Shown piece after piece: positions 1 through 41,473 of a DNA stretch of 41,473 nt. The stretch is from NCBI GenBank assembly GCA_015492645.1, contig WGER01000078.1, positions 1 through 41,473 of the forward strand, written 5' to 3'. This DNA is from Nitrospirota bacterium. GTDB taxonomy: Bacteria; Nitrospirota; Thermodesulfovibrionia; Thermodesulfovibrionales; JdFR-85. A program made the translations under genes and the position numbers. The notes beneath the pieces are model-generated. The model did no database searches. It was not told the origin of the DNA and worked only from the letters and a program-made list of their open reading frames with translations. Within the stretch, counting starts at the first letter, position 1. Each line of letters starts with the position of its first letter.

Positions 1-284
1 GCAAAGAAGTGGAAGTAGTGGCAGTCTGTGCACTGCTTCGTGAAGTTACCGTACTTGGTGCCTGAATGGGTCTGCACCCAGGGGGCACTGTTTTTGCTGT
101 ATCCACCACCCTGGGTGTTCGTATGACAGGTGGTACACACGGTGTTAGGGTCCACCGTTGACTGCCCGCCTAAGTGACAGTCAAAACAGGTCACATCGTT
201 GCTCTCGTTGTGAGGGGCATCAAGTCCATAACTCACCCCGTAAATAATCAGTATCAAAACCCCTGTTAATAACACCTTCCTCAT
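1..284 (-). CDS. Multiheme c-type cytochrome, N-terminal part (runs off the left edge)
   Basis: The reverse strand reads from an ATG at 284 through a hydrophobic signal peptide of about 20 residues (MRKVLLTGVLILIIYGVSYG) into a secreted domain. Three CXXCH heme-attachment motifs are visible before the edge (CFDCH, CTTCH, CTDCH), so this is a periplasmic or extracellular multiheme cytochrome. Another ATG lies at 287, but the AGGGGG ribosome site at about 289-294 is better spaced for 284. That ribosome site directly abuts the stop of the preceding NHL/BACON gene at 296, so the two are probably co-transcribed and translationally coupled. The C-terminus and total heme number are unknown because the frame is cut by the window edge. 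Confidence 0.85.
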   Translation of the reverse strand, partial: MRKVLLTGVLILIIYGVSYGLDAPHNESNDVTCFDCHLGGQSTVDPNTVCTTCHTNTQGGGYSKNSAPWVQTHSGTKYGNFTKQCTDCHYFHFF

Positions 285-295
285 CATTACCCCCT

Positions 296-2890
296 TTATA
301 TACCTGTATATCCTGTTGATACCATTACAGGGGTCTTCCTGCCAAAGACCCTCACCCTCAGCAACTTCCTCCCACTCACTTCATACACCTTAACCTTGGA
401 CCTCTTCCCTACCACCACCTCTGCCAGACCATCTGCATCTGTATCTCCAAGGGCAAGGCTCCTCACACCCCTGCCCATATATGCCTCTCCTATAACCTCT
501 CCATCCAGTGTATAAACACCTATCCCGAGGCCTCCACCTACTGCTACCTCTGCAACCCCGTCTCCATCAACATCCCCTCCTGCCACATCCCTCACCTTCC
601 TCATTCCACTCATCACCTCAGCCTCCTTCACCAGCACACCACCGCTCACTGACCATACCTCCACAACCCCTGCCTTACCACGCCTCAGCACCAGCACCTC
701 AACCATCCTGTCTCCATCAACATCTGCCACTGCCACCGCCTTACCCTTCACCTCTGCCTGAAGCCCTGTGTCTACCACTACTCCTTCACCTACGTCATAT
801 ACCTTCAGCACACCCTCTTCCCTCTCGAGCACCACTATCTCCCCCCCACCGTCTCCATCAAGGTCCCCTCCTGATACCCTCACTCCATCTATCGCCCCTG
901 TATCAAAAACCACCAGTTCCCTACCACCTGCATCATACACACCTACCTGTCCACCATCCCTCAACTGCCCTGCCACTACCTCTCCTGCACCGTCTCCGTC
1001 TACATCCACCACCTCCACGTCCACTCCATTCACCCCTCCAAGCACCTCAAAACTGCTTAAAACCGCCCCTGCAGTATCTGCTACCTTCACCTCAGAGCCA
1101 CCCTTACCCATTCCCATCACCACCACAGGCCTCAGGGCCTTCCTGTACTCACCACGAAACTCCAGCACCCCGCCTCCACTCAGCACCTTCGTCTCCGATG
1201 CAGGCGTGATGTATCCACTTACATCACCGTACTCTATCGTATAACTGCCGTCTGCCACTCCATCCACCCTCCAGTCAGTACCACTACCACTGTAGGTCAC
1301 ACCACCAGGACCCCTCACCGTAAAGGTCGCCTCCTGAAGGTTCGTCACCACATGTATCGAACCCACTGAATACACAGTAAGCCTCACCCCCACCACCTGG
1401 GGTGAACCCTCCACCCCGGGGGCCTCTATCACCACCTCACCCTCATACACCCCTGCCGCAAGTCCTGTTACATCCACACCCACTACCGCCTGCGTCAGGG
1501 TGTCACCCTGCCCGCTCACAGGAATCATCATTACCCAGACCGGCTTGTTCCTCACACTCCAGCCATAGACACCCTGTGGGTCGTTCTCTATCCCTATGGT
1601 GAGCACCTGATCAGGTGGCAGAGCACCACCAATCGTATACTCAAAACCCAGGAAGAGGGGATTTACCACAAGTCTTGGTGCAGGCATCACCTCCACACTC
1701 ACCTGTACTGCCACCGCCTCCCCCGCATCACTCCTCACCTCCACAATGCCGGTGTAACTGCCCTCCGAAAGCCCTGCCACATCCACCCCTACCGTCACAA
1801 CAGCAGAACCCCCTGCCGCCACTGTCCCTCCAGAAGGACTCACCACAAGCCACCCATCTGAGACCTCAACAATAAAACCCATCGGCCCTGTACCCGTGTT
1901 CTGTATGCTCAACTGCTGTGAGGCAGGAGACACCCCAACTGTGGTGCTGAAACTGAGACTCACAGGGCTCACCTGCAGATGGGGAACCCCTTCCATGGAA
2001 AACACAACCACCTTCTTCGTCATGTTTGAACAGACATAAAGCCTCTTCTCATCAGGTGAAAAGGCCAGGGACCTGGCTATGTTAAAGGGCTCCTCCACTG
2101 CACTGAACTCACCCTCATACACATAGTTGCCCACTGTACTGTCATAGGCATACACCATCACCACCTGGTAGTACCCCTCTGCTATGTATATCCTGCCGTC
2201 ACTGGCCACCTCTATGTCCTGCGGCCTGAACAGATGACCACCATACCCGAGCCAGTCCTCAAAACTCACAAGCAGATTGAACTGGCTGTCAAAGACACTC
2301 ACCCTCGTCCCAGTGGTGTACATCCCTGGATTATCAGGGTCCTCCCTCTTCGGCAGATCAAGCACGTACACCCTGCCACCCTCTACATCCACCGCCTGAG
2401 GCAGGTAAAGACCCTGGATACTCCCCTTAAGCACTCCATCTGCACCATACACCCAGACCATATTATTCTTGTAATCCGTTACATAGATATCCCCCGTCTG
2501 CCTGTCCACTGCTATGTCTGATATATGACCTATCTCATTTGATCCAATGGTGCCAACCCTCTGGCCACCCCTGTATACAGCCACCTCTCCCTTCCTGGTA
2601 TCCCCTATGTAAACCGTCCCATTACCTGCCACCGCCACTGCAGAGGCACCCTCAAAGGAGATGGAACCTGCATACCTCCAGGTCCTGTCAAATATAAAGA
2701 CCCTTCTGTTGTAGCCGTCTGTCACATAGAGGCTCCCGTCAGGACCAGTGGCCAACCTGCCGGGAGAGGTCATATGGGGGTAACTTATACTCCCAAGATA
2801 CTCCGCCCCTGAGGCTATGGATATAAATCCTATCAGGCCGATAAATATCAAAAACGCCAGTACTATTGATTTCTCTCTTGACACACTCAT
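296..2890 (-). CDS. Secreted NHL beta-propeller / BACON / FG-GAP repeat protein
   Basis: This 864-residue exported protein has a signal peptide at about residues 8-29 (hydrophobic core ending in ASGA). Residues 30-300 form NHL-type propeller repeats (GPDGSLYVTDGYNRRVFIFD and similar). Two BACON/Ig-like modules follow at about 303-405 and 406-508 (VSPVSLSFSTTVG...ISVEV type), then a PEGA-like module at about 509-590. The C-terminal third carries FG-GAP/VCBS-type DVDGDG calcium-binding repeats (about 595-855). No heme motif and no enzyme signature is present. It probably acts as an extracellular scaffold or adhesin beside the surface cytochromes; NHL proteins commonly accompany outer-surface cytochrome genes. 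The start at 2890 has a strong GGAGG ribosome site. Its own sigma-54 promoter lies upstream at 3073-3087. The precise role is unknown. Confidence 0.85.
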   Translation of the reverse strand: MSVSREKSIVLAFLIFIGLIGFISIASGAEYLGSISYPHMTSPGRLATGPDGSLYVTDGYNRRVFIFDRTWRYAGSISFEGASAVAVAGNGTVYIGDTRKGEVAVYRGGQRVGTIGSNEIGHISDIAVDRQTGDIYVTDYKNNMVWVYGADGVLKGSIQGLYLPQAVDVEGGRVYVLDLPKREDPDNPGMYTTGTRVSVFDSQFNLLVSFEDWLGYGGHLFRPQDIEVASDGRIYIAEGYYQVVMVYAYDSTVGNYVYEGEFSAVEEPFNIARSLAFSPDEKRLYVCSNMTKKVVVFSMEGVPHLQVSPVSLSFSTTVGVSPASQQLSIQNTGTGPMGFIVEVSDGWLVVSPSGGTVAAGGSAVVTVGVDVAGLSEGSYTGIVEVRSDAGEAVAVQVSVEVMPAPRLVVNPLFLGFEYTIGGALPPDQVLTIGIENDPQGVYGWSVRNKPVWVMMIPVSGQGDTLTQAVVGVDVTGLAAGVYEGEVVIEAPGVEGSPQVVGVRLTVYSVGSIHVVTNLQEATFTVRGPGGVTYSGSGTDWRVDGVADGSYTIEYGDVSGYITPASETKVLSGGGVLEFRGEYRKALRPVVVMGMGKGGSEVKVADTAGAVLSSFEVLGGVNGVDVEVVDVDGDGAGEVVAGQLRDGGQVGVYDAGGRELVVFDTGAIDGVRVSGGDLDGDGGGEIVVLEREEGVLKVYDVGEGVVVDTGLQAEVKGKAVAVADVDGDRMVEVLVLRRGKAGVVEVWSVSGGVLVKEAEVMSGMRKVRDVAGGDVDGDGVAEVAVGGGLGIGVYTLDGEVIGEAYMGRGVRSLALGDTDADGLAEVVVGKRSKVKVYEVSGRKLLRVRVFGRKTPVMVSTGYTGI

Positions 2891-2917
2891 CCCTTCCTCC
2901 CTTCTATCAATATAAAC

Positions 2918-2954
2918 TGTGTGTTTTCACACACCTGATGTGGCATTTCACACA
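2918..2954. promoter_or_regulatory. Tandem TGT-N10-ACA enhancer-type palindromes (copy A)
   Basis: Two 16-bp palindromes, TGTGTGTTTTCACACA (2918-2933) and TGTGGCATTTCACACA (2939-2954), sit 21 bp apart, which is two helical turns. The TGT-N10-ACA layout matches upstream activator sites of NifA-type sigma-54 enhancer-binding proteins. A CRP/FNR-family dimer is an alternative. The same pair occurs at 21473-21509. Here the sites lie between the sigma-54 promoter at 3073-3087 and the gene at 2890, so they are downstream of the predicted transcription start. Confidence 0.6.
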
Positions 2955-3072
2955 ATGCATCCTCTTCCGTCCTCTCCAAGACCATCTCACAGTCACTTCA
3001 ATAACTCCAGTAATCTAAACCATTTTAAAAACGGGCACCAAAAGTCATCACCTGTTCTGTTTAAACAGAGAT

Positions 3073-3087
3073 GCAAATTCTATGCCA
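3073..3087 (-). promoter_or_regulatory. Sigma-54 promoter (-24/-12) for the NHL/BACON gene
   Basis: The minus strand reads TGGCAT-AGAAT-TTGC, matching the sigma-54 consensus TGGCAY-N5-TTGC with the required spacing. It lies just past the stop of the 8-heme cytochrome at 3089. The predicted start is near 3061, giving an untranslated leader of about 170 nt before the gene starting at 2890. Confidence 0.7.
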
Positions 3088-3088
3088 T

Positions 3089-4435
3089 TTAGAAGGTCTT
3101 CCGGTTCGTACCGAGGATGGTATCCACAGAGCCGTGATAGTGGCAGATATTACAGTTTATGGAGGTGACATTGGCGTTGCAGCCCGGAGGCCCCGACCCT
3201 GAGTCATGGCAATTCCAGCAACGCATGGCACTATACGGCGGGTCTCCAGAACCACTGTGATGGACATAATACCATCTGTTCTGCTGACAGTTAGTATTAA
3301 AGTCATAGTCATCCATGTGGCATCTCTGGCAGAGGTAACCCAGTTCCTTGTTGTAATCAGCAAAGGGAGGGGTAAAGTCAGTAGCCTCTATGGTGGTTAT
3401 GGTACCAGCCAGCGTCGCACCATTCACCTCTGCCCTTATAAGGGCCTGATTGGGAGAGCCGTGAGGCTCATGACAGTCTGTACAGGAGAGGGTCCTGCCC
3501 ATTATGCTCCCGTAGGGCGGGTCTCCGCTGAGGGCACCGTCAGCATCAAAGGAGCCGTGTTTCTCATTCACCCAGTCAATTGGTCTCAGGTTACGGCCCA
3601 GGGGGGTGCTTGAGATCACATCCACTGTATTATGGCAGTCCGTGCAGAAGGTGACGAAGTCTGTAAGGTTGGAGCCGTCCTGGGTGCTGGAGCCATCCGG
3701 CTCATAGGCGGTTGTGGAGTTGTACCTGTAGGGAGCCTGGTATCCCGTGGTATAGTCACTCATTCTCTCACCTGGCTCATCACCCCACAGGCCCCAGAGG
3801 TTGCTCACCCTGCTGTGCTGGGACGGCCTGGATACTGGATACCCACGGGTTGTGGGTGACTTGGTCCCGTCCGGAGAGTTCGGAGGGTCTCCCTGGGCTG
3901 CATGGGGGTTGTGACAGGCAGTACAGGGGTTTGAGTCCTGGGTGTAGCCCCATGGCTTACCTGTGATGAATGTCCTTATATCATCCAGCCAGTGGGATGA
4001 ACCGGGTGAGGTGAAGGAGAATGCCTCAAGGATGTCGTTAAGGGTGTCAGCAGTCCACCCACCGGCCCTGTAACTGTAACTCCTGTTCACCAGACCACCT
4101 GACTGGTAGGAACCTGTATCGGTATGGCACTGGTAGCAGAACCCATCGGTCTGATTTATGTAGTTGTCATAAAAGAGGGTGTAGTTAGAGGGTGTGCCTG
4201 ATGCAGGGGCAGGCTCTGTGCCGTCAATGCTCGCATGCTGCTCGTGGCAGTGGGTACAGTTACCCCGGGAGTAGCCGAAGGAGGAGATGCTCGTTCGGTA
4301 TACCCCGTAGGTGGTGTTTCCATGGGCCGAGTTCAAGAACACACCTGCCAGTGCCTTCACACCGAAGGCGAGGAGCCCGCTCAGAAGAAGGAGAATCACT
4401 ATAAGAATGGCACCTTTTATCCTAACCCTGTCCAT
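3089..4435 (-). CDS. Octaheme c-type cytochrome, membrane-anchored or secreted
   Basis: Eight CXXCH motifs are present in about 448 residues (CTHCH, CYQCH, CTACH, CTDCH twice, CQRCH, CWNCH, CNICH). The N-terminus is a strongly hydrophobic segment at about residues 8-30, a signal peptide or membrane anchor. The region around the first heme (NCTHCHEQHAS) is the form seen in cytochrome c3-type families of Nitrospirota and deltaproteobacterial lineages. Several hemes are followed by PH or an isolated His that could be distal ligands. An AAGGAGG ribosome site favours the second ATG (4435) over the first (4438). The gene follows the OmcS-like cytochrome with a 10-nt gap, so both should share the sigma-54 promoter at 5531-5545. 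The likely role is electron relay across the periplasm or at the surface; the exact partner is unknown. Confidence 0.87.
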   Translation of the reverse strand: MDRVRIKGAILIVILLLLSGLLAFGVKALAGVFLNSAHGNTTYGVYRTSISSFGYSRGNCTHCHEQHASIDGTEPAPASGTPSNYTLFYDNYINQTDGFCYQCHTDTGSYQSGGLVNRSYSYRAGGWTADTLNDILEAFSFTSPGSSHWLDDIRTFITGKPWGYTQDSNPCTACHNPHAAQGDPPNSPDGTKSPTTRGYPVSRPSQHSRVSNLWGLWGDEPGERMSDYTTGYQAPYRYNSTTAYEPDGSSTQDGSNLTDFVTFCTDCHNTVDVISSTPLGRNLRPIDWVNEKHGSFDADGALSGDPPYGSIMGRTLSCTDCHEPHGSPNQALIRAEVNGATLAGTITTIEATDFTPPFADYNKELGYLCQRCHMDDYDFNTNCQQNRWYYVHHSGSGDPPYSAMRCWNCHDSGSGPPGCNANVTSINCNICHYHGSVDTILGTNRKTF

Positions 4436-4447
4436 CATGGCCTCCTT

Positions 4448-5515
4448 TCAGTCCTTACTCCTGTGGCAGACATTACACCCATTCTGTCCACCACCTGCAG
4501 GCCAGCCCCTGTAGTCCCAGCGGAGGATCTTATAATAGGGTGAGGCATGGGCATAATGGCAACTGAGGCACATCACCACCGCGCCCGTTTCGGTGGTCCC
4601 GTTCCCGGGCTCCACTATATTGCTTGCAGAGGCGGGAACCGCAGGTCTCGCCACCGGTGCGAGCAGGTCATACGTGGTATAACCGGTAAACTCCCCTGAG
4701 TTCGGCAGGACCACATCAGTGGGGTGTCTTATAAAGGGAGAGGTGGTGTCCCCACCTATACCGGAGATGGAGTGGAAGTCACCATGGCAGGTGGCGCAGA
4801 ACCCGCTTATCGTCTGGCTCGAGGGCCTTATCCCTATCTGGCCACCAGAGTGGCATGCACCACAGACGGATGTGTCCATCGGTGTGGTGGCCCCGAAGTA
4901 CTCGTTGTGGTCTGAGGCAGAGGAGGTTGCCTGCCAGTCGGAGTCCTCATACCCCTTCACCCCGTTCAGAAACCTGTAGGAGTTCCATACCTGATCAGCC
5001 ACATCCAGTTGTCCATTCACATTGTTGTGGTGTGCACCCTTTATGGAGATTATACCCACAGAGGCGCTGAAGTTTCTCACACCGTGACAGCCGTTGTTAC
5101 CGCTACAGGTGAGTTCATTCTGACCTACCTGGCCCGTATGGACGGCCCCTGGTGGGGCTATAAGGGTATCATCCGGGTTGCCAATCTCCACCACATTGTG
5201 GCCATTCGCATCAGAGATGGCAAGGTAGTAGAAGTTGCCACCTGCAAGGGGAGCGGTGGGAGCAGAGGTGTTGTATACGATTGGGATGCCATCAACTATT
5301 GTGTCAGAGGTGGAACTGCTATGACAGCCGATGCAGTCATTGATGAGAAGGAACTCATAGGGTCCGGTGGTGCCCCACTGGGCCAGCAGGGTATTGTCCT
5401 GACTGTAATGGATGGTATGGCAGTTGCTGCAGGCAATACCGGGATCGATCGCCTCTGCCCTGCCCGCAGGCACTCCCAGGATCAAGAGAAGAATTATCCA
5501 TCTAAGACCGTTCAT
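4448..5515 (-). CDS. OmcS/OmcE-like filament-type multiheme cytochrome (paralog 1)
   Basis: A 355-residue protein with a signal peptide (about residues 1-22) and six CXXCH motifs (CSNCH at residue 29, CIGCH at 61, then CGACH, CATCH, CLSCH, and CNVCH at the C-terminus). It also has a CX5CH site (CSGNNGCH). Landmarks follow the order I recall for Geobacter OmcS: a first heme followed by TMH/TIH, GGxFYYL, GHNV, the third heme site, YRFL, CATCHGDFHS, RHPTD, CLSCHYAHAS, and a terminal heme. OmcS-type proteins polymerise into extracellular heme wires. It differs from canonical OmcS in the CX5CH site and in an extra CGACH before heme 4. The ATG at 5515 has no ribosome site and sits only about 4 nt from the predicted sigma-54 transcript start. 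Homology is from memory and could be checked structurally. Confidence 0.85.
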   Translation of the reverse strand: MNGLRWIILLLILGVPAGRAEAIDPGIACSNCHTIHYSQDNTLLAQWGTTGPYEFLLINDCIGCHSSSTSDTIVDGIPIVYNTSAPTAPLAGGNFYYLAISDANGHNVVEIGNPDDTLIAPPGAVHTGQVGQNELTCSGNNGCHGVRNFSASVGIISIKGAHHNNVNGQLDVADQVWNSYRFLNGVKGYEDSDWQATSSASDHNEYFGATTPMDTSVCGACHSGGQIGIRPSSQTISGFCATCHGDFHSISGIGGDTTSPFIRHPTDVVLPNSGEFTGYTTYDLLAPVARPAVPASASNIVEPGNGTTETGAVVMCLSCHYAHASPYYKILRWDYRGWPAGGGQNGCNVCHRSKD

Positions 5516-5530
5516 CTAAGAAATTAATAA

Positions 5531-5545
5531 GCAAAAAATATGCCA
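5531..5545 (-). promoter_or_regulatory. Sigma-54 promoter inside the cytochrome operon
   Basis: The minus strand reads TGGCAT-ATTTT-TTGC, an excellent -24/-12 match. Its flanks are nearly identical to the promoter at 21382-21396 (AACTGGCATATTTTTTGC here, AACTGGCATATTTCTTGC there). It overlaps the end of the 16-heme gene and would start transcription near 5519, almost at the ATG of the OmcS-like gene. Confidence 0.72.
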
Positions 5546-5546
5546 G

Positions 5547-6785
5547 TTACATCTTATGGCACTGGATACAGAGTTCCCTGTGACGGTCAAACCTGAGCAT
5601 TATCTCCGCCCTCGCATCGTGCATACTGTGGCAGGTCTTACAGGTAATCGTGCTCCCATCCCTCGGATCCTTCACCCCCTCACCCATCGGATGGCTCACC
5701 TTGTGCTGTGCCCTGTGGCAGGCCACACAGGTGCCTATTACATCTGCCTGCACCTTCATATACAGGGGCCTTGTGGAATGCATCGGCATATGACACCCGA
5801 AGCACTGTCTGTTCTTCACTGGTGCACACCTTATACCCTTCAGTTTCCTGGTCATCCTGCTGATCCTGGTATCGATGTCTGCGTGGCACTCAAGACAGGC
5901 ATCCCTCTCATTAACAGTAAAGCCTGGTCTGTCTGAGGCATGGTAGTTGTGACATAGGAGACAGGGCTGCTCAGAGATGCCATAGTGGAGGTCGTCCTCA
6001 TGGAACCTTTTCGGATCCTTCACATGACAGTTGAAGCAGAGTTCCGGTCCCTCTGCCTTCAGTTCCACAGGGGCACCTTCCACAAATGGCTTGTGGCAGG
6101 CGGTGCAGTTTCTCTCAAGAAAGTCGGGATGACCCTCTGGCCCGAGCAGTCCCGCTGTATTCGCACTATGGCCTGTATGGCAGGAGATACATTCCATCTT
6201 TTCCGTCCTGTCTGTGATGGAGACATCACCCACCTTACAGCCCGGGGCATGACACCTCTGGCAGAACCGGTTTGAAGGCCCTACAAGGAGGTTATACTCC
6301 TTGGAGGCATGGGGTTCGTGACAGGCCGAGCACTCACCATTGTTAAATGGGGGATGGGCGGTGAGGTCCTCATTTATCTTCTTCTTGAGGTTCTTATGGC
6401 ACTTGAAACAGATTTCCTTCTGAGGCCTCACAAGGAGGCTCCTGTTGTTGCTACCATGAGGAGAGTGGCAGTCAGTACAGAGCCCATCCCTGATCGCCCC
6501 GTGCATCCTCTCCTGGCTCACCTTCTCCTGTAGGTCCTGATGGCAGGAGTAACAGAGTCCGTTTATCCTGTCCCTCACAAGTCCCTTATGTGAACTGGCG
6601 TGAGGGCTGTGGCATGCTGTACACCTGCCCTCCCTGAATGGTTCATGCACAGAGGAGAGGGACAGTTCTCCCTCTGTATCCTGATGACACTGATAACAGA
6701 CCTCCTGCAGGGCCTCACCCGGGACAGCCCTGGGGCCCAAGATGAGGATCATCAGAAGGAGCCCCACACTGATTCTCATCTTCAT
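5547..6785 (-). CDS. 16-heme c-type cytochrome with paired CXXCH repeats
   Basis: About 412 residues with a signal peptide (about 1-24, no lipobox) and sixteen CXXCH motifs. They are arranged largely as pairs of the doubled-CXXCH type (a CXXCH followed by a CHxPHAS/CHxPHGS motif about 25 residues later). This is the architecture of soluble periplasmic or surface decaheme-type electron wires. One pair is irregular, with a long heme-free stretch containing RTEK. The GGAGGG ribosome site favours ATG 6785 over the GTG at 6788. It follows the 26-heme lipoprotein by 12 nt. The combination of a soluble large cytochrome with a lipoprotein cytochrome and a beta-barrel in one operon suggests it feeds or extends an outer-membrane conduit. 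Which side of the membrane it occupies cannot be read from sequence. Confidence 0.9.
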   Translation of the reverse strand: MKMRISVGLLLMILILGPRAVPGEALQEVCYQCHQDTEGELSLSSVHEPFREGRCTACHSPHASSHKGLVRDRINGLCYSCHQDLQEKVSQERMHGAIRDGLCTDCHSPHGSNNRSLLVRPQKEICFKCHKNLKKKINEDLTAHPPFNNGECSACHEPHASKEYNLLVGPSNRFCQRCHAPGCKVGDVSITDRTEKMECISCHTGHSANTAGLLGPEGHPDFLERNCTACHKPFVEGAPVELKAEGPELCFNCHVKDPKRFHEDDLHYGISEQPCLLCHNYHASDRPGFTVNERDACLECHADIDTRISRMTRKLKGIRCAPVKNRQCFGCHMPMHSTRPLYMKVQADVIGTCVACHRAQHKVSHPMGEGVKDPRDGSTITCKTCHSMHDARAEIMLRFDRHRELCIQCHKM

Positions 6786-6797
6786 CACACCCTCCCC

Positions 6798-8780
6798 TTA
6801 TCCTGTCCTGTGGCAGACATCACACTGTCTCTGTTGAAAGGGGTTATGCTGAACATCCCTTATCAGCCCCCTGTACACACTGATATGAGGATCATGGCAG
6901 TCCAGGCATCTCCGGATCTGGTTGATGGGTCTGCCGTGCTTATTAAGGGTCTCTTCTGTGTCAGTACCGTGACAGTCTAAACACATATCAGGAGAGTCCT
7001 TCATCAGGAGGAACCTCTTCTGCCCATAATGGGATCTATGGCAGTCGAGGCAGTCCACACCCTCCTGTCTTAGTATATGGCCCTTGAACTCCGTCTTCTT
7101 CAGCAGCCTCTTGTGACAGGTGATACAGAGTGTATTCGGCAGGGCTCTCAACTGTTTATCAAGACCCGTACCGTGTGGGCTGTGGCAGGCTGTACATTCA
7201 CCCTCCTCAAGGGGGAGGTGCCTCACAGGTGAGGAGTTCAGTGTCTGTCTTACCTCACCATGACAGGTAAAGCAGAGTTCAGACTTCGGGGCCTTTGTGA
7301 GACCGGCGAAATTACTCACATGGGGCAGGTGACAGTCACTACACCTGTTCTGTTGAAAGGGGATGTGTCCCTTCTTATCCTCAGGTACCTCTGCATAGGT
7401 GCTGCCATGACAGTTTCTGCAGATGCCGTTCGCAGAGGCCTTAAGCCCGGAGGCGTAGTCTGAGGAATGGCCGGTATGGCAGTCGAGACACCTGCCCTTC
7501 TGTACGGGCTTATGGATGTAGACATCAAAAAAGGCATCCCTTTCGTGGCAGTTGTAGCATAGCCTGTCAGGTGGAAGGACCATCACCTGAGGATTGTTTG
7601 ACCCGTGGGGATCGTGGCAACTGAGACACTCCTGATTGGCAAAGGGGGGGTGTCTGAAGGCCCTCTGCATCTGATCCTTCGTCTCCTCATGGCAGACAAA
7701 ACAGACCTCCTCCTTTGAGGCAGGCAGATAGGATGCAAACTCTGAGGCATGCGGGTTATGGCAGACAGTACAGCCCTGAGTCTTGATAGGTCCATGGAGG
7801 TTACTCACATCAAGATTTGGACTCTCCTTGTGGCAGAGGATGCAGAGGTCCTTTCCGGGTGCAATGGTGATCTTCTTGAAGTCCGAGGCATGGGGGTCAT
7901 GACAGGCGGTACAGTCGCCCTCTTCCACAGGAGGATGTACAAAGGGCTTCATGAACTGTCTCTGCTGCTGTAAATGGCAACCATAACAGAGACTCCCACC
8001 ACCTACTGATACTCCTAAGGGGTCAGGGCTATCAGCAGGATTGTGACAACTGTCGCACCTGATCTCTTGCATTGGCCTGTGTACCTCCGCCCTGAGAATC
8101 GCCTTCTGGCTGGAACCGTGGGGGTCGTGGCACCCTGAACACCTCGCCTGCTGGACAGGATAACCCCCGTGTGCCTCTGTAAACTGAGGGGTGTACCTGT
8201 GGCAGGTCTGACAGAGTTGTGCCTCTGCGGTCTTCAGGTTGAACGCCTCATCCGAGCCGTGGGGGTCATGACATATCAGACAGTTCTCCTTAACAGGGCT
8301 ATGGGGTATCAGCCTGTCAAACTCCTTCCTGTCATGACAACTTATACAGAGGTCATTCACATTGCCCTTCAGGAGTTTTGGTGAGTCTGAACCATGAGGC
8401 TGATGACAGGGGACACACCTGCCTTCATTCCCCTTCATGAGGGTATGCACAGACCTCTTCTTCTTCAGATTCTCTTCAAACTGGCTGTGGCAGAGGCTAC
8501 AGAGCCTCCTCTCACCCCTGACTACAAAGGTCTTTATCGGGAGTTTCCCGTGTCTCAGATGGCAGGACTCACACTGCCTCTGTTTCATGGGCTGGTGAAC
8601 CACCTTCTTCGTAAACTCCTTCTGCATCTGCTTGTGGCAGTCCAGACAGGGTTTTGGTGCAAACCCCTTCCGTCTGGGTAGTCTCTGGACCTCTGGTGCA
8701 CAGGAGACAACCACAAAGGCCAGAAGTAATACAAACAGCCCTATTACTACAGGACCTCTCACGACCCGTGTATTATACAT
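6798..8780 (-). CDS. 26-heme lipoprotein cytochrome with paired CXXCH repeats
   Basis: From the ATG at 8780 the protein has about 660 residues and 26 CXXCH motifs, about one heme per 25 residues. It is built almost wholly from doubled-CXXCH repeats (LCxxCH then CxxCHDPHGS). The N-terminus is a lipoprotein signal peptide ending in a VVSC lipobox, so it should be lipid-anchored, probably in the outer membrane. An upstream in-frame GTG at 8804 would overlap the preceding gene and put eight extra residues before the signal peptide; the AGG ribosome site six bases before 8780 decides for the later start. It directly follows a prolyl isomerase lipoprotein, as expected for a protein with many proline-containing heme repeats. 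The role is probably the long-range electron wire of the conduit or the surface. Confidence 0.9.
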   Translation of the reverse strand: MYNTRVVRGPVVIGLFVLLLAFVVVSCAPEVQRLPRRKGFAPKPCLDCHKQMQKEFTKKVVHQPMKQRQCESCHLRHGKLPIKTFVVRGERRLCSLCHSQFEENLKKKRSVHTLMKGNEGRCVPCHQPHGSDSPKLLKGNVNDLCISCHDRKEFDRLIPHSPVKENCLICHDPHGSDEAFNLKTAEAQLCQTCHRYTPQFTEAHGGYPVQQARCSGCHDPHGSSQKAILRAEVHRPMQEIRCDSCHNPADSPDPLGVSVGGGSLCYGCHLQQQRQFMKPFVHPPVEEGDCTACHDPHASDFKKITIAPGKDLCILCHKESPNLDVSNLHGPIKTQGCTVCHNPHASEFASYLPASKEEVCFVCHEETKDQMQRAFRHPPFANQECLSCHDPHGSNNPQVMVLPPDRLCYNCHERDAFFDVYIHKPVQKGRCLDCHTGHSSDYASGLKASANGICRNCHGSTYAEVPEDKKGHIPFQQNRCSDCHLPHVSNFAGLTKAPKSELCFTCHGEVRQTLNSSPVRHLPLEEGECTACHSPHGTGLDKQLRALPNTLCITCHKRLLKKTEFKGHILRQEGVDCLDCHRSHYGQKRFLLMKDSPDMCLDCHGTDTEETLNKHGRPINQIRRCLDCHDPHISVYRGLIRDVQHNPFQQRQCDVCHRTG

Positions 8781-8787
8781 GTTCAAC

Positions 8788-10392
8788 CTAAACCTTTTCA
8801 CCACTGAACCTCTCCTTAAGGGCCTTCAGGACATCCTCAAAGACCTCTATCTCGGCATCTCTCCTCAACTGCTCCACATACTCCCTGAGTTTCTTCGTAA
8901 TCTCCTCCCGTGTGTAATCTGAGAGGACTCTGGACCTTATCTCTCCGAAATCAGGCACCTGCCCTTCCCTCCTGTCCACCAGACGGACGATCCTGTAGTG
9001 TTCCCCATCATCTATTACACCACTGATCCCGCCTACAGTGAGGCCCCTGACCGCATTCCTCACAGGCTCGGAGAGGCCATCCAGGGTGACCCATCCAACC
9101 TCACCACCTCTTTTCGAGGTGGAGGCAACAGAACGGGTCCTTGCAAGCCATCCAAAGTCTGCCCCTTTCTTCAACTGGTTCAGGACCTCCTCTGCATCCT
9201 CTCTACTCTTCAGGACTATCTCCTGGAGTCTGTATCGGGTCGGCCTCCTGTATCTGTCCATATTCCGTTTATAATACTCCCTGAGGGACCGATCGTCCCT
9301 CTTTATCTGAGGTAGCACCACGGTGCCTATGAAGACCCTCTTCAGTATCTGGTCCCTGTACCGCCTGACCTGTTCCCTGAGAGGTGACCTCTCATGATAA
9401 CCCCTCCTTAGGGCCTCCAGGTCCACAACCTTTCTGTCAATCCAGTTTTGCACAAGTCTCTCAACCGCCAGTGGAGAGGGTGTCTTCTCGGGAGAAAAGA
9501 GGGCAGAGACCCTCAACTCCTCTCCGTCAACCCTTGCGAGTACCCTGGTGTCATCCCTGAAAGGTTTCAGGTCATCGGACTCCTTTAGTTCGGCAATCAG
9601 GGCCTCATTCACCCAGATCTGGCTCTTCTGCCTGAGTTGCTGGAGGTATCTATCACTCAGTTCCCTCTCCTTCTCCTTTTTCAGTTGCTTAATTACCCTG
9701 GTCTTTCTCTCTTCAAACCTCCCCTCCGGGGGATCCCTCCTGATGAGTTTCACTATGTAGTAGATACCGTCTATCTCTGCAGGGCCTCCCCACTGCCCTG
9801 CCTTCAACCCGAGGACCAGTTCCTCAAACTCAGGAGACCTCGCAAGGGCAAGTCTGGTGTATTTTACATCCTCCCTGCCGCCGTATCTCTTCACCAAGGC
9901 AGAGAAATCACCTCCCTCAGACAGTTCTCTCTCGGCCTCTTTCGCCTTTTCAGGGGAGTCCGTCTCTATTATCGACACCCTGAAGACCTCGTACATCTCC
10001 TGGTAGTACCGCCTCGCCTCCTCCTCTGTCACCTCTATCTTGGAGAGTATCTCCTCCTGGTAGAGCCTGGTAACATCCTCCCTGATGATGTACTGCCTCA
10101 CCTTCGCCTGCACAAAGGGGCTGTCTCCGAGCCCCATCCTCTCTGCCTCCTCCACAATAAGGGTATCGTCTATCACCTTCTGTAGAAACCTCTCCAGGTC
10201 GAAACTCCCTGCGCCAGACAGGTCCTCCCTTCTGTGTTCTATCTGGAGGTCATAGAGGAGGTCAGTCTCTGTGATCGGCCTCCCGTTGACGATGGCCAGG
10301 AGCCTGTCAGTAGACCTCTCTTCCATGGTCACACAGCCTGACAGCGAGACCATAAGCACCAGGCCCAAGAAGAACAGATACAACCTCACCAT
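8788..10392 (-). CDS. Parvulin-type peptidyl-prolyl isomerase lipoprotein (SurA/PrsA-like)
   Basis: A 534-residue lipoprotein (lipobox LSGC near residue 19) with a SurA-like N-terminal helical domain (about 30-125). It has two parvulin regions: a weaker one at about 130-225 and a better one at about 385-478 (GADFGWLARTRS, GGEVGWV, GGISGVI). The protein is rich in charged helices and resembles SurA/PpiD/PrsA chaperones. Such isomerases help periplasmic proteins and beta-barrels fold, and they recur beside multiheme cytochrome genes. It overlaps the preceding gene by 7 nt and is followed by the 26-heme gene, so its likely clients are the cytochrome or the barrel encoded in this operon. An AAGGAGA ribosome site supports the ATG at 10392. 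Confidence 0.88.
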   Translation of the reverse strand: MVRLYLFFLGLVLMVSLSGCVTMEERSTDRLLAIVNGRPITETDLLYDLQIEHRREDLSGAGSFDLERFLQKVIDDTLIVEEAERMGLGDSPFVQAKVRQYIIREDVTRLYQEEILSKIEVTEEEARRYYQEMYEVFRVSIIETDSPEKAKEAERELSEGGDFSALVKRYGGREDVKYTRLALARSPEFEELVLGLKAGQWGGPAEIDGIYYIVKLIRRDPPEGRFEERKTRVIKQLKKEKERELSDRYLQQLRQKSQIWVNEALIAELKESDDLKPFRDDTRVLARVDGEELRVSALFSPEKTPSPLAVERLVQNWIDRKVVDLEALRRGYHERSPLREQVRRYRDQILKRVFIGTVVLPQIKRDDRSLREYYKRNMDRYRRPTRYRLQEIVLKSREDAEEVLNQLKKGADFGWLARTRSVASTSKRGGEVGWVTLDGLSEPVRNAVRGLTVGGISGVIDDGEHYRIVRLVDRREGQVPDFGEIRSRVLSDYTREEITKKLREYVEQLRRDAEIEVFEDVLKALKERFSGEKV

Positions 10393-11519
10393 ACCCTCTC
10401 CTTCAGTCTCTCAACCAAGTGGCTCACCGCCCTGTATGCCACCCTGTCAACTGACCTCAGTCTGCCAAAATCAAACACCTTTATCTCGTCATCCCCGTCC
10501 AGTTCCTGATCTATCTGAGAGAGGACACTCCTTGTCCTCACATCTATAAGCCTTGCCGAAAGGAGGACCCTTGGGAGTGTGGCCCTGCTGTACTCCTCCA
10601 GAGTACCAATCAGTACCTGTTCAATCCCGAGGGCCTCCTTGAGGGAATCGATCTCTGGATAACTTAACTGTGACCTGTGTCTGATATTCAGTCTCACCAG
10701 TGTATCCTTCACATCTCCCACATCAATGGGTTCCACCCCTTCCTGTCTCCAGAGTTCTGTTATCAACATATAGGTCACCGCCCTGCCGGCCCAGAACCTC
10801 TCTGTAATGTTCTTGAAGGGTATCACAGCAACGACTTTACCCCCTGGAGCTCCTGGTTTGAGGCTGAAGTCCGACAGGAGTTCTCCTATCACCACCTCCT
10901 GGAGTTTCTGCATAGAGGTTATAATCCCGAGCCCGAGGACTGACTCAAAGTCAGCACCATTATGGGAGTTGTAGTTTGCCCAGAGTATCCTTCCTGTTGC
11001 TGTGTCAAGGACCCTTGTATGTAGCCCAAAGGTGGGTATATTCCCGGCATCATACTCAACCACCGTGCCCACCAGCAGATAATCCACCTGGAGTTCCTCT
11101 TTCAGTTTCCCCAGCAGGCCACCTGGCATAAACCCCCTGTACCTCACCCGGTGTCTCCTCATAAACTCTACCATCCTGCTGTCAGGCAGTATGCTGATGC
11201 CGCGGGCCTGAAGTTCTGCCCTCACCAGGGCCATAACCTCATTCTCCACGCCCGGCACCTCTGTCAGGTTCTCAAAGGGCATAATGGCGAATGGTGGCCT
11301 TTCCACCGGAATTTCTCCCTGAGGTTGTAGCCGTGGTACCTCAACCACAGGCGGGGGAACCCTTATCTCCACATTGAGGCTCTGCAGTGTCTCATCCACT
11401 GTCACTGCAGGCCTTTTTACTGGCCCAAGGGTCGCCACCTCCTCCTGTGCAACGGTTGCCAGAGGCAGACACACAAGAAGCATCAGAAGGAGGCCGCCTA
11501 TAATACCCTTAGTACACAT
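10386..11519 (-). CDS. Exported protein with two CsgG/TolB-N-like domains
   Basis: A 377-residue protein with a signal peptide (about 1-24, ending VAQ), a proline-rich linker (about 30-75), and two related alpha/beta domains at about 75-215 and 225-375. Each begins with a strand-loop of the type AIMPFENLTE or AVIPFKNITE and contains a VDYLLVGTV or IEQVLIGTL segment. This pattern is shared by CsgG, LpoB and GNA1162 (TolB N-terminal-like fold). The two preceding genes encode single-domain lipoproteins with the same motif. The ATG at 11519 lacks a ribosome site and overlaps the upstream gene by 11 nt, which suggests translational coupling. Function is not established: assembly or secretion of surface cytochromes is an inference from context. 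Confidence 0.75.
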   Translation of the reverse strand: MCTKGIIGGLLLMLLVCLPLATVAQEEVATLGPVKRPAVTVDETLQSLNVEIRVPPPVVEVPRLQPQGEIPVERPPFAIMPFENLTEVPGVENEVMALVRAELQARGISILPDSRMVEFMRRHRVRYRGFMPGGLLGKLKEELQVDYLLVGTVVEYDAGNIPTFGLHTRVLDTATGRILWANYNSHNGADFESVLGLGIITSMQKLQEVVIGELLSDFSLKPGAPGGKVVAVIPFKNITERFWAGRAVTYMLITELWRQEGVEPIDVGDVKDTLVRLNIRHRSQLSYPEIDSLKEALGIEQVLIGTLEEYSRATLPRVLLSARLIDVRTRSVLSQIDQELDGDDEIKVFDFGRLRSVDRVAYRAVSHLVERLKERVW

Positions 11520-12090
11520 ACAGTGTCTGGATCGCCTCCCTCACCACCCTCAGGGCCGTCTCACTGAGGGTCTCTGGCTTTGCCCCAAAGTGACGGGCGA
11601 GAAAGTTTGCCCCTCCCCTCGTCTTCGTCACTGACCAGACGATGCTCCCGCCATCGGTCTCAACCATCATAAGGGTTATGGTCACCTCGGGTGCGCTCAC
11701 TGCCCCAATCCTTGTCTCTCCATACTTCTCCACTGTGCCCAGTATCACAGCCTGTACCTTCAGGTCCTTTCCAAGGGCCCTTATCTGGGACACACTCATG
11801 GAGTTTATGTCAGTAATATTCTGTCTCTTAAGGGCCCTGGTAACATTGCCGGTATGGACCACATCCACAAGTCCTGAGGCGAGGAGTTCACTTATCACCA
11901 GTTGTCTGATTATCTCGCCTGCATTTCTGTTATCAGTGAGGTTCGTGAAGGGGAGGACAGCCACCCTCTTGATGTAACTGAAGTCATACTCCTCACTGAT
12001 ATGAAAGGTCTCCACCTTGGTACTGCACCCTGACAGAAAAATCAAAGACAGTATAATGCCACACAGTACTGCTGAGGCCCTTGAGATCAT
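11509..12090 (-). CDS. CsgG/GNA1162-like lipoprotein (paralog 2)
   Basis: A 193-residue lipoprotein (lipobox LSGC at about residue 22) with one TolB-N/CsgG-like domain. It contains VAVLPFTNLTDN, then VQAVILGTV, a strand TITLMMVETDGGSIVWS, and a C-terminal helix ETALRVVREAI. It is a clear tandem paralog of the gene at 12087-12662: both share VAVLPFxNLT, GxxxEVTLxLM and AxRVVRxAI. The genes overlap by 4 nt (ATGA), typical of coupled translation. CsgG is an outer-membrane secretion channel for curli, and GNA1162 and LpoB are outer-membrane lipoproteins of the same fold. Which of these roles applies here cannot be decided from sequence. Confidence 0.78.
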   Translation of the reverse strand: MISRASAVLCGIILSLIFLSGCSTKVETFHISEEYDFSYIKRVAVLPFTNLTDNRNAGEIIRQLVISELLASGLVDVVHTGNVTRALKRQNITDINSMSVSQIRALGKDLKVQAVILGTVEKYGETRIGAVSAPEVTITLMMVETDGGSIVWSVTKTRGGANFLARHFGAKPETLSETALRVVREAIQTLYVY

Positions 12091-12662
12091 GACTCCCCCT
12101 TTGCAAATAGAGTATCTATGGCATCTCTGACCACCCTCTTTGCCGTCTCATTCAGGGTGGCACCCTTCGTACCGAAGTAACTCATCCAGAATGTCGGTCC
12201 CCCCTCAGTACGCCAGGCAGACCATAGTATGCGACCTGTAGAAGGGTCAAGGAGCATGAGATGTAGAGTCACCTCTGGATAGGCCCCCTCTATACCTCTT
12301 CGTATACCATATGCACTCACAGAACCCATTATTATTCCGTCAACCTCAAGTTCCCTGCCCAGTGCCTTGATATCTTTTATGGAGATGGACTGTAGATTTG
12401 GTATGTCTGACTCCCTCAATACCCTCAGGACCTCGCCTGGCTCCACTACATCTATCCCCCTGACAAGCAGTTCTGCAATAACCACTCTTCTGACCCTTTC
12501 AGCGGCAAGGGGGTCCTGGGTGAGGTTTTCAAAGGGTAACACCGCCACCTTTTTGGGCACCTCCAGGGTACTATCCCTGTGCACATAGAACCTGTCTGTA
12601 CCACAGCCGGCAAGTACAGAAAAAAACAGGACCATCAATACAACATTCTTCAGGGAGATCAT
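12087..12662 (-). CDS. CsgG/GNA1162-like lipoprotein (paralog 1)
   Basis: A 191-residue lipoprotein (lipobox LAGC near residue 20) with a single domain starting at KKVAVLPFENLTQD. It continues with VDGIIMGSVSAYG and VTLHLMLLDPSTGRILWS, and ends with an amphipathic helix AKRVVRDAIDTLF. The fold type matches CsgG/LpoB/GNA1162. A TTG at 12665 precedes the ATG at 12662; the AAAGGGG ribosome site fits 12662. The gene lies 58 nt after the beta-barrel gene and overlaps its paralog by 4 nt. Two lipoproteins of this type in tandem beside a larger double-domain relative suggest a hetero-oligomeric outer-membrane assembly, which is inference. Confidence 0.78.
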   Translation of the reverse strand: MISLKNVVLMVLFFSVLAGCGTDRFYVHRDSTLEVPKKVAVLPFENLTQDPLAAERVRRVVIAELLVRGIDVVEPGEVLRVLRESDIPNLQSISIKDIKALGRELEVDGIIMGSVSAYGIRRGIEGAYPEVTLHLMLLDPSTGRILWSAWRTEGGPTFWMSYFGTKGATLNETAKRVVRDAIDTLFAKGES

Positions 12663-12720
12663 CAAATTCCCCTTTCATTCCAAAAGCCCTGAATACAAAG
12701 GTTATTATAAATTATGCCTT

Positions 12721-14961
12721 TTAGATTCTGCAATTTAACTGTAACCTCAGAGTATGGATCTGTCGCTGGACATCCGTCTCCTGTCTGTTGAAACTGTAAG
12801 TAAGCCTCAGGTCAAGGAATCTCCTCATGTACCAGGTAAAACTGCTGTGCAGTGACTGTGTGTCAATGGAATCGGGCTCCCGGTGAGAGTTAGATGCGCC
12901 CAGGTTGAACCAGAGTTTCCTGGTCGGTCTCCAGTTAAGGGATATCCCCTCAGAGGTGGTGGTATCACCCTCTGTATCAGATATACTGAAGTTACCACTG
13001 AGCGTAAAGGTCCTTCCGGGCCTGTAATTCAGGGTTAAGGAGGCCCTCTTTGTGGTTGTGGACTCCTCCTCCGATGAGGTCCTCTCCAGTCCAAAGGTGA
13101 TATAACTCCTTATCTGATTGGTGAAATGGACATCGAGGCTACCTGTTATAAACCTTCCCCTGGTCTCAGTACCAGCAATGAGGTCATCTGTCAAGTGATA
13201 ACCTATATCTGTTATCATTGTTAACTGTCTGAGTATCTTTGCATCTGTGGTAAGGGTAAGGGTTGTGTTTCTGCTCCTCTTCTCATCAAATTCATAGGAT
13301 TCTGACCTGGTCAGAGTGAGTGTAGTGGTGAGCCTCTGGAGCGGTATGTACTGCAACTGCAATGAAAAGGAATTGGCAGAATGGTCCTTTTCTCCCTTAT
13401 TGTCGACGAGTTCAAACCTCTGAAGCCTCGCCTGGCTGGAGAGATTGCTGTAAGGGTCCCACCTGAGGGTTGCACTGTAAGAGCGGGTGACCTCCACTCT
13501 CTGTTCAGTCTCAAGATCAACCGAGGGATCTGAAAAGATGTTCTTGAAGACCTTACCGGCCGAGTCCTTTAAAGAGGGCATGTTCGTATCCATCCTCTTG
13601 GTGTACAGGCTCAGGTCAAGATTCAGGTTCTCCCTTATCCTCATCCCTGCCCCTATGTGTATCTCCTGCTGATAGAACTTCGAAACACTCACCACTTCCC
13701 GGGAAGTGATCAACTCGGTCCCATATGCCTCTATCTCAGTCACCAGGACATCAGACACCCCGAAGACGGTCTCATAGTTCACCACCTTGAAGTACTTTGC
13801 GGTCTGTGTAGAGGAGAGTTCGATCTCGTATCTGTAGATATCGAGTACAGGGTCATAGACCGTCACTGTAACAGTGGCTACAGGGACCTCCGTCCATTCA
13901 GCCCCTGTAAAGTTCAGGTCTGAGATAAAGACCTTCCAGTTTGCAGGGTCCTGGAGATTGGGATCACCGGTGACGTCTCTGTTCACATATATGTAGATCT
14001 TTTCTACAGGTTCCTCTGTCAGGAGTGAAAGACCGATATTATGGTAACGGGTTGTACTGAGATTGATCCTGCTGATACCTGTCTCAAGGTCATTATCAAT
14101 CAGGGCAGGCTCAGAGGGCAGAAACTCCACCTCTGGTTCAGTAAGGGTCCCAACTGCATAAAGCCCTTCAAAGGGCTCTCTCTCAAAGAGGAACTCTCCG
14201 GTCTCTGAAGAGAATTGATTTGACCTTGTCCTGCCAAGATTTCCCTTATATTCCCCGTAGAGCCTCAAAAACTCTCTCCAGAAGTTTGTATTATAGGAGA
14301 CCTTGTAGGAAGCGGAGAACTGTCTCGTCTCAGTCCTGTATATAAGTGCATCCGGGGTCTTGTCTGTATTGTTTTGATAGGTGATGTAGTACTCACCAGA
14401 AAAACTCCCTCTCTGATACTTATAGTAAGAGGAGGCAATGTATCTGTAGTTGTCCCTGTCTCCTGTCTCATAGAGTCTGTTCCTTATCCTCTCTCTGTAG
14501 AACTGTAGATAGAGGGATGGCAGATCCTGGGGTGTGAGATTAAAGAACACACTGAACAGTTCGTCAGAGGTCTTCGTCTGCCTGCCTGTGAATGCCTCTG
14601 TATCCCTCAGGTTCAGCCTGTACTGAAGTCTGAATTGATAAAATGGGGTTGACAGGGAGATCTGGAATGAAGGTTCAAGGTTCTTTGTGATCTGGGTTGT
14701 GGTGCGGCCTGAGGCATCGGTCCTGTCTGTGGTCTTGTAGTGGGCCCTTAGATAGATCTGATAGAAGACGAAAGATGTCAATCTCCTGTTGAGATTGAGG
14801 CTCAGGTTCGTGAGGAAGGACTCCTTGGTGAAAACCCTCTCTCCCTCCTCATAGGACCTCTGGTTCTGGTATGTATTGTTGAGGGTGCCGGAGAACTCTG
14901 CAAAGGAGACCGATGCTGTGAGGAGGCACATCATCACCGTCAGACAGAAAAGCCCCCTCAC
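12721..14961 (-). CDS. Outer-membrane beta-barrel (porin-like) with inserted discoidin-like domain
   Basis: A 746-residue protein with a signal peptide (cleavage near SFA at about 21) followed by alternating amphipathic strands rich in aromatic, Thr, Ser and Arg (for example LTTTLTLTRS, FQISLSTPFYQFRLQYRLNL). These are typical of a large beta-barrel. Residues about 285-420 interrupt the barrel pattern with a globular segment resembling F5/8-type (discoidin) domains (RYHNIGLSL...KYFKVVNYETVFG). The protein ends in Ile rather than the usual aromatic residue. The start is the GTG at 14961, in a GTGA overlap with the upstream gene and preceded by GGAGG. A large barrel in one operon with multiheme lipoproteins is the hallmark of porin-cytochrome conduits, so it probably sheathes a cytochrome across the outer membrane. 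Confidence 0.8.
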   Translation of the reverse strand: MRGLFCLTVMMCLLTASVSFAEFSGTLNNTYQNQRSYEEGERVFTKESFLTNLSLNLNRRLTSFVFYQIYLRAHYKTTDRTDASGRTTTQITKNLEPSFQISLSTPFYQFRLQYRLNLRDTEAFTGRQTKTSDELFSVFFNLTPQDLPSLYLQFYRERIRNRLYETGDRDNYRYIASSYYKYQRGSFSGEYYITYQNNTDKTPDALIYRTETRQFSASYKVSYNTNFWREFLRLYGEYKGNLGRTRSNQFSSETGEFLFEREPFEGLYAVGTLTEPEVEFLPSEPALIDNDLETGISRINLSTTRYHNIGLSLLTEEPVEKIYIYVNRDVTGDPNLQDPANWKVFISDLNFTGAEWTEVPVATVTVTVYDPVLDIYRYEIELSSTQTAKYFKVVNYETVFGVSDVLVTEIEAYGTELITSREVVSVSKFYQQEIHIGAGMRIRENLNLDLSLYTKRMDTNMPSLKDSAGKVFKNIFSDPSVDLETEQRVEVTRSYSATLRWDPYSNLSSQARLQRFELVDNKGEKDHSANSFSLQLQYIPLQRLTTTLTLTRSESYEFDEKRSRNTTLTLTTDAKILRQLTMITDIGYHLTDDLIAGTETRGRFITGSLDVHFTNQIRSYITFGLERTSSEEESTTTKRASLTLNYRPGRTFTLSGNFSISDTEGDTTTSEGISLNWRPTRKLWFNLGASNSHREPDSIDTQSLHSSFTWYMRRFLDLRLTYSFNRQETDVQRQIHTLRLQLNCRI

Positions 14962-16523
14962 TGCTCCTCCCTCATCTCTGCAATCCCGTATGGTGACTCA
15001 CCAACCTGCACTGTGGCGATCTCTCTCCTTGCAATCCTGTCCACAAACCTGATGGAGTTGTCCTCCCGGTCTACCACATAGAGCCTGTTGTCGCTTTCGT
15101 TCACCACGAAGTCCACAGGTCTGCCCTTGAGGTCAATGATACCCATTACAGGCGATAGTCCTGCCCTGGGGGAGACATCCTCCAGGGGTCTCAAGACAAC
15201 CACCTGTGGAGGCTCTGCCCTCAACAGATAAAGCCTGTTGAACTCTGGCTCTGTATAGAGACTCACCACAGAGTAGCCCGTATTGTTTATTCGTCTCACG
15301 GATGCCTCTACATTTCCCCTGATGAGTTCAATAACATCCACCACTGTCACAAAGTCTGAGCCTGAGTTTGCCACATAGAGCCTCCCCCTGGAGTAATCCA
15401 GATAGAGGTTCACCGGGTTCCATCCAACCTTGATCTCTGTCACATCCACGGCCCTTTCAGTGTTCAGATCAACTCTCACCACGGATATGCTGTTCGAGAG
15501 ATAGTTTGCCACATAGAGATTAATAAAACGATCCCTGTACCTCCGGAGGAGGTCCAGTTCAGAGGACTCAAGCAATGATATCCTGAGCACCCTATCAAGT
15601 GGAGGGTCTGCCACCACCCTGATCGGCCCCAGACCCACATCCACCGAGTCAACCTCCTGATAGGTGAGGGGGTCCACCACCGAGAGGTTATTAGACCTGA
15701 AGTTGGCGACAAAGATGAGTTCTCTTCCGTTGTTTATCAGTGCCGGGGCCACACTCACGGGCTCCACACCCCTGACCAGAAGCACCTCCTCTTCCACCCT
15801 GTTCACTTCAGGGTCAATGATTGATACACTATTGGAGCCCGAGTTTGCCACATACACCCTCCTTCTGTCAGCAAGCAGACCAGATGCCACACCCCTGGGC
15901 CTGTCCCCGACCAGGATCGTATCCACAATCTCCGCCCTCACCTTATCTATAACCGAGACGGTGCCCGATGCCTCGTTTGTTACATAAAGCAGTAGTGAAC
16001 TCACATAGAGTTTCTCCTTCTCAAGGAAGAACCTGGGCTCAAAGAAATCTCCCTCCCTGTAAGAGTCGTCCACATCCCACCTCAGAAAGATCGTCCTGTT
16101 CTGGGAGGCAGGGATCCTCAGGTCCGTCTTCAGGTGAACAGTATCCACTCTCAGGCCGAGGGGATCGGCATCCTGCCTCACAATGAAGGGGTCCTTAACC
16201 TTTATAACCACCTCCCTGTAATAACCCTCCGGCACCCTTCTGTCCGCCAGCAGGACCTGTCTGCCTTTCACACTTATGGAGTCTATCTCCACAGGATTCC
16301 TGATCAGTTCGATCCTCTGTCCTGTCTCTGACAGGAGGACCAATGAGTGAATACTGAAACGGATCTCTTTCCTGGGGACATCGGCCAGCGAGAGAATCAC
16401 CGTCACCCTCCCCTGTGGAAGATATCTACCGACAGGTCCTGCTGGAATCCCCTTACAGGCTGTAAGGACAAAAATCAGGAGGAAGAGTAAAAATGGCTTT
16501 CTTAACAGATTACTGCTCTCCAC
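14958..16523 (-). CDS. YVTN beta-propeller lipoprotein with DUF4382-like N-domain
   Basis: From the GTG at 16523 the product has about 521 residues. A lipoprotein signal peptide ends in LTAC at about residue 23. Residues about 35-175 form a beta-sandwich-like region resembling DUF4382. Residues about 180-515 are YVTN/lactonase-like propeller repeats (VYVANSGSNSVSIIDPEVNR, LYVTNEASGTVSVIDK, LYVANSGSDFVTVVDV). The upstream ATG at 16544 would place extra charged residues before the signal peptide; GGAG eight bases before 16523 supports the GTG. It overlaps the NHL gene by 14 nt and the barrel gene by 4 nt. Propeller lipoproteins often sit at the surface end of electron-transfer complexes. No catalytic motif was seen. 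Confidence 0.83.
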   Translation of the reverse strand: MESSNLLRKPFLLFLLIFVLTACKGIPAGPVGRYLPQGRVTVILSLADVPRKEIRFSIHSLVLLSETGQRIELIRNPVEIDSISVKGRQVLLADRRVPEGYYREVVIKVKDPFIVRQDADPLGLRVDTVHLKTDLRIPASQNRTIFLRWDVDDSYREGDFFEPRFFLEKEKLYVSSLLLYVTNEASGTVSVIDKVRAEIVDTILVGDRPRGVASGLLADRRRVYVANSGSNSVSIIDPEVNRVEEEVLLVRGVEPVSVAPALINNGRELIFVANFRSNNLSVVDPLTYQEVDSVDVGLGPIRVVADPPLDRVLRISLLESSELDLLRRYRDRFINLYVANYLSNSISVVRVDLNTERAVDVTEIKVGWNPVNLYLDYSRGRLYVANSGSDFVTVVDVIELIRGNVEASVRRINNTGYSVVSLYTEPEFNRLYLLRAEPPQVVVLRPLEDVSPRAGLSPVMGIIDLKGRPVDFVVNESDNRLYVVDREDNSIRFVDRIARREIATVQVGESPYGIAEMREEQ

Positions 16524-17487
16524 CGCTACTCTCCATCGGCTCAAAGACCTGTATCCTTCTGTTGAAGGTATCCGCCACTATCACCCTCCCCCTTGAATCT
16601 ACATCTAAGTAACTCGGAAACTGGAACCATCCTGGAGACCATCCCTTCCCGCCAAACTCAAAGAGGAACTTCCCCCTTTCTCTGCTGTAGGCTGATATGG
16701 TGTGTCTCATATAGTCAACCACATAGACCATCTGTCTCCTCACATCCACACCCACACTCTTTGGCTGGCTCAACTTCCCTGTCACGCCCCCCTTCTCCCC
16801 AAACTTGAAGAGGAAACGGTTATCCTCATCGTAGACATATATCTTGCTGTCCGTGATGTTTACCAGATAGACCCTCCCCTCATCGTCTATCTTCACATCT
16901 ATTATGGGGGCCCTTTTGCCCTCCTCAACCGGGGCGAGTAACCCCTTCAGGGCACCCTCCTGATCGAGCAGGAGGACACCCCTGAAGTTCTGACCTGCAA
17001 GATATATCTCGCTCCTCCTGTTGACTGCTATCCTGTAAGGCTTGAATTGCTCACCCTCTCTCTCCGTTGTTATTATGATGTCCTTCTGCCAGAAGCAGGC
17101 CCTGTCAAAGACAGAGACCCTGTGGAAGGGGGTCTCCTCCGTGGGTGCCTGGATGATGTAGAGGTTTCCCTCTGCGTCCACGGTGAGCGCCAGGGGAGAG
17201 GTAACCCCGCGCCTTTTGTCAAGGGTGAGGAGCGGATAAAGTGCTGTATTGTATATAATCACCCTGTTTCTGCCATCTATCACATATATCTCATCCCTCA
17301 AACGGTCAACATAGACGAAGAACGGCAGAAGGAGCCTCCTGCCCTCCTCATCCCTGTTGATCTGGGTCTGAAACCTCACAAACTTCTGCTGGGCTGATAA
17401 AGGCAGGACTATTGAGAGGATAACAAAAAAAAGGGTCATCCCCTGCAGGGCATGTCTGAACAACCTATAGAAGACCTCGCCCCTCAT
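16510..17487 (-). CDS. Secreted NHL-repeat beta-propeller protein
   Basis: A 325-residue protein with a hydrophobic export signal (about residues 15-33, ending LSAQ) and six or so NHL-type blades (VDRLRDEIYVIDGRNRVIIY, VDSRGRVIVADTFNRRIQVF). It is the first gene of the long leftward operon. A GTG at 17490 and an ATG at 17487 are both possible starts; neither has a ribosome site. A near-consensus sigma-70 promoter at 17510-17538 puts the transcript start near 17503, leaving a leader of only about 16 nt. The propeller probably mediates protein-protein contact at the cell surface. Confidence 0.85.
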   Translation of the reverse strand: MRGEVFYRLFRHALQGMTLFFVILSIVLPLSAQQKFVRFQTQINRDEEGRRLLLPFFVYVDRLRDEIYVIDGRNRVIIYNTALYPLLTLDKRRGVTSPLALTVDAEGNLYIIQAPTEETPFHRVSVFDRACFWQKDIIITTEREGEQFKPYRIAVNRRSEIYLAGQNFRGVLLLDQEGALKGLLAPVEEGKRAPIIDVKIDDEGRVYLVNITDSKIYVYDEDNRFLFKFGEKGGVTGKLSQPKSVGVDVRRQMVYVVDYMRHTISAYSRERGKFLFEFGGKGWSPGWFQFPSYLDVDSRGRVIVADTFNRRIQVFEPMESSGGEQ

Positions 17488-17509
17488 CACAAAATAAAAT
17501 CTCTGTATT

Positions 17510-17538
17510 TTATAATGTCAAATTTTTTTAAATGTCAA
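17510..17538 (-). promoter_or_regulatory. Sigma-70 promoter of the long cytochrome operon
   Basis: On the minus strand TTGACA (17533-17538) is separated by exactly 17 nt from TTATAA (17510-17515), a near-consensus -35/-10 pair. The predicted start is near 17503. This is the only strong sigma-70 promoter seen for the gene chain ending at position 1. Confidence 0.75.
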
Positions 17539-17540
17539 AT
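17514..17540. repeat. Direct repeat AATGTCAAAT overlapping the operon promoter
   Basis: AATGTCAAAT occurs at 17514-17523 and again at 17531-17540, a 17-bp period. One copy covers the -35 and the other lies between -35 and -10. It may be an operator or may reflect two overlapping -35-like hexamers. Confidence 0.5.
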
Positions 17541-17618
17541 AAGACTGCGGCGGTCTCTGTATTCCCAGAACAAACAGACTGCACCATCAGGCAGAAGAAG
17601 ATATTGAAAAAAATGGAT

Positions 17619-17643
17619 AAAAAAGGGGCATATTCCAGCCCCC
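17619..17643 (-). terminator. Rho-independent terminator after the three-cytochrome operon
   Basis: The minus strand reads GGGGC, an 8-nt loop, GCCCC and then TTTTTT. It lies about 45 nt after the stop of the last OmcS-like gene (17689) and separates that operon from the one starting at 17.5 kb. Confidence 0.8.
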
Positions 17644-17688
17644 CGTGATTTCTCTTCTGGAAGTCGGCCTACCTGAAATGATACTTCA

Positions 17689-18795
17689 TCAGTTTTTGGT
17701 GGTATGGCAGGTAAAACATCCACCTGTGTTACCACTTCCCACTATCATCTGGGTGTAGTCCCATCTCAACATATCAGGCTGGTCAGAACCGTGTGGCCTG
17801 TGACAACTGAGACACATCACTATCGCCTCTGCCCTTGTGGGATTACTCGGATCCACCCATGCCACAGGGGCCTCCGTACTGTAGCCTGCACCAGTTGGGT
17901 CATAGGCAGAGTATTCACCAGTTGTTGGAAGGGCTATATCTGTAGGGTGCCTGATCCAGGGACTGGACGTACCCATCCCGTCTCCAGGGCTGGGGTCATC
18001 GGGTGTACCATGAAACACTCCATGACATCCCTGGCAGAAGGCAGTAATGCTCTTATAATTTGCAAGAGCGTTACCCTCAGAGTACTGAGCAGTGGTACCC
18101 TTGTAGTAGTTGTGGTCACCAGTAGTGGGATCCGTGGTGGCCTCCCAATCAGAATCCTCCACGCCCACCACATAATCTGCATAGTTGAGGGGATCACCAA
18201 AGGGTGGCTGACCGTGACCCTTCAGAAATCTGTACCAGGGCTTTGAGTCATCGTGGTGTGCGGTGAAGACATGACAGCCCTGACAGCCTCCCCTCTGTTC
18301 ATTGTTAGCACCGGGTGGGTCTGCAAGGGTATCATGACAGGAATTGGCACAGCCAAAGATGTTTCTGCCTGGAGCAGTGGTGAGGGTTGCATCGGCACCT
18401 GCGATCCCGTAGACATTGTGTCCATAGGCGTCACCTGAATTTACCACCCAGTAGAAATTACCACCTGCAAGGGGGGTTGTCGGTGGAACCGAATTATAAA
18501 CTATGGGTATCGTTACACCTGAGACATTTACTATGGTACTGGCTGTGGTGGAAGAGTGGCATCCCACACAGTTGGTGATGAGCAGATAGTCGTTGGGTGT
18601 TGAGGTGAGAGAGCCGCCGGTCAGGTTTCCTGAGGCGTCCCAGCCCACACCACTGCCTCCCCTTGCCACTGCCGTGCCGGCCTGACTGTTATGCATCGTG
18701 TGACAGACAGAGCACTGCCCTGTCACTGCCCCCCTGGCATATCCACTGAAAACAATAGTAAAAATAAAAATAATAAAAAATTGCAATCCTTTCAT
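17689..18795 (-). CDS. OmcS/OmcE-like multiheme cytochrome (paralog 4, divergent)
   Basis: A 368-residue protein with a signal peptide (about 1-22) and six CXXCH motifs (CSVCH, CVGCH, CQGCH twice, CLSCH, CFTCH) plus a CX3CH site (CANSCH) at the third-heme position. OmcS landmarks are kept: CHTMHNSQ after heme 1, GGNFYWV, GHNV, YRFLKG, CQGCHGVFHG, RHPTD, CLSCHRPHGS, and a C-terminal heme. The extra CQGCH between CANSCH and the YRFL block is not in the other three paralogs. The gene follows paralog 3 by 97 nt, has a GAGGGGG ribosome site, and is closed by the terminator at 17619-17643. It is likely a filament or filament-cap cytochrome; this is inference from the family. Confidence 0.87.
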   Translation of the reverse strand: MKGLQFFIIFIFTIVFSGYARGAVTGQCSVCHTMHNSQAGTAVARGGSGVGWDASGNLTGGSLTSTPNDYLLITNCVGCHSSTTASTIVNVSGVTIPIVYNSVPPTTPLAGGNFYWVVNSGDAYGHNVYGIAGADATLTTAPGRNIFGCANSCHDTLADPPGANNEQRGGCQGCHVFTAHHDDSKPWYRFLKGHGQPPFGDPLNYADYVVGVEDSDWEATTDPTTGDHNYYKGTTAQYSEGNALANYKSITAFCQGCHGVFHGTPDDPSPGDGMGTSSPWIRHPTDIALPTTGEYSAYDPTGAGYSTEAPVAWVDPSNPTRAEAIVMCLSCHRPHGSDQPDMLRWDYTQMIVGSGNTGGCFTCHTTKN

Positions 18796-18892
18796 AATTA
18801 CCCCCTCGCAAAATCTATCTATTTAGCCCATGGCTTAACAATTCTAACACAATCACATCCAATTTTCCACTCCACTTATAGTTTAATAAGAG

Positions 18893-19999
18893 TTACTTAT
18901 TCGTATGACAGATATGACAACCTCCGCTTCCACCGGTCACAATGGAGGAGTAGTCCCATCTCAGCATATCGGGATACTGGGTGGCGTGTGCCTTATGGCA
19001 ACTGAGACACATCACCACATCCGAGTCAAGATTTACCGTACTGCTTGAAGACGCAGGCACAGTCTGTCTGGCAAGGGGGGCATCCAGGCTGTAAGGCCCA
19101 GGATTGCCTCCGTTGTAGGCGGAAAATTCACCGGTAGAGGGCAGAACCACATCCGTAGGGTGCCTCACGAATGGAGAGGAGGTGTCACCACCAATCCCCT
19201 CAAGACTGTGAAAGGTACCATGGCAGGTGGCACAGAATCCACTTATCGTCTGGCTTGCAGGCTTCACATAGTTGACATCCCCGCCGGGGTGGCACTGCGT
19301 ACTGGAACAGCCTGAAAGACTCATTGGTGTAGATGCCCCGAAGTACTCGTTGTGGTCAGTGGCCGAAGAGGTGTACTGCCAGTCTGTGTCCTCGTAGCCC
19401 TTCACACCCCAGAGGAACCTGTAGGAGTTCCAGGGCTGATCCGCCACATCCAGTTGCCCGTCCACATCCCTGTGGTGTGAACCCTTCATCGCCACTATAC
19501 CGGTGATCTCGTTAGGAGGAGAACCGGATATATCCCTCAGACCGTGACAGCCGTTCTCACCCGCACAGGTGAGTTCGTCTGCCGTAACCTGGCCTGCATG
19601 GTGGGCACCTGGTGGGTTGTAGAGTGTGCTCTCTTTATAGGAGGCACCGAAATCCACCACATTATGCCCATAGGAGTCGTCCGCCCCGGGACCCTTCACA
19701 CCCAGGATGTAGGCGAAGTTTCCACCGGCAAGGTCTCTCGTGTCGGTATGCATCACCTGGGGGACCTGCGAGGTGCCAATGGTCTCTATCGCATTGGCAG
19801 TCCCCATCGCATGGCAGCCGAGACAGTCGGCAATGAGGAGGTAATCGTAAGGCCCCGCAGTACCCCATCCACTCAACCTGGTGCCGTCCTGGCTGTAGTG
19901 CATGGTGTGACAGTTCGAGCAGACCCCTGTGACTGCGAATGACGAAGTTGAAAATAAAATAAGGCCCATGAAAAGCAGGAAAATGACCAATCCCCTCAT
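18893..19999 (-). CDS. OmcS/OmcE-like multiheme cytochrome (paralog 3)
   Basis: From the ATG at 19999 the product has about 368 residues with a signal peptide (MRGLVIFLLFMGLILFSTSS then FA). An upstream ATG at 20038 would give a charged, non-signal N-terminus; AAGGAG just before 20005/19999 decides for the later starts. It has five CXXCH motifs (CSNCH, CLGCH, CATCH, CLSCH, CHICH), a CX5CH site (CAGENGCH) at heme 3 and a CX4CH site (CSSTQCH) before heme 4. It is very close to paralog 1 (shared DVADQxWNSYRFL, HNEYFGA, SQTISGFCATCHG). The gene sits between two other OmcS-like genes in the same operon. Confidence 0.87.
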   Translation of the reverse strand: MRGLVIFLLFMGLILFSTSSFAVTGVCSNCHTMHYSQDGTRLSGWGTAGPYDYLLIADCLGCHAMGTANAIETIGTSQVPQVMHTDTRDLAGGNFAYILGVKGPGADDSYGHNVVDFGASYKESTLYNPPGAHHAGQVTADELTCAGENGCHGLRDISGSPPNEITGIVAMKGSHHRDVDGQLDVADQPWNSYRFLWGVKGYEDTDWQYTSSATDHNEYFGASTPMSLSGCSSTQCHPGGDVNYVKPASQTISGFCATCHGTFHSLEGIGGDTSSPFVRHPTDVVLPSTGEFSAYNGGNPGPYSLDAPLARQTVPASSSSTVNLDSDVVMCLSCHKAHATQYPDMLRWDYSSIVTGGSGGCHICHTNK

Positions 20000-20058
20000 G
20001 CCCATTTTCTCCTTTCTATACAATTCTAAACTCTTCATCCCTTCCTCCCCTGACTCAT

Positions 20059-20121
20059 CTGAATCCCCTCTGGGGACTCAGAAGAACCAGGGTTGAAGGG
20101 GGCCCCATCCGAGACCCCCTT
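20059..20121. other. Two stem-loops between OmcS-like paralogs 2 and 3
   Basis: Stem 1 at 20059-20081 pairs CTGAATCCCC with GGGGACTCAG (one mismatch, loop TCT). Stem 2 at 20096-20121 pairs AAGGGGG with CCCCCTT. Neither is followed by a T-run on the minus strand, so they look more like mRNA processing or stability elements, or a partial attenuator between paralogs, than true terminators. Confidence 0.5.
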
Positions 20122-20126
20122 CCTGT

Positions 20127-21248
20127 TTAGTTCTTGGTTGTATGGCAGGTGAAGCAACCGCCGGTGCCTCCACCACCTGCTATCATATCAGCATACTTCC
20201 ACCTCAAGAGATCAGGCTGGTCAGAGCCGTGTGCCCTGTGGCAACTGAGACACATCACGATTGCACCGTTTGCTGAGGCAGCATCACCAGGTGAAACTGT
20301 ACCACTTGCAGTTGCTGGCACAGTGGGCCTTGCAACGGGCGCCTCAATGCTGTAACTGGTGTAGGCAGAGTACTCACCAGAATTTGGTAGCACTATGTCG
20401 GTCGGATGTCTCCTCCAGGCAGATGCAGCAGGGTCGTCCACATCGATGTCACTGTGGAAGATACCGTGGCACTCGGCACAGAAGTAACTGATTGTCTGCT
20501 TGTCAGAGTAGGTATTCACACCATTTCTTGCGCTTGTATCATGCACTCCGTAGTACTCGTTGTGGTCAGTAGCACTGGCTGTCCACTGCCAGTCTGAATC
20601 CTCAAGCCCCTTGATGCCTGCGAGGAACCTGAAGGAGTCACCGAGTGTGGTACCCATTGCCTGGTCATTAACACCCTCATTGGAGTGATGGGCACCTCTT
20701 AGACCATCAAAGCCGGGTGCATCCCTGAGGCCATGACAGCCGTTGGTGCCAGCACAGGTAAGTTGGGATGACCATGTAGCACCACCACTGTTGACCGCTG
20801 TGGTAGAGAGGGTGTCAGGAGTCGCAAGCGGATCCCAGCCTGGCGGGTTATACCCCAGGTTCGGACCTATATTGCTGTCCTGACCCACACCGAGGTCTGC
20901 CACATTGTGACCGTAGGAGTCCTGCCCGTTGACGACCCAGTAGAAGTCTCCACCGGCAAGGGTCTGACCAGGCCCCTGTGTTGAGGGACCGGCAGTATGG
21001 AGCACCGCAGGGGCCCCGGTCGATGTATTGGTGGCCGAGGCTGTATCAGTGGAGTGGCAACCCACACAGGTGTTGGTGAGCAGGTAGTCGTATGGACCGC
21101 TGGTACCCCATCCACTCAACCTGGTGCCGTTCTGGCTGTAGTGCATGGTGTGGCAGTTTGAGCACTGACCGGCAATACCGAAGGAGTAGCCATAAGACAA
21201 AGCAATGACAGAAACCATTACCAGTGCAACAAGAAGCATCTTTCTCAT
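20127..21248 (-). CDS. OmcS/OmcE-like multiheme cytochrome (paralog 2, first gene of the operon)
   Basis: A 373-residue protein with a signal peptide (about 1-24) and five CXXCH motifs (CSNCH, CVGCH, CAECH, CLSCH, CFTCH) plus a CX5CH site (CAGTNGCH) in the third-heme position, giving the hexaheme count of OmcS. Landmarks include CHTMHYSQNG, GGDFYWV, GHNVADLG, FRFLAGIKG, CAECHGIFHS, RHPTDIVLP and CLSCHRAHGS, with a heme close to the C-terminus. It lacks the extra site before heme 4 that paralogs 1 and 3 have. A strong AGGAGGTGAG ribosome site precedes ATG 21248. Expression should come from the sigma-54 promoter at 21382-21396. A filament-forming electron wire is the best family-based guess. 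Confidence 0.88.
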   Translation of the reverse strand: MRKMLLVALVMVSVIALSYGYSFGIAGQCSNCHTMHYSQNGTRLSGWGTSGPYDYLLTNTCVGCHSTDTASATNTSTGAPAVLHTAGPSTQGPGQTLAGGDFYWVVNGQDSYGHNVADLGVGQDSNIGPNLGYNPPGWDPLATPDTLSTTAVNSGGATWSSQLTCAGTNGCHGLRDAPGFDGLRGAHHSNEGVNDQAMGTTLGDSFRFLAGIKGLEDSDWQWTASATDHNEYYGVHDTSARNGVNTYSDKQTISYFCAECHGIFHSDIDVDDPAASAWRRHPTDIVLPNSGEYSAYTSYSIEAPVARPTVPATASGTVSPGDAASANGAIVMCLSCHRAHGSDQPDLLRWKYADMIAGGGGTGGCFTCHTTKN

Positions 21249-21381
21249 CCTCTCACCTCCTTTCTTTTTGGATTTTTTCTAATATAGGATAACTTCTCCA
21301 TTCCACACCTCCCGTCTTGACCTCAGTATTTTACCCACAAAAAGGGCAAATGTCAAGAATTAATCATCAAAGTAGATAAAT

Positions 21382-21396
21382 GCAAGAAATATGCCA
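21382..21396 (-). promoter_or_regulatory. Sigma-54 promoter of the three OmcS-like genes
   Basis: The minus strand reads TGGCAT-ATTTC-TTGC, with A after the -12 GC. The predicted start is near 21370, giving a leader of about 120 nt. The flank is shared with the promoter at 5531-5545. A tandem enhancer-type site lies about 105-140 bp upstream, the usual distance for sigma-54 activators. Confidence 0.78.
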
Positions 21397-21472
21397 GTTG
21401 TTATCAGTGGATCGGTTTCTGTTGGTATTCAAGGCACATGCCTCTCATAAGATGGACCATTGGCCCCTTTGA

Positions 21473-21509
21473 TGTGCGATTTCACACAGATGCTGTGTGA
21501 TTTCACACA
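21473..21509. promoter_or_regulatory. Tandem TGT-N10-ACA enhancer-type palindromes (copy B)
   Basis: TGTGCGATTTCACACA (21473-21488) and TGTGTGATTTCACACA (21494-21509) repeat with a 21-bp period. They sit upstream of the sigma-54 promoter at 21382-21396 in the position expected for an upstream activator sequence. Copy A at 2918-2954 has the same spacing and consensus. Confidence 0.72.
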
Positions 21510-21573
21510 GGTCTTTGGTCCTTTCCTTTCACACTTCAGGTATATCTATAACCCCTTTCCCTGGAGTATGGTC

Positions 21574-21579
21574 TATAAT
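21574..21579 (+). promoter_or_regulatory. -10 element (TATAAT) of the glycosyltransferase gene
   Basis: A perfect TATAAT ends 8 nt before the ATG at 21588, with no ribosome site between. The transcript would start within about 2 nt of the ATG, so it would be nearly leaderless. No clear -35 is visible. Confidence 0.5.
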
Positions 21580-21587
21580 ATACTGAA

Positions 21588-23171
21588 ATGAGGATATATC
21601 CCCTTCTGATCGTGGTAGCAGCCTCATTGCCCTATCTCAACACCTTTGAGGTGCCCTTCGTCTTTGACGATATCAGAAAGATAAGGGAAAATCCCCTCCT
21701 GAGAGAGATCGGAAATTTTTTGAGTTTAGAGGTGATGAACGACCATCGCTACATCGGCAAACTCTCTTTTGCCCTGAATTATGCAATCCATGGTCCAGAT
21801 GTCACCGGATACCATCTGGTGAATCTCCTTATCCATGTATTAAACGGGCTCCTTGTATACTGGACTGTGCTGTACACCTTCAAAACACCCGCCCTGAACA
21901 CAGCCAGAATCGGAGGTGAAGAGGCCGCCCTTTTTACCGCACTGCTGTTTGTGGTCCATCCCCTGCAGACACAGGCGGTAACCTACATAGTCCAGAGGTA
22001 CACCTCCCTTGCCACCCTCTTCTATCTATGCAGCCTTTTTGCCTATGTGAAGTGGAGACTCGGGGAAAGGGGATACTGGTATCACATTGGTCTGATCAGT
22101 GCTGTTCTTGGAATGAAGACCAAAGAGATTGTGTGTACCCTGCCTCTGGCCCTCCTGGTATATGAAATGGTCTTCTTTCCTGGTGGTACCAGGACCAGAT
22201 ACATTAAACTGCTCCCCTATGCACTGACCATCCTCCTCGTGCCGCTCAGTTTTGTCGGAAAGGCTGGAGGTCCTGCGGAGTTGATAACAGAGGCAGATAG
22301 GTTGACCAGGGTCTCGAGGTTCCTCGGCAGGCAGGAGTATATGTTAACGGAGTTGAGGGTTCTGGTTACCTATCTGAGACTGGTCTTCATACCTGCAGGT
22401 CAGAATCTTGATTATGACTACAGGGTCTCCCGAAGTTTGCTGGAGTGGCAGGTCCTGGGATCTTCAGTACTGCTCGGACTCCTCCTTTTATCAGGTATTT
22501 ATATGGTTAAAAAGGGGAAGGCAGAGGCAAGGCTCGCCGGATACGGAATCCTGTGGTTTTTTATGGCACACGCGGTGGAGGTAGCAGTAGTGTTGCCGGA
22601 TGTGATTTTTGAGCACAGAATGTATCTGCCCATGTATGGAGTGACGGTTGCCCTGGTAGTATTGATGCTGAGGGCAGGGCAGTCAATGAAGAGGAGATCT
22701 CTTGTGAAGGGGCTGCTGTTGGTAGTGGTTTCAGTTCTTGCAGTTCTGACCTACCAGAGAAATCGGGTATGGGGTGATGAGGTGAGGTTATGGGAGGATG
22801 TGGTCAGCAAGAGTCCTGGCAAATCAAGACCGCACTACAATCTCGGGTTAACCTATCACCTGAGAGGTGAACTACAAAAGGCAGCAGAGGAATACAGAAA
22901 GGCGATCACTCTAAACCCTGAAGACCCAAATCCCTATATCAATCTCGGCCAGATATACCACCAGAGGGGGGCCCTTCAGAAGGCGATGGAACTCTACAGG
23001 ACCGCAATCAATCTAAGCCCGGACGATGCACTCGCCCACTTCAACCTCGGACTTGTCTATCTGGAACTGGGCGAGACCACGATGGCGAAGAGGGAGTTTG
23101 AGAGGGTCCTTGCAATAGAACCTGACAATTATCATGCCCGTGCCCTGTTGAGAAAGATAGATTCCCCCTGA
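21588..23171 (+). CDS. Polytopic glycosyltransferase-like membrane protein with C-terminal TPRs
   Basis: A 527-residue protein. The N-terminus (PYLNTFEVPFVFDDIRKIRE) carries the acidic motif of TMTC/PMT-like GT-C glycosyltransferases. It is followed by about nine or ten membrane segments (to about residue 395) and then three TPR units (about 410-520: YNLGLTYHLRGELQKAAEEY, INLGQIYHQRG, FNLGLVYLELGE). Proteins of this layout are thought to transfer sugars from lipid-linked donors to exported proteins, using the TPRs to bind the acceptor. It is divergent from the OmcS-like operon and followed by an O-antigen ligase-like gene. The substrate is unknown. The start ATG lacks a ribosome site but directly follows a TATAAT. 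Confidence 0.82.
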   Translation: MRIYPLLIVVAASLPYLNTFEVPFVFDDIRKIRENPLLREIGNFLSLEVMNDHRYIGKLSFALNYAIHGPDVTGYHLVNLLIHVLNGLLVYWTVLYTFKTPALNTARIGGEEAALFTALLFVVHPLQTQAVTYIVQRYTSLATLFYLCSLFAYVKWRLGERGYWYHIGLISAVLGMKTKEIVCTLPLALLVYEMVFFPGGTRTRYIKLLPYALTILLVPLSFVGKAGGPAELITEADRLTRVSRFLGRQEYMLTELRVLVTYLRLVFIPAGQNLDYDYRVSRSLLEWQVLGSSVLLGLLLLSGIYMVKKGKAEARLAGYGILWFFMAHAVEVAVVLPDVIFEHRMYLPMYGVTVALVVLMLRAGQSMKRRSLVKGLLLVVVSVLAVLTYQRNRVWGDEVRLWEDVVSKSPGKSRPHYNLGLTYHLRGELQKAAEEYRKAITLNPEDPNPYINLGQIYHQRGALQKAMELYRTAINLSPDDALAHFNLGLVYLELGETTMAKREFERVLAIEPDNYHARALLRKIDSP

Positions 23172-23324
23172 GTAACCCGCTGTTTTTAAACTCTGACCTC
23201 TGATTTCAGACTTCTGACCTCTGTCTTTTGGCATACCGCCTGTGCCTTAATCCTAATTTTGAACAGATACGGGTGCCCATGTTATTAACCCGGCAACTTA
23301 AACAGAAAACAAACTCCTTAGTGA

Positions 23325-23358
23325 CCCCCTTCTCCCCTGAGGAAGAGGGCAGGGGTGG
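23325..23358 (-). repeat. Dispersed imperfect palindrome (copy 1)
   Basis: The minus strand reads CACCCCTGCCCTCT then a loop and GGGGAGAAGGGGG. It matches the element at 29355-29387 in inverted orientation at about 26 of 33 positions, with the first 14 bases identical. Both copies lie in intergenic DNA. Confidence 0.6.
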
Positions 23359-23474
23359 TGAATAATGAAGGAGAGGAGATATTTTTGGCCCTGACCTTGA
23401 TGTATTTGATGGCCGGAGTAATAATGTGCTCTTCGGCAGTTGTGCTTGAAATTCTAACCACAGTTTAAGGAGAG

Positions 23475-23502
23475 TTGAAAAAAGGTGTCATGAGCATATA
23501 AA
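23475..23502 (+). promoter_or_regulatory. Sigma-70-type promoter of the O-antigen ligase-like gene
   Basis: TTGAAA (23475-23480) is followed by 16 nt and TATAAA (23497-23502). The predicted start is near 23509, and an AAGGA ribosome site at 23525-23529 precedes the TTG start at 23535. Confidence 0.55.
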
Positions 23503-23534
23503 ATTTCTTAACCCTATAAGAATCAAGGATATTT

Positions 23535-24734
23535 TTGAGAGGCATCCTGAGTAGAGATAGAGAAATTATCAGCATAGGACTTGTCCTTTTTGGACTCAGT
23601 CTTCCTCTCTCCAAGAGTATAAATACCATACTGATGGTCCTGCTCTACCTGTATCTCTTCTTCTTCCTCTACCGGAGGAGGGTATCCTTCACTTTAAAGC
23701 ACCCGCTGTTCTGGCCAGTTCTGTTCTTTGTAGTGCCATTTTTTGTCGGTATTTTTATCTCGGAGGACACTGTTGAGGCGTTAAAGGGTATAAAGAGGAT
23801 ATCTAATCTCCTTTTCATATATTTGCTCCTTGCGAATACGATTGAGATGAACAATCACAGAATGGCGAAGAAAGCCCTCTTCAGTCTTGTCATTGGACTG
23901 GCCATACTCGACATGATAGGTATTGCACAGTATCTAACTGGCGCCAGGGCAGGTCAGTTGCCTATCAGGCCACTCGGGATGCACCATATCTGGTTTGGAA
24001 ACCTGAATGCAGTGGGACTGTATGTTATCCTCTCCTTCTTCTGGTGGGACAGGCAGGGTCTGTCAAGGCTGTCTTTAATCCTCTTACCCCTGGTGCTTGG
24101 GGCCATTGTCCTGTCCTTTTCAAGGACCGCCTGGTTGGGGGGAATCCTCTCTCTTCTGGTCTTCTTCTATATTGTTCTGCCGAAGAAGAGGTATTACCTT
24201 ATAGGTGTCTGTCTATTTGTCGGTATTATCCTGGGCACTTACTACTTAAACAACATTGTCCATGAAAGGGTGAATATGGCCTATATAGATATAGTCAAGT
24301 TCTTTTCTGGCGATCCCAATACATCAATAGGCTCAAGGCTCCTGATGTGGAAGGCCTCCTTAAGGATGTTTCTTGAAAATCCGCTCTTTGGGGTGGGAAC
24401 AGGGGATTATATGGTGGTCCTGACCCAATATGTAAAGAGAGGAGAGATGCCAGAGTTCATATTGAGATTTAACCATCCCCACAGTATCTACATGAATGCC
24501 CTCGCAACAAACGGCCTTCTGGGACTTACGGGGATGATATATCTCTTCTATAGGGCTATAGGGATGGCAACAGCCCTGCTCAAAGACAGAAACCCCCTTG
24601 GCCTCCTGGCATTTATAACCACAGTCCACTATCTCACGGCAGGACTTACAGAGGCACTCTTTAATGTTCATATCCTGATCTGTCTCTATGCCTTTGTCCT
24701 CGGTGTATGCATAAGAAGAAAGATAAAGATGTGA
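23535..24734 (+). CDS. O-antigen ligase-like (Wzy/WaaL superfamily) membrane protein
   Basis: A 399-residue protein with about 11-12 hydrophobic segments and the Wzy_C/O-antigen ligase region in the second half. The large periplasmic loop contains WKASLRMFLENPLFGVGTGD and then RFNHPHSIYMNALATNGLLG, the family's conserved GxG and HxH neighbourhood. These enzymes join O-antigen or other glycans to lipid A core or to proteins. The start is a TTG with AAGGA five bases upstream; no ATG fits the first membrane segment. The TPR glycosyltransferase upstream and this ligase may act in one surface glycosylation pathway. Whether the acceptor is lipid or protein cannot be told. Confidence 0.85.
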   Translation: MRGILSRDREIISIGLVLFGLSLPLSKSINTILMVLLYLYLFFFLYRRRVSFTLKHPLFWPVLFFVVPFFVGIFISEDTVEALKGIKRISNLLFIYLLLANTIEMNNHRMAKKALFSLVIGLAILDMIGIAQYLTGARAGQLPIRPLGMHHIWFGNLNAVGLYVILSFFWWDRQGLSRLSLILLPLVLGAIVLSFSRTAWLGGILSLLVFFYIVLPKKRYYLIGVCLFVGIILGTYYLNNIVHERVNMAYIDIVKFFSGDPNTSIGSRLLMWKASLRMFLENPLFGVGTGDYMVVLTQYVKRGEMPEFILRFNHPHSIYMNALATNGLLGLTGMIYLFYRAIGMATALLKDRNPLGLLAFITTVHYLTAGLTEALFNVHILICLYAFVLGVCIRRKIKM

Positions 24735-24740
24735 TATAAT
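24732..24740 (+). promoter_or_regulatory. Extended -10 promoter for the phasin-ubiB pair
   Basis: TGATATAAT is an extended -10 (TGn plus perfect TATAAT). Its TGA is also the stop codon of the ligase gene. The start is predicted near 24747, ahead of an AAGGAGGT ribosome site and the ATG at 24768. Confidence 0.6.
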
Positions 24741-24767
24741 TTAAAAAAAACCGTAAGGAGGTTAACC

Positions 24768-25091
24768 ATGACACCCTTTGAAATCATCAAAAGCGCACTC
24801 TTTGCCGGTATCGGAGTTCAGGAGAAAGTGAAGGAGTATATTGATGAACTTGTGAAGAAGGGGCAACTGAGCGAATCCCAGGGGGCGAAACTCCTGAAGG
24901 AGTGGACAGAAAGGGCGGAGAAGACCTCAGAGGAGATGAATAAGGTGATAGCGGACATGGTCCATAAGACCTTAGAGAAGATGAACCTACCCACAAAGGA
25001 GGATATTGAGGAACTAAACAAGAAGATCAAGACACTTTCGCAGAGAGTTAAGAAACTGGAGGAGTCCCTGCAGGCTAAAGAAGGCTCGTAG
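24768..25091 (+). CDS. Phasin-family small helical protein
   Basis: A 107-residue, highly charged, all-helical protein. It opens with MTPFEIIKSALFAGIGVQEK, the amphipathic start of the PHA granule-associated/phasin-like family, and ends in a heptad-patterned coiled coil (about 75-102, IEELNKKIKTLSQRVKKLEE). No polyhydroxyalkanoate genes are nearby. It has an excellent AAGGAGGT ribosome site and lies 2 nt before a UbiB-type gene, a pairing common in several phyla. It may therefore be a partner or membrane adaptor of the kinase-like protein rather than a storage-granule protein. Confidence 0.8.
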   Translation: MTPFEIIKSALFAGIGVQEKVKEYIDELVKKGQLSESQGAKLLKEWTERAEKTSEEMNKVIADMVHKTLEKMNLPTKEDIEELNKKIKTLSQRVKKLEESLQAKEGS

Positions 25092-25093
25092 AG

Positions 25094-26794
25094 ATGCTCC
25101 TTGAAATCATCAGACTCAAAAGGACATACAGGAACATAGCCCGCCTGAGACAGATCGTATATGTCTTTGCAAAGCATGGGTTCGGACAGTTTGTGGAGCA
25201 GATGAATCTTCACAGGGTCCTGCCCCTGACCAAGAGGTTTAAACTCCTGAGACCCTCTGAAGATGTTGCCTATACCATTCCAGAGAGGTTAAGGCTTGCC
25301 TTTGAGGAACTGGGGCCATCCTTTATAAAACTGGCCCAGATCCTGGCAGCACGGCCTGACCTGATAACAAAGCCCTTTGCCGATGAATTCAAAAAACTCC
25401 AGGATGAGGTCCCTCCATTCCCCTTTGATGAGGTCCTGAGGATCATACAGGAGGATATGAAGACCTCTCCTGAGAGTATCTTTGAGGATATCCAGCCCAG
25501 GCCTGTGGCTGCTGCATCGGTGGCACAGGTTCACCATGCCACCCTGAGAGATGGTGAGCCTGTTGTGATAAAGGTGCAGAGGCCGAGGATACAGGAACAG
25601 ATCGAGACCGATATAGCAATAATGAGGGCGATCTCCTCCCTCATGGTAAGGTATATACCAGAGACAGAGGTCTTTAATCCCAGAGGGATAGTGGAGGAGT
25701 TTTCAAGGACCATAAAGAGGGAGTTAGACTTCACTGAAGAGGCGAAGAACATGTGCAGGTTCAGGAGAAACTTCTCCCAGTATCCCCACATATACATACC
25801 CAGGCTTTATCCCGAATATGTATCCCGCAGGATGCTTGTCATGGAGAGGATTGAGGGGGTAAGGATAGACGATGTTGAAGGTATACAGAGGATGGGTATT
25901 GATAGAAAGGAACTGGCGTTAAAGGGGGTAGATGCCTATTTTAAGATGTTTCTTGAAGATGGCTTCTTTCACGCTGACCCCCATCCAGGCAACATCTTCG
26001 TGATGCCCGACGGTAGGATAGGACTTGTGGACTTCGGGATTGTGGGATGGCTGACCCCAGATATAATGGAGGCTATAGCGACCTCTCTTGTTGCCCTTGT
26101 GAAGAAGGACTTTGACACCATTGTGGAGCAGTATATAAAACTCGGACTCGTGAAGGAGGATGTTGATATCGAAGAGTTCAAGAGAGAATTTAAGGCTGAC
26201 ATGATAGACTTTCTGATCCCCCTCTATGATGTTACACTGGCGGAGATAAACCTCGCCCAGTATCTGGATACATTGCTTCATATAGCAATAAGGCATAAAT
26301 TAAAGATCCCGTCAGACCTTTTACTTCTGAACAAATGTATGCTGATACTTGACAGTATAGGAAGACAACTCGATCCGAATTTCAATTTTATAAGTGTGGC
26401 TGAACCCTATGCAAAGAGACTGATCAAGAGCAGATACCATCCACGCCGTTTATATGATTCCCTGCAGAGACAGTGGGATGAGGTCTATGAATTTTCCATA
26501 AAGACCCCGAAACAACTCCGTATCCTTTTGAGAAAGGCCCTCAGGGACGAACTTCATATCAGGATGACGCCTATCGGCCTTGATAGACTCATAAGGGATA
26601 TAGACAGGTCCACCAACCGCCTCGCCTTCAGCATAGTGGTGGCAGCAATCATCCTCAGTTCCTCAATCCTTACCCTATCAGGTACCGGAGGCAGGGTCTT
26701 TGATATACCCCTTCTCGGGCTTACAGGATTTGCTGTCGCCTTTGTGATGGGATTCTGGCTCTTGATCTCGATAATCAGATCGGGCAGATTATGA
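25094..26794 (+). CDS. ubiB: UbiB/AarF/ABC1 atypical kinase-like protein
   Basis: A 566-residue ABC1-family protein. Visible motifs are K79-L80-A81-Q82 at the usual KxGQ site, the Ala-rich AAAS loop (about 138-141), VIKVQRP with the VAIK-type lysine, HADPHPGN at the catalytic site, and VDFG. Two C-terminal membrane helices occupy about 512-560. Family members have ATPase or kinase-like activity and support ubiquinone or other isoprenoid-lipid metabolism. Given the likely anaerobic, menaquinone-type lifestyle, a general role in quinone or lipid handling is more plausible than ubiquinone synthesis itself. The Gly of KxGQ is replaced by Ala, which is unusual. It ends by overlapping the tail of dapB by 6 bp. 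Confidence 0.9.
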   Translation: MLLEIIRLKRTYRNIARLRQIVYVFAKHGFGQFVEQMNLHRVLPLTKRFKLLRPSEDVAYTIPERLRLAFEELGPSFIKLAQILAARPDLITKPFADEFKKLQDEVPPFPFDEVLRIIQEDMKTSPESIFEDIQPRPVAAASVAQVHHATLRDGEPVVIKVQRPRIQEQIETDIAIMRAISSLMVRYIPETEVFNPRGIVEEFSRTIKRELDFTEEAKNMCRFRRNFSQYPHIYIPRLYPEYVSRRMLVMERIEGVRIDDVEGIQRMGIDRKELALKGVDAYFKMFLEDGFFHADPHPGNIFVMPDGRIGLVDFGIVGWLTPDIMEAIATSLVALVKKDFDTIVEQYIKLGLVKEDVDIEEFKREFKADMIDFLIPLYDVTLAEINLAQYLDTLLHIAIRHKLKIPSDLLLLNKCMLILDSIGRQLDPNFNFISVAEPYAKRLIKSRYHPRRLYDSLQRQWDEVYEFSIKTPKQLRILLRKALRDELHIRMTPIGLDRLIRDIDRSTNRLAFSIVVAAIILSSSILTLSGTGGRVFDIPLLGLTGFAVAFVMGFWLLISIIRSGRL

Positions 26795-27598
26795 ACCTCT
26801 CAGCCCCAGGACATCCATCATATCATAGAGGCCAGGAGGCCTCCCATATACCCATAATACAGCCCTGATGGCACCTTTTGCAAAGGTGTCCCTACTGGAG
26901 GCCCTGTGTATAATCTCGATCCTTTCACCTTCAGTGGCAAACATAACCATATGTTCACCCACGATATCAGCCGCCCTCAGACACTGTATACCTATCTCCT
27001 TTTTTGACCTCTCACCGATCAGCCCCTTTCTGGAGTAGACCGCCGCCTCATCCAGGTTTCTACCAAGGGCACTGGCAATCACCTCAGCCATTCGGAGGGC
27101 GGTTCCACTTGGAGCATCCTTTTTCAGCCTGTGATGGGTCTCCATTATCTCAACGTCATAATCGTCTCCGAGGACCTTTGCGATGTCTGCCAGCACCTTC
27201 AGGAGGAGGTTTACACCCACCGACATGTTCGGGGCCATAACGCAGGGGAACCTCTCTGTGAATGCCCTTATTTGTGCCCTCTCCTCCTTGGTAAATCCTG
27301 TTGTGCCGACTACAGCCGCCTTGGATGCATCTGAGACGATCCTCAGATTGTGAAGGGTGGACTGAGGCATCGTGAAGTCCACAACTACATCCGTCTTCTC
27401 GATGAGGTCTTCGAGGTTGTCTGTGATTGTCACACCAATAGGTGACAGACCCAGCACCCTGCCCAGGTCCTCACCTATGTATTCATGGCCCTTTCTCTCC
27501 ACTGCACCCACCAGTTTTATCTCCTCATGCCCGATACAGAGGGCCGATATACGCTTGCCCATTCTGCCTGCCGCACCTGCCACAGTAACGTTTATCAT
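26789..27598 (-). CDS. dapB: 4-hydroxy-tetrahydrodipicolinate reductase
   Basis: A 269-residue enzyme of lysine/meso-diaminopimelate synthesis that reduces HTPA with NAD(P)H. The dinucleotide-binding loop is GAAGRMGKRI near the N-terminus. The family signature is complete (METHHRLKKDAPSGTALRMAE region, with E, HH, K, D, PSGTA), and VVGTTGF and APNMSVGVN are present. The ATG at 27598 is preferred over an in-frame GTG at 27604 because GGAGG lies seven bases upstream. It is transcribed convergently with ubiB, overlapping it by 6 bp. It appears to be a single-gene unit with its own promoter. Confidence 0.96.
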   Translation of the reverse strand: MINVTVAGAAGRMGKRISALCIGHEEIKLVGAVERKGHEYIGEDLGRVLGLSPIGVTITDNLEDLIEKTDVVVDFTMPQSTLHNLRIVSDASKAAVVGTTGFTKEERAQIRAFTERFPCVMAPNMSVGVNLLLKVLADIAKVLGDDYDVEIMETHHRLKKDAPSGTALRMAEVIASALGRNLDEAAVYSRKGLIGERSKKEIGIQCLRAADIVGEHMVMFATEGERIEIIHRASSRDTFAKGAIRAVLWVYGRPPGLYDMMDVLGLRGS

Positions 27599-27630
27599 CC
27601 TCACACCTCCAATATCCAGAGAATTTTAAA

Positions 27631-27660
27631 AACATATCTTATATGGAATGGTTTTGTCAA
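27631..27660 (-). promoter_or_regulatory. Promoter of dapB
   Basis: The minus strand has TTGACA (27655-27660), 18 nt, then TATGTT (27631-27636). The start would fall near 27624, about 26 nt before the ATG and just ahead of the GGAGG ribosome site. Confidence 0.5.
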
Positions 27661-27727
27661 CGAAACTCGCTAATCCCCCAAAACTTCCATTAGAAATACG
27701 ACTAAAAGACGGCCGGGGGCTCAAAAT

Positions 27728-27768
27728 GGGGCTCCCGAAAATCTTTGATTTTCCTGAGCAGGAACCCC
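27728..27768. other. Overlapping stem-loops between dapB and the lipoprotein gene
   Basis: A perfect 7-bp hairpin (GAAAATC-TTT-GATTTTC, 27737-27753) overlaps a second perfect one (TTCCTG-AG-CAGGAA, 27751-27764). GGGG and CCCC bracket both (27728-27731, 27765-27768). The two inner hairpins share bases and are mutually exclusive. The element could end the leftward lipoprotein transcript (followed by ATTTTG on the minus strand) or be a dispersed repeat. Confidence 0.45.
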
Positions 27769-27826
27769 GCCACCCATAATGTTCTTTGACTAAAGTCTAA
27801 CGATTTTCAAACTCCGTGAGTATGGA

Positions 27827-28255
27827 TTATCTTGGCTCTTCAAACGGGTTTGCCCTTAATACCCCATCAAGCCTTGGGGGTGAGCCTTTGAGGCTGAAGG
27901 AGGCAAGACCTCTCCTCTCGTAGGTCTCACCCCTTACCTTCCATTGCCCTTTCCAGTCTATATAGAGAAGGATCCCCTCTCTGTCAATCTCAACCCATCG
28001 GGGCCTGAACTCCAGAGAAGCGGACTCAAACTCCTTTATTGCACCAACAATCTCCAGATATCCCCTCTCAGTGGTTAGGTTCTTTATCTCTTGGAGGTCT
28101 TTTCTCAAATAGGCATCTCTTATTCTCATTACAACATCTATCGCCTTTTCTGTCTGGAGGGCCTCTTCAGGTTCAGGCTTGACCTCCTTTTTACCTCCAC
28201 AGGAGGTGAGGGCCATTAACAGACCCACGATTATAAACACCCTCAAGAGATTCAT
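27827..28255 (-). CDS. Small lipoprotein of unknown function
   Basis: From ATG 28255 the product has about 142 residues. A lipoprotein signal peptide ends in LTSC at about residue 19, followed by a Lys/Glu linker and a compact alpha/beta domain (about 40-135: AIDVVMRIRDAYLRKDLQEI, LEFRPRWVEIDREGILLYID). The domain resembles small NTF2-like folds, but no family was recognised with confidence. A longer in-frame start at 28306 would bury the signal peptide. GGGAGG eight bases before 28255 and an ATGA overlap with the epimerase stop fix the start. It is co-transcribed with the epimerase. Confidence 0.75.
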   Translation of the reverse strand: MNLLRVFIIVGLLMALTSCGGKKEVKPEPEEALQTEKAIDVVMRIRDAYLRKDLQEIKNLTTERGYLEIVGAIKEFESASLEFRPRWVEIDREGILLYIDWKGQWKVRGETYERRGLASFSLKGSPPRLDGVLRANPFEEPR

Positions 28256-29226
28256 TCTTCTGCCTCCCTCAACGCCTGTACCATCTGTCTGTTCTGTAAA
28301 TACCATTTTACCGTCCTCTCTATCCCCTCCTCTATCTTCACCTTAGGTGTCCATCCCAGGAGGTCTCTTGCCCTGGAGATGTCTGCCCATGTGACCTTCA
28401 TATCAGAGGGGTGAACTGGATAAAACTGGAGTGTGGCCTTTTTGTTAAGTGACTTCTCTATGAGGTTTATTACATAGAGGAGTTCCACAGGATTGTCATT
28501 GCCGAGGTTTATGGTGTGATAACCCTGAAGACAGAGGCTCTTCACCGTTGCCTCTGCAATGTCGTCTATATAGGTAAAGTCCCTCTTCTGATGACCGTCT
28601 CCATAGACCGGTACAGGTTCTCCCGCATCTATCTTTTTTATGAACTTAAAAACGCTCATATCAGGTCTGCCGGCAGGGCCATACACTGTGAAGTATCTGA
28701 GCACAACGATATTTATTCCAAAGAGGTAGTGGTAACTGTAGGAGAGCAACTCGGCAGCCTTCTTTGTTGCACCATATGGGGAGATAGGAGTGTCTGTCCT
28801 CAGGTCTTCGCTGTAAGGGACATCGTTCATGCTGTAAACACTCGATGTTGAGGATAAGACAAAGTTGCCTATCCCTTCTTCCTTACAGAGTTCCAGGAGA
28901 TTGATTGTACCTTCGGTATTCACTCTCAGGTATCTGACGGGGTCCCTTATTGATGCCCTTACACCGGCCCTGGCAGCGAGGTTGACCACTGCATCAAACC
29001 CAGCCCCCCTCAGGAGGGATTCAAGAAATCGCCTATCGCAGATATCTCCCTGGTGGAAGTCAAAACCCTTATACTGTTTCAACTGACTGAGTCTCCACTG
29101 CTTGAGTTTAGGATCATAATAGTCATTGAGGTCATCAATGCCAATCACCTCATTCCCCGTCTTAAGGAGCCGTTCTGCCACCTTATGTCCTATAAAACCT
29201 GCAGCACCCGTAACAAGTACCTTCAT
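28252..29226 (-). CDS. UDP-glucuronate 4-epimerase-like NAD-dependent epimerase
   Basis: From ATG 29226 the product has about 324 residues of the extended short-chain dehydrogenase type. It has the NAD loop GAAGFIG at about residues 7-13, the DLNDYYDPKLK segment typical of UDP-GlcA epimerases, the Ser of LSSTSSVYS, the catalytic Y-x3-K (SPYGATKK), and FTVYGPAGRPDMSVFKF and KRDFTYIDDI as in that subgroup. It interconverts nucleotide-sugar epimers for surface polysaccharide. An earlier in-frame ATG at 29244 adds six residues before the Rossmann strand and has no ribosome site. A TGT-TATGGT extended -10 eight bases upstream of 29226 suggests a leaderless transcript. Confidence 0.9.
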   Translation of the reverse strand: MKVLVTGAAGFIGHKVAERLLKTGNEVIGIDDLNDYYDPKLKQWRLSQLKQYKGFDFHQGDICDRRFLESLLRGAGFDAVVNLAARAGVRASIRDPVRYLRVNTEGTINLLELCKEEGIGNFVLSSTSSVYSMNDVPYSEDLRTDTPISPYGATKKAAELLSYSYHYLFGINIVVLRYFTVYGPAGRPDMSVFKFIKKIDAGEPVPVYGDGHQKRDFTYIDDIAEATVKSLCLQGYHTINLGNDNPVELLYVINLIEKSLNKKATLQFYPVHPSDMKVTWADISRARDLLGWTPKVKIEEGIERTVKWYLQNRQMVQALREAEE

Positions 29227-29234
29227 GAGACAAT

Positions 29235-29243
29235 ACCATAACA
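29235..29243 (-). promoter_or_regulatory. Putative extended -10 of the epimerase gene
   Basis: The minus strand reads TGT-TATGGT, then 8 nt, then the ATG at 29226. There is no ribosome site and no clear -35. It would place the transcript start at or next to the start codon. Confidence 0.35.
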
Positions 29244-29354
29244 TAAAGGATGGAGGCCGGTAAAGGCCATGTTAGATCTCGAATTTGCCAATAGAAATAA
29301 TTGTGGTTCCCCTCCAATTTAGTTGGTTTCAGGAAAGGTATCTTTGATCACCCT

Positions 29355-29387
29355 CACCCCTGCCCTCTCCTTCAGAGGGAGAGGGAG
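29355..29387 (+). repeat. Dispersed imperfect palindrome (copy 2)
   Basis: CACCCCTGCCCTCTCC followed by TTCAGAG and GGAGAGGGAG can fold into a hairpin (CCCTCTCC with GGAGAGGG). It is the inverted counterpart of the element at 23325-23358. It lies in the 282-bp gap between the epimerase and the MFS gene. Confidence 0.6.
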
Positions 29388-29526
29388 TTTCACCTGTTGA
29401 GAGGGTTTCTTGCTTCAGTTGCCCTGTTAGAGGTGGCCATGGTTGGATTCTTCTTTTGTCTTCAACCAGATAAGGATAACAAGGTCAACACTTTTTATTA
29501 ATACCTGCCAGACTAAAGGATATCCG

Positions 29527-30723
29527 TTATCTCAGCAGGAGTCTGACTCCAATGACCAGACAGATGAATGCCCCTGCCCGTAGAATCCATAGATAGGGCA
29601 ACCACTCAGACAGGAGTCCCAGAAACAGACTCCCGATCGGGACTGTCCCCAGAAACACTAAGGAGTATATGCTCATCACCCTCCCCCTGAGGTTATCCCT
29701 CACCGTCAATTGAATCGTGCTGTTTACATTGGCCAGGAGACTGACCACTGAAAGCCCAACCACATAGAGGCAGAACAGGGACAGTGGATAACTCTTGCTG
29801 AAGAAGAACAGCATCAGTGCAGAGGGAAATACCACGGCTGCATAGGATATATATCTCCTTTTATCCCTTATCTCACCTATGTAAGAAAGGACAAGTGCAC
29901 CAGACAGCGCACCGGCACCGGCACATCCCATGAGCATACCAAGCCCCTTAGGACCAACATGCAGGACCTCCTCTGCAAAGAGCGGCAGGAAGTGGATGTA
30001 GGGAAGACCGAGCAGACTGAAGGAAAAGACCACAGAGAGGAGATACAGCACCTCTCTTCTTCTATAAATAAACTGTACGGCCTCTTTGAGGGATCCGAGT
30101 ATCCCAGAATGTCCCATAGACAGAACCTCTGGAAGGTCAAGTCTCCTCAGGACCGCGACAACTGGTATAAAACTGATGCTGTTCAGGAAGAAGGCGAGAG
30201 AGACATCAAACCTGGATATGATAATCCCGCCTATTACGGGTCCTGCCATCCTTGCGGTATTGAATGCTGCCGACTGCAGGGCCACTGCATTGAGCAGTCT
30301 TGTCCTTCCCACCAGTTCTATCAGAAAGGACTGTCTTACTGGTAGTTCCAGTGCATTCAGGGTCCCCATGCAGAGGGCAAGGACAACCACCTGCCAGAGT
30401 TTGACCTGTCCTGTAAGGGTGAGAACCCCGAGTAATAGAGGGGGCAAGGTGCTGAAGGCCTGTGTTAAGAGGAGGATTCTCCTCTTGGAATATCTGTCAG
30501 CGAGAAGACCGGCCAGCAGGCTGAAGACCAGTATCGGCACTGTGAAGGCGGCCCCTGTTAGCCCGAGATAAAAGGCAGATCGGGTGAGTTCGTACACGAG
30601 CCATGCCTGGCAGGTCTGGTGCATCCAGGTGCCGGACAGTGACAGTAACTGGGCCAGCCAGAAGGCCCTGAAGCCTTTCACATAAAGCGCTGAAAAGGGC
30701 CTCCTATCGTATGAACATCCCAT
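29527..30723 (-). CDS. MFS transporter (EntS/MFS_3-like exporter)
   Basis: A 398-residue protein with about 12 membrane helices, the MFS motif A (GLLADRYSKRRILL) after helix 2, and WMHQTCQAWLVYELT in helix 1. The latter is typical of the MFS_3 family that includes the enterobactin exporter EntS and macrolide exporters. The ATG at 30723 lies 20 bp inside the end of the TonB-family gene, so the pair is translationally coupled. Together with TonB it may serve export and import of a small molecule, for instance a metallophore, but no substrate-specific gene is nearby. Confidence 0.87.
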   Translation of the reverse strand: MGCSYDRRPFSALYVKGFRAFWLAQLLSLSGTWMHQTCQAWLVYELTRSAFYLGLTGAAFTVPILVFSLLAGLLADRYSKRRILLLTQAFSTLPPLLLGVLTLTGQVKLWQVVVLALCMGTLNALELPVRQSFLIELVGRTRLLNAVALQSAAFNTARMAGPVIGGIIISRFDVSLAFFLNSISFIPVVAVLRRLDLPEVLSMGHSGILGSLKEAVQFIYRRREVLYLLSVVFSFSLLGLPYIHFLPLFAEEVLHVGPKGLGMLMGCAGAGALSGALVLSYIGEIRDKRRYISYAAVVFPSALMLFFFSKSYPLSLFCLYVVGLSVVSLLANVNSTIQLTVRDNLRGRVMSIYSLVFLGTVPIGSLFLGLLSEWLPYLWILRAGAFICLVIGVRLLLR

Positions 30724-31543
30724 AGATGGTATATATAAAGTGTCCGGTGATGGTCAGTGCCTCCACACCCCATGATTCAGGCAGTGGCCAGTAGGGCTGT
30801 CCATCTCTGAGGGCCTGCAGTGCTGCTTCATCCAGTTCACGGTACCCTGAGGTCCTTATGAGTTCAACATCACCGAGTCTGCCGTCCTTTTTGATGGTGA
30901 ACCTTATATAGAGGTCACCGTATATACCCCTTCTTGCCGCCTCAGGTGGGTAGACCCAGATGCTCTCTATCCTGAACTTCAGTTTCCTCAGGTACTGTTC
31001 GTACATCAGATCTCTTACATCAAAGGTGACCTCCGGCCTTTCCTCCCTCTCCGGTTTGTATCTCCTGGCAATCTCTCCAATTATGTCCCTGTCCAGCAGT
31101 TGCCTGCCTGATGGTGGGGATGACGGCTCTGCCAGTGGAGGGGCTGAAGGGGAATGGACATCCTCTGGCTGCGGTTCCTCCCCGTCCACCCCCTCACCAA
31201 CCTGAGGTGCCGGGGCCATTTCAGGTGATTCCTCACCTTCAGGGGAGACCTCCTGATGGGCGGCCTCTGGAGATTCAGATGCCCGAGGTTTCTCTGCAGG
31301 GGGAACCGTTTTCTTGGTTTGAGGTTTGGGTCTTGCCGGGGAACTTGTACCTCCCCTGTCTGACCTCTGGACCGCTGGCCTAACCGGTCCTCTCAGAGGA
31401 GGTGATTCTGGTCTCACAATTCTTGCAAAAAGAGGTCCCACAGGCAGTGGTCTTCTGTATTCAGGGATCACTCTCACAGAGAGTGCCCCGATAATGACCA
31501 GATGGATAAAGAATGAGAGAATCGTGGCTCTGAGGATATTCAA
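30704..31543 (-). CDS. TonB-family energy-transducing protein
   Basis: A 279-residue protein with one N-terminal membrane anchor (about 7-25) and a long Pro/Glu/Ser-rich periplasmic spacer (about 30-150). The C-terminal TonB domain (about 195-279) keeps WVYPPEAARRG, GDLYIRFTIKKDG and LDEAALQAL. TonB couples the proton gradient to outer-membrane receptors. No ExbB/ExbD or TonB-dependent receptor is in the window. It overlaps the geranylgeranyl reductase gene by 4 nt (ATGA) and the MFS gene by 20 nt. Confidence 0.87.
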   Translation of the reverse strand: MNILRATILSFFIHLVIIGALSVRVIPEYRRPLPVGPLFARIVRPESPPLRGPVRPAVQRSDRGGTSSPARPKPQTKKTVPPAEKPRASESPEAAHQEVSPEGEESPEMAPAPQVGEGVDGEEPQPEDVHSPSAPPLAEPSSPPSGRQLLDRDIIGEIARRYKPEREERPEVTFDVRDLMYEQYLRKLKFRIESIWVYPPEAARRGIYGDLYIRFTIKKDGRLGDVELIRTSGYRELDEAALQALRDGQPYWPLPESWGVEALTITGHFIYTIYGMFIR

Positions 31544-32634
31544 ATCAGCATCTTCCTGAAGAGGTTTATATAACTGAGCAGGGCCCCCCTTGTGTGGTCC
31601 TTATGGAGCCAGAGCCTCATGGATGCCTTCTGCACTGGAGGCCTCTGAAATATATCAAAGAGTCTCTCGATAGATGAATCCCTTTTCAGGAACCTCTCAG
31701 CGAGCAACCCCATGAATCTGAACCTGGAGTAGAACCTCTTTCGCCAGAGTCTGGTATAGAGGGAGGGCCTCTCCTTGATGAGAGCCTCTGCTGCAAGAAC
31801 TGCTGAGGTCATTGCATAATAGAGCCCTTCATAGGTGAAGGGCATCACCTGTCCCGCAGCATCACCAACCAGCAGTATCCTGTCCACTACAAGAGGCCCC
31901 TCCTGCCAGATGGGTATCCTGTAGCCCCTTTTGAGGGCGTTGAGAGGATGGAGTCCTCTCTTCTGAAGGAATCTCTTAAGGAGTAAACCCGCCTCTCTGG
32001 GAGTCATCGTACCGGTGCCAACAGACAGGAACCCCACTGAGGGGAAGACCCAGGAGTAGAATCTCCTTGCATGGTGGTTACCAAACCAGAACTCACAGGA
32101 TTCTCCATCAGGATGGGCAACTCTGGTGGAGATGGTATAGACAGACCTTACCGGCCCAAGGCCCAGGAGTCTTCTCACCCTTGAGTTTACACCATCTGCA
32201 CCGATCAGATATCTGCTCTTGATATTTATCCTTCTGCCATTGTTGAGGATGACAGTAGAGGTGACCTCACCCTTTCCTCTCTCCAGGTCCAGCAGGGTAC
32301 CCTCCAGTACTTCTGCACCCTCTCTGGTGGAGAGTTCCCGGAGGTATCTGTCGAGGTCTTCCCTCCTCACGGTGATAAGACTCCCGCCTTCAAGGTCTAT
32401 CCTGAGATTCCTTCCTGAGGGAGATACGATCCTGAGGGATTGCACCTGACGGTGGGGTATCTGAAGGGGTATCTCCAGTTCAGTAAAGGCGGTTGAGGGG
32501 ATGCCACCACCGCAGGGCTTGGACCCTTTGAGGTCCCTTTCAAGCAGCACCACCTCCCTGCCCTCTCTGGCAAGTATCCTCGCCACTGTGGCACCGGCAG
32601 GGCCTCCACCCACTACAAGATAATAGCATTGCAT
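31540..32634 (-). CDS. Geranylgeranyl reductase family FAD-dependent oxidoreductase
   Basis: A 364-residue flavoprotein with GGGPAGATVARILAREGREV at the N-terminus (FAD Rossmann), the family's KPCGGGIP motif, and GDAAGQVMPFTYEGLYYA as the second FAD motif (GDAAG). Members reduce isoprenoid chains (quinone side chains, archaeal lipids, chlorophyll) or act on related substrates. In a bacterium with menaquinone a role in side-chain saturation is plausible. The gene starts 17 nt after the uspA stop, but a TAAAAT lies exactly 7 nt before its ATG and there is no ribosome site, so it probably has its own leaderless promoter. Confidence 0.9.
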   Translation of the reverse strand: MQCYYLVVGGGPAGATVARILAREGREVVLLERDLKGSKPCGGGIPSTAFTELEIPLQIPHRQVQSLRIVSPSGRNLRIDLEGGSLITVRREDLDRYLRELSTREGAEVLEGTLLDLERGKGEVTSTVILNNGRRINIKSRYLIGADGVNSRVRRLLGLGPVRSVYTISTRVAHPDGESCEFWFGNHHARRFYSWVFPSVGFLSVGTGTMTPREAGLLLKRFLQKRGLHPLNALKRGYRIPIWQEGPLVVDRILLVGDAAGQVMPFTYEGLYYAMTSAVLAAEALIKERPSLYTRLWRKRFYSRFRFMGLLAERFLKRDSSIERLFDIFQRPPVQKASMRLWLHKDHTRGALLSYINLFRKMLI

Positions 32635-32641
32635 AAAATAT

Positions 32642-32647
32642 ATTTTA
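32642..32647 (-). promoter_or_regulatory. -10 element of the geranylgeranyl reductase operon
   Basis: TAAAAT on the minus strand, preceded by TG, lies 7 nt before the ATG at 32634. This spacing predicts a transcript starting at the start codon. No ribosome site is visible. Confidence 0.5.
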
Positions 32648-32650
32648 CAT

Positions 32651-33106
32651 CTAAGAGGCCCCCTCTGATACCCTTACTGTGAGTACCGGACATCTGGCAT
32701 TCCTGACCACCTTTTCTGCCGTGCTCCCGAAGAATAACCGGTCAAGACCCTTTCTGCCGTGAGAGGCGATCACAATCAGGTCTATTCCGTTGTCTTCTGC
32801 ATAACGGATGATCTCTTCATAGGGGACCCCCCTCAATACAGCATATTTGACTTTATCCTTGAGTTTTCTTGTCTCCTCCAGATAGACCCTCCTTATCTCC
32901 TTGTCTGCCTCTTCGTAGAGGCTCTTAAAGAGTTCGTCTACTGCCACATGGGGGACATAAAGCCCGGATGCCTGGGTTATGTCCTGGATGACATGTACGA
33001 TATGAAGCGTTGCATTGTACTTCTCTGCAAGGTCTACAGCATAGGGAACGGCCTCCTTTGACCCCTCCAGGAAGTCTGTGGGGAAGAGGATGTTCTTAAT
33101 CTCCAT
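32651..33106 (-). CDS. Universal stress protein (UspA family)
   Basis: A 151-residue single-domain protein with the family start KNILFPTDFLEGSKEA and the C-terminal nucleotide-binding motif ASHGRKGLDRLFFGSTAEKV. The latter fits the ATP-binding pattern G-x2-G-x9-G-S except for an Ala at the first Gly. It ends with NARCPVLTVRV. The ATG at 33106 has a GAGGAGG ribosome site and overlaps the galT-like gene by 11 nt. It is the last gene of the birA-coaX-galT-like operon. Confidence 0.93.
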   Translation of the reverse strand: MEIKNILFPTDFLEGSKEAVPYAVDLAEKYNATLHIVHVIQDITQASGLYVPHVAVDELFKSLYEEADKEIRRVYLEETRKLKDKVKYAVLRGVPYEEIIRYAEDNGIDLIVIASHGRKGLDRLFFGSTAEKVVRNARCPVLTVRVSEGAS

Positions 33107-34094
33107 AGGCCACCTCCTCTTTTATGTATTTTGCCGCATCCTCAGGGGATGTGGTCAGGATATACATGCCTGAGCCCAGTTCAAAACCTGTCAGTTTCCT
33201 GATACGGGGCATCACCTCGATGTGCCAGTGGTAGTCCTCTCCGAGGGTATGCCACTGCGCCATCCTCGGTATCCTTGAGGGGGCGGTGTGGATGACATAG
33301 TTGTAAGGAGGATCCCTCAGGACCTTCCTCATAGCGAGGATCAATCTCCTCATAACTACACCGAGGTCCTTCCGCTCATCAGGGTCTGTGTCTTTAAAGG
33401 AACAGCGGTGTCTCCTTGGCAGTATCCAGCACTCAAAGGGAAACCTGGCTGCGAAGGGGGTAAAGACCAGGAATCTCTCTGTCTCCATTACAATCCTCTC
33501 CTTTGATCTCAGTTCCTCGTGCATGATGTCGCAGAAGATGCACCTCTCTTTGTAACCATAGTAGTTCTTTGCACCATCCAGTTCTGCCTTTATCCTCATG
33601 GGGATGACCGGGGTGGCGGTTATGTATGTGTGGGGATGGCCAAAGGGGTCTCCTGATTGGAGTCCGCAGTTCTTATGAATCATTACATATCTGATCCTGG
33701 GGTCCTCTTCTATCGTCTTCAACCTCTGATAAAAGACCTCTATGAGGTCAGAAAAGTGATCGTCTCCGTAGTCCTCTGGTGCCCTGTCATGTTCGGGTGA
33801 CTCTATCACCACCTCTGTCAGACCTACGGCGTTCATCCTGTCATAGATACCCACACCCTTCCTGCCCATCTCCTCCTGTAGTGTGAAAAATGAGTCTTCC
33901 GGTTCAATAACCCTGATCCGCCATTTGCCTGATTGGTCATCAAGTTTAAACCTCTCGGTCCCATGCTCCTCACAGAGGACACACCCGGTCTCAGCAGGTG
34001 CCTCCTCCGGGAGATGGTAGTCCTCAGGGCCGAGTGAGTCCCCCACTACCACCACCCATCTGCCCAGCAGGGGTTCTCTCCTCAATTCATTCAT
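33096..34094 (-). CDS. GalT-like HIT-superfamily nucleotidyltransferase with altered active site
   Basis: A 332-residue protein of the galactose-1-phosphate uridylyltransferase type. N-terminal Cys pair C38/C41 and a second CIFCDIM site suggest metal binding. LGRWVVVVGD and the C-terminal HWHIEVMPR are also typical. At the active site, where GalT and relatives read HxHxQ, this protein has HPHTY (about residues 152-156), so the Gln is a Tyr. It could be a GalT-like enzyme with another nucleotide-sugar substrate, a phosphorylase or a hydrolase. It is therefore named by similarity only. It overlaps coaX by 8 nt and uspA by 11 nt. The context gives no Leloir pathway partner. Confidence 0.8.
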   Translation of the reverse strand: MNELRREPLLGRWVVVVGDSLGPEDYHLPEEAPAETGCVLCEEHGTERFKLDDQSGKWRIRVIEPEDSFFTLQEEMGRKGVGIYDRMNAVGLTEVVIESPEHDRAPEDYGDDHFSDLIEVFYQRLKTIEEDPRIRYVMIHKNCGLQSGDPFGHPHTYITATPVIPMRIKAELDGAKNYYGYKERCIFCDIMHEELRSKERIVMETERFLVFTPFAARFPFECWILPRRHRCSFKDTDPDERKDLGVVMRRLILAMRKVLRDPPYNYVIHTAPSRIPRMAQWHTLGEDYHWHIEVMPRIRKLTGFELGSGMYILTTSPEDAAKYIKEEVAYGD

Positions 34095-34818
34095 CCTTCC
34101 GCCTCTCGTACATCAGTCTGAGCCCTTCCATTGTAAGAAAGGGCTCATATAAATAGGGAATCCTCAAATACCCCTTTAACAGCGGAGCGCCCCCCCCTGT
34201 TACCACAACTGCAACCTCCCCCACCTCTCTACTTATCTCCTCGTAGAGCCTCTCTAAGGCCCCTGAGGTTCCATAGATTATACCCGAGATTATACTACTT
34301 TGTGTATCATGCCCGAAAGGTCCCTCAGGCTGGACAACCTCAACCCTTGGCAGTCGGGATGTAAATGCCTCAAGTGCACGGGACATCATCTCTATCCCTG
34401 GCATTATATTGCCTCCGAGAATCCGTCTGTCCACCACAAGGGTGGTGGTTATTGCAGTGCCCACATCTATGGCTATCACATCTGACCTGACGAGTTCATA
34501 GGAGGCCACCGCATTTGATATCCTGTCAGTACCCATCTTCTCAGGGTATTTTACTCCCAGAAGAAGCCCTCCGGTGTCTCTGTGACTGACCCTGTAAACT
34601 TCCATTCCTGCTGACTCGAGAAGACCGGCTACTTCATCTCCCACCTCTGGCACCACGGTTGAGACTACGGCCTCTCTGGTTTTGAATTCCTTAATAGCCT
34701 CCATGGTCAATTCTATGCATCTGTTTCCCAGTGGAATCCTCTTGAGGAACCACCCCTTCCTCTTTACCCCCAGTTTGATGGTGCTGTTGCCTATGTCAAC
34801 AACAAGGAGGTCTCCCAT
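34087..34818 (-). CDS. coaX: Type III pantothenate kinase
   Basis: A 243-residue enzyme of the ASKHA fold that phosphorylates pantothenate, the first step of coenzyme A synthesis. Motifs are VVDIGNSTIKLG at the N-terminus (phosphate 1), GTDRISNAVASYE, and IDVGTAITTTLV with GGNIMPG, all typical of CoaX. ATG 34818 is used here; a GTG at 34821 is an alternative. The start overlaps the birA stop. The birA-coaX order is common in bacteria. Confidence 0.95.
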   Translation of the reverse strand: MGDLLVVDIGNSTIKLGVKRKGWFLKRIPLGNRCIELTMEAIKEFKTREAVVSTVVPEVGDEVAGLLESAGMEVYRVSHRDTGGLLLGVKYPEKMGTDRISNAVASYELVRSDVIAIDVGTAITTTLVVDRRILGGNIMPGIEMMSRALEAFTSRLPRVEVVQPEGPFGHDTQSSIISGIIYGTSGALERLYEEISREVGEVAVVVTGGGAPLLKGYLRIPYLYEPFLTMEGLRLMYERRKDE

Positions 34819-35603
34819 CACCTGATGTGTTCAATATCAGCAGAATTGATGATCCACCTCTCACCCTCTGCATCCACGATCAATCTGCCCTCCCTGTCTA
34901 TCCCCCTTGCTACACCCTTTATGACATGCCCGTCTGGCATACTCGCCTTCACCACTGTCTGGATGGTGCAACTCCTTGCAGTCCATTCCCTGAGGAGGTC
35001 ATCAACTGTGATACCAAGGATGTCTCGAAATCCTCTGAGCATCTCTTTCAGGATCTCTCCCCTCTGGAACCGCCTGCCCGTTACTGTATAGAGGCTACAG
35101 CCCCTCTCCCTCAGTTCTGGGGGAAAGTCATCCTCGGTCATGTTTATATTTATACCGATTCCTATTATTGATGAGCCATCAGAGGTCCTCTCAACCAGTA
35201 TACCGGCAATCTTTCTCTCAGAGATCAGAATATCATTGGGCCATTTGATGCCTGTCTCTCTGCCCACCTCGGGGGCAACAGACCTGAGTGTATCACACAC
35301 CACTACCGATGCAAGGAGTGGATGCAGTTGAGGTCTTCCGACCGCTATCTCAGGGGCCTGGCACTCCTTCGGAAGAATGATGCTGGTATAGATGTTCACC
35401 CCTGGTGGTGATATCCATTGCCTGCCCCGTCTGCCCCTTCCAGCGGTCTGAGAGTCTGCTACTATCGCAATGAAGTTCGGTACTCCGGACTGGATGAGTT
35501 TCTTTGCCAGGTTGTTTGTAGAATCTACAGTGCCGTATATACGGAGAGAAAAGGGCCTAATTTCTTCCAGACAGTGTGCCAGGCACTGTAAATCTCTCGG
35601 CAA
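34818..35603 (-). CDS. birA: Biotin-[acetyl-CoA-carboxylase] ligase, without HTH domain
   Basis: A catalytic BPL domain with YGTVDSTNNLAKKL, GRGRRGRQWISPPGVN (biotinyl-AMP loop), GIKWPNDILIS, KIAGILVERT and GIGINI, then a small C-terminal domain. It lacks the N-terminal DNA-binding domain, so it is a ligase only. The start is uncertain. The frame opens at ATG 35645, but that would overlap the small upstream gene by 89 nt. TTG 35603 (used here) overlaps by 47 nt, and CTG 35570 sits best relative to the domain boundary. None has a good ribosome site, which suggests coupling to the upstream gene or a non-standard start. Confidence 0.9.
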   Translation of the reverse strand: MPRDLQCLAHCLEEIRPFSLRIYGTVDSTNNLAKKLIQSGVPNFIAIVADSQTAGRGRRGRQWISPPGVNIYTSIILPKECQAPEIAVGRPQLHPLLASVVVCDTLRSVAPEVGRETGIKWPNDILISERKIAGILVERTSDGSSIIGIGININMTEDDFPPELRERGCSLYTVTGRRFQRGEILKEMLRGFRDILGITVDDLLREWTARSCTIQTVVKASMPDGHVIKGVARGIDREGRLIVDAEGERWIINSADIEHIR

Positions 35604-35817
35604 TGATACGTCTGAACCTGGGGGCGTATATGAGTTCGTAGACATCCTCTTTGTCAGGGAAGAGGCTTAATGCGATCCTCTTCGTATTATCAAGAAGTCT
35701 CAACGCCTCCTCGATAGTGAGGTCCGCCTGCATCAAAAGGGCCTCTGTGAGGTCAACCATCCGCCTCAATCTCCTTAACTTCCTCTCTTCCTCCTCTATG
35801 AGCCTATCTCTGTTCAT
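35557..35817 (-). CDS. Small conserved-looking helical protein of unknown function
   Basis: An 86-residue charged protein with two helical parts: about 5-30 (EEEERKLRRLRRMVDLTEAL) and 33-70 (TIEEALRLLDNTKRIALSLF, then FPDKEDVYELIYAPRFRRII). Its composition and periodicity look like a real protein, and I recall similar unnamed proteins next to biosynthetic genes in related phyla. ATG 35817 has no ribosome site but lies exactly 7 nt after an extended -10 (TGA-TATAAT), so it is probably the leaderless first gene of the birA-coaX-galT-like-uspA operon. No function is proposed. Confidence 0.7.
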   Translation of the reverse strand: MNRDRLIEEEERKLRRLRRMVDLTEALLMQADLTIEEALRLLDNTKRIALSLFPDKEDVYELIYAPRFRRIIAERFTVPGTLSGRN

Positions 35818-35824
35818 TATAATA

Positions 35825-35833
35825 ATTATATCA
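35825..35833 (-). promoter_or_regulatory. Extended -10 promoter, leaderless, for the birA operon
   Basis: TGA-TATAAT on the minus strand is followed by 7 nt and the ATG at 35817, placing the transcript start on or one base before the ATG. No -35 is recognisable, as expected for an extended -10 promoter. Confidence 0.6.
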
Positions 35834-36102
35834 TAGATAGCCAGCCTGCCTTCAGGCCTGAGATCACAGTTTGATTTTTAATTAAAACCCTTAGATAGCG
35901 GGAGGCTCTCCACAAAATCAGAAGTCAAACTTCCTGCCCCGGTTTAGCGACACCTCCAGTGCAGCAGGTAATGGAACAAGGGTAAAAGAGAGGGGCAGTG
36001 CTGTCTACTGCCCATCGCCTATCACCTCTTGCCTTCTCTGTCCGAACCAGCACTGCCCGCCTGAGACCTGTGCATAAATCCTGTTTTGAGGAAGTTTTCG
36101 GG

Positions 36103-37413
36103 TCAGACCCGCTGTCTCACCAGAAACCTCAATGGTGTCCCCTTAAACTCAAACCTCTCCCTGATCTTCCTTTCAATGTATTTCAGTACGGGTCTGGTAA
36201 ATGCCTCAGGGTTATTCACAAAGAGGACGAACTCAGGTGGACAGATGCCTGTCTGCGTGATATAGAGTATCTTCGTCTCCTTACCACGGAAGGTCGGCAG
36301 GTAGGGATTCACTTCGGTCTGAACCCTGTTCAACTGGGATGTGGGTATCCTTTTAGACCTTTCCCTCAACACCATGTCTATGAGAGGGAAGACCTTCGTT
36401 GCCCTCTTTCTTGTGAGTCCAGAGACGGTAAGAAAGGGTGCGTAACTCACAAAGTGGAGTTTCCTGGAGACATCTGCCTGGATCTGTGCATACCTCCTTT
36501 CAGGCTCCTCTACCAAATCCCACTTTGTGAAGACCAGCACAAGACCCTTTCCGTACCTCTCCGTCAGTGCCGCCAGTTTCTGATCCTGCTCTGTTACACC
36601 CTCAAGAGAGTCCATCACGAGGACCACCACATCCGCCCTCTCAATGCTCCTGAGGGCCCTTACCACCATATACCTCTCAAGTGTCTCTTCTATCCTTGAC
36701 CTCCTCCTGACTCCAGGGGTGTCAACGAAGAGGTACTCCTTCCCATAGTACTTACAGATACAGTCAACAGCGTCCCTTGTTGTCCCAGGTGCAGAACTCA
36801 CAATCATCCTCTGTCTGCCCAGTAGCGCATTCATCAGAGTGGACTTTCCCACATTTGGTCTCCCCACCACAGCAATCTTTGGCAGTTCTTTTTCATCTCT
36901 GTCACTCACCTGAGACTGGGGTAAATGTCTCAGGACCTCCTCCACCACTTCCTCCACACCTCGGCCGGTAGATGCGGAGAGACCGTAGAGGTCCTTTATA
37001 CCGAGTTCATAGAATTCATAGAAGTGCTCCTGTGCCTTCTTTGTGTCCATCTTGTTCACCACATACAGAACGGGCTTGTCTGCCTCCCTTAAGAGGCGGA
37101 CTATCTGCCTGTCCACCTCTGTGAGGCCGTCCCTGCCATCGAAGAGACAGATAACGAGATCCGCCTCCTGTATCGCATACATCGCCTGATCTTTCACCTG
37201 CCTGAGTGGTTCCTCTTCTGCCTCAGGGTAGAGTCCACCTGTGTCCACAAGGATGAACCTCCGGCCCTCCCATTCAACCTCTTCGTAGAGTCTGTCCCTT
37301 GTCACCCCCGGGATGTCCTCCACCACCGCCTTCCGCCTCCCCACCAGGCGGTTGAAAAGGGTTGACTTACCCACATTCGGTCTGCCTACTATTGCAACCA
37401 CAGGCAATGCCAT
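36103..37413 (-). CDS. der: Ribosome-associated double GTPase Der (EngA)
   Basis: A 436-residue protein with two tandem GTPase domains and a C-terminal KH-like domain, used in 50S ribosome assembly. Domain 1 has GRPNVGKSTLFNRL near residue 8, DTGG and NKMD. Domain 2 has GRPNVGKSTLMNALL near residue 178, PGTTRDA, DTPG, and TKWD in place of the usual NKWD. The KH-like region ends in a basic tail (KGTPLRFLVRQRV). ATG 37413 lacks a ribosome site but lies exactly 7 nt after a perfect TATAAT, so the mRNA is probably leaderless. It is divergent from uvrA. Confidence 0.96.
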   Translation of the reverse strand: MALPVVAIVGRPNVGKSTLFNRLVGRRKAVVEDIPGVTRDRLYEEVEWEGRRFILVDTGGLYPEAEEEPLRQVKDQAMYAIQEADLVICLFDGRDGLTEVDRQIVRLLREADKPVLYVVNKMDTKKAQEHFYEFYELGIKDLYGLSASTGRGVEEVVEEVLRHLPQSQVSDRDEKELPKIAVVGRPNVGKSTLMNALLGRQRMIVSSAPGTTRDAVDCICKYYGKEYLFVDTPGVRRRSRIEETLERYMVVRALRSIERADVVVLVMDSLEGVTEQDQKLAALTERYGKGLVLVFTKWDLVEEPERRYAQIQADVSRKLHFVSYAPFLTVSGLTRKRATKVFPLIDMVLRERSKRIPTSQLNRVQTEVNPYLPTFRGKETKILYITQTGICPPEFVLFVNNPEAFTRPVLKYIERKIRERFEFKGTPLRFLVRQRV

Positions 37414-37420
37414 AAAGACA

Positions 37421-37426
37421 ATTATA
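37421..37426 (-). promoter_or_regulatory. -10 element of der (TATAAT, 7 nt before ATG)
   Basis: A perfect TATAAT on the minus strand, preceded directly by TG, is separated from the ATG at 37413 by 7 nt. This predicts a leaderless transcript. No -35 match was found. Confidence 0.55.
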
Positions 37427-37473
37427 CAGTAATTCTCTCCTCATAATTATACTGTTTGTGCCTAATACAAATC

Positions 37474-37482
37474 TGCTAAAAT
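37474..37482 (+). promoter_or_regulatory. Extended -10 of uvrA
   Basis: TGC-TAAAAT lies 14 nt before the ATG at 37497, so the leader would be about 8 nt with no room for a ribosome site. The 83-bp gap to der holds both divergent promoters. Confidence 0.45.
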
Positions 37483-37496
37483 AGAAAATTATACCC

Positions 37497-40025
37497 ATGC
37501 AGGAATACATAGTAATAAGAGGTGCAAGGGAACACAATCTCAAGAATCTGAACCTCCAGATTCCCAGAAACAGAATAGTTGTTATTACAGGCCCCTCTGG
37601 TTCAGGAAAGTCATCCCTTGCAATAGACACCATCTATGCTGAAGGACAGAGGCGATATGTCCAGAGTTTGAGCAACTATGCAAGACAGTTTATTGGAGAG
37701 TTGAAAAAACCCGATGTCGATTCCATAGAGGGGTTATCACCTTCCATATGTATAGATCAGAAGACCGTCACACGTTCCGGACGCTCCACTCTTGGCACAA
37801 TCACCGAGATATATGACTACATGAGGGTGCTATATACCCGGATTGGGAGGGCATTCTGTTTCAGGTGCGGTAACAAAATCCAGATGCAGAATGCAGAAGA
37901 CATACTGCAGGGACTCCTGGAATTACCTGAAGGCACCAGGATCCAGATCCTCTCCCCTATAGTCAGAGAAAGGAAGGGAGAATACAGAAAAGAACTTCAG
38001 CAACTCCGGAGAGAGGGATTCATACGGGCGAGGATAGATGGGCAGATGGTGGATCTGACTGAGGAGATCAAACTGAAGAAACAGAAGAGGCATACCATTG
38101 AGGTGGTGATTGATAGACTCATAATCAAACCCGGCATTCAGAGACACCTCAGACACTCAATAGACCTTGCCCTCCGATACTCTGACACCGTTGTGGTGAA
38201 CCTGGTGGACGAAGACAGGGATATCCTTTACAGCCGCACACTCGCATGCCAGAAGTGTGGTATAGGCTATCCCGAAATTACCCCCATGTTCTTTTCCTTT
38301 AACAGTCCTCTGGGGGCATGTCCGAGATGCAGGGGACTCGGCTATGAAGGACTGTCTGAGGAAGATGAGGAATACACGGAATGGACAGACCTCAAACCCT
38401 GCAGAGAATGTGGAGGGTATCGGCTCAAGAAAGAGGCCCTCGGTATAAAGGTCGGAGGGCTCCATATCGGCGAATTCTCACACCTGTCGGTGAAAGAGGC
38501 TATCAGGTTTATTGAGGACCTGGACCTCACTGAAAGGGAATCACAGATAGGTGAAAGGATACTGAAAGTGGTGAAGGAGAGGCTATCCTTTCTTGATTAT
38601 GTCGGGCTCGGATACCTCACCCTTGACAGGCCAGCCTTCAGCCTGTCAGGGGGCGAAGCCCAGAGGGTCAGACTCGCGACCCAACTCGGCACATCCCTGA
38701 CAGGTGTAGTCTATGTACTGGACGAACCGAGTATAGGACTACACCCGAGGGACTTTGAGAGACTCCTGGACGCACTCCGGAAAACGAGGGATGAAGACAA
38801 TTCTGTAATAGTGGTGGAACACGATGAGGAGACGATCAGGAGCGCTGACTACATCGTTGACCTCGGTCCCGGCGGTGGCAATGACGGAGGTTACGTAGTG
38901 GCCCAGGGACCACCCGAGGTGATTATCAATACAGAGGCATCCATCACAGGCCAGTATCTGTCTGGCAGAAAGGAGATACCTGTTCCACCTCTGCGGCGGC
39001 AACCAAAGGGGTTTCTCACTATAGTTGGTGCCACAAGAAACAACCTCAAGGGGATAGATGTGAGAATCCCTCTCGGGGTATTTGTCTGTGTAACAGGTGT
39101 ATCGGGCTCTGGCAAGAGCACCTTGGTTATGGAGATACTCTACAGGGCCCTGAAGGAGAGAAGGCCACAGGGCAATCCTGCACTTGGATACGAGAGGATA
39201 GAGGGTATGGAACAGGTAAGGAGGGTCGCCTCTGTTGACCAGAGACCCCTCGGCAGGACCCCAAGGTCAAACCCGGCCACCTATACAGGAATCTTCTCCT
39301 ACATCAGGGAACTCTTCTCCATGACCACAGAGGCGAGGATGAAGGGGTTCTCCCGTTCAAGGTTCAGTTTCAACCTCAAGGGGGGCAGATGTGAGGCCTG
39401 CTCCGGAGAGGGCTTCAAAAAGGTGAGGATGCAATTTCTTCCAGATGTGTTTGTCCCCTGTGATCACTGTGGCGGCAAGAGATACAACACCGATACACTC
39501 ACCGTGAGGTTCAAGGGTAAAAATATAGCAGAGGTGCTTGAGATGACGGTATCTGAGGCATACTCCTTTTTCTCAAACATCCCCCCTTTGAGGGAGAAAC
39601 TGCAGATCCTGGTGGATGTCGGACTTGGATACATCAAACTGGGACAATCGGCAACAACACTGTCAGGGGGTGAGGCCCAGAGGGTCAGACTTGCAAAGGA
39701 ACTGAGCAGGTCATTGAGATCAGAAACGGTATATATACTGGATGAACCCACCGTGGGCCTGCATTTTATAGATATACACAGGCTGATAGAGGTCCTCAAC
39801 CGGCTTGTAGACAGGGGGAATACCGTTGTGGTGATAGAGCATAATCTCGATATTATAAAGTCTGCAGACTATATCATAGACCTTGGTCCTGAAGGTGGAG
39901 AAGAGGGTGGAAGGGTGGTGGCTGAAGGGACACCTGAAGAGGTCTCTGAGGTGGAGGCATCATACACAGGTCGTTTCCTCAGACCAAAGTTGATCTCAAG
40001 GGGTACCTTCCTGAGGGTAAAATGA
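37497..40025 (+). CDS. uvrA: Excinuclease ABC subunit UvrA, short form without insertion domain
   Basis: An 842-residue nucleotide-excision-repair ATPase; typical UvrA has about 940. Walker A motifs are at residues 32-39 (GPSGSGKS) and about 534-541 (GVSGSGKS). Signatures [13 protein letters not shown] and [13 protein letters not shown] and Walker B segments [14 protein letters not shown] and [13 protein letters not shown] are present. The UvrB-binding region (about 120-240) and the zinc modules (CQKC/CPRC, then CEAC/CDHC) are kept. CPRC at about 275 is followed only 27 residues later by CRECGGYRL at about 302, where typical UvrA has roughly 100 residues more. The insertion domain is therefore essentially missing. 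It overlaps apbE by 4 nt (ATGA). Confidence 0.95.
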
Positions 40026-41047
40026 AAAAGATTCTCTTGATTGCTGTGATACTCCTCCTGCTGTCCTGTGAACAGAGACCAAAAATCTTCCGAAAGAGCG
40101 AGTTTCTTATGGATACCATCGTGACCGTTACGGTGGTCTCAGAAGACGAATCAAAGGCGTCTCAGGCAATAGAAAGGGTGTTCAGGGAATTGAAGACCCT
40201 GGAGGGCCTCCTGAACGTCTTTGATCCTAAGAGTGAGGTGTCAGAGGTGAATAGAAACAGTGGAAAGGTATGGACCCTTCTACAGCCCGATACAGTCCAC
40301 CTGCTCAAGGAGGCAAGAGGCATATGTGACTTGACTGAGGGCTACTTTGATATCACTGTCGGTGCTGTAAGCCTCCTTTATGACTTCCACAGGGGGATTG
40401 CCCCTTCAAGGGAAGAGATACAGAAGGCACTGCCACTTGTGGACTGCAGGGGCCTCCTGCTGAGGGACTCGAAGGCGATGCTTAGGAGAGAGGGCATGAG
40501 GATTGACCCTGGTGGAATTACAAAGGGATATGCCGTGGACAGGGCTGTAGAGGTTCTCAGGGCCGAAGGTATAAGGGCGGGACTCGTGGCCCTTGCAGGA
40601 GACATCAGAGGCTTTGGGAGCAAACCAGACGGAAGTGGCTGGAAGGTCGGCATAAGGGATCCCTGGGGGGGACGTGAAGAGGTATTCGCCTATGTTGAGT
40701 TATCTCAGGATATGGCGATCTCCACTTCTGGTAACTACGAGAGGTTTTTCATAAAAAACGGCCGGCTCTATCATCATATCCTGAATCCAAAGACAGGGCT
40801 CCCTGCTGAGGGACTGAAGAGCGTGACCGTCATCGGCCCCAGTGCCACCTATACGGATGCACTCTCCACTGCGGTCTTTGTGATGGGTCTCCAGAAGGGG
40901 ACACCTATAGCAGAATCAAAGGGTTACGAAGTGGTGGCCATTGACGAGAATGGCAGGATATCCATGAGCAGGAGGGCAGAGGAGATGGTGAAAATCCTCT
41001 ATGAGCCCAGGCCAAGAGGTGATAAGGATGCTGCTCAGGGTCATTAA
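40022..41047 (+). CDS. apbE: FAD:protein FMN transferase, lipoprotein
   Basis: A 341-residue ApbE-family lipoprotein (lipobox LLSC at about residue 16). ApbE covalently attaches FMN to Thr of exported flavoproteins such as RnfG/NqrC-type subunits or FMN-binding domains. Motifs are [44 protein letters not shown] and the metal/FAD site [14 protein letters not shown]. The usual NLGG before D is ALAG here. It is translationally coupled to uvrA and followed by a NusG_II protein and a Gx-type membrane protein. That trio is often linked to quinone, flavin or Rnf-type electron transfer. Confidence 0.94.
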
Positions 41048-41405
41048 GGGAACAAGACCCCTCGACTGGGGCCTATTTGTTGTACTCCTGTCTCTGAGTC
41101 TGTCAGGAATGTTTTTTACTAAGACCCTCTACCCTTCTGGCAACTGGGTGTTGATTGAGGTGGAGGGGAAACTCCTTTACAGATTATCCATCTTTGAAGA
41201 GAAAACCATCTCTATTAAAGGACCCATGGGCTACACCACTGTAGAGATAAAAGATGGCAGGGTGAGGGTGAAGGACTCCCCCTGTCCTGAAAAGATATGT
41301 GTAAGACAGGGATGGATACAGAAAGGGGTGATAATCTGCCTCCCGAACAGGGTTGTGATAAGGGTGGGAGGAGAAGACAATAGGGTAGATGCAATCACAG
41401 GATAA
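41028..41405 (+). CDS. NusG domain II-containing membrane-anchored protein
   Basis: From ATG 41028 the product has about 125 residues. There is one N-terminal membrane segment (about 13-33) followed by an extracytoplasmic NusG_II-type beta-domain with a CPEKICVRQGWI motif (Cys pair) and an ICLPNRVVIRV ending. An in-frame ATG at 41001 lies inside apbE; AGAGGTG seven bases before 41028 favours the later start. Such proteins regularly sit between ApbE and Gx transporter genes. Function is unknown; a role in handling reduced cofactors or quinone biosynthesis is inferred. Confidence 0.85.
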   Translation: MLLRVIKGTRPLDWGLFVVLLSLSLSGMFFTKTLYPSGNWVLIEVEGKLLYRLSIFEEKTISIKGPMGYTTVEIKDGRVRVKDSPCPEKICVRQGWIQKGVIICLPNRVVIRVGGEDNRVDAITG

Positions 41406-41473
41406 AAGAAGGATCGCCACCCTCGCGGCCTACGCAATTGTACTGCATCTGCTGGAGCGGATGATACCAACAC
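41389..41473 (+). CDS. Gx transporter / heptaprenyl diphosphate synthase component I-like protein, N-terminus only
   Basis: The frame from ATG 41389 reads MQSQDKRRIATLAAYAIVLHL followed by LERMIPT up to the window end. Its sequence (IATLAAYAIVLHLLE) is the usual start of the Gx transporter family, once called heptaprenyl diphosphate synthase component I. It overlaps the NusG_II gene by 17 nt, fitting the known apbE-NusG_II-Gx order. Only 28 codons are visible, so the call rests on the start and the context. Confidence 0.7.
   Translation, partial: MQSQDKRRIATLAAYAIVLHLLERMIPT

Follow-up and report, generated by a model that had tools for sequence, protein, structure and literature searches.

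The window analysed here, contig WGER01000078.1 of a Nitrospirota bacterium (GCA_015492645.1; 41,473 nucleotides), encodes four distant homologs of the filament cytochrome OmcS, designated P1 to P4. The heme ligands of OmcS are conserved in their family, the fold modelled for P4 matches OmcS, and the genes lie in a conserved cassette together with an MtrB-like outer-membrane barrel. We propose, as the likely reading, that P1 to P4 are secreted OmcS-family cytochromes which assemble head to tail into heme wires outside the cell and are co-encoded with an OetABI-type conduit. This type of cassette has already been published as Oet (PMC10553843), as has the CX2-5CH sister clade of OmcS, and what is new here is the Nitrospirota members of the OmcS-like family. 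A Nitrospirota lineage with dsrA would be credited with complete cassettes for an OmcS-like wire and its conduit, including several wire paralogs of old divergence, and would join the sulfur-cycling bacteria for which electron exchange with minerals or partners is likely.

The OmcS-like genes and their cassette

All four open reading frames are present on the minus strand, in a series of 15 co-directed genes that extends from 21248 down to 296, mostly with tiny gaps or overlaps. The genes are listed below in that order; heme motifs are counted with their CX3-5CH forms, and the clades are those of the family tree.

20127 to 21248, minus: OmcS-like cytochrome P4, six heme motifs (five CXXCH and one CX5CH), signal peptide, clade B
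18893 to 19999, minus: OmcS-like cytochrome P3, seven heme motifs (five CXXCH, CX5CH and CX4CH), clade C
17689 to 18795, minus: OmcS-like cytochrome P2, seven heme motifs (six CXXCH and CX3CH), without CX5CH, clade A
16510 to 17490, minus: NHL-type beta-propeller
14958 to 16544, minus: beta-propeller lipoprotein, lipobox LTAC identified by eye
12721 to 14961, minus: outer-membrane beta-barrel, probable OetI, best PDB fold MtrB
12087 to 12665, minus: small lipoprotein, weakly GNA1162-like
11509 to 12090, minus: small lipoprotein
10386 to 11519, minus: FlgO-like secreted protein
8788 to 10392, minus: peptidyl-prolyl isomerase lipoprotein (PpiC/SurA type), probable folding helper
6798 to 8804, minus: 26-heme cytochrome lipoprotein, probable OetB, lipobox VVSC
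5547 to 6788, minus: 16-heme cytochrome, probable periplasmic OetA
4448 to 5515, minus: OmcS-like cytochrome P1, seven heme motifs (six CXXCH and CX5CH), clade C
3089 to 4438, minus: 8-heme cytochrome, conserved cassette member
296 to 2890, minus: NHL/BACON/FG-GAP surface-type protein, cassette end

The reading frame of P3 stays open up to 20038, and the start at 19999 is supported by a Shine-Dalgarno-like AAAGGAG as well as by a clean signal peptide. The four proteins are secreted, with mature forms of 333-349 residues (signal peptide cleavage judged by eye) and pairwise identities of 42-60%, and no further member of the family was found in the genome (2.43 Mb). Recent tandem amplification was considered and rejected, since P1 to P4 sit in three old clades on the tree (P2; P4; P3 together with P1), each of which has members in other genomes. 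The possession of four copies is likewise not exceptional, since the family was found in 13 of the 148 genomes of a phylum-wide sample and its carriers have one to seven copies each. Among named genomes, the MAG Nitrospirae JdFR-85 is the closest. One OmcS cassette (L083) lies on a contig binned as Heimdallarchaeota; since this cassette is of bacterial type, the assignment is probably a binning error.

The cassette recurs in many Nitrospirota and Desulfobacterota genomes in the order OmcS-like gene(s), NHL propeller, propeller lipoprotein, barrel, three small secreted proteins, peptidyl-prolyl isomerase, 26-heme lipoprotein, 16-heme cytochrome, OmcS-like gene and 8-heme cytochrome, and P1, between the 16-heme and 8-heme genes, occupies the conserved place. 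The relatives collected include some from Ca. Desulfofervidaceae, which share the barrel (1e-16). In its AlphaFold2 model the barrel consists of some 28-30 long strands, with a beta domain inserted, and among the PDB matches listed MtrB of the Mtr complex is the best both by E-value (2.6e-9) and by TM-score (0.40/0.44). Together with the synteny over many genomes, this match bears out the suggestion of the earlier note that a conduit is encoded beside the OmcS-like genes. From gene content, the 16-heme cytochrome, the 26-heme lipoprotein and the barrel are probably OetA, OetB and OetI, respectively. The inserted domain of the barrel comprises ~140 residues between strands and is conserved in the barrel's relatives.

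Elsewhere in the genome there is a match above the cut-off to dsrA, a marker of sulfate reducers (L101, G000:C31:79070-80248); one TAG falls within the matched stretch and could be the gene end or a real interruption. Further multiheme genes, sampled by Pfam search and in selected regions, are also carried. They include a giant cytochrome fragment with 22 CXXCH and five CX4CH motifs in 1232 aa (L106:3-3698) and, at L103:2659-5591, a lipoprotein (nine CXXCH, one CX3CH) and, after it, an outer-membrane-like protein of 651 aa, which together are possibly a second porin-cytochrome conduit.

On the plus strand, the OmcS-like genes adjoin a gene (21588-23171) for a membrane protein that carries TPR repeats at its C-terminus, which by eye resembles glycosyltransferases of the GT-C/TMTC type and for which Pfam gives TPR only. 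A TPR membrane protein is also found beside OmcS-like genes in seven other loci (L031, L059, L063, L070, L075, L084 and L099), often in several copies; the adjacency is not kept in close relatives, and the family is common elsewhere. Since OmcS-type filaments are glycosylated, a link is possible. The next gene on this strand (23535-24734) encodes a Wzy_C/O-antigen-ligase-like protein, possibly a second glycan gene beside the cytochromes.

Homology to OmcS and conservation of the heme ligands

The OmcS query sequence was verified against 6EF8 at every position. Since a phmmer search with a single sequence (18893-20038) gave no PDB match at E<=1, profiles were used instead. A profile of P1 to P4 searched against all PDB sequences found OmcS at 1.2e-11 and no other significant match, indicating that the order of OmcS landmarks which the earlier note had described in the four proteins is real and far above chance. 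With a profile of 124 relatives, OmcS was found at 4.2e-27 (profile positions 38-339 aligned to OmcS 8-348) and the next match, a nitrite reductase, at 8.8e-4, a value that gauges the score attainable from shared heme motifs alone. When the profile was built from relatives without any window sequences, P1 to P4 scored 1e-106 to 1e-130 and OmcS 2e-26; the same profile gave 1.4e-3 for the 8-heme cytochrome of the window, 890 for the 26-heme lipoprotein and no match for the 16-heme cytochrome. OmcS alone as the query found only P4 at a significant level (9.5e-6), and Pfam and NCBIfam returned generic heme-motif families only, and no OmcS model.

The individual landmarks proved less uniform than had been described. 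GGxFxWV is present in two of the four proteins, the other two having GGNFYYL and GGNFAYI; CHTMH is replaced by CHTIH in P1, CAxCH by CQGCH in P2 and YRFL by FRFL in P4. The third heme site is present in all four, in a form other than the CXXCH of OmcS (see below).

Conservation was counted in two sets, one of 136 relatives and one consisting of the alignment of 124 relatives. All six OmcS heme sites are present in order, site 3 being non-canonical. The five canonical sites, together with the histidines at OmcS positions 110, 247, 257 and 335, are conserved in 126-135 of the 136 relatives, and the counterpart of OmcS His16 (mature numbering) in 126. In the alignment, the 18 heme cysteines and proximal histidines of P4 are kept in 123-124 rows, and its non-proximal histidines 12, 90, 163, 164, 205, 241, 257 and 316 (mature numbering) in 120-124 of the 124. 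These eight conserved non-proximal histidines are enough for bis-His ligation. Mature P4 His12 is the counterpart of OmcS His16, the CHTMH histidine, which we take to be the inter-subunit ligand on heme 505 of OmcS; the CHTMH histidine is conserved in 122 of the 124 relatives.

The AlphaFold2 monomer of mature P4, a single heme-free chain, was predicted with a pLDDT of 86.7 and a pTM of 0.88. A Foldseek search of 350,542 PDB chains with this model returned OmcS first (E 7.5e-5, probability 1.00, 399 columns) and only one other match, OmcE (E 2.0), which is not significant. Over the whole chain the TM-scores against OmcS were 0.42/0.37 with an rmsd of 13.8, low values that may be expected since the model is isolated, heme-free and poor in secondary structure. 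The predicted fold thus supports membership of the OmcS family but does not show superposition of the heme chains. Profile homology, conserved ligands and the fold search all bear out the description of P1 to P4 as OmcS-like. The companion term OmcE-like is not supported by sequence (E=0.27 over 42 residues), nor significantly by fold.

Heme site 3 and the CX5CH motif

Site 3 of OmcS is CSSCH. At the aligned position 99 of the 136 relatives, including P1, P3 and P4, have CX5CH (consensus LTCAGxxGCHG), and in the clade of P2 this is replaced by CX3CH plus CXXCH, so that none of P1 to P4 has CXXCH at all six sites as in OmcS. Since their site 3 is non-canonical, as it is in published members of the sister clade, P1 to P4 are named OmcS-like and not OmcS. 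Across 100 sequences with a CX5CH-type motif the two cysteines and the histidine never vary, and 98-99 keep the flanking glycines. Mapped on the tree, the CX5CH label requires only three changes, where shuffled labels require about 30. From the invariance of the motif we infer that the CX5CH site binds heme.

If so, heme counts by CXXCH alone would be too low, missing one heme per subunit in most of the CX5CH clade, and models of conductivity or redox behaviour would be affected. The combination of five CXXCH with one CX5CH is found in 60 of the 136 relatives. Our literature search found nothing on "CX5CH" as such; the class CX2-5CH is used in PMC12545173. A protein called pentaheme by CXXCH count in PMC9539880 may be a hexaheme. 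We further suggest, tentatively and as something possible rather than expected, that the CX5CH clade is a heme-wire class of its own, in which the widened heme-3 loop and a seventh, side heme alter the chain or provide a lateral exit, such that one cell could build three chemically different wires (clades A, B and C) from one cassette. On this view, the true number of hemes in proteins reported as pentaheme would be six or seven.

Proposed polymerisation, alternatives and known systems

Of the 12 axial histidines in OmcS, 11 belong to the subunit itself, and the remaining one, a ligand of heme 505, is provided by the neighbouring subunit (PMC6584659). We envisage that P1 to P4 are exported and loaded with six or seven hemes, and that they join head to tail as extracellular wires of heme. 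As in OmcS, the CLSCH heme (heme 5) of each subunit would receive as a ligand the second histidine of CHTMH from the adjacent subunit. The low whole-chain TM-scores of the P4 model against OmcS, the difference at heme 3 and the published dispute over OmcS filaments (PMC11077965) count against this reading. The conduit would comprise the 16-heme cytochrome in the periplasm, the barrel of 28-30 strands and the 26-heme lipoprotein at the surface, and the wire would exchange electrons with these three components. Electrons would thereby pass between the periplasm and the wire, presumably to or from a mineral, an electrode or a partner cell.

OmcS and OmcE share little beyond heme-motif geometry (PMC9473688), and the matching of landmarks by eye can therefore mislead. 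That the resemblance of P1 to P4 to OmcS is merely a by-product of heme motifs common to unrelated multiheme cytochromes is nevertheless extremely improbable, since neither the other multiheme proteins of the window nor those of the whole PDB score like OmcS, the matches extend to the stretches between the motifs (GGxF, GHNV, YR(F/I)L and RHP) and the fold search agrees with OmcS.

Given true homology, the four proteins might still be monomeric extracellular terminal reductases or shuttles that dock on the conduit and form no filaments. A mutant study has questioned whether OmcS filaments are physiologically required in Geobacter (PMC11077965), the polymerisation of P1 to P4 is itself inferred, and the seventh heme motif is a possible surface exit site. 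We consider this unlikely, however, as the CHTMH histidine is so highly conserved and a monomer would have no obvious need of it. It is also conceivable, if rather unlikely, that polymerisation is restricted to a subset of the four, with a single clade (P3/P1 or P4) forming the wire and the others capping it, branching it or linking it to the barrel. The occurrence of three separate old clades in one locus, the fixed place of P1 beside the conduit genes and the heme-3 architecture of P2, unlike that of P1, P3 and P4, would all fit such a division of labour, but the ligand set, with both of the presumed interface motifs, is common to all four proteins. We favour the polymerisation of all four into wires.

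Like OmcS of Geobacter sulfurreducens (6EF8, 6NEF), which is the top match by profile and by fold, P1 to P4 are secreted and have six heme sites in the same order, and the landmarks CHTMH, GGxF, GHN, RHP and CLSCHRAH are shared. They differ in that their identity to OmcS is about 20%, heme 3 is CX5CH or CX3CH plus CXXCH instead of CXXCH, three of the four have a seventh heme motif, and mature P4 has conserved histidines 163, 164 and 205 in a region where OmcS has His147 only. OmcE (7TFS), the second and last fold match of the P4 model, has four hemes; it has no sequence similarity to OmcS, and its hemes superimpose on four of the six OmcS hemes (PMC9473688).

The cassette of OetABI with OmcS/OmcX/Apc2a, found in the sulfate-reducing partners of ANME and in Geobacter and proposed to serve direct interspecies electron transfer, likewise combines a barrel with multiheme cytochromes, both periplasmic and lipoprotein, and with several OmcS-like genes; it was mapped in Desulfobacterota, and Nitrospirota are absent from the main text (PMC10553843). 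A parallel to the proteins themselves is the OmcS sister clade with DA_402 of Desulfurivibrio alkaliphilus, a presumed ortholog of the P1 to P4 family from another phylum; a Desulfurivibrio relative with CX5CH (L046) falls in the large clade of P3 and P1. DA_402 is extracellular, has seven CX2-5CH motifs of which six align with OmcS, is upregulated >100-fold on iron oxide and has been modelled as a polymer (PMC12545173).
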